Assembly (NCBI GenBank): GCA_026874595.1
Contig: CM049315.1
Span: forward strand, 12,028,664 to 12,092,663
DNA: 64,000 nt
Direction: 5' to 3'
From: Sipunculus nudus
Lineage: Eukaryota > Annelida > Sipuncula > Golfingiida > Sipunculidae
The position numbers and the translations under genes were made by a program. Below, in pieces: positions 1 to 64,000 of the stretch (position 1 is the first letter of the stretch; every line of letters begins with the position of its first letter). The notes under the pieces are model-generated. The model had not been told where the DNA came from. It worked only from the letters and a program-made list of their open reading frames with translations, and did not search any database.

Positions 1-624
1 TAGTTTTCAATCTGTGGGGTCCCCTGGCCAAAAGTCAGGTACCATATTCATATTGTTACCTTTTGTGATGCTCCCACTCTTTTTTTTGTGTCAATGGTAT
101 AATATTGTCTGAAACTAGTTAGATCCCCTGTCTGTGCAGTGCTGCCACCATGGCTTTTTACACTTTTATTCTGGGCAATAGCCCAAGAACTTCTGCATGA
201 ATTATTTCACAGTTAATTTATGTGTGATCTCTGATGTATTGCTGTGGCGCAGACTGCACAATCTGTCTATTCACCTGCTTTTCCATGTTTCATGAGAACA
301 CATTGATAACTGAATGAGAAATATGTACCTTATGTAACCAGTCACATGATATGACAGTGTCATGCCCAGCAAAGAGGTATATGTTCTTCATTGCATTTAG
401 ATTAGAAACTACGAGATCTGTAGTACCCATTTCTTTTCATTTAATATATACCTTGAAACTCGTACAAATTTTATATTGCCAGCAGCTTATTATTTGCTTC
501 TTCACGTTTTAGCCTGATAGCCACTCAAATCTGGCATAAGAATTCACTACTCATGATACTAAATGTCCAGATACAACACATATTAAAAAGACAAGATCAA
601 TGCGTACTTTTATTTGATTTACAG

Positions 625-798
625 GAAGAATGTGTTAATACCTGCTCGGGGAAGATGATCAGCACAAACCAGCGCATGATGAGCATTTTTATGGAACTTC
701 AAGCCAAAAAACAGCAAGCTGTCATGGAGGAAATGCAGGCTCAAGCCAATGCCCAGGCTCAGCCACCAGGGGGCTCACAGGGCCAGGCACCTTCATAA
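625..798 (+). CDS. TIMM10B: TIMM10B-like small Tim chaperone, last coding exon (partial gene)
   Basis: This exon encodes 57 residues and a TAA stop at 796-798. It starts just after a pyrimidine-rich acceptor ending in TTTACAG, and reads EECVNTCSGKMISTNQRMM followed by a Gln/Ala-rich tail. CVNTC is a CX3C motif, matching the second half of the twin-CX3C fold of small Tim proteins. The sequence that follows (C-S-G-K-M-I-x-x-N-x-R-M-M) fits TIMM10B (Tim9b/FXC1) better than TIMM8, 9, 10 or 13. In the known family these proteins chaperone hydrophobic carrier precursors across the mitochondrial intermembrane space to the TIM22 inner-membrane complex. The first CX3C and the N-terminus must lie on exons upstream of the window, since nothing matching was seen in 1-624. 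The Gln/Pro/Gly-rich tail (AQAQPPGGSQGQAPS) is low complexity. Assigning it to TIMM10B rather than a sister small Tim is likely but not certain. Confidence 0.8.
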   Translation, partial: EECVNTCSGKMISTNQRMMSIFMELQAKKQQAVMEEMQAQANAQAQPPGGSQGQAPS

Positions 799-1345
799 GA
801 CAATCAGGGACCACTGACTTGTTAATACCTCAGTAGGACCAGGCTCTGGGTCTCTTCACATGCTCACTCCCCTTTTGTGTGGGGAAGGAGTATTCAAATA
901 TTGATATTCATGAATATTCATGAACCAACTGAACAAGTTATGGGGTTCTTTTACTGAAAGAATTTTCTCATTGTTCCCATGAAGACAGTGTGTATATTAT
1001 GAATTTTGTGTAGATATCGGATGAGATAAAAAAGGAATGTGAATGAATATCTTGGTGTTCCACTGTGACAGTGTCTGCAATATTTAATTTATTGATTGTT
1101 ATTAAAATGAAATAATTTTCAGAAGATCAAGTCCAGAGTTATTACAAATGGAATCAAACTGCTGTCATCACACTAAAGTTGGAGAACAGGCGGGGATAAA
1201 GGAACATGAGCTCAACAGTTCTGAGCCATGATGGATTTATTTTGAACTTGATTGAATTTCTGAGGATTTCCACAGTATTGTATGATTTTGATTACCTCTT
1301 GGCTTTTGAGCAGCAGACATTTATAATAAATACACTTACAATGAG
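799..1345 (+). terminator. TIMM10B 3' UTR with candidate poly(A) signal
   Basis: The stop codon is followed by about 500 bases of AT-rich, non-repeat sequence. A canonical AATAAA lies at 1325-1330, and cleavage would be expected shortly after. The exact cleavage site cannot be seen. Confidence 0.5.
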
Positions 1346-1977
1346 CTGATATAGACTGATCTTGTATTTTACTGGCACTGATTGGTCAACAGCAAAACTG
1401 GTGCTGCACTGCAATCTGTCAGGTGGTGGTCTGCTGTAGTGACTGTCATTTGCTGCCATCTAGTGGTAATAGAGTAAACTAGTTCATGAATGTTTGAAAA
1501 AATGGGGTTGTGGTAGGGTTCATGTTCCGGATAAATTTCAAAGAAATCCCACAATTGTGTTTTGGGAATTCTTTCTAGTGTTTTATTTATAGTGAATTTT
1601 AACTCTTTAAAATAACAGATTTTTTTGTCAGAGTTTTACTCAAAATGGTCCATGAAAAGTGTGACGTGTGTCATTAACCCAAATTAAATTGGCTCAGACC
1701 AGTATCTGTGTACATGGCTTTCCATATTTTGGGCGTATTCATGAAGCCATACTTGTTAAATCAAATGAAATGGTGACTCAAAAATGGCCAAACCAATTTA
1801 AATTTAAGTTCCCTTTTTCCTCTTTTGCCCTTATCCTTTCTAAAAATTCAAAAGAATTTCAGTAAATAAAGGTTTTGTCAGGTAATTATGGTGCAGCTGT
1901 CATGAAACTGTTATCCTATGCATTCAGGTCGATGGAGCATTGTATCATCGAAAGGGTACTGAAAGCTAAGTGAGAAG
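1346..1977. other. Intergenic, no feature recognised
   Basis: AT-rich unique-looking sequence between the TIMM10B poly(A) signal and the minisatellite at 1978. No splice-bounded coding segment or known repeat was recognised. Confidence 0.4.
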
Positions 1978-2159
1978 ATGTTTTTCCCCCATATAGACTT
2001 GCCACTCCCTTTTCTCGGTTTCCCATGCAGACCTGCCACTCTCTTTTCTTGGATTCCCATACAGAGTTGCCATTTACCTTTCTTGTTTTTTCTCTGGTAC
2101 AGACTTGCCATTCCCTCTTCTTGGTTTTCCCATTCAGACTTGCCATTCCCTTTTCTGGC
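1978..2159. repeat. 34-35 bp minisatellite, left part
   Basis: About five degenerate units of the type CAGACTTGCCATTCCCTTTT followed by CTTGGTTTTCCCATA. The same unit resumes at 12273-12566. The two parts are one array split by the HER4 insertion between them. Open frames through this array encode only repetitive basic peptides and are not genes. Confidence 0.85.
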
Positions 2160-2430
2160 TTTTTAGCGAATCTGTGAGCTTATGCGATGGCGCAGCTTGT
2201 CCGTCCGGTATCTGGGGTCCATGGTTGTGAGTAGGTTATTCCACGCTATCTCAGAAACCATCAGAGCTAGCAGCTCCTAATTGCATGTAAGCATCAGTCA
2301 CATGTCAAAATTTATCTGATTAAGCTTATATTTTGGGTATCTGCATTAACTTAGATTTTATAGGGAAAAAGCTTAAAAATCATTAAAAATCTTCTTCAAC
2401 ACTGTCCAGCCAAATTGTCCAGTGTTTCAT

Positions 2431-5400
2431 ATAACTATAACTATAACTATATTTATTTCGTATAGCGCCATTTTTACATGTATGTTTCAAATGCGCTTTA
2501 CAACTAAAACATCATACTTAAAAATAGAACCACATATTTACTAAATTATCAATGACACTAAAAAGTTAAAATAGTTATATCGGTAAAAATATAAAAATAT
2601 TTAGGTATAGTATTTTCTAAAAAGGTAGGTTTTAAAGTCCTTCTTAAATTGTTCAATACGTGATACTGCTTTCAGTTCTTCTGGAATGCTATTCCATAGC
2701 TCTGGACCACAAACACTGAAAGATCGCGAAGCAAAAGTTTTCCGTTTTGTAGGGGGTACTATGAGCCTTCTTACACCCCTGTCAGATCTAAGCCCTAATC
2801 TGCCTGGTTTCTGTACCTCTATCAATTTCTTAAGGTAATCTGGTGCAGTTCCTTCTAAGCATTTGAAGACAACAGTCAAGCCTTTATGTTCGATGCGAGC
2901 ACGAATAGGTAACCAGTGTAATGCCTTACGAGCTTCCGTTGCACTTTCGTATTTTTCCTTGTTTAATACTAATTTTGCTGCAATGTTTTGCACACGTTGT
3001 AGCTTTTTAATTGATCTTTCTGGTAGACCAAATAAAATTCCATTGCAATAGTCAAGGTGAGACATGACTAGTCCACGAACTAATGTGTGGGTTGCTTCCA
3101 TCGTGAGTATGGATCTGATCTGCTTAATTCTATGAATATTATGCATTGCAGTTCTACATTTCAATGAAATGTGATGTTTGAAATTTAGCTGCTTGTCCAG
3201 CAAAACTCCCAAGTATCCCATCACTGAGATGATGTGCATTTTGATAACTGTCCATTGTTACCAAACATAATGAATTCTATCTTGGAATTATTCATTTTCA
3301 GTCTGTTTGAGTCCAGCCACGTTTTAATGTCTTTCGCACAAGTTTCCAGTTTTCGGATGGTGGTGTTCTCTGCTTGACGATTGTTAGCACTGAATGAACA
3401 CTTAATTGCATGGTCATCTGCATATCCATGAAGCTGGATGTCTCCTGGAATAACTTCCTGTATTGTACTGGCATACGCCAGATAAAGGATTGGCCCTGCA
3501 CAGCTTCCTTGAGGAACCGAAAAAGTTAGGTCCATATTCCTTGAAAACTTCTCACCTATATTCACTTTACATGATCTGGGTCTTAGGTAACTGTCAAACC
3601 ATTCCAGAACTTTTCCATTTATACCGAATTTATTGTATAGCACTTCTAATAAAATTGAGTGATCAACCGTGTCAAAAGCGGCTGACAAATCTATTGCCAT
3701 CATTGCTGTAATTTCCTGTCGTTCCATCGCCCATAATATGTCGTTAGTCAGTTTGATTAGTGCAGTTTCACACGAGTAATTAGCTCTGTATACTGACTGA
3801 TAATCTGGCATTAATTCTTGACTCTTAGTATGTTGATTAAATTCAGACAAGGCTGCTTTCTCGAGTACTTTTGATAAAAATGGTAAATTACTCACAGGTC
3901 TGTAATTTGAAGATATTAATTCAAGACCAGTTTTTTTTCAGAAGGGGACGTACTATAGCCTCCTTCCAACTTCTGGGAAATCTCCCTTCAACCAGTGAAA
4001 TGTTAATAATGTCTGTTATTTTTCTGATCACTGCTGGAAGCATTTTCTTCAAAAGAATAGTAGGCAGTGCATCTGTTTCACAGCTCTTACTATTGATAAT
4101 GGCTGTAACTTCTGTCTGAGACAGTGGCCTGAAATTATTTAAAGATTTTACATCTTTTCTTGTAGGCTGATAATGTGGAAATTTTTCCAGACTTGATCTT
4201 ATTTTGTTTATTTTACTCAGGAAAAAGTCGGCAAATTGGTTGGCTAGGTCCTCATCACATAGCCCCTTTGGCAGTGGATTGTCTTTATTAACACCTGTAA
4301 TCTCAGTGACAAGCTTGTATAGTTTCTTTGTGTTATCTCCGCATTCTTGTATCTTTTCACTTAGTGTATTTATTTTTGATAATTTAAGCATGTTGTTATA
4401 TTTCGCCCGTTCTAATTTTAGAGCTTTCAATGTAAAATCTGTCCTGTATTTTTTCCACAACCTCTCCCTGCGTCTTAGTTTTCTTTTTTGTTCTTTAATG
4501 TCCTCATTATACCATGGATACTTCTTTCTGTTGGTTAATTTCTTAGCTTTAAGTGGGGCATGTTTGTCCAGAATGACACGGAAATCACTTTCTAACTTGT
4601 TTACTAATATGTCAATGTCACTGTTTTTATCAGACAATGTGATTTCATTTAGATTCTTTTCCATCTCTGTTGTGTTTATTTCATTTAACTTTCTATATTA
4701 ACACACCTGTGATGTGATGTCATCTTTTGGAGTTGTAAGTTCACAGACTACAGCACGATGATCGGAAATAAAAGGTCCAGGTACACATTTGGTCACTCTG
4801 ATATTACTGCCTGCCTCAGTGATTACCACATCTAATATGTTGCCAGCTGTATGAGTATAGAAATCCACGTGCTGTGTGAGGCCTAGGGCACACAGTGTAT
4901 CCCTTAGAATTTCAACATCATGATCATATTCATCATTGTATCTGCCTAAATGAAGTTTTGCGGATACTATGTTTTTGACTGGGTTCCGCTGCCGCCGCCG
5001 CCGCCGCGTTCGTTTCCAGAGAACTCCTCTGAGACTACTGGATGGATTTTTCCGAAACTTACACAAATCATCGGGTCACATGTGAACTGGTGCCTAACCA
5101 AGTGACCTTGACCTCTGACCTTTCCTCTCTGCCCAGCGTCCTTTTGTGCGTCTGTTTCCACACATAAACCCACATATCTCAGGAACCGTTTGACCGATGA
5201 GGAAACATATTTTACACAAATGTAGCCCTGGGATAGCTTTATAACATCCACAAAAAAGGTGGCGCCACCTGCAACCATGTTTGCACAGTGTCCATCTGTT
5301 CATCTGCCTTGGGTTAAAATCACTCATATCTCTGCAGTGATTTGACTTATTCACCTAAAATTTGGCATGCGTATACATCCTAGATAGCTTTCTTGATTTT

Positions 5401-7045
5401 ATGACAGGTGGCGCCACCTACATTCACGTTAACGCTGCAGACATCCAAGCTCATATCTCGGGAACCGTTTGACCGGTCAGGAAAAAAATTTCACACAAAT
5501 GTAGCCCTTGGATAGCTTTATAACATACACAAAAATGGTGGCGCCACCTGCAGCCATTTCTGCACAGCGTCCATCTGTTTGTCTGCCTTAGGTTAAAATC
5601 ACTCGTATCTCTGCAGTGGTTTGACTAATTCACCTGAAATTCGGCATGCGTATACATCCTAGATAGCTTTCTTGATTTTATGACAGGTGGCGCCACCTAC
5701 CTTCACGTTAATGCTGCAGACATCTAAGCTCATATCTCAGGAACCGTTTGACCAATCAGGAAAAAAAATTTACACAAATGTAGCCCTTGGATAGCTTTAT
5801 AACATACACAAAAATGGTGGTGCCACCTGCAACCATGTTTGCACAGTGTCCATCTGTTCATCTGCCTTGGGTTAAAATCACTCATATCTCTGCAGTGATT
5901 TGACTTATTCACCTAAAATTTGGCATGCGTATACATCCTAGATAGCTTTCTTGATTTTATGACAGGTGGCGCCACCTACTTTCACGTTCACTCTGCAGAC
6001 AATAATGCTTATATCTCCGGACTCGTTTGACCAATCAGGAAAAAAAAAAATTACACAAATGTAGCCCTTGGGTATCTTTATAACATACACAAAAATGGTG
6101 GTACCACCGGCAGCCATTTTTGCACAGCGTCCATCTGTTTGTCTGCCTTAGGTTAAAATCACTCGTATCTCTGCAGTGGTTTGACTAATTCACCTGAAAT
6201 TCTGCATGCGTATACATCCTAGATAGCTTTCTTGATTTTATGACAGGTGGCACCACCTACTTTCACGTTCATGCTGCAGACATTAATGCTTATATCTCCG
6301 GACTCGTTTAACCAATAAGGAAAAAAAAAAATTACACAAATGTAGCCCTTGGGTATCTTTATAACATACACAAAAATGGTGGTACCACCGGGCAGCCATT
6401 TTTGCACAGCGTCCATCTGTTTGTCTGCTGTGTGATAAAATCACTCATATCTCTGCAGTGGTTTGACTTTTCCACATGAAATTTTGCATATGTATACATC
6501 TTGGATAGTTTCTTGTTCAAATAACTGGTGGTGCCACCTACAATCATGTTTATGTGATGTGTGTTTCCCCTTGCCACTCAATCCATGCCTCACTTCACCC
6601 GTCCTTCTCTGATTTTGGCGGATACACGTAGTCGCTTGTCGACTACCCGTATTCTAGTTTAAATGTGCTTAAATCTCCCATGAAAATGTTGTTCGAGTCT
6701 GTTGTGATAGAGTCTGTGAGTATATCTGTGAATTCATCTAAGAAAACTGCGTTTGTTATTGGATTTCTAGCAGAATAAGGTGGATGATACACTGCATTTA
6801 TCATAAATGATACCTTGCTTGATGTTGTTACTTTCCATTTAACAAGATGCATGGATTGTAGCTGACGGTTTGTTTGTCTCTGAACAGCCAGGGCGGAATC
6901 GTAAATAATAGCAAGTCCCCCACCCCTGCGTTCACGGTTTACGAAGTCAACACGATAGCCGTTTTTTGTAAGTTCACTTGTTCCTAGCCATGCGTCGTCA
7001 TCTTCATTTCCAAGCCATGTTTCAGTCACTACACATATATCCGCA
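2431..7045 (-). mobile_element. CR1/L2-like non-LTR retrotransposon, 5' truncated and degenerate
   Basis: Read on the - strand, the 5' part (about 7045-6659) encodes an apurinic endonuclease segment containing VVTETWLG and a MGDL motif. After the HER1 interruption (4936-6658) the endonuclease continues with GLTQHVDFYTHTAG and an SDH motif (4935-4698). Reverse transcriptase follows from 4664 to about 3221: a linker, then SNLPFLSKVLEK, AIDLSAAFDTVDHS, VPQGS and the catalytic HGYADD box. The C-terminal domain with PELWNSIPEEL ends near 2601. An in-frame stop near 4698 and frameshifts near 3925 (an A-run) and 3230 make it a pseudogene. The 3' tail is a short tandem repeat (TTATAG on the coding strand, 2431-2452), as in CR1/L2-type LINEs. 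It interrupts HER4: HER4 sequence stops near 7046 and resumes at 2430. The clade call within the Jockey/CR1/L2 group is tentative. Confidence 0.85.
4936..6658 (-). mobile_element. HER1 hairpin-ended repeat, copy A, inserted in the LINE endonuclease
   Basis: On the - strand this starts ACTAGAATACGGG, followed by the hairpin GTAGTCGACAAGCGACTAC and then GTATCCGCC. It ends with a GTATCCGC ... GGCAGATACAA hairpin (consensus GGCGGATACAA). The interior holds about five 280-base tandem units with GGTGGCGCCACC-type palindromes at 5251, 5407, 5539, 5687 and 5966, plus degenerate ones. Removing 4936-6658 joins the LINE endonuclease back in frame (AA | TGATGAA), so no target duplication is needed. A GCC-rich tract near 4990 is the 3' subterminal GCGGCGGCGG of the element. 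Confidence 0.85.
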
Positions 7046-8364
7046 TTGAAATAATCCCAGAAACAATCTTTCTCAAGTTTGTTCGAATGGTTCTGGTTTG
7101 GTGATTTTTGGCAGAGTTATAGTTGGTTAAACTTAGTCATCTGTCCAAAATAGCATACTAAAATCAAAATCTCAGAAACGAATGGAGCTATCACCACCAA
7201 ATTTTATGCCCATGTTGGTCACATGAATCATATCTGAAATTGAGGTGTTGGTGGGGCCACCTGCATCGGCCTTTTTTGTATAGGGGTCATCAGTGCCCGT
7301 ATCATACTGAGGCTACAAAAACTTCTTCTCTGAAACCATAAGGCCATATTGTTTAATATCGCACAGAAATGATCCTAGGGTAGTGCTTTCTCAAGTTTGT
7401 TCAAATGGTCTCAGTTCAGTGACTTTTGGCCAAGTTATGGGAAGCTGAATTTAGTCAAATGCCATAACAGCCCATTTTGGCCCAGTTGCTACAAAGATCT
7501 TCTCAACAAAAACCACTGGGCCAAATTCTTAAATCTCACACATTAATTATCCTTAGATGTTGATAATTTAAGTTTGTTCAAATGGTTTTGGTTTAATTAT
7601 TTATGGCTGAGTTACGGGAAGCTGAACTTAGCCATTTTGCTGCATTTCCCTATATGAGTTATAAACCTGCAAAACGTTTTTCATATGACGCCACTGAGGC
7701 CAATTTGTGTAAAATTTTACAAGATAATCCCTACAATAGTTCGTATAACAATTGTCTTTAATAGTTCCACATGAATGATTTTTGGCTGAATTGTGGAGAT
7801 TGAATTGAGTCATTTTACCATACATATTAGCTGTGTGAAGCAGTTACATCTAGCCTGGCAGCAGTTTATCAACATCTATTACATCATGCCACTAGACATT
7901 TAGATTTCAGGTTAAATAGCTTGGCAGACTGACAACTATTTCAGATTTGGCAACAGGCAAAAGGTCAGCCTGGATCTATTTACAGCTTTGGCAGACTGGC
8001 AACTGTATCAGATTAGGCAACAGGTCAAGAGTTCACTCAGTGTAGCCAGGTATAGGTCAAAGGTTCACTCAGTCTAGCCAGGTGCAGGTCAAGAGTTCAC
8101 GCAGTGCAGTAGCTTGAGCCAGCAATTTGTCACAGTTCACTCGGGGCAACTGCCTTTCTCACCTGAGCCTGGTCAGCCCAGTTCATCGAACTCAAGGGAA
8201 GTTTGGTGTATTGGCCTGATATTTTGACCTGTCTATGCGTCATTGATGGCTTTCTCATTCACAAGACAGGTGTCACCACCTACAATGACTTTTGCACAGT
8301 GTATGTTCCTGCTTATTTCTGTGGAGGAATTTGATATATCAGCCTGAAATTGGGCATATCGATA

Positions 8365-11300
8365 TGTCAAGGCCCAGATCCCGATCTGGACCAATCAGTG
8401 ATTGGTCCAGAACAAATCCAGATCAGGGTTTAGGCTGAGCCAATTGGCGATTGGTCCAGACCAGATGCCGATCAGGATTTGGTCCGACCTGAACCTTGAT
8501 CATTAACTTTCAGGAAAGAGAATGAGTTCCTGTCTGAAATTATCAAGGTTCAGGTCAGCCAAGACCTAGATTCAGAGCATGCCTATATCCCTGACAGGAA
8601 ATTTCAACTTAATAAGTAATGACAAATCTTAATTTACTTTGTTGTCAGTGTTAATTATTCTACCTTTATAACTTAACTAATATTTAAGTTTGAATTAATT
8701 GAGTGATTATATTTATTTGAATTATTTGCAAGTCCTTGTATTATTTTTCAAGTTTAATTATTATTTCTAGTATTTTCATCATATTGTTTATTCAGTTTTT
8801 AGCTCAGCTGACTGTAAGTCATCTGAGCTATAGTCGTGGTCCTTTGTCAGTTGGCTGTCTGTCCATTAAACTGGCACATTTTGAAACCAGTGGACCTACG
8901 AATCATAAATTTGGCATACCTTTAGATGTCCCCAAAATCTCCTACCATAACGAAAATTGGTTAACTACGAATTCGTTCCTTCGAATTGTTAAGGAAAAAC
9001 CTCTGTTTTCCATTAAAAACCCATTGTTACACTTCAAGACTGCCTCATATCAAAACCACTGACCTGATATTGACCATTTTTAATATATTAATTCCTCTAT
9101 ATACTTCCTATCTACATACAAGAAATTAGCTCGACATTTTTTAAAATTCTTGAAGTAATGGGCCAAAACATAATGCACTTGTAAAAATTCAGGAAATATA
9201 TTTACTTCCTTAACTTGAGAATTGCTGGAGCTAGAGACTTTCTTTCAGGTATGTAACTATATTTAGTCAAGATTCAATTGTATACCCAAAATTAGATCTG
9301 AATTTTTTAAAGTTTATCAGTTATTAGCATAAATATAAAATCAGTACCTTAAATTTTGCCCAGATTTGACCATGGCTCATTTTTTTCCTGTAACTGCTGT
9401 GGATTTAATTTTCACAGCATCTTAATATAAGCATTTCATCTCTAAACATCTGAAATTTAAAACCAGTTGATCAAAAACTGTATATTCCAGTTTTCAAGCA
9501 CCATATAAAGTATTGTTTAGATCAAGCAAGTGTTAAACAGTTTGCTAGAGCTCAGCTCCCCAGCTTCCCAGGCCAGTTCTCAGCTCCCAAAATTTGGCAT
9601 ACAGTTAGATGTCCCCCAAAGCCCCCTACAATACCAAAAGTTTGGTCACTAGAATTTCATTCCTTCGAGATGTTAAGAAAAAACTTTAATTTTCAATTAA
9701 AAACCCATTGTTACACTTCAAGAATGCCTAATATCAAAACCACTGATCTGACTTTGATCATATAAAATATACATATATGTTCTTCTATTTATACTCTATG
9801 CACATGCCAGAAATGATGCGAGTATTGCGAAATTGTTTTAAGTTATGGGCCTGAACATAATGCGCCCTGTAAACACAAAATATATTTACTCCCTTAAAAT
9901 GAAAATTGCTGAAGCTAGAGATTTTTTCGGTCAGGGATATAACATAATTTAATCAAGATTCAATTTTATACCCAAAATTAGTTCTGAATTTTTCAAATTT
10001 TATAAGTTTTTAGCAAAAATATAAAATCACTACCTTAAATTTTGCCTAATTTTTATCATGGCATGTTTTTGTCCTGTAAGCACTGTTGAAATAATTTTCA
10101 TATCATGCAGATTAGGATTTCAGCTTGTTAGTTTTGAAAGTTGAAAGAAATTGGCCAAAAACTGTAGCTTTTATTAAAGTTTTTATGAGACCATGTCAGA
10201 CCCAGGCTCTACCCAGCCCCTCTTCAGTCACCTGTATGTCCTCAAGTTGACCTTTCAGGCCAATTATGTATGCTTGACACGGGGCATATACTTGCAGCTG
10301 GTGGGCAGCTTATTGCTGGCTACAGCTTATCCAGGTGTCCAACCCAGCTCACCTATTAGTTGTTTAGACCAAAAGCATAACAATAAACAATGAATAAATA
10401 AATTTTTATTGGTCTATAATAACAACTTTAAAAATAATTAATAGAAAAAGAATTTGACAGTTGATGAGTAACACTAACAGAGAATTACCTTGCAGTTACT
10501 GATGTTTTATGGATTTTGTATGGATGGATGAAAATGTATTCCAAGTAACACCATTGAGTCACCTATGGTATTTTTCTTTTCAAATTTAATAATGAAAAAA
10601 AAAATTAAATTATATTGTTCTATACTATTAGGGATTATATGAAGGAAATTAATGATTGACAAAGATGCAGTTGATAATATAAATCTAAATCCCCAGGTCT
10701 TTTCCAAGTGTTACAGCTTGTTAATTTATATTTATTTCAAATTTATAAAAAAAGTTAAAATATGTCAAAATATTTAAATTTTACTTGGACAAATACTTAT
10801 TAAAGATGTCAATATGTTTCACATATGACATTCAGACATGTGGCTGTAACAGCTGTCACAAGACCGTATGTGAATAATCAAAATTTATATTACGGGTTCT
10901 TATATTTCAGTTAATAAAAACTTGCCCATCTCTAGTTTTCTCCTTGTATAATTTATAGGGTATTCTTATCCTTGGGTTATTTTTTTACACATATAATGGT
11001 TTCAAAGCTGAGATACTTCAAATTTTTTTCTGATTATTTTTTTGTTCAAATAAAAAAATTTGAATATGATAAAAAAATCAGATCTTAGACAAGTTCTCAT
11101 TATGATTTCTGTAATGTTGATAATTGTCATAAGACTCTTGCTATGTCTAGTTTGTAGATTAATGTGAAGGTTGTCCAAAGTGAATATTATAGTTTTCTTT
11201 TTGATTATAAATAAAATTCATAAAACCAGGTACTTATGATCATTATTTAAATTTGTGATATTTGTTTATTCTGGATTCTCAAGAACTTTGTTTGGGTGAA

Positions 11301-12020
11301 ACTGAATAAATACCAGACATGGTGCAGTACTTTGCAAGTGTTTTTGAATGCGAATATGAATATGTACTCCATAATTTCATGTATAAGGATAGGGATACAG
11401 GTAAAAATGAAAATATTTGAATACAAATGCATTCATGAATATATTCTATAATATTATTTTAATAATCATTTATTTCGATAATACTATTAAAAAATTCTTT
11501 AATGAAAAAAAACATGATACTGTTATTATTTTTAAGTTATATTTGACACAATATTTGTTATAAATTTTTAATGAATAGTTTAACCTTTCAAATAATTTTG
11601 CTGCAATGTAGGTAAAGTTTTATGGCCAAGTCAAAACCTATGTGATAATAGCACACCATTTCCAACTGTAAATAATATTAATGACAACAATCCTCTTCTC
11701 TGTCTCCAAGGATATTATCAAAATCTTACATAACTTGAGTTAAACACCATCAACTCATAATAGAGCTTATATTACCTCACAAAACCAGCCTTTGCCTATC
11801 TCCTCTTCCAAATCATATCTTTTGATCATTTATAACAGCTGAGCACCGTGACCCATGGGTCCCTTGTTTATATAACAATTGAGCCCAGATCCTGATCGAG
11901 ATTTGGTCTGGATAAGGGCTGGACCAGATCCTGGTCGGGGTTTAGGCTGGACCAAATCCTGACGGGGATCTGGTCTGGACCAACTGCCAATTAGTCCAGA
12001 TGGGGATCTGGGCCTTGACA
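8365..12020. mobile_element. TIR element (TGTCAAGGCCCAGATCCC termini) inserted in HER4
   Basis: The left end reads TGTCAAGGCCCAGATCCC, followed by degenerate ATCTGGACCAAT repeats. The right end, reverse complemented, also reads TGTCAAGGCCCAGATCCC with the same repeats. TA flanks both sides, suggesting a TA target. Each arm has repeated TGGTCCAGA/CCAGATC-type subrepeats over about 130-150 bases. No transposase was seen, and most of the interior is a HER3 insertion (8796-11869). HER4 continues on both sides. Confidence 0.7.
8796..11869 (-). mobile_element. HER3 hairpin-ended repeat nested in the TIR element
   Basis: On the - strand this starts AACAAGGGACCCATGGGTCA near 11869, with the perfect palindrome GACCCATGGGTC and then CTCAGCTG. 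It ends CAGCTGAGCTAAAAA at 8796, in a hairpin with an upstream TAGCTCAG. The body shares blocks with the + strand copies at 20514-30511 and 57551-60595, for example the segment around 8930-9060, which recurs reversed at 29560-29700 and 30240-30370. There is no coding capacity. A stretch near 10190-10390 is less AT-rich than the rest and may be a further insertion. Confidence 0.75.
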
Positions 12021-12272
12021 TATATATCTCTGATAGCTTTGTTGTATACAAGACTGGTGGTGCCAGCTACAATCATTTTTGTGATGCATGCACCTATGCC
12101 AGAATTCCAGCAGTGATGTTTGTGTAATTGTTTCTTGTTATAAATTTTTAGTACTTGCATTGTTCATATACATGTTACACATGTACTTTAAAAGGAATGG
12201 TCCAGCATTGAAGCATTATACCTGGTGTATATCCGATTGCACAGGTTCGCATTGGGCCTGTAGGCCTTGTTT

Positions 12273-12566
12273 GGTTTCCCCATACAGACTTCCCATTCCC
12301 TTTTCTTGTTTCTTCTCCCAAACAGACTTGCCATTCCTGATTCACATACAGACTTGCCATTCCTTTTTCTTGATTTTTCCATACAGACTTCCCATTCCCT
12401 TTTCTACTTTTCCCATTCAGACCTGCCACTCTTTTTTTGGTTTTCCCCATACAGACTTGCCATTCCCTTTTCTTGGTTTTCCCATACAGGCGTCCCATTC
12501 CCTTTTCTTGGTTTCCCATTCTGACCTGCCACTCTTTTTTTTGGTCCCTATTCAGACTTGCCATTC
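12273..12566. repeat. 34-35 bp minisatellite, right part
   Basis: About eight units of the same CAGACTTGCCATTCCCTTTT-type repeat as at 1978-2159. It continues directly from the HER4 5' end. Together with the left part it is the pre-insertion site of HER4. Confidence 0.85.
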
Positions 12567-15500
12567 TGAAATTGTGTATTTAATTAGTAAACCTTACAAA
12601 CAGGAACATACCTCAAATATTCTTTAGGAAAATGACTTGCAATATGGCATAGAAATAACAAGACTAGTGATAATTTCATCTCTGTATTCTGAGACATTAT
12701 GCATTGGGAATACAAAGACCAGCAACATATTGTGCATAAAATAGTAATAAATCACAGATTCATGTCTGTGATGGCCTGCTAGTTACCATGTCCTCACTTA
12801 CAAGTGCTGCGATACACAACAGTTGTCACATCATACTCCCAAGGTCCTGGCAAATTGAAGGTGGCTGGCAGTTTTAAAGGCAGAGCAAAACACTGACTGA
12901 CAGACTGACACTAGTCTGGTACATACACAAATATGGACGTCCTTCACAAGCATGAACCAATTTGTTGACAGTTTAAGAGCAGGTGACTGAAAATCTATCC
13001 TCTCAATCCAGTATAATATTATAATATGCAAAAATCAGAGTATTTAATTCAAGACTTCCCTAAAAAACAATTATTTCCAAGCATTTGTATATTCTCTAAA
13101 TGATTAAGGAATTACGATGGACATACACTTGCATACATCTGTGCGGTAGAGGTAAAGAAATGTACATTAAATAAAATGTAAAATGAGAGTTTATTGTGGA
13201 GAAAAAAGATGCAGTGTTATCATCATCAATTCCATTGTCATCATATCTGATTTATATCATGACTAGAATATCTTTGCCCCTTGTCATTACCAGATATCAT
13301 GAAATTACATAGCTTTGTACATATTCTGTACCAAAAAAATTTTAAACTATCCTTAAACGGAGCCAAGATAAAATAACCCTTAAGTAGTATGTTATTTCCA
13401 ATAAAATCCCATAAAAAACAGTATTTAGTGAATGCAGTTGTAGACAATTACTATGAATAACCATTCTGCCTGTAATGACATACTTAATTATTGTTTGAAG
13501 GCTATTTAATATCCGCCACTCACCATTTTCTGCAGGTAATTTTTTTTGCCTGCAGGTTAATTAGGGGCCTGCTGGTGTCTTAAAATTGAACGCCTATTTA
13601 AGTTTACGGTTTTGATCATTTGTGATATATAATTTAATGAAAGACATGAACCAGAGAAATGAACTTGTTTTTACCATACCACTGTATGAAACTTCTTTGT
13701 TAAATATAAGGGAATCTTCATAAATAAGTAAATTTGAAATATATGATAAGAAAATTAATGTCCATTTTTTTGTATCTTGAAAATTATTATATAGCGAATG
13801 TAGTGTCATGGTTTTATGTACAAGTAAATGATAATGCACTACAGAAAAATAAGGATAACAGTTTCAATATTGCCCCTTTTAAGAGTAATTAGTTCATTAT
13901 AAGCTTGCCTATGCAATACAAAAGTAGAAAAGAAGAAAGAACAAAATTTAAATGTAAAATATTGATGATCCATGACATTACATTTTCTACTAATTTTTTA
14001 ACTATGTATTCATGAAATCTGAGTATCTGAGAGAAATTTGACAAAAAGATCTGCCTCTTGACATAAGTCAGCCTACAAATCTTCCTTGTAGAAGTGACGG
14101 TTGTTTCCGGGTACCTGTATCTGTACCTAGGTACCTAGTTCAGAGGACATGTACCTGTATGTTACTAGTATGTAGTACCCGTACCTAGGACTGAGGTATC
14201 TGTATCTGGTATTATGAATTCCAGGTACATGAACTTGCACTACCAGTCATGTTTGAGAGTGTATCAGGTATGCTGGTATATTGTATGTTCTAATCAAAAC
14301 ATATGTAGCACATATCAAAGAAATATATGAAATAGCTATCAGTTCATATTAAATTAAATTGTACCTGAACCTCTACATCTCGCAAGTACTTGTACCAATA
14401 CCTAGCTACTGCTGCTTGTACATGGCCAAAACGCTGGTTCATGGTTTTATTGTTGCTGAAAAGAAAAAAAAATACTCCAGATAATCAACAGAAAACAGAG
14501 TTATGTTATAACAGCAGGGTTTCATTTGTCCGGCCACTGGTCCTACCAGTAATGCAGTTCTTAAACAGAGTTGTGCCAGCAAATACAACATTCCACGCAA
14601 TGATTTGTCAGTCAGTGCCCAGGACTAGATCATGTCACTGTAAACATGCAGACAGAGATACAAAGAGATGTGACATAGAAACTTGGCCTCATCTGGTTTG
14701 CATAATAATACACTGGCTTGCAGTCAACAGTCAGTAATAAATCCTTAGTATAATTTCTGTACAATTTCTACTGTTTGGCCTTTTTTGTAGCTAATAACAT
14801 TTCATTTATTTGACATGCACTCCTAAAATCAAGGTTAAATCAGTAATGACCACTTTTATAAAATATATAAACTAAATTGATTCAGTTCTGTAATCACATG
14901 TTTTATCTGTTGCATTCAAATTTCATGCATATGCACAGATGTTTTTATTCTTGTTTTGCTGTAAACAGAAAATTTCAGCTCAAGAAAGAAAATAAATCCT
15001 AAATATTTAAATGGTTAATTTTATGTGAAGTAAAGGCAGGTAAGGAACAATCAGAATTATACAGAGTTGTGAAATAAATGAAACCATGGACTGCTGTCAT
15101 CAGTTTGGCAGTAGATGAGCATTTACCCTCCTAATTTGGTATGTTTGTACTTTACCCTCCTAAAATGGTATGTTCTTACAGCCTCTAATAAAGTGCTGGG
15201 AACAAGTCTAACTCTGGCACTGAACTTGAGCATGCCACTGTCATTAACAGAACTTTGGTGAAATTGTATGATCCTGGATAACATTGTAAAACAGTTTTAT
15301 ATAATTAGCCAGCAACCATAAACATTCATTTCCTCCATCACACACACATTCTCTCTCTCACACAAGGATTTACACTCATGTTCTCACCCTTTTCCATGCA
15401 CAATTTTAACATAAATATACTAACTGGAGGTTGAACATTAAAAGGGACACACTACAAATCTCACCATTGATGGGAGACATTTCATTTCCTACATTCCATT

Positions 15501-15692
15501 CATTGTTTCATTGTATTTAAATCACCAGATATTTGGTGATCGATCAATCCATTACTACCCATTTCATATTAATAGCTTTGTACAAATTGCCAAAACATGA
15601 TTTTGTTGAATCATTAAACATATCTCTTTAACAAAAACTACAGAGTGACCTCATAAATTTAAAATTTTAATATATATTAACTAGCTACACTG
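12567..15692. other. Intergenic / SH3RF 3' UTR region
   Basis: AT-rich sequence with no recognised exon. It contains a short GTACCT-rich patch at about 14105-14260, and CTCTCTCTCACACA simple sequence near 15350. The part adjoining 15692 should be the 3' UTR of SH3RF on the - strand. Confidence 0.4.
14944..14949 (-). terminator. Candidate SH3RF poly(A) signal
   Basis: TTTATT on the + strand gives AATAAA on the - strand, about 745 bases past the stop codon. A second AATAAA on the - strand lies at 14815-14820. Either could be used; the sequence alone does not decide. Confidence 0.3.
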
Positions 15693-15861
15693 TCAGCAGC
15701 TCTCCACGAAACTGCCGGGGAAGAGTCCTGTCTTTCCTGTTCTGTGAAGTGTCCCTTTGAACCAGCCATCTTCTCTTTTGCGGTGAACGTAAACAATGTC
15801 TCCCACTTTCAGTTCCAGTTCGATCTCACTCTGTGGAGGGTAAGGAACCACACAGCGGAAT
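15693..15861 (-). CDS. SH3RF1: SH3RF last exon: SH3-4 and stop
   Basis: Acceptor TTTTCTTCAG, phase 2 in, and TGA stop at 15693-15695. It reads [20 protein letters not shown], then the EDGWFKGTL and [11 protein letters not shown] motifs, a nearly complete match to the C-terminal SH3 of vertebrate SH3RF1/3. The protein ends at the SH3, as in the family. Confidence 0.96.
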
Positions 15862-18800
15862 CTGAAGAAAATCGGAAAAAAGGATAAGGCCATTAAATGG
15901 ATGACATAAAGTGTGTATTAACTGTAAAGCATACCCTAACCTTGGTCACAGACAATACAAACTAGTATTCAGATTTTTAAATTAATATATATATCCTTCA
16001 ATGACATGATGTTACTGGATTGTTCATATACCCTTGTAAAAAAGAATAACTATACAGTATGCTTTAAAAAGACTACTAACTTTTCTCTGACTACAAGTTT
16101 GGGTTTGGTGGGCCTGAGGGGTATGACTACTAACTTTTCTCTGACTACAAGTTTGGGTTTGGTGGGCCTGAGGGGTATGACTACTAACTTTTCTCTGACT
16201 ACAAGTTTGGGTTTGATGGGCCTGAGGGGTATGACTACTAACATTTCTCTGACTACAAGTTTGGGTTTGATAGGCCTGAGGGGTATGACTACTATAGTCC
16301 GTTTCACCACCTGCTGTCCACCTGTTTTTTGTAGATGGTTTTCTTAAAAGTTTATATTTTTAAATAATTTCCAAGAAAACAACATGTGGAAGTGACAACC
16401 TAATATGGCAATTAAGAATTTTCAATAAATCCCCCATTTATGTTTCACAACATTTTAGTCTGTGCACAATGATCTGGCAGATATGAAGTGTCCCTCCATA
16501 AGTAGCCATCTTTGTTTTAACTGGTTAAATGTTTTAGAGTGTTTACATAAGATCATCCAATCAGAAGCTGTCAGCTGATGTGACCAATGACCTTGACTGC
16601 CATAAGTGGGTCTGATATGTTGTAAAATATAGACTGATTTCTCATATTTTCAAATAATTCTGTTTCTTAAATAAAGTGTCAGGTGGGTATTTATTTACCT
16701 TGCTGAAAATTAGGTTCTTTTATCCTATACTCTTCACTATTTCCTTGAAATGTAACTAATAAAATTTTTCATAGCAAAAAACAGGTGGACATGAGGGGAT
16801 GAAACGGACTATAACTTTTCTCTGACTGCAAGTTTGGGTTTGGTGGGCCTGTGGGGTATGACTACTCATTTTTCTCTGACTAGAGGTTTGGGTTTGGTGG
16901 GCCTGAGGGGTATGACTACTCACTTTTCTCTGACTACAAGTTTGGGTTTGGTGGGCCTGTGGGGTATGACTACTCACTTTTCTCTGACTAGAGGTTTGGG
17001 TTTGGTAGGCCTGTGAGGTATGACTACTCACTTTTCTCTGACTAGAGGTTTGGGTTTGGTAGGCCTGTGAGGTACAGCCCCTTGATCTGTAGAGTTGATT
17101 TTGCGGTGGTGCACTAGTTCTATTGACCCTTGACCATCCTCCAGGGGTAAGGAAATAGACCTGTAAATAAAAAGGAGTAATCAAATAATATAAGTAACAC
17201 AGTGTCCAAACATGCTGAACATCATAATAGCAACTGAGACTATTTATAGCAGATAATGGATACATATTTTACAACTGAAAATATTCTCAAACTCTACATA
17301 ACTTAAGATAACTGTATTTAACTTAGATATATTGTTTAAAGATTTAAAATAAAAATGAGAGTTTCACTCCCAATACTTTTTTAAATATGAATCAAATATA
17401 CTCCAGGGTCATTTTCATTTGTATGATATCTTGGGTATATAACACTCAAACCAATTTGATTAGGGCCTTTGACTGAAGGTTACTATTAACACTCTATATC
17501 AGTTTTTCATCAGATATGAGATAATGGAAAACAACATTCACAAAATGCTCAGACCAGGGAGCTTTAAGGTTGTCAGCTACTGACCTCTGGTGGTCGACTT
17601 TGACATCAGCTGTGGACTGGGTAGCCTCTGTGGGTTCCTGAGCAGGGGTTTTTGACTTTTTACCAGATTTAGTGAATCGCCTGAGGGCAGCACTCAATCT
17701 CTCCTTTTCTTTCTTCTCTTTCTGTGTGACACATGCAATAACAGATTAAGTACCAAAAATACATACAACATCAGATAATCAACGTCTTATCATGTACCGT
17801 TATGTGGAGTATTGATTTCTCATCTTTCACATGAATCTTCCTTACTCATTATACGTGTTGAGTGAATCATTACTGACAGATTTGAGGATGTTGACGACTT
17901 TTAATGTTTTTGGTGTATGTGTGTGTTTGTCTGTTTATAATCTTCTACTCTAGGGCATGGGTGTTTGATATATGGTCAGAATATCAATTTGTCTACTGAC
18001 CTTGGTAGGAACAGGTGTTGGCAGCTGATCAGGAACAGCGGCGCCACCTTCTGCCCCTACCACTACATTAGGGGGCGGGGTAATATTTGTGCTTGGTGCA
18101 CTGGAATGCTGCACTTCACCAGGAAGTGGTGGTGTGGGGGGAGGTGGCTGACGAGGTTTTGCATGGTGGCTGCTGCTACGGCAGCGGGGTTGACGCTTAG
18201 GAACTGGCGGTGACGGTCCCTCTGCCCTCTCTTGGCTGCCTGTGTTTGAACTATCACCATGTACCTGAGAACTTGCTTGTTTATTTGCAGAGCTGCTGCG
18301 TGAGTGAGATTTTCTCTGAGGGACCATCACTGTGAGACCAGCAGCTGCCTTGTCTCTTGTTGGGGCTGAGATAGCGCTGTGAGCGCTGGCAGACATACTG
18401 ACGGGAACATCCGGCGACTTTTGTACTCCCTCCATTGAGTGTGACTTAGTGCTTATCTTTGGGTGAGATTCACTCTTTGGAACTGTCCTATATGTCGGGA
18501 GCTCTGTCCCATTTGTAGCACCTTGTCCGATGAGCGTCACATTATGAGAATCATCGTCAGGTGCATCTGACTTAGTAGAACTTTTTTGTGCGTCACCCTT
18601 AGCAGGCAAGGGATCTCCTGAGGACAGATTCCCTTGAGTAAAGTTACCGTTATCGTCCACGTTTGCTGGAGGACTGCTCTCGGCTGAAGTACTCTCAGAG
18701 TTCGACGATGGGTTATCCTGTGTGGGATTACTACCTCCTTGTCCATTTGGCGACCTTGAACTCTGAGATCCACTGCTTCCATGTCTTTGTGAGTTGCTTT

Positions 18801-21800
18801 TGCTCCGTGACCGTGCATGATCATCAGTTTTGGAGGAAGTTTTTGGTATATGCCTGTTGTGTGCTTTGGTGTGTTCAGGATGGCCTACTGAGGAGTTCAA
18901 ATACCCCATCTTCAGACCAGTAATGCCTGCATGCTTTGTGGCAGAAGATCTGCAAACAATTATCAAAATTGGATAATTAAGACATTAGTTTTGGGTTAAA
19001 AACATGACAAATTCTATTAGTCATCAAATTTGAAGGGAATCATTATATACTGATTTACAGTTTACTTATTAAAGGTAAGGAAAGATTAAAGTAATGATAA
19101 CAAACAACTGAGTGATGTGTTACATTTAGGGTAGAGTCTGGATCCAGGCATGAAGACAGGGATCTGGGTCCAGACAAGAGCATACAACAAGGGACCTGGA
19201 TCTGTACTTAGTGTATTATACTATTAGGGCCCCAGCTTGTTAATGTAACTACCCTTAAATCTTTGTTTGGTAACCACAGGGTCTTCACAGCAGATAATAA
19301 ATGACATTACTCAGGAGAGAGGATATTTCAACTTCCTACCAGCAAGGATATGGCCACTATACACTGCCAAGATACCTTGTTTTGCCAAGCAACTCTTGCA
19401 TCTGTTTCATGAACAATGAGCAAGCCAGTTGAAATAAACTAATGACTCACTTTTGCTTTATGTGGCACACATAGCACATATGTTGCTCATTTCAAATCAA
19501 ACATTTGCATAACGTCAAAAGGCATTGAGAATCCAGTCAAATAAAGCCTTGTAGTTGTAAGCCCATCTTGTTTCTCATACATGTGGTCTTGTGCACATGG
19601 GGTGTCAACAGTGTGTGTACTTGGTTCATTATATTTGACTGGCAGTACTTAGTGATTAAGGCCCAAATGTGTGCGGACTTTTAATTATTCATTAAAGAGA
19701 TGCCAGAATGGCTCAATGAAGCAAGGTATCTTCGCAGCATGTAGTGGCCAGATCCTTGCAAAATCCGATTTTTGATCTATCAAATTTTGATTTGGATTGA
19801 GATTGGATAAAAAATCCATAAAGTCATTGGATTTAGATTTGATAAAAAATTCATAAAGTCTTGACAGACAAGTGATTTATTGTTGCGTTCTCAGCAGATG
19901 CAAAATCTATGAATTATAAAACTATAAAATGTAACCGTAACCTAAAGAGCACCATGATTTTTAACCATAGTGACCTGTACTAAAATAGTAGAGCCACTAG
20001 TATGTCCAGATGTTGTAATTCTGCAGGTCTCTGAAGCTTACTTGACAAGACGGACATAGTTTCCAGGGAAAACACCATTTTTGCCTGTGCGGAGCTGGGT
20101 GCCCTTGAACCATCCATCCTGGCACTTCTCAGTGACAGTGTAACATTCACCCTTCACAAGCTCGACCTCATCATCCTTTTGTGGCTTGTAGTTGTACAAC
20201 GCCACATAGCTGCAAGCACCAAACACATGATAATACACAACTTGTATCAACAAAGGGCCAACCGAATAAAGCTATATGGTTGCCAAAATTTCAATAATAC
20301 AGAAAAGTTTAGTTGTGCTATAGGTCTCCAGTTGCTGTTTGTTTCTATATAAATGGGTAACATCTAATTTATCTATCAATATATATTTTTCAACTACAAT
20401 GTCTTGTCTTATTTCAACCTGCATATACCAGTTTAATGTCGAGGTAAAATTTTCACTGTATCTTAATGGTTGATCATGGTTGATCACACAAATAATGTAC
20501 ACTTTTTGGCATTAACAAGGGACCCATGGGTCACGGCGCTCAGCTGATCGTGATTGGACTATAAATGTTTCTCCACTGTGATACTATATCGAGTCGATAA
20601 GGCTTATGAAAATCATGGACATGTTGGGCTATTATAAAGGAATGTAATGTAATATGTGAGTAAATGATAAATGAAATTACCTGACTGGTGGATTAATAGA
20701 GTAAAATATAGTGGTTTATTTTTTATTTATTTAGGAGGGGTTGAAAATTGTGATATATTTGAGCAAATATGAATGCAATGACAGCAGTAATAAGCAGTAG
20801 TAGAATGATGATAAGGCTATTTGTTGAAGGATCTAAAGTGTATGGTAGTCTGCAAGCTTTCAATTTGACAGATATGATGTAATGATTATCTATGCTGATG
20901 AAGTGATTTATGAATTTGTGACTGAATGACACAATATCTCTTTAGTCTTGACAAGGTACATTATTGTGAAGCCCACTATGTCTACATATTATACAATATT
21001 GACATAATTTCTGGCATGTACATAGGTACCTATGGACGAATAGTTATACAAAATAGTAAAGTATGAATGTATCTGATTCATCTTGTTCTTGCTTACTGAG
21101 GCTGACTTTGGGATGGGGTTCGGAGAAGGGAAAAGTGAGGGCAGCACGAAGGTGGATGTAGAAATATTCTATTGTAATGTTTTTCATTTATATAAGAATA
21201 TGAACAGCTAAGAGGAAAGGGGCCCTCCTACTTGGTTATAGTAAAGTTCTAAATATATGATTGCAAACTAATACTCTGACAAGACTGTCATGAAGAAAAA
21301 CAGTAAAAGTTTTGATATACTGTGATGCATATGAAAATTTACAGATGGACAGGCAAGTGGACAGAATGGACTAATACCTTTATTTCACTTTCAATGGAAT
21401 AATGCATTTAAGTTTATATATAAGCCTATTTTTTTTAAGCATATCCACTTTTTCCATTAAGAAGTTTTTATCTGAATCATTTTTTTATTTACAGGTTTTA
21501 TAAATTTTTAATAAAAAAAAACTGGAAATATAAGTTAAAATATTAGAACTGTTGCAAAAGTTGCAATCATTATATATACAGAGTAAACAAGGCCTACAGG
21601 CCTAATGCGAACCTGTGCAAAGTTTGGGAGTATGAATGGAGGTTTATTTTTAAAATTTAATATTGATCCTCTTTAAGTCCTGCATATCTGCCTTAGTCAT
21701 TATTATTATAGCAAAATGGACATTTCTGACCTGCAAGTTTCAGACTAGGACATTTTAAAACTAGAATATGGGTAGTCGACAAGCAAATATGTGTATCCGC

Positions 21801-24800
21801 AGAAATCAGAGTGGGACGGGTGAAGTGAGGCATGGATTAAGTGGCAAGGGGAATAGAGTGAGGTGTGTTGCATATTAGCATGGATGTCTGCAGTGTAAAC
21901 TTAAATTTAGGTGGTGCCACCTGTAATAAAATCGAGGAAATTGTCCAGGATATATAAACCTGCAAAATTTCAGGTGGATAAGTCAAACCACTGCTGAGAT
22001 ATGAGTGATTTTATCCCAAGGCAGATGAAAAGATGGACGCTGTGCATAAGTGGTTGCAGGTGGCACCACCAGTTTTGCCTATGATGAAGAGCTATGTGAG
22101 ATCTATACACATGCAAAATTTTGGCCCAATTGGTCTAACGATTCCCGAGATATAAGCTTGGATGTCTGCAGAGTAAACGTGAATGTCGCTGGCGCCACCT
22201 GTCATAAAATCTAAAAGCTGTCCAGGATGTATAAACCTGCAAAATTTCAGGTAGATAATTCAAACCACTTCTGAGATATGAGTGATTTATCCGAAGGCAG
22301 ATGAACAGATGGACACTGTGCATAAATGGTTGCAGGTGGCACCACCAGTATTGCCTATGATGAAGAGCTATGTGAGATCTATACACATGCAAAATTTTGG
22401 CCCAATCGGTCAAACAGTTCCCAAGATATGAGCTTGGAAGTCTGCAGAGTAAACGTGAATGTAGGTGGCGCCACCTGTCATAAAATCGAGAAAGCTGTCC
22501 AGGATGTATAAACCTGCAAAATTTCTGGTGGATAAGTCAAACCACTGCTGAGATATGAGTGATTTTATCCCAAGGCAGATGAACAGATGGATGCTGTGCA
22601 TAAATGGTTGCAGGTGGCGCCACCAGTTTTGCCTATGAAGAAGAAATATGTGAGATCTATCATATGCAAAATTTTGGCCCAATCGGTCAAACAGTTCCCG
22701 AGATATGAGCTTAGATGTCTGTTGAGTAAACGTGAATGTAGGTGGCGCTACCTGTCATAAAATCGAGAAAGCTGTCCAGGATGTATAAACCTGCAAAATT
22801 TCAGGTGGATAAGTCAAACCACTGCTGAGATATGAGTGATTTTATCCCAAGGCAGATGAACAGAAGGATGCTGTGCATAAATGGTTGCAGGTGGCACCAC
22901 CAGTTTTGCCTATGATGAAGAGCTATGTGAGATCTATACACATGCAAAATTTTGGCCCAATTGGTCAAACAGTTCCTGAGGTATGAGCTTGGATGTCTGC
23001 AGAGTACACCTGAAAATTCTGCCAAGTGGTTATGAAGGAGTTCTCCGTAAACCTATGCGGCGATGGCAGCAGCTTTGGCGTCTGACCAAAAACATAGTAT
23101 CTGCAAAACTCTGTTTTGGCGGATACAATGATTGTAGCTGGCACCACCAGTCTTATATACAAGGAAGAGTTAAATAAATATGCCCAATGTCAGACTGATA
23201 TGTCAAAACCCTCCTGTGAAATAAGCAGGGACATACACTGTGCAATAGTTATTGTAGGTGGCGCCACCAGTCTTGTACACTATAAAGCTACCTGATATGT
23301 ATAAACATGCCCAATTTTAGGCTGATGTATCAAATTCCTCTGTAGAAATAAGCAGGTGCATACACTGCAAAAGTCAATGTAGGTGGCACCACCTGTCTTG
23401 TAAATAAGAATACCATCAAAGATGCATAGACAGGTCAAACTTCCCCAGAGTTTGATGCACTGGGCTGACAAGGCTTAGGTGAGTAAGGCAGTTGCCCCCG
23501 AGTGAACTGTGACCAATTGCTGCCTCAAGCTACTGCACTGAATGAACTCTTGACCTGCACCTACCTAGACTGAGTGAACTTTTGACCTGTACCTGGCTGC
23601 ACTGAGTGAACTCTTGACCTGTTGCATAATCTGACACAGTTGGCAGTCTGCCAAAGCTATAAATAGATTCAGGCTGAACTTGGGTGCCAAATATGATGCA
23701 GTGAGCAGTCTGCCAAAGCTATAAATAGAATGCAGCTACTGCACTGAGTGAACTCTTGACCTATACCTGGCTGCACTTCTTCCAATCCTGGCACTGTGCC
23801 AAAACTATTTATAGAGCTGACATCATCTTGGCTAATAGCCAATATCAAGGCACTGAAAATATGCCAATGGTATACCAAGTGCTGCCATCTGTACACAAAA
23901 GTGGTCCCTACTTGAAATAACTTTGAAATTTATTTTTCCAAATACAAAATGCTTTTCAGCTGACTTTTTATAAACAAGGCCTACAGGCCTAATGCGAACC
24001 TGTGCATATGGATATACACCAGGTATAACGCTTCAATGCTGAACCACTACTTTTCATATATATGAACAATGCAAGTACTAAACATCTGAACAAGAAACAA
24101 TACACAAACATCACTGCTGAAATTCTCGCATGGGTGCACACAACACAAAAATTATTGTAGGTGGCACAGTCTTGTATACAACAAAGCTATTTGACATGTA
24201 TAAATATGCCCAATTTCTGGCTGATATATCAAATTCCTCTGTAGAATTAAGCAGGCACATACACTTTGCAAAAGTCATTGCAGATGGCAACACCTGTCTT
24301 GTGAACGAGAAAGCCATTAAAGACCGTAGACAGGTCAGAATAACAGGCCAATACATCAAACTTACCTTGAGTCTGATGCATGGGGCTGACCAGGCTTAGG
24401 TGAGAAAGGCTGTTGCCCCGAGTGTACTGTGACAAATTACTGGCTCAGGCTACTGCACTGAGTGAACTCTTGACCTGCACCTGGCAAGACTGAGTGAACT
24501 TTTGACCTGTACCTGGCTGCACTGAGTGAATTCTTGACCTGTTGCAGTCTGCCAAAGCTATAAATCCAGACTGACCTTTTGCCTGTTGCCAAATCTGAAA
24601 TAGTAGCCACACAATTGCATAAGCTCACAGACTGGCTCCATATGCAGCCCTGAGGGGCATGACACCCATGTGGTGATCACATGATACTCATGATGTGATC
24701 ACATGCTACCCATGAGATGATCACATGCTGCCCATGAGGTGCTCACATGACACCCATGAGGTGATCACATGCCTTGTGCTTGGCTGCACTGATTGAACTG

Positions 24801-27800
24801 TTGACCTATATTTGGCTGCACTGAATGATCTCTTGATCTGTTGCCAAATCTGAAACAGTTGGCAGTTTCTCAACCTATTCAAGAAACATACACAATCTTG
24901 GCCTGTTATGTAACTCTGCTAAAATTTATCAAACACAAACCATTTGAACAAACTTGAGAGGGCTCACCTCTGGGATCATTTCTGTAAATTTCTGACCATT
25001 TACAAGAAGAAGACTTTTAAAGTTTTTTTCAGCTTTTTCCCTGTAAAATCTAAGTAAATGCAGATAGCAAAAATAAGCTGAATCCATCAACATTTATTTT
25101 GTGACAGATAATTGCATAAAATTTGGGGACGGTAGCTCCTGCTATTCCTGAGAAATTATGAGTTAGTGTACAGATGATATCTAATATCATTAATCTACAT
25201 TTTTAAAAGCTTTTAAAAAACATTCTTGTCAATATTTTCCATAGATAACCTGAAACCTAAATGTCTAGAGGCATGATGTAATGGATGCTGATAAACTGGT
25301 GCTAGGCTAGATGTATCTGCTTCACACAGCTAACATGTATGGTAAAATGACTCAATTCAATCTTTATAAATCAGTCAAAATTCATTCTTTGGAACCATAA
25401 AAGACAATTATTATAAGAATTATTCAGGGAATTATTCTTGCAAAATATTAAACAAACTGGCCTCAGTATCATCAGTCAAAAAACGTTTTGTAGGTTTACA
25501 ACTCATATGGGAAAATACAGCAAAATGGCAAAATTCAGCCAAAAATCATTGAACCAAAACCATTTGAACAAACTTGAATTATCAACACCTAAGGATAATT
25601 AACCCTTTACTGTTTACAAGCCACTTAAGAGCACTCAAAATGGGCAACTAGAATGCCATGATATGTATAGATTCTTTCAGGACAAAAATATTGCATATTA
25701 TTTCTAAGTTTCAACGATTTTCAATAATCTTCAGCAAACCCTCTTAGTGGGAACTGTTGAAAATTTGATAAAGATACAAAAAAAGCTTGAAAAGATATGG
25801 CTGTTAGTGTAAATATAAATAGTGTCAGAATTTGTCGGAAATCTAAAATAAATGTAAACAGTAAAGGGTTAATGTGTGAGATTTAAGAATTTGGCCCAGT
25901 GGTTTTTGACAAGAAGATTTTGTAGCCACTTAGCTAAAATGGGCTGTTATGGCATATGACTAAATTCAGCTTCCCATAACTCAGCCAAAAGTCACTGAAC
26001 TGAGACCATTTGAACAAACTTGAATTATCAACATCTAAGAATAATTAATGTGTGTGATTAAAAAATTTGGCCCAGTGGTTTTTGAGAAGAAGATTTTTGT
26101 AGCCACTTAGCTAAAATGGGCTGTTACGGCATATGACTAAATTCAGCTTCCCATACCTTAGCCAAAAGTCAATGAACTGAGACCATTTGAACAAACTTGA
26201 ATTATCAACATCTAAGGATAATTAATGTGTGAGATTTAAGAATTTGGCCCAGTGGTTTTTGAGAAGAAGATTTTTTTTAGCCACTTCACTACAATGAGCT
26301 GCACTGTCATATGACTAAATTTAGCTTCCCATAACTTAGCCAAAAGTCACTGAACTGAGACCATTTGAACAAACTTCAGAAAGCACTACCCTAGGATCAT
26401 TTCTGTGCGATATTAAACAATTTGGCCATATTGTTTCAGAGAAGAAGTTATTTGTAGACTTCAGTATGGGGGCACTGATGACCCCCGTACAAAAAAGGCC
26501 GATGCAGGTGGCGCCACCATTACCTCAATTTCAGATATGACCTATGTGACCAACATTGGCATAAAATTTGGTGAAGATAGCTCAAGCCATTTCTGAGATT
26601 GTAATTTTAGTATGCTTTTTTGGACATATGACCAAGTTCAACTTCCTGTAACTTGGCCAAAAATCACCGAACTTAAACCATTGAACCAACTTGAGAGAGA
26701 TTGTTCCTGAAATCATTTCAGTAAAATATTGGACAATTTGGCTGAACAGATTCGGAGAAGAAGATTTTTTAAGCTTTTTTAGCTTTTTTCCTATAAAATC
26801 TAAGAAAATGCAGTTAGCCAAAAAATAAGCAAAATCTGATAGAGTTTTTTAGATGACTAATTTTATGCATAAAATTTGATGATGCTAATTCTTGCCGTTT
26901 CAAGATAGTATGGGTTAACGTACAGACGACGGACGACGCCACACCATCAAATAAGCTCACAGGTTTGCTAAAAAGAAATCAGGAATACATGTAAAATTAT
27001 AACGGACGCATACTGAATGCAAAATTAAAATACAGATATATCTCATTGATGGCAAATTCTTGAATTAAGTTGAGTAGGGATACCAATAATTAATAATCCA
27101 TGTACAGTTGTCTTTATATAGCCACAGAGAACTGAATATCCATGATTGTAACATTGCTTGGTATGATGAATAACTTAAATCATAAATCTAAATTTTTTAA
27201 AAGCTTTTAAAAAAACTTTCTTGTCAATATTAACCAAAGATAACCTGAAATCTAAATGTCTAGTGGCATGATGTAATAGATGCTGATAAACTGGTGCCAG
27301 GCTAGATGTAACAGCATAACACAGCTAACATATATGGTAAAATGACTCAATTCAATCTCCATAATGCAGCCAAAATCATTCATGTGGAACCATTAATGAC
27401 AATTATTATAAGAATTATTGTAGGGATTATTCTTGTAAAATATTTAACAAACTGGCTTCAGTGGCATCAGTTGGAAAACGTTTCGCAGGTTTATAACTCA
27501 TATATGGGAAAATTCGGCAAAATGGCTAAGTTAAGCTTCCCATAACTCAGCCAAAAATCACTGAACCAAAACCATTTGAAAAAAATTGAATTATCAACAT
27601 CTGAGGATAATTAGTGTGTGAGATTTAAGAATTTGGCCCAGTGGTTTTTGAGAAGATCTTTGTAGCCACTGAGCTAAAATGGGCTGTTATGGCATATGAC
27701 TAAATTCAGCTTCCCATAACTTAGCCAAAAGTCACTGAAATGAGACCATTTGAACAAATTTGAGAAAGCACTACCCTAGGATCCTTTCTGTGTGATATTA

Positions 27801-30800
27801 AACATTTTGGCCATATGGTTTCAGAGAAGAAGTTTTTTGTAGCCCTCAGTGTGATACAGGCACTGATGACCCTGTACAAAAAAGGCCGATGCAGGTGGCG
27901 CCACCATTACCTCAATTTCAGATATGACCTATGTGACCAACATTGGCATATAATTTGGTGGTGATAGCTCCAGCCATTTCTGAGATTTAAATTTATATAT
28001 GCTTTTTTGCACAGTTAACAAAGTTCAACCTCCTAAAACTCGGCTAAAAATCTCCGAACTGGAACCATTCGAACAAACTTGAGAAAGATTGTTCCAGGGA
28101 TCATTTCTGTGAAATATTTGACAATTTGGCTGGACAGTTTCGGAAAAGAAGATTTTTAAAGCTTTTTAAGCTTTTCCCCTATAAAATCAAAGAAAATGCA
28201 GTAAGAAAAAAAATAAACAAAATCCTATATAGTTTTTTGGATGACTAATTATTTGCAATAAATTTGGTGATGCTAGCTCCTGCCGTTTTTGAGATAGCTA
28301 TTGTTAACGTACAGACAACGCACGACGGACGCTGCCGCACCATCGCATAAGCTCACAGATTCGCTAAAAACTGAAACTATAAGTTAAAATATTAGAATTG
28401 TTGCAAAAGTTGCAATCATCATATATCCAGAGTGTAGCTCATATTGGGTCATATTATGCATACACATATATTTTATTATTTTTAAATCATAAATGTTTAA
28501 ACTGAATTTAAAAGAAAATAATGCCACAACATGGCATCTACAAGAATATTCCTTGAATCACTATTAAAAAGTTTTGCACATTGGAGTTTTCAGTACATGC
28601 TTAATTTTATTCACCAAAATAAAATAAAAGATTCAGTAAATTTGATAAAATAAAACATCTTTTCAAATGAAGTATACACACTGTTGGTTGAATGAGGGAC
28701 AAACAATATCATTGTGCTAATTACTATCCCAGTTTGAATTTATTACTGGAATTAATAGTCAATTTCACACCTGGTGAAGTTTTACTCTTCTGAAGTAAGG
28801 AATTACTTATCTGATGAACATCCACACTTTCATAGCAATCCCCCACTTTGTGGATACAATTAAATGTACACTTTAATCATTATAACCCTGGTGGTACAAT
28901 ACAAAATCTAAAATGTAGCATAGCCTAGAATAAGAATGAATCAAATACAGAAAATAATAACATTCATCTAGTTTATGCACCATTGGGGGGGGGGGGGGGG
29001 AGTGCAGGGCAGAGAGTAAGCCTGCTGGTAGTTGCCAAGCTGAGCCAAGGCAAGCTGCCTGGGGTGGGTTACATTATGCAAGTGAAGGCTGTACTACTAG
29101 GTGGGCTAGATGTAAACAACACTTGACAAGGTGTATGAAAACGTGAATAAAAGCTATTCTTTCCAATCAATTTCTTTGAAATTTCAGATTTTAAAAGATT
29201 AAATCCTTATGTATATATGCTGTGAAAATTAAATCAACAGTGACAAAGTTGGACAAAATTTAAGGTATTGAATTTTTATTTATGCTAATAACTTGAAAAA
29301 TTTGCAAAATTCAGATCTAATTTTGGGTAAACAATTGAATCTTATTAAATAAAGTTATATTCCTGAAAAAAAGTCTCTATAGGTTCAGCAATTCTCATGT
29401 TAGGTGAGTAAATATATTTCCTGATTTAAAAAAAAATTGCATTATATTTTGGCCCATAACTTCAAAAATAATACCCAATACTGACCTAATTTTTGGTATG
29501 TTCATAGAAAATGTATGAAAGAAAGTGAATACTAAATATGATCAAAAACGGATCAGTGGTTTTGATATTAGGCAGCCTTGAAGTGTAACAATGGCTTTTT
29601 TTATGGAAAACGGAGGTTTTTCCTTAATATCTCGAAGGAACGAAGTCCTAATGACCCAATTTTCGGTATGGTAGGAGTTTTTGGGGACATCTAAAAGTAA
29701 GCCAACAGCCTGAGGAGCATAGAGATGTGCACTGAATGACCTACAGTCATCAAAGTGGACTGCTTGACAATGTAAGGGAATACAACAAGAGCCTCCAAAA
29801 AAATTCAATAACTAGCCTAATTTTGCAGCTTTTATTTTTAAATTTCAGATTTTTACAGATTAAATCCTTATGTATACATGCTGTGAAAATTAAATCCACA
29901 GTACTTACAGGAAAAAAACGTGCGGTGGCCAAAGTTGAGCAAAATTTAAGGTACCAATTTTATATTTTTGCCAATATTTAAAAAATTAACAGATTTTGAT
30001 CTAATTTTTTGTATACAATTATATTTTGATTAATTAAAGTTGTATTACTGAAAAAAGTCCCTACTTTTAACACTTTTGGTCTTAAGTGACCAAATATCTT
30101 CCTGATTTTTTTACAAAGTCCATTATGTTTGGGCCCATAACTTTTTAAAATTAAATAAAACTGACTTAATATCTGGCATGTACATAGGCACTATACAGAG
30201 GAATATTTATGGTAAATATGAAGAAAACCAGATAAGTGGTTTTGATATTAGGCAGTCCTGAAGTGTAAAAATAGATTTCTAATAAAAAATTGAGGTTTTT
30301 CCTTAATATCTCGAAGGAACAAAGTCCAATTGACCCAATTTTCGGCATGGTAGGAGATTTTGGGGACATCTAACTGTATGCCGAATTTCAGATTCGTAGG
30401 TCCAACGTTGTCGAAACGTGCCAGTCTTATGGAAGGACATCCAGACGGACGGACGACGGACAATGGACCACGACTATATCTCAGATAACTTATAGTCAGC
30501 TGAGCTAAAAATGATGATAAATAATAATTTGTCACTGTTTAAGATATTGCATCCTATACACAGATGGTTGACATATAATGCTGGAAAGAATTTGCAAGTC
30601 CATATTCATTAAGACTAGACAGGGTCAGGAGATATAGGGCTCTATAGCATATCTTAATTAATGATGAATTTGATTTTGAACTCTGGTCTCACACTTACAT
30701 CATGGCTGGAGCAGTGCTGAGCCAGGCCTGTCCCATCTTGGAAGGTTCTGTCACTGCCTGTAATGAAACCTACATTACTGTATGTCCTCTATTTATGGTC

Positions 30801-33800
30801 GAATATCAAATAATAACTGTGTTCAAACTCAAGAACCATCAAGGATCTAAAGCAAAGTTTAAACACTCAAATGCACTTTGCACATTCTGCCTGGAGTCAA
30901 AATTTCAGATTTCAATAGGTGATTTCAATACTTTAAGTTTCACTGTACTTAGTTTTTGGAAAAAGCTTCATAAAACCAACAATGTAGCTGAAATCAGATT
31001 CACTACAATACACAGAAAAATGTGGTAACTTTAGATGTGGACCTGTATGCAAAACATTTGCATAAACTTATTTCCAAAAGGACAATTCTTGAGATTTTTA
31101 TGGTATGGTATTTGATATTTCTCACTGAAACTATAGAATAACATGAAATACGTACTCTAGATGGTGTTGGGAAATTCATGTGCATGATGTTAAGAGGTAA
31201 TCTGCCTTACCAAAATATATGTATTTTTAAGTCAAAGGCTTATGTATCTTTGAGACTCAGGGTCCGTTCTTTTGTCTTCCTGGAGACCATACCATTTGTT
31301 TTACTTAAGCATGACACTGTGCACAACACAGGAAAGATTGATCCTGGCACAGGTATCCAAAATTTAATGGATTCTTCCAGGGGGGTTACCCTAACCCTCC
31401 ACAAACTTTCACCAAAATCTGTCCATAAATTTGTTTGCAAATTGACAAACCAACCAAGAAGAAAATATAATACCTTGCCACCTGACAGATTTATAATAAT
31501 AAGGTCTTTTAATTAAACAAGGCCTACAGGCCTAATGCGAACCTGTGCATTGGGAAATACACCAGGTATAATGCTTAAATGCTGGACCATTACTTTTCAT
31601 GTATATGAACAATGCAAGTACTAAACATTTTGAATAAGAAATAATTACACAAACATCACTGCTGAAATTCTGGCATGGGTGCACACAAGACAAAAATGAT
31701 TCTAGCTGGCACCACCAGTCTTGTATACAACAAAGCTATCAGAGATATACACATATGCCAATTTTCAGACTGATATATCAAATCCCTCCTGAGAAATAAG
31801 CAGGGACACACATTGTGCAAAAATTACTGTAGGTAGCACCACCAGTCTTGTATACGATAAAGCTATCCGATATGTATAAATATGCCCAATTTCAGGCTGA
31901 TATATCAAATTCCTCTATAGAAATAAGCAGGCACATACACTGTGCAAAAGTCAATGTACGTGGCACCACCTGTCTTGTAAATGAAAATACCATCAAAGAC
32001 GCAAAGACAGGTAAAAATATCAGTCCAATACATCAAACTTCCCCACAGTTTGATGCACTGGGCTGACAAATTAAGGCTTAGGTGAGTAAAGCAGTTGCCC
32101 CTGAGTGACCTGTGACAAATTGTTGCCTAAAGCTACTGCACTGAGTGAACTCTTGACCTGCACCTGGCTAGACTGAGTGAACATTTGACCTGTACCTGGC
32201 TGCACTGAGTGAACTCTTGACCTGTTGCATAATCTGACACAGCTAGCAGTCTGCCAAAGCTATAAATAGATTCAGGCTGAACTTTGATGCCAAATATGAT
32301 GCAGTGAGCAGTCTGCAAAGCTATAAATAGAATGCAGCTACTGCACTGAGTTAACTCTTGACCTATACCTGGCTGCACTTCTTCCAATCCTGGCACTGTG
32401 CCAAAACTATTTATAGAGCTGACATCATCATGGCTAATGGCCAACATCAAGGCACTGGCAATCTGCCAATGGAAACCAAGTGCTGCCATATGCACACAAA
32501 AGTGGTCCCTACTGGAAATAACTTTGAAATTTATTTTCCCAATACAAAATGCTTTTTTTTTCAGACTTTTTATAAAAAAAGAAATCAGGAATATATGTAA
32601 AATAATACAGATGCATACTGAATGCAAAATTAAAAATACTGATATATCTCATTGATGGCAAATTCTTGAATTAAGTTGAGTAGGGATACCAATAATTTAT
32701 AATCCACGTACAGTTGTCTTTATATAGCCACAAAGAGCTGAATATCCATAATTGTAACAATGCCTGGTATGATGAATAACTTAAATCATAAATCTAAATT
32801 TTTTAAAAGCTTTTAAAAAAACTTTCTTGTCAATATTAACCAAAGATAACCTGAAATCTAAATGTCAAGTGGCATGATGTAATAGATGCTGATAAACTGG
32901 TGCCAGGCTAGATGTAACAGCATCACACAGCTAACATATATGATAAAATGACTCAATTCAATCTCCATAATTCAGCCAAAAATCATTCATGTTGAACCAT
33001 TAATGACAAATATTATAAGAATTATTGTAGGAATTATTCTTGTAAAATATTTAACAAACTTGCTTCAGTGGCATCAGTTGAAAAACGTTTCGCAGGTTTA
33101 TAACTCATATATGGGAAAATTCGGCAAAATGGCTAAGTTAAGCTTCCCATAACTCAGCCAAAAATCACTGAACCAAAACCATTTGAACAAACTTGAATTA
33201 TCAACATCTGAGGATAATTAGTGTGTGAGATTTAAGAATTTGGCCCAGTGGTTTTTGAGAAGATCTTTGTAGCCACTGAGCTAAAATGGGCTGTTATGGC
33301 ATATGACTAAATTCAGCTTCCCATAACTTAGCCAAAAGTCAATGAAATGAGACCATTTGAACAAACTTGAGAAAGCACTACCCTAGGATCATTTCTGTGC
33401 GATATTAAACATTTTGGCCATATGGTTTCAGAGAAGAAGTTTTTTGTAGCCCTCAGTGTGATACAGGCACTGATGACCCTGTACAAACAAGTGACCCATG
33501 GGTCATGACGCTCAGCTGACTGGGAAGAGATTTGCAAAAGGAAATTTTATCATCTGAATGGTAGTATATAATCATTCAACTGAAGCATCAAACAGATTAA
33601 CCAACAGGCTGAGATTATGTCTGTATTAATATATCTCATAAATAGAGAAAAAATGAGTAAACTCATAACTGGCTCCACCAGTCTGCAGAAACTAATAAAA
33701 ACACTTAATGGTCAATATCCATGCAAAGAAGCATGGTGGTCTCTGGATTAGTTGTTCAGATACTTCAGCTTTTGTATCAAATTTTCCATTATTCTGAGGG

Positions 33801-36800
33801 ATACTTTGGAGTCCTATAGCTTGAAGGATATGGGTAACAGAGACCTAATTTCAGGTTTCCATAGATACTTTTCATGGGCCTCCTTGCATGACAAGAATGA
33901 AGATTTTAGGTCCAGTTGTTACAATTTGTACCCTGTTGACAGATAACCACATCTGTAAAGGTCTCAAAAAATAGAGAAAATAATTCGTAAAAATTTGAAA
34001 AAAATAGAGGTGGCACACCCAGTCTGCTAAAACTGATGGAACATGTCATGATCAATATGTATGCCAAAAATCATGAGCATCAGTGTTCCAGTTATTGAGA
34101 TACTGGAGTTTTTGTATCAAATTTTTCATTATTCTGGGGGGGGGGGGGGGTAATTTGGAGCAATACAGCTTAATGGATATGGGTAACAGAGACCTAATTT
34201 CAGGTTTCCATGGGGATTTTTCATGGGTCTCCCTGTGTGTAAAGAATGAAGATTCTAGGTCCAGTTGTTATGATTTGTGCCATGTTAACAGATGTTTATA
34301 TCTTAAAAGGTCTCAAAAATAGAAAAAAAATGGAAAAAAGCCCAAACAAATATATGTGGTGCCACCAGGCTGCAGAAACTGATGAAACATCTCATGATCA
34401 ATATGTATGCCAAAAATCATGACCATCAGTGATGTAGTTCATGAGATATTGTTTTTTTTATGTAATTTTACAATTCTTGGGGGTACTTTGGGTCCCCATA
34501 GCTCAAAGAATATGGGTAACAGAGACCTAATTTCTGGTTTCCATGGAGACTTTTCATAGGTCTCTCTGAATGTCAAGAATGAAGATTCTAGGTCCAGTCT
34601 TTACGATTTGTGCCCTGTTAACAGATGTCCACATTTTTGAAGGTCTCAAAAATAGAGAAAAAAATTCGTAAAAAAATAAAAAAATACAGGTGGCGCCACC
34701 AGTCTGCAGAAACTAATGAAACATCTCATGATCAATATGTATGCCAAAAATCATGACCATCAGTGATGTAGTTCATGAGATATTGTTTTTTTTTATGTAA
34801 TTTTACAATTCTGGGGGGTACTTTGGGTCCCCATAGCTCAAAGGATATGGGTAACAGAGACCTAATTTCTGGTTTCCATAGAGACTTTTCATAGGTCTCT
34901 CTGAATGTCAAGAATGAAGATTCTAGGTCCAGTCTTTACAATTTGTGCCCTGTTAACAGATGTCCACATTTTTGAAGGTCTCACAAATAGAGAACAAAAT
35001 TCGTGGAGACTTTTCATAGGTCTCTCAGAATGTCAAGAATGAGGAAAAAATTCATAAAAAATAAAAAAATACAGGTGGCGCCACCAGTCTGCAGGAACTG
35101 ATGGAACATCTCATGATCAATATGTATGCCAAAAATCATGACCATCAGTGATGTAGTTAATGAGATATTGAAGTATTTGTATCAAATTTTTCACTATTCT
35201 GGGGGGTACTTTGGGGCCCCATAGCTCGAAGGATATGTGTAACAGAGACCTAATTCCAGGTTTCCAAGGAGATTTATCATGGACCTCTCTGAATGTAGAG
35301 TAAGAAGATTCCAGGTCCAGTGGTTATGATTTGTGCTTTGTTAACGGACAGACAGCCGGACGACGGACAAAGAGTGATCGCCATAGCTCAGATGACTTAC
35401 AGTCAGCTGAGCTAAAAAGGCTGATGCAGGTGGCACCACCAATACCTCAATTTCAGATATGACCTATATGACCAACATTGGCATAAAATTTGGTGATAGC
35501 TACAGCCATTTCTGAGATTTAATTTTTATTATGCTTTTTTGCACAGTTAACAAAGTTTAACCTCCTGTATCTCGGCCGAAAATCTCGGAACTTAAACCAT
35601 TCGAACAAACTTGAGAAAGATTGTTCAAGGGATCATTTCTGTGAAATACTGGACAATTTGGCTGGACAGTTTTGGAGAAGAAGATTTTTAAAGCTTTTTT
35701 AGCTTTTTCCCTATAAAATCTAAGAAAATGCTGTCAGGAGAAAAATAAACAAAATCCGATATAGTTTTTGGATGACTGATTATTTGCAAAAAATTTGGTG
35801 ATGCTAGCTCCTGCCATTTTTGAGATAGCTATGGTTAACGTACAGACGCCTCACGACGCCGCACCATCGCATAAGCTCACAGGTTCGCTAAAAAATAAAA
35901 TAAAATGGTCATACAAATTCATTAACAGTTCTGGCATACCTGTTGCGAAGCCTGAAAGGAAGCGTTCATGGATGCGACAGTACAGACAGGGAGACTAATA
36001 CTGGTGGTTGCCATGGCGTTGATGTTGATGTTGGAGGGAACCTCCATGGAGTGTCGCTGCTGGGCGTGGTGACGAGGAGGAGAGATCTTGCTGCTTCCCA
36101 TTGTGATGGCGGTCAGTGAGTGACGTTTGTGACTCGTCGGCTTTAGGAGGGCAAGAGATGGATGCTGGAGGATGAGGGCGGCGGTGGTGAAGGGTGTGAT
36201 CCCCTGGTGGGTGCCGAGTGAATCAAGTTCTACAGTTCCTGAGAGTCCGGGGGATGTCGGGTCAGAGCTGAAACAGACATTTGTAAAATAAATTAATTAA
36301 ATATTAAATATGAATATTACAATGAGATGAATTAGAAATGAGGAACCACAACTGACAGACGAAACCCCATGAAGTACCACACAACACAGGCAAGGTCAGT
36401 ACAGGTAACGGGGTAAACTTGATATCACATATTCACCTTATTTTAGTCAGGAATAACAAAGACTTTGAAGTCCTCGTGATGATTTCATGCCTGTCATACC
36501 AAAACAACATCATCCTTCAACTAGATCAAACATATATTAATGACACATTCTCCTTTATTTCTACTTAAGCACATTTTGTGGTAAAAATAAAATGCTGACA
36601 TAAAGTAAAGGGAAGTTTCCCTAAATCAACTGATTTAGTTTACTATTCTTTCACTAGATGGCAACTTCTTTCTATTGAACATCAAGCAGGTTCCTTCATC
36701 TTCATCATGGTAACAAAGTGAAAATATTAACTTGCAAAAGACAACTGTGGTTCACTTAGAAAACATTAACTGAATAAGAACAACAGTCATGGTCACTGAT

Positions 36801-39800
36801 ATGTTTTGGAGCCATAAATCATATTTATAAAAGCAGTTTTTAGTGTCATCTGGTATTTCATTCTATCATTCTTTAGATCTGTCAGGGGGAAATGAACTAA
36901 AGCAAGATTTGTGAACTTAAAAAGAATAAAGAGTAAAGTCAAATCAGTCCAAAATCTGGCTTCATCACTCAAATATTTGAAAACAAAATGAACAGCAATG
37001 TGCTTCATATACTACACAAGTACATTTACAGCTCTGAAAGTTAGAACATGGATAGGCTGTATGCCTCTTATTATAAATATGGGAATTTTGAGCATGTTGC
37101 AGTACATGCATGACACTTTCATCCAGAAAAACAGTGAAGTGTCCTATTCTATGTTCTTACTAGGTGACAACATCAGTATTATTAGATATCAGATGTAGAC
37201 ATCAGTATTATTAGATATCAAATGTAGACATCAGTATTATTAGATATCAAATGTAGACATCAGTTTTATTAGATATCACATGTAGACATCAGTATTATTA
37301 GATATCAGATGTAGACATCAGTATAATTAGATATCAGATGTAGACATCAGTATTATTAGATATCAGATAAAGACATCAGTAGTATTAGATATCAGATGTA
37401 GACATCAGTATTATTAGATATCAAATGTAGACATCAGTATTATTAGATATCAGATGTAGACATCAGTATTATTAGATAGCAGATGTAGACATCAGTATTA
37501 TTAGATAGCAGATGTAGACATCAGTATAATTAGATATCAAATGTAGACATCAGTATTATTAGATATCAGATGTAGACATCAGTATTATTAGATATCAGAT
37601 GTAGACATCAGTATTATTAGATATCAGATGTAGACATCAGTAGTATTAGATATCAGATGTACACATCAGTAGTATTAGATATCAAATGTAGACATCAGTA
37701 GTATTAGATATCAGATGTACACATCAGTAGTATTAGATATCAGATGTACACATCAGTAGTATTAGATATCAGATGTAGACATCAGTATTATTAGATATCA
37801 GATGTAGACATCAGTATTATTAGATATCAGATGTAGACATCAGTATTATTAGATATCAGATGTAGACATCAGTAGTATTAGATATCAGATGTAGACATCA
37901 GTATAATTAGATATCAGATGTAGACATCAGTATAATTAGATATCAGATGTAGACATCAGTATTATTAGATATCAGATGTAGAGATCAGTATTATTAGATA
38001 TCAGATGTAGACATCAGTATTATTAGATATCAGATGTAGACATCAGTAGTATTAGATATCAGATGTAGACATCAGTATTATTAGATATCAGATGTAGACA
38101 TCAGTATTATTAGATATCAGATGTAGACATCAGTAGTATTAGATATCAGATGTAGACATCAGTAGTATTAGATATCAGATGTAGACATCAGTATTATTCG
38201 ATATCAGATGTAGACATCAGTATTATTAGATATCAGATGTAGAGATCAGTATTATTAGATATCAGATGTAGACATCAGTAGTATTAGATATCAGATGTAG
38301 ACATCAGTTTTATTAGATATCAGATGTAGACATCAGTAGTATTAGATATCAGATGTAGACATCAGTAGTATTAGATATCAGATGTAGACATCAGTAGTAT
38401 TAGATATCAGATGTAGACATCAGTAGTATTAGATATCAGATGTAGACATCAGTATTATTAGATATCAGATGTAGACATCAGTATTATTAGATATCAGATG
38501 TAGACATCAGTATTATTAGATATCAGATGTAGACATCAGTATAATTAGATATCAGATGTAGACATCAGTATAATTAGATATCAGATGTAGACATCAGTAT
38601 TATTAGATATCAGATGTAGACATCAGTATTATTAGATAGCAGATGTAGACCTCAGTATAATTAGATATCAGATGTAGACATCAGTATTATTAGATATCAG
38701 ATGTAGACATCAGTATTATTAGATATCATATGTAGACATCAGTATAATTAGATATCAGATGTAGACATCAGTATTATTAGATATCAGATGTAGCCATCAG
38801 TATAATTAGATATCAAATGTAGACATCAGTATTATTAGATATCAGATGTAGACATCAGTATAATTAGATATCAGATGTAGACATCAGTATTATTAGATAT
38901 CAAATGTAGACATCAGTATTATTAGATATCAAATGTAGACATCAGTAGTATTAGATATCAGATGTAGACATCAGTATTATTAGATATCAGATGCCCTTTT
39001 CTGAAAATGAGGGAAATCAGAGTATTGATAACAAAAAGGGTACTTAGTATCATTTCAGTAATCTTAAAAAAAAAGACTTTTAAAGAGAGTGGTTTGGCAG
39101 ACCTGAGCTTAAAATCTGTCAGTCAGCTAGGTATTGTTTCTTGGTTAGCTTCAGAATAAATGATGGCTCCTCAGTGGGGTTTAAGCCACAATCCATCTTA
39201 CTGTGATAAATTACCCTTACTGCACTTTCCCCCATATTTTAAAAACTAACCAACACCCCCTTCCTTTGGACCTATGGACACTATTTTTTGGGTATGAGTC
39301 CCTCATAATAAATGTTTAATCACCTCCTCCCAAAAATCTTGGATCTGCCCCTACTATTGACATCAATATCTGCCATTTAGCAATTAACTTTAAAATGAAC
39401 TGTCTTCTTTTTTCCTAAATCATTCATGTTAGATCCTTTCTAGCTCAGATATCCATCACAAACCGATTATCTGGATAACTTTACCATGAACAGTATAAAA
39501 ATGGTCCAGGCCTTGAAGAGGATTTTCAGATGTGTCTGTTTTAACATGAAAATGTGAGATGAAAGAGTTTGGAATAAAATTTCATGAACATGAAGTAAAC
39601 AATCAGTCATATCACTGGATCAAAAAGTGAAAGGAGAGATTATCTACGTAGTGTTCTCTGAGAAAGATATTAAAGCCTGGCTGTGCTTTTAAATTCTGCT
39701 TTCCTTTGATGTGTTATGCTTTATCTAAAATTCATTTCTGAGGCATGGATTCTGTTTAGATCTCTTCCAGGGGTATCAAAAATGCATTAAGATCAGTATA

Positions 39801-42800
39801 TCATGGTCTAATGAAGCAAACATTGCACTCACTGACTGTATGACTAATATGCCTCAACTTTGTTTCTCAACAATAACATACAATAACATCACCATTACTA
39901 ACATCAAATATGTTAAGCAACAGTTACGTTTACTGTACACCCATGTGTCTTTTCTGCCATCTGTTTGTTTTTCTGTGTGATTTCACAACATTTCAATATA
40001 AAGCATCTGAGTGATTTTAATAAAATTTTCAGAAGTGCACTTAACTTGTGTATTTGAGTACATGTTGGCTAATGTCAAGTATGAGTAATAATTCAATAGG
40101 CCAGATGTGTGTATAGTAACTTCAGATATGTAGTTATTAGTAAACACAAGCTTACCTAAAAGTTTGTTCAAATAAGTCATATAAAAACACACATTTCCTC
40201 AACACAAACCTAAGATACATGCAAAACTTTGTCATGGATTATGGTAATTCAAGATTTATGATCTGATCGTTTGCACCAACTGACTGATCATCGATTATAA
40301 TTGATCATCAACCCATTACAGATGATAATCCATTGTTGAAAATCCATCCCTGCTCTATTCTGGCTCAGCACATGTAATGTTCAAAACATTTTGGCCTCTG
40401 CTTTATTTCTGATCACATCGAAGCATGAGGTAGAATGTTTATGTTGAAATTAGAGATAAATTCCTCTGAGCTTCATGGAGTATAATCAATGATAAAAATA
40501 GTGCAACAAGAGATATGCTCAACTCATTCATCCATCACATATTATATTACAGAACAGAGTGAGACTATAAATACCTTTTGTTTTGGGTGTTTATGAGCCA
40601 CTTGGCAGCATCATTCATCTGTAAACAGAGTGATTATATAGATATATAAATATAAAAGTATAATAATTAACTAAGGTAACATGGAACTCTAAACTGATAA
40701 ATCTCACTGCATAGCCAAGTCCTGGGGCACATTTCTAAAGCTGGGTTAACACTGAGAAAAAACAACTACAAGCTGGTTATATATCTTCTCTATGTTACAT
40801 GATATATTCATTGAGAACAGGTACTATGGTCGTCATGTCAATGAAATATTTTATTATCCTAAACACCCACAGTTTAGTCACACAGGGTATTCAGTATATG
40901 ACTGGACAACTCTAAAATACAAAGGGTTAACAAGAATTAAAGAATTAACATCTAGATTTGTAGGAGACACCTAAACCTGTGTTGGTTTTAATAAAATGGC
41001 TCTTTTCAATAATGATGCATGATTTTTATATTTTTTATTTCATTAAAAGACTGGGTATGGTAGGAAATTTTATAAACTTACTTCTACAAAGGATATTGGA
41101 AAAATGCCTATTCTGTCGCCTAGCTTCCCTTCGGCCCAGTTATCATCGACTCTCCGAATGACGGTGATCACCTCATCCTGAAGTTAAGAAAACAACATTT
41201 ACTTGTCTGATAATGAACGTAAATCAGGCTATTGTAAACAAGGACACATACACACAAAACACACATACATAATTAATGATCGCAAAGGTTGGCATGCAAT
41301 GCCTTGTCACTTTTTATAGCATACTCCACAAAACAATTGTTTACATTGTTTGGGCTTTCTTGATGACAGTTATAAACCCAACTTTACAGTAAAGTACAGA
41401 TACTTTGGAAATTACTATGACACTGTAACTTATCACAACATTTAATCCCTAACTGAATACCCAAATCTGCTCTAGGGACTCAATATCATGAATTTGTCAT
41501 CTAAAAAGAGGAATCACCCTGTATGGAAGCATGTTTTTTTCAGCACAGTTATAACAGAGTGAATTATTGATGATAGGGTGGAAGGATTATCCAAAAGGTA
41601 TCTTTAAAGTTCTCAATGAACTTCAATGAAATTTGTTGGTGGGCCAAGGAACAATTGCTTAAATTCTTGGCTGGGTCTGCTGAAATTAAGATTTTATCCA
41701 TGTTTCTGAATGCCAAAGAATTTTTATTGAAGGGTGCATGAACCATGAAGCGTAGGAGCAACTGATTAAATTTTGGGGCAGACTTGATAAATTTTGAGGC
41801 AGACTAGATACATTCTGGGGCAGGCCAGATACATTTTGGGGCAGACTGGATATAATTTGAGACAGATTAGATATATTTCTTGACAGACAGGATACATTTT
41901 TGGGCAGACTTGAAATAATTTGGGACAGATTAGATATATTTTTTGACAGACAGGATACATTTTGGGGTTGACTGGATGTGGATCCTGGGCGTAGGTATGC
42001 ACTCTCTGACTGCTTTCTAGTTTCACAATCTGGCATGACCGTGATTTGAACTTAAAGTCCAATGCTTAATTAAGCTTATAAAGAACTCTGTTCTATCTCT
42101 TCAAACAATGTTATCAATGATAACTCAAATACTTGAGGAGGCACTGTCTGGTAAACAAAATATGAAGAAATTCATATGATGATGAACAATGTTATTATAA
42201 GAGCCTCAGTAAGTTAAAGTTTCTATTTATGGAGCTAAGAAAAATTTAAAGGTCACATCCCAATCAGTCTTAATTCTTTATTGTGAATACTGACTATGTT
42301 TGATGGCAGAACCTGAACAAGCCACACCACATCTCTGATCAGATACCACATGTCTGTCTGTTCAACCTGATATCAACTGTTGTTACAGTATTAGTCAGTT
42401 TACACAAGGACATGACCACAACAATGTAAATGGATTATTCATGAGCACAAATGAGAAAACTCCGACCAGAATAATGACCACTGGAAGTTTGATAAGCAGA
42501 GAATCATGAATAGCCAACAAAGAGAACAATTAGAAATCCCAATCAAATTGATTGACATCCTGTGAAACCCTTTGAAACCCTTTTCATTATTATTAAAATG
42601 AAATGCTTTTGTCTTAAAAAGCAACTCATGGGGTTATTTATAAATGTTGATTATTGCCTGCTGTCAGACAACAGATAAACACAATATTCCCTTTAATCTG
42701 ATCCCAGGTAACATTGTGATCACAATAATACAGGTTGGATGCTTAAACATGCATCATCTCGCAGAGAACCTGGTTTACATCTATTTTTGTTAGTAATGAT

Positions 42801-45800
42801 TTAAATATAAATATAATTTATCAATGAAAACAAAGTTTCCAATAAAGTATCATAAAGAAATATTATTTATTACAATACAATTTTTACAGCCGAGTTATTC
42901 TTTGTTAATGAAAGCACATCACTTGTCCTTCAAATGTACAACTGTTCATACATTGCACAAATCAAGAAATTACTATTCTTAAATATATATACAGAATTGA
43001 AAGCTCAACAGATACTTCTGAATAAACAGTATATTGAAGACAGGTTATACTGATCAGCAGAACAAAATCTATTACTTCTTGATGACTTTATAGGAAATAA
43101 CCTTTTTGAATAAAATATGGATATATTCCATTTTCACTTGGGTAAAACTGGACATCTGGTCATCCTCAGTTTAATTTTTGTTAATCAAAGCCGCTGTCTT
43201 CTTCCTGTGATATACTTGTGCTATCCTTCTTTTCTGTATTTAACCAGTTATAAAGCTTTTCAGTGATAAATACAAACACACAGGCTAATTTCCACTGTAT
43301 TTTAAACAGATGATTAAATGCCTTTTAGGAGGCCCTTTACTCACAATCACAATCTTGTCTAGTAAAATTTAAAGTCCCAATGGATTTCAGTGTTGAATAT
43401 GACATACACAAATACCGATTCTTTAAAGGTGTAGCATAGCCCCTCATGTCATATACCTACATGTTGTCAGTAGGGAATACCAGGAAATGATGCTAGGACC
43501 TGTTTACAGATCAGGAAAAAGCCTCGACCTATGTCAACATCTATGTCCACACAGAATCCGTGAAATGCAAAGTTCAGTATCACATTTGGAACAACAGCAG
43601 TATATGACTCAGCATTTGACAATTATGAATCAAGTTATTATATGTAATCTTATTCTTATTAATACGTAATTAAAAATAAAACCAGGATGATTATTGGTCA
43701 TCAGGACAGCAAAGAATGATGGCTGTGAGACAGACCCACAATTAGCGTTATACATGTTTATTAATAGTATTGATGATGTCTTTTCCAGGAAACAACTTTT
43801 TTATTTGTTTTGTAAAAGAGTCAATAAGTGAGAGGATTTTATCAAGGTATTCTGCTTGGTAAAGGTGACTTCATCATGGCTTTTATTTGAAATAATTTAA
43901 TTAACAATTCCTGCATGTTTTAACCAAGTAATTAGCAACAGATCTTTGATGACAGACTTGTTTTAAGTTGATTTACCACATGAATAATTGCAAAGCTTCC
44001 TTTCTCTCAGGGCTGATGACATCCTTCCTGTAAAATCTATTTTCATTTTTCATATTAATATTTGCTTTTATTCTTTATAAACTTGTTCACCCTTATCAAC
44101 TTACCTTATGGAAGGTCAGGCAGTCCTTTTCATTCTGGTCGTTAATCACGAAGTCATAAAGGGCTTTGCATATGGGAATTTCCTGCGGAAGCGGTGTAAT
44201 AACCTGGTGGAGAAAAACAGAACTAATCTTCCTTGATGTCACTTTAATCCCCTGGAGCAATGGTTATTTTTTTAATGAAACACGCAATGATTTCACACCA
44301 CAAACGGACCTGAGAAAAGCGGGCCATGACTAATTCATGAAGATAGTTATCTCAGTGTGAAATTCAAAACAGGATTTACTTCAAACCATGGTTGATTAAT
44401 AAGAGTTATTAATACCATTAATTATTAAAGTTAGCTGCTTAAAGCTTAGAAATTTTTACACTTCCTTTCCTCAAAACCACAGTTGATTAATAAAAGTAAT
44501 TAATATCATTAATTTACAAAGCTGGTTGCAAGATGCTGAGAAATTTAGATACTGCTTTGTAAGTGGTCATAACTAGAAGAGGGTGCTGAATGCCCTAAAA
44601 TAATGTAAAAATGTATGAATCAAACATAATTTATGAATATATTAAAAAAATAAATTTCCATCTTCTCTTTCAGATTATAGTCATATAATAAATTAACCTG
44701 ATATGAAGGCTGGCATGATCCACACAATTTACCTGACCTGATTTTTGGTCACATTTGCATCAAAAGAACATGTTGACATTAGGTTGTAATCTGAATGAGC
44801 CCTAATGAAATATAAATCAAAGGTCAAGGACAAAACAATCTGATGCCTAATTTAGCAGGTGTTCTATCATGTCGCCACTATTTCAAAACTAGAATACGGG
44901 TAGTCGACAAGCGACTACGTGTATCCGCCAAAATCAGAGAAGGACGGGTGAAGTGAGGCATGGATTGAGTGGCAAGGGGATACAGAGTTACATGTGTTAA
45001 ATATTAGAATGGATCTCTGCCACATAAACATGATTGTAGGTGGCGCCACCTGTTATTTGAACGAGAAACTATCCAAGATATATACACATGCAAAATTTCA
45101 TGTGGCAAAGTCAAACCACTGTAGAGATATGAGTGATTTTATCCCACAGCAGACAAACAGATGGACGCTGTGCAAAAATGGCTGCAGGTGGCGCCACCAT
45201 ATTTGTTCATGTTATAAAGCTATCCAAGGGCTACATTTGTGTAAAAAAATTTTCCTGATTGGTTGAATGAGTCTGGAGATATAAGCATGGATGTCTCGTC
45301 GTGAACGTGAATGTAGGTGGCGCCACCTGTCATAAAATCAAGAAAGCTATGCGGGATGTATAAGCATGCTGAATTTCAGGTAATTTGGTCAAACCACTGC
45401 AGAGATATGAGTGATTTTAACCAAAGACAGACAAACAGATGGACGCTGTGCAAAAATGGCTGCAGGTGGTGCCACCATTTTTTGTGTATGTTATAAAGCT
45501 ATCCAAGGGCTACATTTGTGTAAATTCTTTTTCCTGATTGGTCAAACGGTTCCCGAGATATGAGTTTGGATGTCTGCAGTGTTAACATGAATGTATGTGG
45601 CGCCACCTGTCAGAAAATCAAGAAAGCTATCTTGGATGTATAAACATGCCGAATTTTAGGTGAATTAGTCAAACCACTGCAGAGATGTGAGTGATTTTAA
45701 CCCCAGGCAGATGAACAAATGGACACTGTGCAAACATGGTTGCAGGTGGCGCCACCTTTTGTTGTGTATGTTATAAAGCTATCCAAGGGCTACATTTGTG

Positions 45801-46873
45801 TAAAAAATTTTTCCAGATCAGTCAAACGGTTCCCGAGATATATGGGTTTATGTGTGGAGTGTTAACGTGAATGTAGGTGGCGCCACCTGTCATAAAATCA
45901 AGAAAGCTATCTAGGATGTATATGCATGCCGATTTTTAGATGAATTAGTCAAACCACTGCAGAGATATGAGTGATTTTAACCCCAGGCAGATGAACAAAT
46001 GGACACTGTGCAAACATGGTTGCAGGTGGCGCCACCTTTTTTTGTGTATGTTATAAAGCTATCCCAGGGCTACATTTGTGTAAAATTTTTTTCCAGATCG
46101 GTCAAACGGTTCCCGAGATATATGTGTTTATGTGTGGAGCGTTAACGTGAATGTAGGTGGCGCCACCTGTCATAAAATCGAGAAAGCTATCTAGGATGTA
46201 TACGCATGCCAAATTTTAGGTGAATTAGTCAAACCACTGCAGAGATATGAGTGATTTTAACCCCAGGCAGATGAACAGATGGACACTGTGCAAACATGGT
46301 TGCAGGTGGGGCCACCTTTTGTTGTGTATGTTATAAAGCTATCCCAGGGCTACATTTGTGTAAAAATTTTTTCCGGATTGGTCAAACGGTTCCCGAGATA
46401 TATCGGTTTATGTGTGGAAACAGACGCACAAACGGACGCTGGGCAGAGACGAAAGGTCAGAGGTCAAGGTCACTTGGTTAGGCACCAGTTCACATGTGAC
46501 CCGATAATTTGTGTAAGTTTCGGAAAAATCTGTCCAGTAGTCTCAGAGGAGTTCTCCGGAAACGAACGCGGCGGCGGCGGAACCTGGTCAAAAACATAGT
46601 ATCCGCAAAACTTCGTTTTGGCGGATACAATCAACCTTTATCTTGTTGATACACACTGCAAAATATCCTCAAATGCTACATATACCTGCCTGTGCACAGC
46701 ATGAACAGAACAAACTTTTAAAATACCAGAAAAATGTTTAGCAAAGTTGTGCACTTACCTGTATATAACTTGCTGGGAAGAAGCCATGTTGACCATGTAG
46801 TTCACCATGGTACCAGTTCTCATCTACCTGCTTCTTCAACAATATCTGGTCCCCTTTCTTAAACGACAGGTCA
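15693..46873 (-). CDS. SH3RF1: SH3RF/POSH scaffold E3 ubiquitin ligase, 3' part in eleven exons
   Basis: Exons: 46759-46873, 44105-44203, 41082-41177, 40575-40618, 35940-36267, 30699-30757, 20042-20209, 18001-18949, 17585-17721, 17032-17160 and 15693-15861. All have GT donors and AG acceptors and the phases chain without conflict, giving 763 residues plus TGA. Order of parts: end of SH3-1 (1-38), SH3-2 (39-103), linker with [10 protein letters not shown] and QRHSMEV motifs (about 118-227), SH3-3 (248-303), Ser/Pro-rich linker (304-619), Lys-rich stretch (620-664) and SH3-4 (709-763). In known relatives POSH joins active Rac to the MLK-MKK-JNK cascade and ubiquitinates partners through an N-terminal RING. 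The RING exon is not in view, so the gene is 5' incomplete here. The last SH3 resembles SH3RF1 and SH3RF3 about equally, so a single pre-duplication POSH is possible. Confidence 0.93.
16071..17074. repeat. 54-bp minisatellite derived from an SH3RF exon end plus 5' splice site
   Basis: About nine units of 54 bases. On the - strand each covers CCCACCAAACCCAAAC, TTGTAGTCAGAGAAAAG and TGAGTAGTCATACC-like sequence. The first unit (17021-17074) overlaps the end of the exon at 17032-17160. Three units keep a GTGAGT donor, one has ATGAGT, and the distal ones have GTTAGT. The array is split by the MITE at 16295-16811 into five proximal and four distal units. Confidence 0.9.
16295..16811. mobile_element. 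517-bp MITE with TA target duplication, inside the minisatellite
   Basis: Ends are TAGTCCGTTTCACC ... and, reverse complemented, TAGTCCGTTTCATCC ..., each continuing to TGTCCACCTGTTTTTTG, so the TIRs are about 38 bases and imperfect. TA at 16293-16294 and 16812-16813 is the target duplication. Intact minisatellite units read GACTACTAACTTTTC, which is restored exactly when the element and one TA are removed. There is no open frame of note. A TA target suggests Tc1/mariner-type mobilisation, by inference. Confidence 0.88.
17032..17160 (-). CDS. SH3RF1: SH3RF penultimate exon, whose 3' end seeds a minisatellite
   Basis: Acceptor TTTATTTACAG, donor GTGAGT, phase 2 in and 2 out, 42 full codons. 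It reads [20 protein letters not shown] ... [16 protein letters not shown] and joins [12 protein letters not shown] of the last exon. Human POSH has HRKASSLDSAVP ... RPVVCERHRVVVSYPPQSE here, supporting exon and frame. The last part of the exon plus its donor is the first unit of the 54-base tandem repeat that follows. Downstream copies of the donor are potential decoys. Every extended form would hit TGA directly after VREK. Confidence 0.88.
17585..17721 (-). CDS. SH3RF1: SH3RF Lys-rich exon
   Basis: Acceptor TGTGTCACACAG, donor GTCAGT, phase 0 in and 2 out. It starts [20 protein letters not shown] and ends VDHQ with a split Arg. Human POSH has KDSKKEKKGLLKLLSGAS at the equivalent place, so the basic segment is conserved. 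Confidence 0.9.
18001..18949 (-). CDS. SH3RF1: SH3RF long Ser/Pro-rich linker exon
   Basis: Acceptor TAATTGTTTGCAG, donor GTCAGT, phase 2 in and 0 out, 316 full codons. The composition is rich in Ser, Pro, Thr and Asn, with several basic-Ser clusters ([21 protein letters not shown]). The end has a proline tract, [14 protein letters not shown], suited to SH3 or WW binding. It is likely disordered. Length and composition match the position of the long linker between SH3-3 and SH3-4 in vertebrate POSH, though sequence identity is low. Confidence 0.9.
18950..20041 (-). other. SH3RF intron
   Basis: Mostly unique sequence. Near 19140-19200 there is a patch with ATCTGGGTCCAGAC and GACCTGGATCTG-like words, resembling the arms of the TIR element at 8365-12020 but too degraded to call. 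Confidence 0.5.
20042..20209 (-). CDS. SH3RF1: SH3RF exon: SH3-3
   Basis: Acceptor GGTGCTTGCAG, donor GTAAGC, phase 2 in and 2 out. The complete SH3 reads [17 protein letters not shown], then the WFKG and NGVFPGNYV motifs. It aligns with YVAIYPYTPRKEDELEL of human POSH SH3-3. In known family members this domain recruits partners such as ALIX or HERP-type proteins; no partner can be inferred from this sequence. Confidence 0.95.
21517..21584 (+). repeat. About 67-bp direct repeat flanking HER4a, left copy
   Basis: This segment (ATAAGTTAAAATATTAGAAC ... TTGCAAAAGTTGCAATCAT ... CAGAGT) recurs at 28371-28437 with few differences, directly after the HER4a 3' end. It could be an unusually long target duplication. 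Confidence 0.8.
21760..23128 (+). mobile_element. HER1 copy B, nested in HER4a
   Basis: Starts ACTAGAATATGGGTAGTCGA (the 5' hairpin is partly decayed), then GTATCCGC. It ends with the GTATCTGC ... GGCGGATACAA hairpin at 23128, followed by TGATTG. The same downstream HER4 sequence in HER4c reads AAAAATGATTCTAGCTGGC, placing the insertion between A and T. The interior has four to five tandem units with palindromes at 22467 and 22612 and variants. Confidence 0.85.
24645..24775 (+). repeat. About 30-bp tandem repeat with TGATCACATG cores
   Basis: About five degenerate units built on TGATCACATG and CCCATGAGG. The patch is present in HER4b and absent from the matching part of HER4c. Confidence 0.7.
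25603..25868. mobile_element. 266-bp piggyBac-type MITE with TTAA target duplication
   Basis: Terminal inverted repeats CCCTTTACTGTTTACA / TGTAAACAGTAAAGGG, flanked by TTAA at 25599-25602 and 25869-25872. The empty site is visible in the next internal repeat unit (near 26215-26235: AGGATAATTAATGTGTGAG). CCC ends and a TTAA target are hallmarks of piggyBac-mobilised elements. It is non-coding. Confidence 0.93.
28371..28437 (+). repeat. About 67-bp direct repeat flanking HER4a, right copy
   Basis: Partner of 21517-21584. HER3 sequence continues after it. Confidence 0.8.
30699..30757 (-). CDS. SH3RF1: SH3RF 59-base exon before SH3-3
   Basis: Acceptor GTTTCATTACAG and strong donor GTAAGTGTG. 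It enters in phase 0 and leaves in phase 2, exactly what the flanking exons require. It encodes [19 protein letters not shown], and the split codon with the next exon gives Ile before YVALYNY. Human POSH has a much longer Pro/Ala-rich segment here. There is little sequence similarity, so the call rests on splice signals and phase. The exon lies in the 1 kb island between two HER complexes. Confidence 0.7.
31515..35894 (+). mobile_element. HER4 copy c, hosting a HER3 insertion
   Basis: Starts AAACAAGGCCTACAGGCC then GCGAACCTGTGCA, and ends CACAGGTTCGCTAAAAA. It is the longest continuous HER4 reference in the window apart from one HER3 insertion (33485-35418). It includes ACTGAGTGAACTCTTGACCT repeats (32130-32380), the roughly 185-base block repeats and a GGTGGCACCACC palindrome just after the HER3. 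It ends 45 bases from the SH3RF exon at 35940-36267. Confidence 0.85.
33485..35418 (+). mobile_element. HER3 variant nested in HER4c
   Basis: Starts ACAAGTGACCCATGGGTCAT, then GCTCAGCTGA. It ends CAGATGACTTACAGTCAGC, then TGAGCTAAAAA, with a TAGCTCAG / CTGAGCTA hairpin. The interior differs from other HER3 copies: about four units of roughly 340 bases with (A)CAGGTGGCGCCACCAGTCTG at 34690 and 35076, and a G-run near 34138. The uninterrupted HER4 target (27880) reads CCTGTACAAAAAAGGCCGAT; here it is split inside the A-run. Confidence 0.85.
35940..36267 (-). CDS. SH3RF1: SH3RF exon: linker with RHS motifs (Rac-binding region equivalent)
   Basis: Acceptor CTGTTTCAG, donor GTATGC, phase 2 in and 0 out, 109 full codons. 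It has [15 protein letters not shown] followed by [11 protein letters not shown]. These align with KRHSFTSLTMANKSS and NRHSMEISPP of human POSH, the region that in mammals overlaps the active-Rac binding segment. Serines after RH are candidate basophilic-kinase sites. The HER4 copy at 31515-35894 ends only 45 bases beyond the donor. Confidence 0.9.
36268..37165 (-). other. SH3RF intron, upstream of the RHS-motif exon
   Basis: Unique-looking AT-rich sequence with no recognised feature, leading into the 29-bp satellite. Confidence 0.4.
37166..38993. repeat. 29-bp satellite, about 63 units
   Basis: The unit is ATCAGTATTATTAGATATCA followed by GATGTAGAC. Units are highly uniform. Common variants are AGTAGTATT, AGTATAATT and AGTTTTATT at the same site, AAATGTAGAC, GATAGC and GTACAC. 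There are no spacers between units. It lies within an SH3RF intron. Confidence 0.97.
38994..40574 (-). other. SH3RF intron remainder
   Basis: AT-rich sequence without recognised repeat or exon. Confidence 0.4.
40575..40618 (-). CDS. SH3RF1: SH3RF 44-base exon after SH3-2
   Basis: Acceptor TGTTTACAG, donor GTATTT (weaker than the others), phase 0 in and 2 out. It reads [14 protein letters not shown], aligning with FNSAAKQLIEWDK of human POSH just after SH3-2. The exon is short but the phase fit on both sides and the AAK.LI match support it. Confidence 0.8.
41082..41177 (-). CDS. SH3RF1: SH3RF exon: end of SH3-2
   Basis: Phase 0 in and out, with acceptor TTAACTTCAG and donor GTAAGT. It encodes 32 residues, [20 protein letters not shown] then [12 protein letters not shown], which is nearly the human POSH sequence at this position. 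It completes the SH3 begun on the exon at 44105-44203. Confidence 0.95.
41178..44104 (-). other. SH3RF intron within SH3-2, holding one tandem array
   Basis: Apart from the 21-bp repeat at 41764-41974, the sequence looks unique and AT-rich. No further exon or mobile element was recognised. Confidence 0.4.
41764..41974. repeat. 21-bp tandem repeat, about ten units
   Basis: Units such as GATACATTTTGGGGCAGACTG. A multiple of three, so open on the - strand in two frames as 7-residue repeats of VCPKMYP or SLPQNVS type. No splice-site support or homology suggests expression as protein. Confidence 0.85.
44105..44203 (-). CDS. SH3RF1: SH3RF exon: start of SH3-2
   Basis: Phase 0 in and out, with acceptor CTCCACCAG and donor GTAAGTTG. 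It encodes 33 residues including [20 protein letters not shown] and the acidic stretch [17 protein letters not shown] is the classic ALYDY strand. Human POSH has a closely similar PLPQPPPQCKALYDF at the same place. Confidence 0.93.
44888..46630 (+). mobile_element. HER1 copy C, the most intact
   Basis: Starts ACTAGAATACGGG, hairpin GTAGTCGACAAGCGACTAC, then GTATCCGCCAAAATCAG. It ends CATAGTATCCGCAAAACTTC, then GTTTTGGCGGATACAA. GTATCCGCCAAAA and TTTTGGCGGATAC are exact complements. The interior has about five units of roughly 280 bases, each with two GGTGGCGCCACC sites (45041, 45188, 45318, 45749, 45877, 46028, 46159). A GCGGCGGCGG tract precedes the end. The flanks are A on the left and T on the right. 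It lies 128 bases beyond the SH3RF donor at 46758. It is non-coding. Confidence 0.92.
46759..46873 (-). CDS. SH3RF1: SH3RF exon: C-terminal two-thirds of SH3-1
   Basis: The acceptor is TTCTTGCAG and the donor GTAAGTGC. It enters in phase 2 and leaves in phase 0. It reads [15 protein letters not shown], then [20 protein letters not shown], the RT-loop end, the Trp of the ligand groove and the ALYDY-partner FFPxSY motif. The start of this SH3 (the ALYDY-like strand) and the RING must be on upstream exons that were not found. Confidence 0.93.
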
Positions 46874-48048
46874 CTGCAAGAAGACCAAGATACATCAGTT
46901 TGAATGCTTGCTTGCATTTATAATGAATATAAGTCATAAAGCGACATATGTATCAGATAATATGCAGTCTTCCATAATCTGTAAAGGAGTCACAATTTTC
47001 AAAGATTAGATCACAGTGACCTTACTGAAATATTTGACAGAGATCTTGCCTAGAATTCCCTAGTTATCAAATCAGAAGTTTCTAGCTTTGCTGGTTTTAA
47101 TTTAAGCTCTGATAACACATGGATGACCAATGAGTGAAATGATCAGACAACATACACATGGTAATTCTTTCAGTCACTTAAACTAAGAATTTTCCTGAAC
47201 AGGTTGTTGATCAAAGGTTCTGTACTGAAGATCACAAGGTAAACCCACCTACCCATCATAAGATCATGTTGATTTCATGAAGTATTTGCTGAGTGATGTG
47301 GACAGATGAGTAAATGACAGATGACAGAGTAAGCAGCAGAAAAATCTAATACTGGAGCCCAATCCTGATTTAGTATCAGGGATATATTTGCTGACAACTT
47401 TTTTAAAATTCTTTTTAAGGGGAAGGCCAAAGGAGTTTAAGAAAACCCGACTTTCCAATTATAAGTAATTATAATTTTCATTCAGTTATGCAATGACATC
47501 TCGGGAGCACGTGTTCTTAGTATATTCTCTTAGAGTTTTGCATGGTTTTCATGTATGGCTTATGATATTAGATTATCAATGTTTTCCAATATTTTAATCA
47601 TTATTTTTCTAATTTGCCTATTTTGATCCTTTTGTGTGTATGATACAATGATATATGGTTACACAATCAAAGTTCAAATTAAGATATGGCTCTAAACATC
47701 AGTGGTTGTGTATTGCAAAAGTCTCATTATGTAGGTATCGCTATGTGGTACACAGCATACACACCATGCAGTCTGAGTTGTGGAGGCTGCACAGGTTTAA
47801 AATTCAGCTGATCCCCTGGCTACATGCTTACTTGCATAGGTTAACAACCTGGCTCACATTGTGACTACCAGTCAATAGGCAGGTTGCTGAAGCCTGTGAC
47901 ATCAATTTTCTGCCATGTTGCTGTATTCACTGGCTTGTGAGGAGGATGAAGCTGAAATAGCTCCTGTATGAGGGGGATGGCTACAGCTATTGTTCCATGT
48001 GCACTGCTCAGCAAACAGCTATTAATCAAAAGACTAGGGAGGCCTTGT
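46874..48048 (-). other. SH3RF 5' intron, proximal part
   Basis: No exon recognised. The start of SH3-1 and the RING should lie upstream of 46873, but no splice-bounded segment with RING cysteines was found here. Confidence 0.4.
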
Positions 48049-48473
48049 AGTGTCCATAAACATAACCACCGCATCGTAATGCTAGTTGTCAAGATGCATG
48101 TCGTGTCCATAAACGTAACCACCGCATCGTAATGCTAGTTGTCTAGATGCATGTTGTGTCCATAAACATAACCACCGCATCGTAATGCTAGTTGTCTAGA
48201 TGCATGTCGTGTTCATAAACACAACCACTGCATCGTAATGCTAGTTGTCAAGATGCATGTTGTGTCCATAAACATAACCACCGCATCGTAATGCTAGTTG
48301 TCTAGATGCATGTCGTGTTCATAAACACAACCACCGCATCGTAATGCTAGTTGTCAAGATGCATGTCGTGTCCATAAACATAACCACCGCATCGTAATGC
48401 TAGTTGTCAAGATGCATGTCGTGTCCATAAACATAACCACCGCATCGTAATGCTAGTTGTCAAGATGCAGACT
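48049..48473. repeat. 53-bp tandem repeat, eight units
   Basis: The unit is GTGTCCATAAACATAACCAC, CGCATCGTAATGCTAGTTGT, then CAAGATGCATGTC. Units are nearly identical, with swaps CAAGATG/CTAGATG and CCACCG/CCACTG. CpG is retained in each unit (CCGCATCG). Confidence 0.95.
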
Positions 48474-51400
48474 ACAAAACACTGTGCTCAGGATGTCATC
48501 AATGTCAACTTCCTATAATTAAACTCTGGCTTTTGATGTTTATGGTAAAGCTTTAATTGACTACTTTGAAATAATCAATTTGATTAAAAGCATGATGCTG
48601 CAAGCATCTACATTCTGTTCCAACACTGTGAACCAAATGAAATTTGTCAATGAGCACAAACCAGATTAACAATATGACTTAATCTTAATGGCCCACAATT
48701 AATTTGACAACAAAAAACAAAACAAATGTTGAACATACAGTTGCTGGTCAAGGACAATTATCAAAGGACAGCAAAAATGAATATTATGTACAGATGTCAG
48801 ATATGCAATAATTCTATAAAAAAATATGTTGTGAAGAAAGGAGACTGTGGGGATGCCTTTCAGTTATCATGCATTTGTGGGGCAAGTTTATCTGATGTTG
48901 TTGAGATGTAAAGAAAATAATTCTAAGTCATCTTTATAGAATATTTAATTTCATGCTTAAGTAATTTACCAAATTTCACTTTGTCAGTTTATTTAATGTT
49001 CATCACCTCTCCTTCAAACTGTCTAACCCTCTGGTACAAGATTGTTTTACTAAATTTCAAAAGTATGTCATTGGGAGTTAGTCTTAAGACAAGTCAGTGT
49101 TGATTCAATTTGATTTAATACTAACAAGCAAATTCAAGGAATTTATGTCCTCCGCTAGCGACACCTGTTGGTGAGAAGTGACACTAAATCTGCTGATTCA
49201 TCATATCAACAATAAAAGATCCAAGCTACTGTATTATTATCTTATCAGATAGAAACACCAAGACCAATCCCAACCAATCACTGACCCAAATTTGTTTGTC
49301 AGAATTATTTCCAAATAAGTTAGTGATTTTCAATGAATTTTAGTGAAGTCTCACCATGGAGAAAAGATGAGTTTTTAACATCAGGTTTATAAACATCAAT
49401 GCTCTTGTGTTAACAATGTGGTAACAAAAACCATTCACTTAGTATGATCTCATCAGAGGGCAAGCATGATGGAATGAATCACATAAACTTTTTATACAAT
49501 CAGATTCACTTTGACTAAACTTTTTATACAATCAGATTCACTTTGACTGAACATAGCAAAACAAGAATATGGTGAAATAACAAAACTAGAGGTCAATGAT
49601 ACTTAAATGTATTTAAGATATCAAAATAGATATATTATATTTAAGAACATTTATAACATTTAAATAGGTGAAGGATGTTCAAATTATATGAAATGTTTCA
49701 AATATGTAAAGGACATTTAAAAATGCATGAAAGGTCAGGTCAAGGTAATTTTAGAATATTTGATATAATTTTATTGGGCACCATGAATCAAGTCTCCATA
49801 AGAAGATAACAAAAAAGAACGAAAATTTTGAGAAAGGCTATGATGACCTAGAGGATGACAAATAGACACAACAGCATGGGATACCAGTTAAACCAGGTCA
49901 AGAGATCTATGATCATTGGTGTGTGAAGATTTATGTCCCTGTAATTGTTCCGGCACACCATCTTATCCAAGAAACATCAAGTCACCCAGAAAGTCTACTG
50001 TAATCTTTATTAAAGAAGGGAAAAATGTCTCATGAATTATGACCCCCTGGATATAACCCTGTGAAAGCATTTATTATTGATTTCACAAGCCAAGCCACAG
50101 CCAAGTCTTTTTGTAGGTTATGATAGCTGCCTGCTCACTTTTCATTTGAAAACTGATCTATCTGGAGAAAAATTGTTCTGGCACTTTTGCAGGAAATGTA
50201 GAAAGTCGCAAATTTAAACTGGCATGTAGTTATGGAGCAACTGGATGATGTCAAAGGCCACAAAATCCAGCAATTTGTCAATGTTATAGAACAAAAGAAT
50301 TGTTTCTTTGTGACTGAATACACAACACCAGAAGGCTTGGGAGAAGTGCCCAGGGTCCAGGAAAGCGACATAAAATAAGAAAGTAAATACCAAGTGCTCA
50401 TCTGTGACTCCTTTATGAAAGAAAAAGTTCAACTGACCCCGAGGCTGACCTTTAACAGATCACCCGGAGCCAGACTCATGGATGTCTTGGAGCAAATATG
50501 GCAATCCATACGTGATGGATGGGTAACACACTTGAAGCCGAGACTAATAAAAGATGATTTTTTGTATGGCCAAAACACAAAATATACAAAATATGGAAGC
50601 TGTAATTAGTTCAAATATGCAAAAATACAGACTATTTCATGTAAGATCAATGTCAAATGCTTTGAATCTATTCCTGTCACTGCTTTTGAAATAAAAATTC
50701 CAGAAAAAGTACACAAATCACCTAGATATAAGATAATGTGAAACTCAATGACATGTCTATTTGCTAAAATTCAACTTTTCAGCTCAGGATGGGGTTTGTT
50801 TGATTTGATTTTTACCATGGTGGAAATATCCAAGCACTGCACAGGAAGACATATTTTAAGCACCCCTACACAACCTGTTATATACAATTATATTCACCTG
50901 AAAATATCAGATAGCTAAAGGGGCCTAATTGCCTATAAAGCATATTAAATTAACATAAAAAAATAGCTTGTCCCCTTTAAAATAAAATTGTATCTACCAA
51001 AATATTGCCCCCAAAAAGTTTGCTTACTCCTGTAAACTAGTGTTAAAAACAGTGGACTGGGCGTGATTGCAGGTGTCAACATAAACACATTGCATGCATA
51101 GTCCAGGCCACAACACATGTCAATAAGGAGATGCCCTGACTGACTTGGCCCAAAAAATGTGATACATGTTCATGCTGGCCGAAACATCGCGTGTTGCAGC
51201 TCACAATTGGACCTTTGGTCATGAGGCTTTGTTCTGGTAAACAAACACACGTGGACTGTTCACCAACACACAGAGCCATAACAAGGAATTTTAAACAGCC
51301 GTATGCGAGGTACTGAGACTGCTTGCTGGAATGATTTTGCTAGGGCACTTTTGTTTACAGCAAAACTGAACTGATAGTGTAAAAGAGTAGGCATAATATT

Positions 51401-52179
51401 GCTTCTTACAATGTCCCTTTACATTTTGAATGAACACAGTGGTTGGAGGACTCACACATAATGTCTGTAATTGTACCTTTTTTTGTTTGACAAAAACATC
51501 TTTCTGATAATATTATGTATTGCAAATAATTTCATTCATTGAGATATGGCACTAATTCAATTATAAGACAGCCAGTCAGAGGAATACTGACTTTAGAACC
51601 ACAGCTGTCAAAAGCCCAATCATATCCAAAATAAATTATGAGAGTCAAAAGAGTCAATGCCACATAAGTGAACAGAAGAATATTTTTATGGACAAAGCTA
51701 AATAATAAAATCTGGATATACAGACTAAATAAGTATGATTCACCGCCAAGATGTAATTAATGCATCAGGTCTCAGGGTCATTTAAATATTCATGGACAGG
51801 TCACAAAGCTGTGAAGTCAACAGACCGCTGTCAATAGTTTAGTTTTCTCTGATTCGCTGTGGCATAAAACACTACTGTTTGAATTATATATGTGTTTATT
51901 AATCTGTGGATACGGTGTGCAACTGCTTGAGTCTACAAAAGGTCACACTGGCTTCACACACATTATTTGTGGCATTATCATGAAAAAGTTAGATACAGTA
52001 GTCTCTATTATATATTTTCCACCGATACCTTGTAATAATAACAACTCTGACAGACTGTTGTTATTTATACAATGTTGGGTGAATAAACACACATGATAGA
52101 CACACACTGGAACTAGAAATGTTCATCCTAATGGATACATGCCTCCACCATGGGGGCAAAAGGTTTAAAAAACGCTCTG
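48474..52179 (-). other. Large 5' intron, unique sequence
   Basis: AT-rich with no recognised gene. A short 31-base duplication (AACTTTTTATACAATCAGAT...) occurs at about 49487-49550. Confidence 0.35.
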
Positions 52180-52475
52180 CAAACACACTTGGCATTCCAC
52201 TGTGACCTGAACAGGTGGCTGGGCCACACTGATGAAGTGGGACCTTCTGTGCATTCACTTATATTTACCCATATTATGAGGTTCATGCATGCATAAGTGG
52301 CTGTGCATTGGTGAATATTCCTTGATAATGAGGGATCTGGAGAAGATGCTGGATTAACATCAAAATCTAACTGATTTTTCCTTGGTAAATTCCCAAAATT
52401 CTCTGAAAAATTCATGAGTGTCCATTAATGATTGTGTGATTTATGTTGTGAACAAACACAAAAACACACACAAAT
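52180..52475 (-). repeat. Dispersed repeat, member 1 (inverted partner at 62015-62260)
   Basis: On the - strand this shares TCAAGGAATATTCAC, TAGATTTTG, CACTTATGCA and AATATGGG in the same order and spacing as 62015-62260 on the + strand. The frames through both read similar peptides (RNIHxCxxTYA, DFxV), but the similarity is seen at DNA level and need not be coding. Confidence 0.7.
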
Positions 52476-53899
52476 GTGAATGAATGCATACCCTCCAGAT
52501 GAGGCAATAACAAATGTCAGTTTATCAGACATATTTCATCATCAGAACTTACAATTGACAACCGAAAATCTCTGTGAGATGATGCCAACCTGATGAGATG
52601 GTGACCAAACGATCTGTATAGTTAAAACTGAGCTACATGCCTAAAGCCCTCCCTTTGTAATATCTAGTGTTGATAGTTTAAGTCAGATCAGTTGGCATCC
52701 ATATATTACAAGCAGAAGACAAAGAGTACACATTGTTCTTCTAGATGTAAGGTCCATGGCTGCCACTATGGTGGAACTATTGTTACATCTTACAAGATCC
52801 CTCCATTTAAAAGACTCCACAAAACTGACCAAATGTCAGCTGGTATATATATGCTGGGAGGGTCAAATGGCCCATGGGTTTTTAATTTTACAAGGTCTAT
52901 CTGTATTTTAATAATACCAAAGGGAATCATTGACAAAGTAAGACGTGTCATTCAGATAGCCAGGTCTTCATTTATTCTCATTAGAGAGTCTGTTCTTGTA
53001 TGGGTTAAATGGAACGTCAAGTTATGAATGTGGCACATGTCCTCCTAATTGTCAGTGATGTTTATGCCACGCAGGAAAAAAATCCCACTAGAAAAAGAAG
53101 GGAAAGGATGTGGATGACAAAAAATGCAGAAAAAAAAGAAATAACGGAGGAGAAAATAAGATCAGAATCAAGGACTGGAATATAATCCCTGGACTTTGAA
53201 AGAGTTTACTTTGTAACAAGTATGGAGAAAAAGGCACCTCTTTTGATGAGCCCCCGTTAAAAGAAACTGAAGTATATTTCCCCAAAGGGAACCAACTGTC
53301 TTCTCCATACAAAATTAAACAACACTTTTAACAGAAAAACACAACATTGAAAAAGATTAATGTCACTTAAACAGCTTGGATATTTCCACTACTGATCCAT
53401 TTAAAAAACTTTAATGGTATGACAAATTCCTAAGTTCTACTTAATGGCATGTTATTCCTGGATAATGTCAAGTTACCAGTCTATTCAGCTGTGTTACCTG
53501 GCAACATTTAGCACAAAAATGTTGAATTTTTCACTGAAAGCCAGTGGTACTCAGGAACAATTTACACTAAAGCCTCACACTCACATATCTGAGAAGTTTT
53601 TCTTGAGAAACATCCACAGATCAACGTGTCTTAGTGTGATGAAATAATAATACAGGTGTATGCTTTATGTGCCTGAAAGGCTTTCTGGCCTATGTGTTAG
53701 CTTCTGAATACTTTGTTAAAATTTGATCAGGCCATTTGTTTATAGTAACTTTATCTGTTTACCGTTAAATAACAATAACTAAGTATATGTTTATTAATTA
53801 AGTCTAAAAAGGCAATTTATTTCAATTAGTTTATCACATAACCATAAAAAGACAATTATCCTTGAGTTTTGACCTAGTAATTCACTAGGATCATTGAGA

Positions 53900-56199
53900 A
53901 CTAGACATTTCTTGGCACCGCAGGTGCCAGAGTATCCCCAGACATAGTAGGCCCCCCCCCCCCCTTTAAGAACAGGCCCCAAATTTTGGCAGCATATATT
54001 GTTTCTTCCATCTAACAATCCACAATCTTGTTGAAGATGTTGGTCCTGTGACCTTGATTGTTTTAAAGATGTGTCCTGTGACCTTGACCTTTGACCTCAT
54101 GACCCCAAAATCAATTTGGGTCTTGCTTTTCCAATGGGACATATGCAAGTCAAGTTTGAAATCTATACATCAATAAAGCAGGAATTATCATCCAGAAACT
54201 AATTTTTGGACAGATGGCTCCTGTGACCTTCACCTTTGACCTTGTGACCTCAAAATTGATAGTGTTCTTCCTCTCTTGGCAGGTGAACTATATGTGCAAG
54301 ATGAAAGATCTGAGATGAATTGTTTGGCTGAAAATGCATCCACAATCTTTATAAAGAGATTTCCTGTGACCTTGACCTTTGACCTCATGACCCCAAAATA
54401 AATTTGGGTCTTGCTTTTCCAATGGGACATATACAAGTCAAGTTTGAAATCCATACATGAATAAAAGCAGGAATTATCATCCAGAAACTAATTTTTGGAT
54501 AGATGGCTCCTGTGACCTTCACCTTTGACCTTGTGACCTCAAATTCCATAGGAGTCTTCCACTCTTGGCAGGTGAACTATATGTGCAAGATGAAAGATCT
54601 CATATGAATTTTTTGGCTGAAATTGCATCCACAACCTTTTTAAAGAGGTTTCCTGTGACCTTGACCTTTGACCTCATGACCCCAAAATCCATTCGGGTCT
54701 TGCTTTTCCAATGGGTCAAATACAAGTCAAGTTTGAAATCCGTACATCAATTAAAGAAGGAATTATCATCAAGAAACTAATTTTTGGACAGATAGCTCCT
54801 GTGGCCTTGACCTTTGACCTTGTGACCCCAAAATTTATATGGATTATCCACTATTGGCAAGTGAGCTATATATTCAAGAGGGAAGACCTGGGATGAAAGT
54901 TTGGCTTAAAATGCATCCACATCTTTTTAAAGATGTGTCCTGTGACCTTGACCTTTGACCTCATGACCCCAAAATCAATTTGGGTCTTGCTTTTCCAATG
55001 GGACATATACAAGTCAAGTTTGAAATCCATACATCAATAAAAGCAGGAATTATCATCCAGAAACTAATTTTTGGACAGATGGCTCCTGTGACCTTCACCT
55101 TTGACCTTGTGACCTCAAAATTGATAGGGGTTTTCCACTCTTGGCAGGTGAACTATATGTGCAAGATGAAAGCTCTGAGATGAAATGTTTGGCTGAAAAT
55201 GCATCCACAATCTTTTTAAAGAGATTTCCTGTGACCTTGACCTTTGACCTCATGACCCCAAAATCAATTCCGGTCTTGCTTTTCCAATGGGTCAAATACA
55301 AGTCAAGTTTGAAATCCATACATCAATAAAAGAAGGAATTATCATCCAGAAACTAATTTTTGGACAGATAGCTCCTCTGGCCTTGACCTTTGACCTTGTG
55401 ACCCCAAAATGTATATGGATCATCCACTATTGGCAAGTGAGCTATATATTCAAGATGAAAGACCTGGGATGAAAGTTTGGCTTAAAATGCATCCACAGTA
55501 TATATTAAAATGCCAGTCCAGTGACCTTGACCTTTGACCTCATGACCCTAGAACCTATAGGGTTCTTACTTTAGTGGTGGGCCATACATAAGTCATGTTT
55601 GAAATCCATATGGCTATCAACACTGGAGATATCATAAGAGGTGTGTGATTTTCACCATATATGGCAATATTCAAGGTCAAGGCCACTATCATAGGAAAGG
55701 TCATGACCCCAATGTAAATAAACATCATCCCATAACCCATACCTATGTATATGCATAATATAAAAGAAATCTGTCCATTAGTTTTTGACTTATAATGCTC
55801 ACAGTACTGTAAGGTGGCAATTTTGGGGGTATTAAATGGCATGAAAACAAGTAAAGAATAATAGGTGGCGCCACCAGTTTCTGGAACATGACAACCCTAT
55901 CCATGATCTTCCATCAACTTGATTTTGGGATAAATCCATGCAAGATTTCTTGAGATATTAAAGAATTTGTGTTATTTTCCCCAAAATTGGACCTATTCAA
56001 GGTCAAGGACACTCTCCTAGTAAAGGTCATGACCTCATTTTAAATAGGCGTCGTCCTCTTACCCATATCTATACATATACTAAGTTTGGTATAGTTCCAT
56101 GAAATATTTTTTGGGTTATTGCGCCAACAAGATTTATATGCGGCGGCGGAGGGACCGGTATGAAAACATAGTATCCCCCGACTTTGTCTGGGGATACAA
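53900..56199 (+). mobile_element. HER2 hairpin-ended repeat with AGGTCA-type half-site arrays
   Basis: Starts ACTAGACATTTCTT, hairpin GGCACCGCAGGTGCC, then GTATCCCCAGAC. It ends CATAGTATCCCCCGACTTTG, then TCTGGGGATACAA. GTATCCCCAGAC and GTCTGGGGATAC are exact complements. GCGGCGGCGGAGG precedes the end, as in HER1. The interior has about five units of roughly 287 bases, each with CCTTGACCTTTGACCTCATG and a second cluster CCTTCACCTTTGACCTTGTG. One GGTGGCGCCACC lies at 55863. A C-run is at 53951. The flanks are A and T. It is non-coding. Confidence 0.88.
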
Positions 56200-57550
56200 T
56201 TAAATTTCTGGAACCATCTGTTGGTTCATTAGAAATACAAAGGTTCTAAAAACTTGTAACATCTAATAATGTTGATGTATTTTTTTCTGATAGGATAAAG
56301 CAGCAGTTTCAATAAATATAATGTAAAGCATGATCAAAGGGTACACAACAGAAACTTTAGTGATTTTCTCAGCGTGTCCTGTTTATTTCCTAACAGGCCC
56401 TAATCATGAAAGTTTTCATTCATTCATTGAAGATTTTAAGCTATGGTAGCAGACCCCTGTTGAATGCAACCATGGAGGCACTTTCTCGGCTTTCACATTT
56501 CCTTTTAGCCACTAAAATGTAATGTACAGTGATCTGTATCTAACAAATCTTATTCCCTGAGGGTATAAGAGCTTTGTGATATTTTTAACTGCACGATGAT
56601 CCCCAATTATTGGATCACCAGCGTTTCTGACTATAATTATGTCTGAAGACCCAAAAGAGAAGTAATATCATGCCAGGCTCGCCAGGGCAGCATGACGGTA
56701 ATGAGAAATAATGGGGAAAACAGGAAAGAACCAAGTCTGATAATGGATAGAAAACATTTGTACGTGAGCCAGTAATCATGCCTATGGTGGAAAATGATGA
56801 TCGGGTCTCTACACCGATCACCTTCAACTGAGCAAAACACGGAGTGCTTAAGTCCCATGGGCATACTGACTGTCATGCTGGGAACGCTTTTATTTCAATT
56901 TGATGCCAATATGGCTCCTGATACAACTAATTGGATGATGACTTGAAAAGGCATTTCATTTGGATTGTTCACCTTAATAGCCCCAAAAAGCCAGGCCACG
57001 CTCTGTATGTAAGATGATCCATTTAAAAAAAAAATCTACTTCTGACCTGGAGCTCATGCTGAGATATCCAATGATTCGCTGCACTTGATTTCAAATGGAC
57101 CATTTAAGACCAGCACAGAAGGCTTTACTGTTAAAAAGAATGACTGCATGTGACTGCAAGACAGCCAGTGAAAGGTGAAATGTGGAAACAGTGGTAATGA
57201 ACAGTCAAAGGGGTTTCACTTTCCAAATTTCCTAATTATCTTGTGCAGAAATTTAAAAAGCTAAAACTGTAATGCTTAATTACCATGACTTTCAGATGGC
57301 ATATGTATGCTTACTATAAAATTTTATACACACATGATTTTACACAACTATACTTATTTTCATATTTTCATTTACATTCTTGAGTTTAACAGAGTTGACA
57401 AATTTAAATTTTGTTACCATACATTTGAAAGTGAATCAGTGACCATAAAAAAAATCTTAAGACGTGGTCTAAACTCTAGATTCCTCTTGCACTGACTTTA
57501 AACAAAATATGCCATGACCTGAAATGTAACACGGGTTTCATCATAATTTA
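56200..57550 (-). other. Large 5' intron, unique sequence
   Basis: No recognised exon or repeat. Confidence 0.35.
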
Positions 57551-60500
57551 AAACAAGGGACCCATGGGTCACTGTGCTAAGCTGAAGTTGACCTTGAAGG
57601 TAAAAATCTAAAATATTATCAAATGGTGATAAAGTGTAAGAGGAAGAGGTAATATAGGCCATGGTTGGTTTATATGATCGGTTTGTACTGATGAGCAAGA
57701 AATTGTTGCAAATAATATTTTGTGACCTGACCATGTGTTTCCAAATGTTGAAACTGAAGCATGTGAGCAGTTTGTGAAAAAATGATCTGTACTATTACTA
57801 AGATCATTAGTTGGCTTTTTAATTAACTGTTTTTTTCTATATATTATTAAGTATATATGTATTTTTTTATGAAATGTATACAGTTGAAATATAACTAATA
57901 AACAACATACATACAGGGCAAACAAAGCCTGATCTCCAATTCTGCTGAGGCAGGAAAATAATGAACAAATGTTTGTATTAAATCCTCATTTTTTTATCAC
58001 ATCAATTTTTTTTTATTATAAGTTTATATTTTTATTCATTTCCAATGTAACATATATATCTGAATATAAAAGTTGATTAATAATTCTCAATTGCATCATC
58101 ATAAATCTCAATCCTGTTAAATAATACCACATCATGCATACAAATACTTATTTATTTTTTACCACAAAAATATATCTTTTAAATCTGCATAAAAAAAAAT
58201 AAATATCTTAAAATAATACTTGATTTAGATTTCACAATTTTAAATTGTGTCTTTATTTATCCATAATGTGCTTCATATTTTATGAATTTAAGCATACTTG
58301 TGGGTAATTATATCTGTTAAAATCATTTAATAGAAAATTGATTTCTGTAAAAATGCTACATTAACACAACATGGCATCTTCTGGATTACACCTTGAATTA
58401 CTTTTTCAAGGAAAGTTTTTGTATATTGGAGTGGAAACAGCACAACGATTAAGGAGATACAGTGAAAACAATAACAACTAGAATACGGATAGTCAACCAG
58501 CGACTACATGTATCTGCCAAAATCAGAGTGGAATGGTTGAAGTGAGGCATGGATTGAGTGGCAAGAGGAAATAGAGTGTGGTGTGTTGCATAATATCATG
58601 GATGTCTGCAGCCGAAATGTGTATGTAGGTGCACCACCTGTCATAAAATCACGAAAGCTATCCAAGATGTCTAAATATGCAAAATTTTAGGCAGAGAAGT
58701 CAAACCACTGCAAAGATATGAGTGATTTTACCATGGCAGACAAACAGACGGACGCTGTGCAAAAATGGTTGGAGGTGGCAGCACCATTTTTTCCTATGAT
58801 AAAGAGCTATGTGAGATCTATACACATGCAAAATTTTAGCCCAATCGGTCAAACAGTTCCCAAGATACAAGCCTTGATGTCTGCAGCATAAACATAAAAG
58901 TAGGTGGCGCCACCTGCCAAAAAATCGAGAAGGCTATCCAAGATGTATAAACATGCAAAATTTTGGGCAGGTAAGTCAAACCATTGCAAACATATAAGGG
59001 ATTTTATTCCATGGCAGACAAACAGACGGACGCTGTGCAAAAATTGTTGCAGGTGGCGCCACCAGTTTTGCCTATGATAAAGAGCTATGTGAGATCTATA
59101 CACATGCAAAATTTTGGCCCAATCAGTCAAACGGTTCCAGAGTTATGAGCTTGGATGTCTGCAGCGTAAACGTGAATGTAGGTGGCGCCACCTGTCATAA
59201 AATCAAGATAGCTGTCCAGGATGTTAACACATGCAAAACTTCAGGTGGATAAGTCCAACCAATCCAGAGATATGAGTTATTTTATCCCAAGGCAGATGAA
59301 CAGATGGACGCTGTGCAAAAATGGTTGCAGGTGGTGCACCATTTTTATGTATGTTATAAAGCTATCCAAGGGCTACATTTGTGCAAAAATTTTTTCTGAT
59401 CGGTCAAACGGTTCCCGAGATATGTGGGTTAATGTGTCAAAACAGATGCACAGATGGATGCAGAGAGCAGAGGAAAGGTCAGAGGTCAAAACGAAATCGG
59501 GGCGCAGCAGTTCACATGTGGCCCAAATATAATCCTTGGTTTCGTAAAATTCCACATAGCGATTACGGAGGAGTTCTCCGGACACCTACGCGGCAGCAGC
59601 GGTGGCCTGAAAACATAGTATCTGCAAAACTCTGTTTTGGCGGAAACAATTACTGCATAACACTTGGTGGGTTGGGTTTGCGGGGGGGGGGGGGGGGGGG
59701 GGGGAATTGGGGTGGTGATATGAGAATAACTGTACACCTGTCACAGCAGGGGATCTCCCCCAGTGACTTTAACAAATCAGAAACCCTGGCATAGCTGACT
59801 TCTAGTGAACTAGAGTGGGACCCTGCATCTGTAATCTGTAATCAAAGCAAATGACTACAATAGATCCTCAAGAAAAAAATCAATAACAAGCCTAATTTTC
59901 AAGCTTTTATTTTCAAATTTCAGATTTAAACAAATTAAATACTTATGTTTTCATGCTGTGAAAATTAAATCAATTGTACTTACAGGAAAAAAATGTACCA
60001 TGGTCAAAGTTGGGCAATTTTTATGGTACTGATTTTATTTTTATGCTAATAACTGAAAAAAAGTAACAAATTTCAGATCTAATTTTGGGTTAAAAACATA
60101 ATCTTAATTAAAAATAGATATATACTTGGGAAAATAGACTCTAGTTTCAAATTTTTCATGTTAAGTGAATATGTTAAGTAAATATTTTTCCTGATCTTTT
60201 ACAAAGTCCATTATGTTTGGGCCCATAACTTACACAAATTATACTTAACAGACGTAATTTCTGGCATGTTTATAGGAACTATATTGAGGTATATTAATGG
60301 TAAACATGAGGAAAAACAGATGAATGGTTTTGATATATGGCAGTCCTGAAGTTTAAAAGTAGGTTTTTAATAAAAAATTGAGGTTTTTCTTAATTTCTCA
60401 AAAGGAGCAAAGTCGCAAAGACCCAGTTTTCGGCTTAGTAGGAGATCTTGGGGACATCTAACATTATGCCAAATTTTGGATTCCCGAGTTTTACAGTTTC

Positions 60501-60595
60501 AAAACGTACCACATCTACGGACAGACAGATGGACAGACTACGGACAATGGACCACGACTAAAGCTCAGATGATTTATAGTCAGCTGAGCTAAAAA
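57551..60595 (+). mobile_element. HER3 copy hosting HER1-D
   Basis: Starts AAACAAGGGACCCATGGGTC, then ACTGTGCTAAGCTGA (a diverged motif). It ends AAGCTCAG ... CAGCTGAGCTAAAAA at 60595. The segment after the nested HER1 (about 59870-60590) matches 29780-30511. A 24-base G-run is at about 59681-59704. Confidence 0.75.
58477..59649 (+). mobile_element. HER1 copy D, diverged and shorter, nested in HER3
   Basis: Starts ACTAGAATACGGATAGTCAA and ends GTATCTGCAAAACTCTG, then TTTTGGCGGAAACAA. It is flanked by A and T. There are about three to four internal units with palindromes at 58903, 59053 and 59177. Substitutions in the 5' hairpin and the end suggest an older copy than C. Confidence 0.85.
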
Positions 60596-62014
60596 TAATT
60601 CTCTTAAACTTAATTCTCTTGAACTTAATTTCTCCATCATTACTTCTGTATCAAAGAAACTGATCTTTGTTAATAATAGAAACTGATATTTTGGTGAGAC
60701 CTGAGGCCCTGGTGTTTTTAATAAATAAATACAAACAGTCTGTTAACAATATTTGTTTCCATTTGAAGGGTTGTTTGGTTAAGCAAGAAGTCAAGAAAAA
60801 ACCTAGCCCTTGCTACAATCTTAGTTTAGGTTCAAATTCCTGTACTACTTGCCAGTGTATTGCGTAATTCTTTTTCTTTCTTGAATGCTTACTTGACCCC
60901 TGAAGCATGGTGACCATTTGCTCCCTACAGAGGCCTTTTATTGCCCCTGCCAGGAGGGTACAGTCGAGCCCACTTTGTGTCATATCGGATAATAGAAAAT
61001 CCCGTTTATTGTCATATAAATCTGAAATCCCAAACCATTTCCTATATAAACAATGGTAAACCTGACTGTTTAATATCATGGAATATTGTCATAATCCCGT
61101 TTATTGTCATGCTTGGAACCCTTGGCATTGATACCAAATAATATCACATCAAACGCCGACACGGCGATCAACGAGGCCAATACCCTTAATCAGACAGGCG
61201 TATCAAACGATCACATCTCCCACCTGTGTGTGGCAGGCAAGTGTAGTGATGCATGCGAGTCACTCCCCGTCACTTAGCTAATTAATGTCTTAAGATACCA
61301 CCGTAATCCAGATCATTGCATTAACAAGGGCGATGTTTGCGATCACATGTCATACATAATGAACTCCTGGCCTTTGCAGTTTACACCTTGGTGATGTTTC
61401 ATCGAGATGATATGAAGCACTAGCTGTTAACGTTGCTCACGACTGGAAATCCCCTTTAAGGGTCCACCAAAAGCTTGAGGTTTTGTGAGGAGATACCCGG
61501 TCCAGAACCTACATTGCCGCGAAACTTACGAATGTTGACAATGGCATGACGATGCCTGTTCCCCGAACAGTCCTATCATAAAGAAGATCATGGAAGTTTG
61601 AGTCATTAATAAGACATTCAGGAATAAGGTGCAATAGTCAGGAAATAATTACCAAGTAAAATAGTTTTCCTAGGCATAAAGTTAAAACTGTGCCGCATAT
61701 TTCCAGACATTTGACCTAATGACGTTTCGTTCTGTTGGCAAGCTGGATTTAGGTCACATATTGCGGGATGCGGCAAAAAACTTACAGAAAATAAGGTGCC
61801 CAAAAACATAAATTGATATGCTGTTGTGCAATAAAAATATTCATAAACGTTTCTGGTTCCTTTTAATTGACAATTTATTTAATATCATTTGAGACATAAC
61901 GCTTCTTCTGTGACTCAAAAGGACATCGATGTTGAAGCCCGCATAATATTACATCCCGGTTATTATCATAATTTAAGCATGCACCACAGACGTGACAGTA
62001 AGCCGGCTTGACTG
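60596..62014 (-). other. Large 5' intron or upstream region, including CpG-bearing unique segment
   Basis: No exon recognised. The stretch 61140-61560 looks different from its surroundings: not repetitive, several CpG dinucleotides, and mixed composition. Confidence 0.35.
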
Positions 62015-62260
62015 TTTTCGTTTGTATACATGTGTGTGTGTGTTTGTTCCCAACATAATTCACACTGTCATGAATGGAAACTCATGAAATTTTCAGGGCA
62101 TTTCAGGAATTGGCAAAAGAAGAACCATATAGATTTTGGTGTGGATCAGGAACATGATTTGGATTCAGGAACGTCATCAAGGAATATTCACAAATGTAAA
62201 GTCACTTATGCACAAATAAACCTGGGAATATGGGCTGAATAAGTGAATGCAAACATGGGT
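62015..62260 (+). repeat. Dispersed repeat, member 2 (inverted partner at 52180-52475)
   Basis: Similar over its length to the reverse complement of 52180-52475, from a GTGTGTGTTTGTTC segment through TCAAGGAATATTCAC to GTGAATGCA. Confidence 0.7.
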
Positions 62261-62282
62261 TGGGGAGCATCCAAAAATAGGG

Positions 62283-62315
62283 ACCCCCCCCCCCCCCCCA
62301 CACACACACACACAT
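62283..62315. repeat. Poly(C) followed by (CA)n
   Basis: A run of about 15 C followed by about nine CA units. Confidence 0.9.
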
Positions 62316-64000
62316 GGCAAATGTTTGCATTCATTAATTAGAATGCTGATTTCTAGTTTTTATCCATAAAGGTTTACTTGTAAGCACAGTGTTTATACAG
62401 ATTACAGGTTTTTCATATAATCAGCAATGGTCAGTGACTGCTACAAGAGCCAAATCTGATTTCTGTCAAACAGCCACAATTTTAATGAGTCAGGTCAGAT
62501 GCTTGGACCAAGACAGAAAGTCTGAGTGAGATTCTGAGCATCACAGACGCTTATCCTGTGTTCCTGCAAGCATTGATATATATAAAGAAACTCTACTCAT
62601 ATAATTTTTTTGGTATTACTAGGTTATCTTTTTCAATCCATGCCATCCCTTAAATATTACCATCCTTGGACTTATTTCTTTACCTGTTTGTCCCCTGCCA
62701 TCTTTTTTTTTGTATATCAGTTTCCTGGTAAATCCTTCTTACATTACGGTGACAAATAGATCATAAATATCAAGAGAACTAAGCTGGATGGGAACAAAGC
62801 AAAACACAGCCTGGCTAAGACATCCTTGTGGCGGTGCCAGGCATTTAGACTGGCTGGGGAGACCAGGTGATGTATCACTGTACAGCATGAGTCTCACCAG
62901 CGCTGGTAATATCTATGTGACACAAAGTCGCCAGAGCAAATCTTGAGTCACGCAGCTGTCTTAACACTAACATTAGACCTGGCTGGCTGTTGCAAATTTC
63001 CAGTAAAAAAAATTGCTCAGGGCCAGTCTTTACAGTCAAAACAGATCAATGCTCCCCTCACAGGCAGACCACTAGGGACGCCCAACGTGGCTTTTACGGA
63101 CCTTAAAAGAAGCGAAGTAGGGTCCTGAATGATCACCAATACCTCGTTCGTTCAATTTAACAGCGCTAAGGTGCTTGTCTCCTTCCTGCAGTCCTTGTTG
63201 CGTTATTGAAGGTACTGCCCCCATATTTTTTTTATGATGAAGCGGCTCAAGAAGTTTTCATCAATTTCTGAATTTGCCCTACTGCTTTTTTTTTATCCCC
63301 CTGGGGGTAGCCAGCTTTGAAGTGACTCATGTATCAGTGACTGCATCTGCTACAGCTGTTCAAATAGCATCGTAAAAAATTTCACAACACTCCTATCACA
63401 AATACCAGTTTAGCTGCGAGTACTCTATCTCTGTATGGTGAATACTACCACTTTCACTACAATGCAGGTCTATAGCCTTGTAAAAGGCCAGGCAATCTTC
63501 CCTAATGGACATTTTTTCCAATAAACCAGGCCTTCTATTACAGTCTTGTTTGCAGCCATGAGGCGGGTGTAGCAGAATTCTTTGTCTTCTGTACTTTGTT
63601 TACATGGTTTCTCCTAATCGTTTGAAATCTGATCAGTATAACACACACTAAGTGACAGGTTGGCAGAAGCACAACAGATCATTCTTTGTCCAGGATGTGT
63701 TTCTATTACTATCATTTTGAAAAAATCAATGTCAAGGTGTCATTCTGCTGCTACCAATGACATTAACTGTCTCAGGAAGACCAAGAGCAGGCATGTAAAT
63801 CTCCCTATATAACCACGGTTCATGCACATAAAGGCTTACCAAATTCAAGGACTTTCCAGGACATTTTGGGGGATTTTCCAGGTAAAAATAATTAACATGA
63901 CACTGTGGTAAATCCTGCATTTTTAAGCATATCATTGATAATTTAAGAGAGTGACTCTTCTAAAACATTTGTGACAAAAAACATAGGGAATATAAGATGA
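62316..64000. other. Non-coding, right edge of window
   Basis: Unique-looking sequence without recognised coding segments on either strand. RING-type cysteine/histidine spacing was looked for on the - strand and not found. Confidence 0.35.

Follow-up and report, generated by a model that had tools for sequence, protein, structure and literature searches.

What kind of mobile element gave rise to the four repeat families, HER1 to HER4, that recur across 64,000 nucleotides of the Sipunculus nudus genome (the whole stretch analysed, hereafter the window)? A first-pass annotation had proposed rolling-circle mobilisation with structure-based ends and had named HINEs as the closest known design, and both proposals hold when the elements are read on the reverse strand. 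We assign HER1–HER4 with high confidence to HINEs, the non-autonomous members of the Helentrons (rolling-circle transposons of Helitron2 type), which depend on Helentron proteins acting in trans.

The hairpins, partner motifs and ends quoted for the four families were all found again in the window. The HER1 hairpin occurs at four places (≤3 mismatches), the HER2 hairpin at one (≤2), the HER3 palindrome at four (≤1) and the HER4 motif at four distinct places (≤2), with shuffle-control means of 0.00 to 0.14. Genome-wide (1.43 Gb), the 3' modules number 6,307 for HER1 (≤1 mismatch), 5,180 for HER2 (≤2), 11,828 for HER3 (exact) and 8,052 for HER4 (≤1), and each reversed control pattern gave 0 matches. 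Scanned de novo with exact 11-mers, the window returned seven matches, namely HER1, HER2, HER3, HER4 and three others, with a 5' hairpin in HER1, HER2 and HER3 and none in HER4. Twenty order-2 Markov resamples of the window gave totals of 0–7 matches per resample against the seven real ones, and the class with hairpins, three in the window, appeared four times in all over the 20 resamples and at most twice at once. The 11-mer scan alone is modest support; the genome copy numbers are decisive. Rfam yielded no matches at gathering scores, and a 29-bp array is also present among the window repeats.

The orientation chosen by the first-pass annotation was rejected, as the published HINE layout appears on the other strand only. 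On that strand, the families run from a T-rich 5' end through a subTIR and inverted repeat, a microsatellite and satellite-like tandem repeats to a 3' subTIR, a palindrome and a terminus of CTAG or CTTG before a T (CTAG/T, CTTG/T), HER4 being the exception in that the 5' hairpin is absent. This anatomy fits the HINE and Helitron2 layouts as described in PMC4067079, PMC7492417 and PMC3627910, and on it we base the assignment of HER1–HER4 to HINEs. The motif once labelled a 5' hairpin is real and was placed on the wrong strand, as it is the 3' palindrome in HINE orientation. In that orientation, the window contains the following copies:

2160..12270, + strand: HER4 copy with 5' and 3' modules, holding HER1, HER3 and LINE sequence
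4936..6658, + strand: HER1 copy with 279-bp tandem repeats and a CTAG/T 3' end
8796..11867, + strand: HER3 copy with a CTTG/T 3' end
20515..21587, − strand: 3' portion of a HER3 copy that HER4 interrupts
21587..28370, − strand: HER4 copy within an A/T run of HER3, the empty site being given by uninterrupted HER3 copies
21760..23128, − strand: HER1 copy nested in HER4
23974..26974, − strand: further HER4 copy, read as lying inside the first on inferred end pairing
28366..30511, − strand: HER3 copy, 5' part, ending in TTTTTAGC and the subTIR
31517..35894, − strand: HER4 copy
33487..35418, − strand: HER3 copy with 335-bp tandem repeats
44888..46630, − strand: HER1 copy, intact at both ends, with 280-bp tandem repeats
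53900..56199, − strand: HER2 copy, intact at both ends, with 289-bp tandem repeats
57553..60595, − strand: HER3 copy
58477..59649, − strand: HER1 copy nested in HER3

The HER3 copy at 20515 is broken by HER4 and resumes at 28366. In this one insertion, for which empty sites are known, the target is T-rich and no target duplication is recognisable; HER3 loci likewise have a T after their CTTG end, few sites in all. Outside the elements, T exceeds A in the window to the left of 20.5 kb and A exceeds T to the right.

The subTIR pairs are exact over 10–13 bp, compared with a Helentron/HINE criterion of approximately 11–15 bp, at the limit of which HER3 lies with 10–11 bp. They begin about two bases from the 5' end in HER1 and HER2 and about six in HER3 and HER4, and lie 20–33 bases from the 3' end; in all four families, the 3' palindrome sits between the 3' subTIR and the terminus, and its distance to the CTxGT end is 12, 13, 6 and 3 nt in HER1, HER2, HER3 and HER4, respectively. 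At the opposite end, a second hairpin is formed in HER1, HER2 and HER3 by pairing of the terminal subTIR with an inverted repeat immediately internal to it, with DNA folding z scores of −6.0, −5.1 and −4.8 (one copy each), and such a 5' hairpin is unsupported in HER4 (z +0.8, one copy). Folded alone, the 3' palindromes score modestly (z −2.1, −2.7, +0.6 and −1.3 for HER1 to HER4). The claim that these ends are not CTRR is correct for HER3 and HER4, which end in CTTG/T (T follows directly in eight of eight HER3 loci), and fails for HER1 and HER2, whose CTAG/T is a CTRR end. CTTG has itself been reported as the 3' terminus of certain maize Helitrons and Helraiser insertions (PMC4778049).

Two other classes fit these ends poorly. 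Canonical Helitrons (Helitron1) have 5'-TC, CTRR-3', no inverted repeats and insertion at A/T, and the HER families instead carry 5' T-runs and subTIRs, the CTAG 3' end of HER1 and HER2 being the sole point of agreement. That HER1–HER4 are ordinary TIR transposons or MITEs we regard as extremely improbable: both ends do carry short inverted repeats, and bivalve 'Pearl' elements were formerly called MITEs, as recounted in PMC7492417, yet the repeats are asymmetric rather than flush (approximately two or six bases from the 5' end against 20–33 from the 3' end), the single insertion examined has no target duplication, and for HER3 the idea is already contradicted by a RepHel partner.

The first-pass annotation had suggested a search for autonomous relatives sharing the same ends, and this succeeded for HER3. 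Full-length elements of approximately 14.9 kb, with coding sequence for Rep, a PIF1 helicase and an endonuclease and matched to HER3 by sequence, can probably move it. Element B (copy C17) has a single open frame, 2,342 codons long, in which Helitron_like_N (4e-27) and PIF1 (5e-23) domains occur together with an HxH motif and an Exo_endo_phos match (3e-5) slightly below Pfam's cut-off; the N-terminus of element B bears a Herpes_teg_N-like domain, and RepHel family A has an OTU domain. The three B copies compared (C17, C10 and C5) start at TTTTTAGCTCAGCTGAC, preceded by unrelated flanks, and their homology ends right after the 3' palindrome and CTTGT, so that they share both the 5' start and the 3' end type of HER3. 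The C10 copy has one mismatch in the palindrome, and a second, inner HER3-type 5' module in the B copies points to a composite 5' region.

Beyond these copies, the HER3-type 3' module was found in sense orientation in 11 of the 26 RepHel 3' sides fetched, 3.8–4.7 kb past the Rep match and at a near-constant distance within each family; with 11,828 exact modules across the 1.43-Gb genome, chance alone would place one in a given orientation in roughly 1% of 3-kb pieces. The last 36 bases of the HER3 copy at 20515 agree with family C at 34 positions, the best of 5,000 random 36-mers from the window reaching 21, and the copy at 33487..35418 is identical to the autonomous C5 copy at 58 of its first 60 bases and to element B at 33 of its last 36. 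Over the last 60 bases, the four HER3 copies each agree with their best autonomous copy at 39–44 positions, which is below the published 80% subfamily criterion and hence places the partners in the same family, not the same subfamily. In family B' (four loci), the palindrome is kept by a two-sided change from GACCCATGGGTC to GGCCCATGGGCC. Such upkeep of complementarity between stem and partner is already known from Helitron2, for which PMC3627910 describes compensatory changes and sets out an end-point model.

For HER1, HER2 and HER4, no such relative was found: of the 26 RepHel 3' sides fetched, a 3' end was identified in 13, none of which ends in their modules, and in seven of the 26 the terminus was not found in the fetched stretch (L048, L049, L061, L063, L067, L068 and L069). 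Family A, which accounts for 23 of 30 fetched Rep loci, was considered and rejected as their partner, as the one end reached matches no HER family. Two 99%-identical copies of family A stop at the inverted repeat GCTTGCGGAAAT...ATTTCCGGCAAGC just before AA, which we read as the putative 5' end of a Helentron whose ORF runs antisense. These missing partners, along with subTIRs and palindromes wholly unlike those of HER3, could mean that HER1, HER2 and HER4 belong to a separate single-strand system, IS200/605-like with Y1 or linked to Fanzor, and that HER3 alone is a Helentron. We consider this very unlikely, given that the layout, the T-rich 5' end and the CTAG/T or CTTG/T 3' end are common to all families. 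Moreover, a Rep-bearing family with a CTAGT end exists in the same genome: the two loci of family D, 98.7% alike over 773 bases, have Rep matches and endonuclease-like motifs and end in a palindrome and CTAGT where homology stops, the end type of HER1 and HER2. Both CTAGT and CTTGT ends also coexist within RepHel family B'. The first-pass suggestion that these families may form a separate, perhaps IS200/605-like, single-strand group is unsupported, in view of the HINE/Helitron2 anatomy and of HER3 ends on RepHel-endonuclease elements. The HER families themselves are ordinary HINEs, members of a kind already described.

As HINEs, HER1–HER4 would be mobilised in trans by a Helentron HUH Rep, PIF1 helicase and endonuclease; for HER3, full-length RepHel elements share both ends. 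Following the literature, Rep would nick the 5' end, the strand would then be displaced as a single strand, and the 3' palindrome would terminate the event, pairing of the 5' and 3' subTIRs opening the 5' hairpin as a stop signal. Insertion would be into T-rich DNA and leave no recognisable target duplication.

Insertion strand tends to be common to unrelated families within approximately 100–200 kb, as if set regionally, on the one contig covered (C1; first 100 listed 3' modules per family). Among the matches listed there, families agree in strand in 38 of 40 cross-family pairs less than 10 kb apart, in 269 of 356 pairs at 100–200 kb and in 55–57% beyond 300 kb, and the nearest HER1–HER3 module within 20 kb predicts the strand of HER4 in 41 of 44 cases. 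HER3 copies of different spacer subtype, again among the matches listed, agree in 83 of 100 pairs at 20–100 kb versus 64% far apart. A weaker nearest-neighbour test that preceded the distance-based one found that 13 to 163 of 2,000 rotations of the strand labels reached the observed value.

The pattern on this single contig suggests that strand choice is coupled to replication or to transcription. A regional cue, most simply fork direction exposing the single-stranded lagging-strand template, may set the strand of rolling-circle insertion in eukaryotes, making Helentron copies a fossil map of fork polarity by analogy with bacterial IS200/605; we offer this tentatively, at somewhat short of even chances. 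That the agreement instead reflects transcription direction, selection inside genes, or tandem or nested duplication is close to an even prospect. Nesting contributes below 10–15 kb, as in the window and in element B, blocks of approximately 100–200 kb could be gene-sized, and TA skew in the flanks, which could signal polarity, did not reach significance (positive in 16 of 24, p 0.15; one of the 25 flanks was too short to use). Against this, unrelated families and HER3 spacer subtypes agree beyond the reach of nesting, a one-strand run of 30 HER3 and 16 HER4 sites over about 1.1 Mb (among the matches listed, C1) would require many co-oriented genes, and LINE-type RT sites agree with HER sites in only 8 of 18 cases, a small control that followed an earlier LINE pattern too rare to serve (40 sites). 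The regional agreement touches on an issue that PMC4778049 raises for Helraiser, namely where eukaryotic rolling-circle transposases obtain single-stranded DNA. Should the blocks turn out to follow replication, the orientation of Helentrons would be a free map of fork direction, with tens of thousands of copies recording fork polarity in an animal genome; if they follow transcription, another targeting route would be shown.

In IS200/IS605, as described in PMC5371812, element orientation likewise follows a regional cue, there the direction of replication, but the transposase is a bacterial single-strand enzyme and the likeness to HER drawn here is one of orientation. Helitron2 (PMC3627910) likewise has a hairpin at each end, terminal inverted repeats that are asymmetric, and compensatory changes, and its 3' ATIR distance of 20–30 nt fits the 20–33 nt of the HER 3' subTIRs better than the 38–60 of the mite Helentron (PMC4067079); it differs in that the HER3 partner has a C-terminal endonuclease, the mark of Helentrons. 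The Helentron/DINE-1/HINE group described in PMC4067079 has subTIRs, an inverted repeat, a 3' stem-loop, a T-rich target and, as for HER3, a RepHel-endonuclease partner with shared ends, whereas the Herpes_teg_N-like domain of element B and the OTU domain of family A set the elements here apart. Cg_HINE of Crassostrea gigas (PMC7492417) resembles the HER families in layout, with subTIRs of 11–12 bp, an adjacent inverted repeat, satellite-like central repeats, a 3' subTIR and palindrome, TT insertion without TSD and a GTCY/GTCC-type microsatellite also seen in HER3. According to that study, none of 10 autonomous elements was relatable to the oyster HINEs; the link of HER3 to RepHel-endonuclease elements by both ends, as judged from sequence matches, was not achievable there.

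Every motif quoted in the first-pass annotation, which had described four repeat families (HER1-HER4) with a 5' hairpin and a 3' partner motif, was found in the window sequence. Pattern searches of the 1.43-Gb genome holding the window recovered 6,307 (HER1), 5,180 (HER2), 11,828 (HER3) and 8,052 (HER4) 3' modules, while the backwards-read control pattern of each gave 0 matches, so these motifs are not rare accidents. For a 687-base piece of HER3, the genome holds at least 40 copies (40 of 859 candidates scored), the best 40 being 97-98% identical, the window's own copy aside.

Read on the opposite strand, the families share one layout: a T-rich 5' end, a subterminal inverted repeat (subTIR), an inverted repeat, a microsatellite, tandem repeats, the 3' subTIR, a palindrome and a terminus, which is CTAG in HER1/2 and CTTG in HER3/4, each followed by T. 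The microsatellite is CCG-type in HER1/2 and GTCC/GTCY-type in HER3, and the tandem-repeat unit measures approximately 278 bp (HER1), 289 bp (HER2) or 335 bp (the HER3 copy at 33487). HER1, HER2 and HER3 each have a well-folding 5' hairpin; folding does not support one in HER4. Such layouts are set out for Helentrons and their non-autonomous HINEs (PMC4067079), oyster Cg_HINE (PMC7492417) and Helitron2 (PMC3627910), and fungal Helitron2 (PMC5148889) agrees with them. At 21587, HER4 is inserted into an A/T run of HER3 that is 5-6 long in three of the uninterrupted copies shown, with no target duplication distinguishable from the run. By their structure, HER1, HER2 and HER4 classify as HINEs, and HER1-HER4 are new members of this known kind rather than the distinct single-strand group that had been suggested. 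The window also contains a 29-bp tandem repeat (37170-38993; 63 copies, 95% matches) and, at 2601-7116 on the minus strand, LINE fragments with RVT_1 and an endonuclease-like match slightly below cut-off, which lie inside HER4 and are apparently split by HER1.

With 150 of 195 candidates scored, the genome shows at least 143 matches to the Helitron Rep profile PF14214, and 14 lie within open frames of 1,124-2,426 codons. For 26 of these RepHel loci we retrieved the 3' side, and 11 carry a terminal HER3-type module in sense:

Family B: C17, C10, C5, C9 and C1
Family B': four loci
Family C: two loci

Two others (family D) share a palindrome unlike the HER3 type and a CTAGT end, six are A-type (five by clustering, L073 by protein likeness), and no terminus was found in seven. 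The proposed search for autonomous relatives with the same ends succeeded for HER3, through element B, and found no partner for HER1, HER2 or HER4 among the 13 of the 26 3' sides whose 3' end was identified. Three copies of element B start at the HER3 5' terminus with unrelated upstream flanks, and homology among copies ceases at the HER3 3' terminus; the C17 copy is approximately 14.9 kb long. The element B frame encodes a Herpes_teg_N-like domain at its N-terminus, the Rep and PIF1 domains, and an endonuclease domain that scores slightly below Pfam's cut-off. Compared by sequence with solved structures, it matches PIF1 helicases (best 9e-24) and Helraiser in its helicase part (2e-7), while its N-terminal part matches chain 8add_A (2e-10). 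Endonuclease-like motifs also lie upstream of the ends in B', C and D (six loci scanned).

The window HER3 copy at 33487-35418 is identical to the C5 copy at 58 of its first 60 bases and to element B at 33 of its last 36, with tandem repeats approximately 74-86% identical. HER3 is linked to autonomous Helentrons; because only 39-44 of the last 60 bases are identical, HER3 and these RepHel copies are relatives in one family, not deletion derivatives of those very copies.

In L042:1-5874, element B has a PF04843-like herpesvirus tegument N-terminal region in place of the OTU protease of family A, an abundant RepHel-endonuclease family (L039-L040, L070) whose ORF is seemingly antisense to its own Helentron-like terminus. 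Three RepHel copies (L044, L057, L062) have a second HER3-type 3' end 45-590 bases past the first in the same orientation, reflecting either nested or tandem insertion or read-through.

Within the HER3-type elements, the B' palindrome is altered on both arms, probably in a single event, and this covariation is therefore modest evidence for structure under selection; broken palindromes exist (C10 copy, L003, L061). CTAGT and CTTGT interchange inside both B' and C, which joins the two end classes that the first-pass annotation had separated.

HER1-HER4 insertions, unrelated families included, share a common strand over approximately 100-200 kb, both on contig C1 of this genome and in the window (2160-60595). 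All three window elements at 2-12 kb lie on one strand and all ten at 20-61 kb, nested ones included, on the other. Strand is uniform in seven of the eight other fetched stretches listed with more than one module, three of the seven being element B copies with the same nested HER1; L061 is the exception. For contig C1 we took the first 100 zero-mismatch sites each of HER1-HER3, covering 61 Mb (HER1), 50 Mb (HER2) and 6.7 Mb (HER3). The listed HER3 sites form 18 strand runs against 35.3 expected (reached in 0 of 100,000 shuffles). Among listed pairs closer than 100 kb, strand agrees in 28/36 for HER1-HER2, 41/42 for HER2-HER3 and 35/44 for HER1-HER3, values reached by 4, 1 and 37 of 2,000 position rotations, respectively; a nearest-neighbour version is weaker (13 to 163 of 2,000). 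Within families, also below 100 kb, the figures are 164/196 (HER3), 26/33 (HER2) and only 11/16 (HER1). HER4 sites (19.5 Mb of C1), listed after this result as a fresh test, match the strand of the nearest HER1-HER3 site in 23/24 cases within 10 kb, 41/44 within 20 kb, 63/70 within 50 kb and 74/87 within 100 kb (rotations at 0-100 kb: HER1 23, HER2 18 and HER3 93 of 2,000).

Same-strand pairs by distance, six cross-family combinations pooled
Below 10 kb: 38/40
10-20 kb: 46/51
20-50 kb: 104/123
50-100 kb: 156/201
100-200 kb: 269/356
200-300 kb: 202/342
300-500 kb: 321/586
0.5-1 Mb: 938/1,635

Since 78 of the 100 listed HER3 sites lie on one strand, agreement at far distances exceeds one half; HER1-HER3 pairs at 100-200 kb (17/36) are an exception to the regional agreement. 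Local duplication would not account for a shared orientation of unrelated families 20-200 kb apart. In a small control of mixed LINE families (42 reverse-transcriptase motifs below 51 Mb of C1), strand matched the nearest HER site in 8/18 cases within 50 kb and 11/24 within 100 kb; the same measure within 50 kb gives 28/33 for HER1, 31/35 for HER2 and 63/70 for HER4. TA skew in the flanks of elements, taken as a possible polarity signal, is positive in 16 of 24 and not significant (p 0.15). In the window, TA skew outside elements is +0.053 at 1-20500 and -0.039 at 20500-64000, its sign flipping as element orientation does.

The simplest cause of the regional agreement would be replication-fork direction; transcription direction setting the strand is a possible alternative. 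In a literature search, none of the listed titles or abstract openings describes such agreement for Helitrons or Helentrons; the pattern merits genome-wide testing. The authors of Helraiser suggest that the single-stranded DNA used could come from the lagging strand or, alternatively, from supercoiling (PMC4778049). The proposal of replication-fork direction is made by analogy with IS200/605 elements, in which orientation tracks replication (reviewed in PMC5371812).
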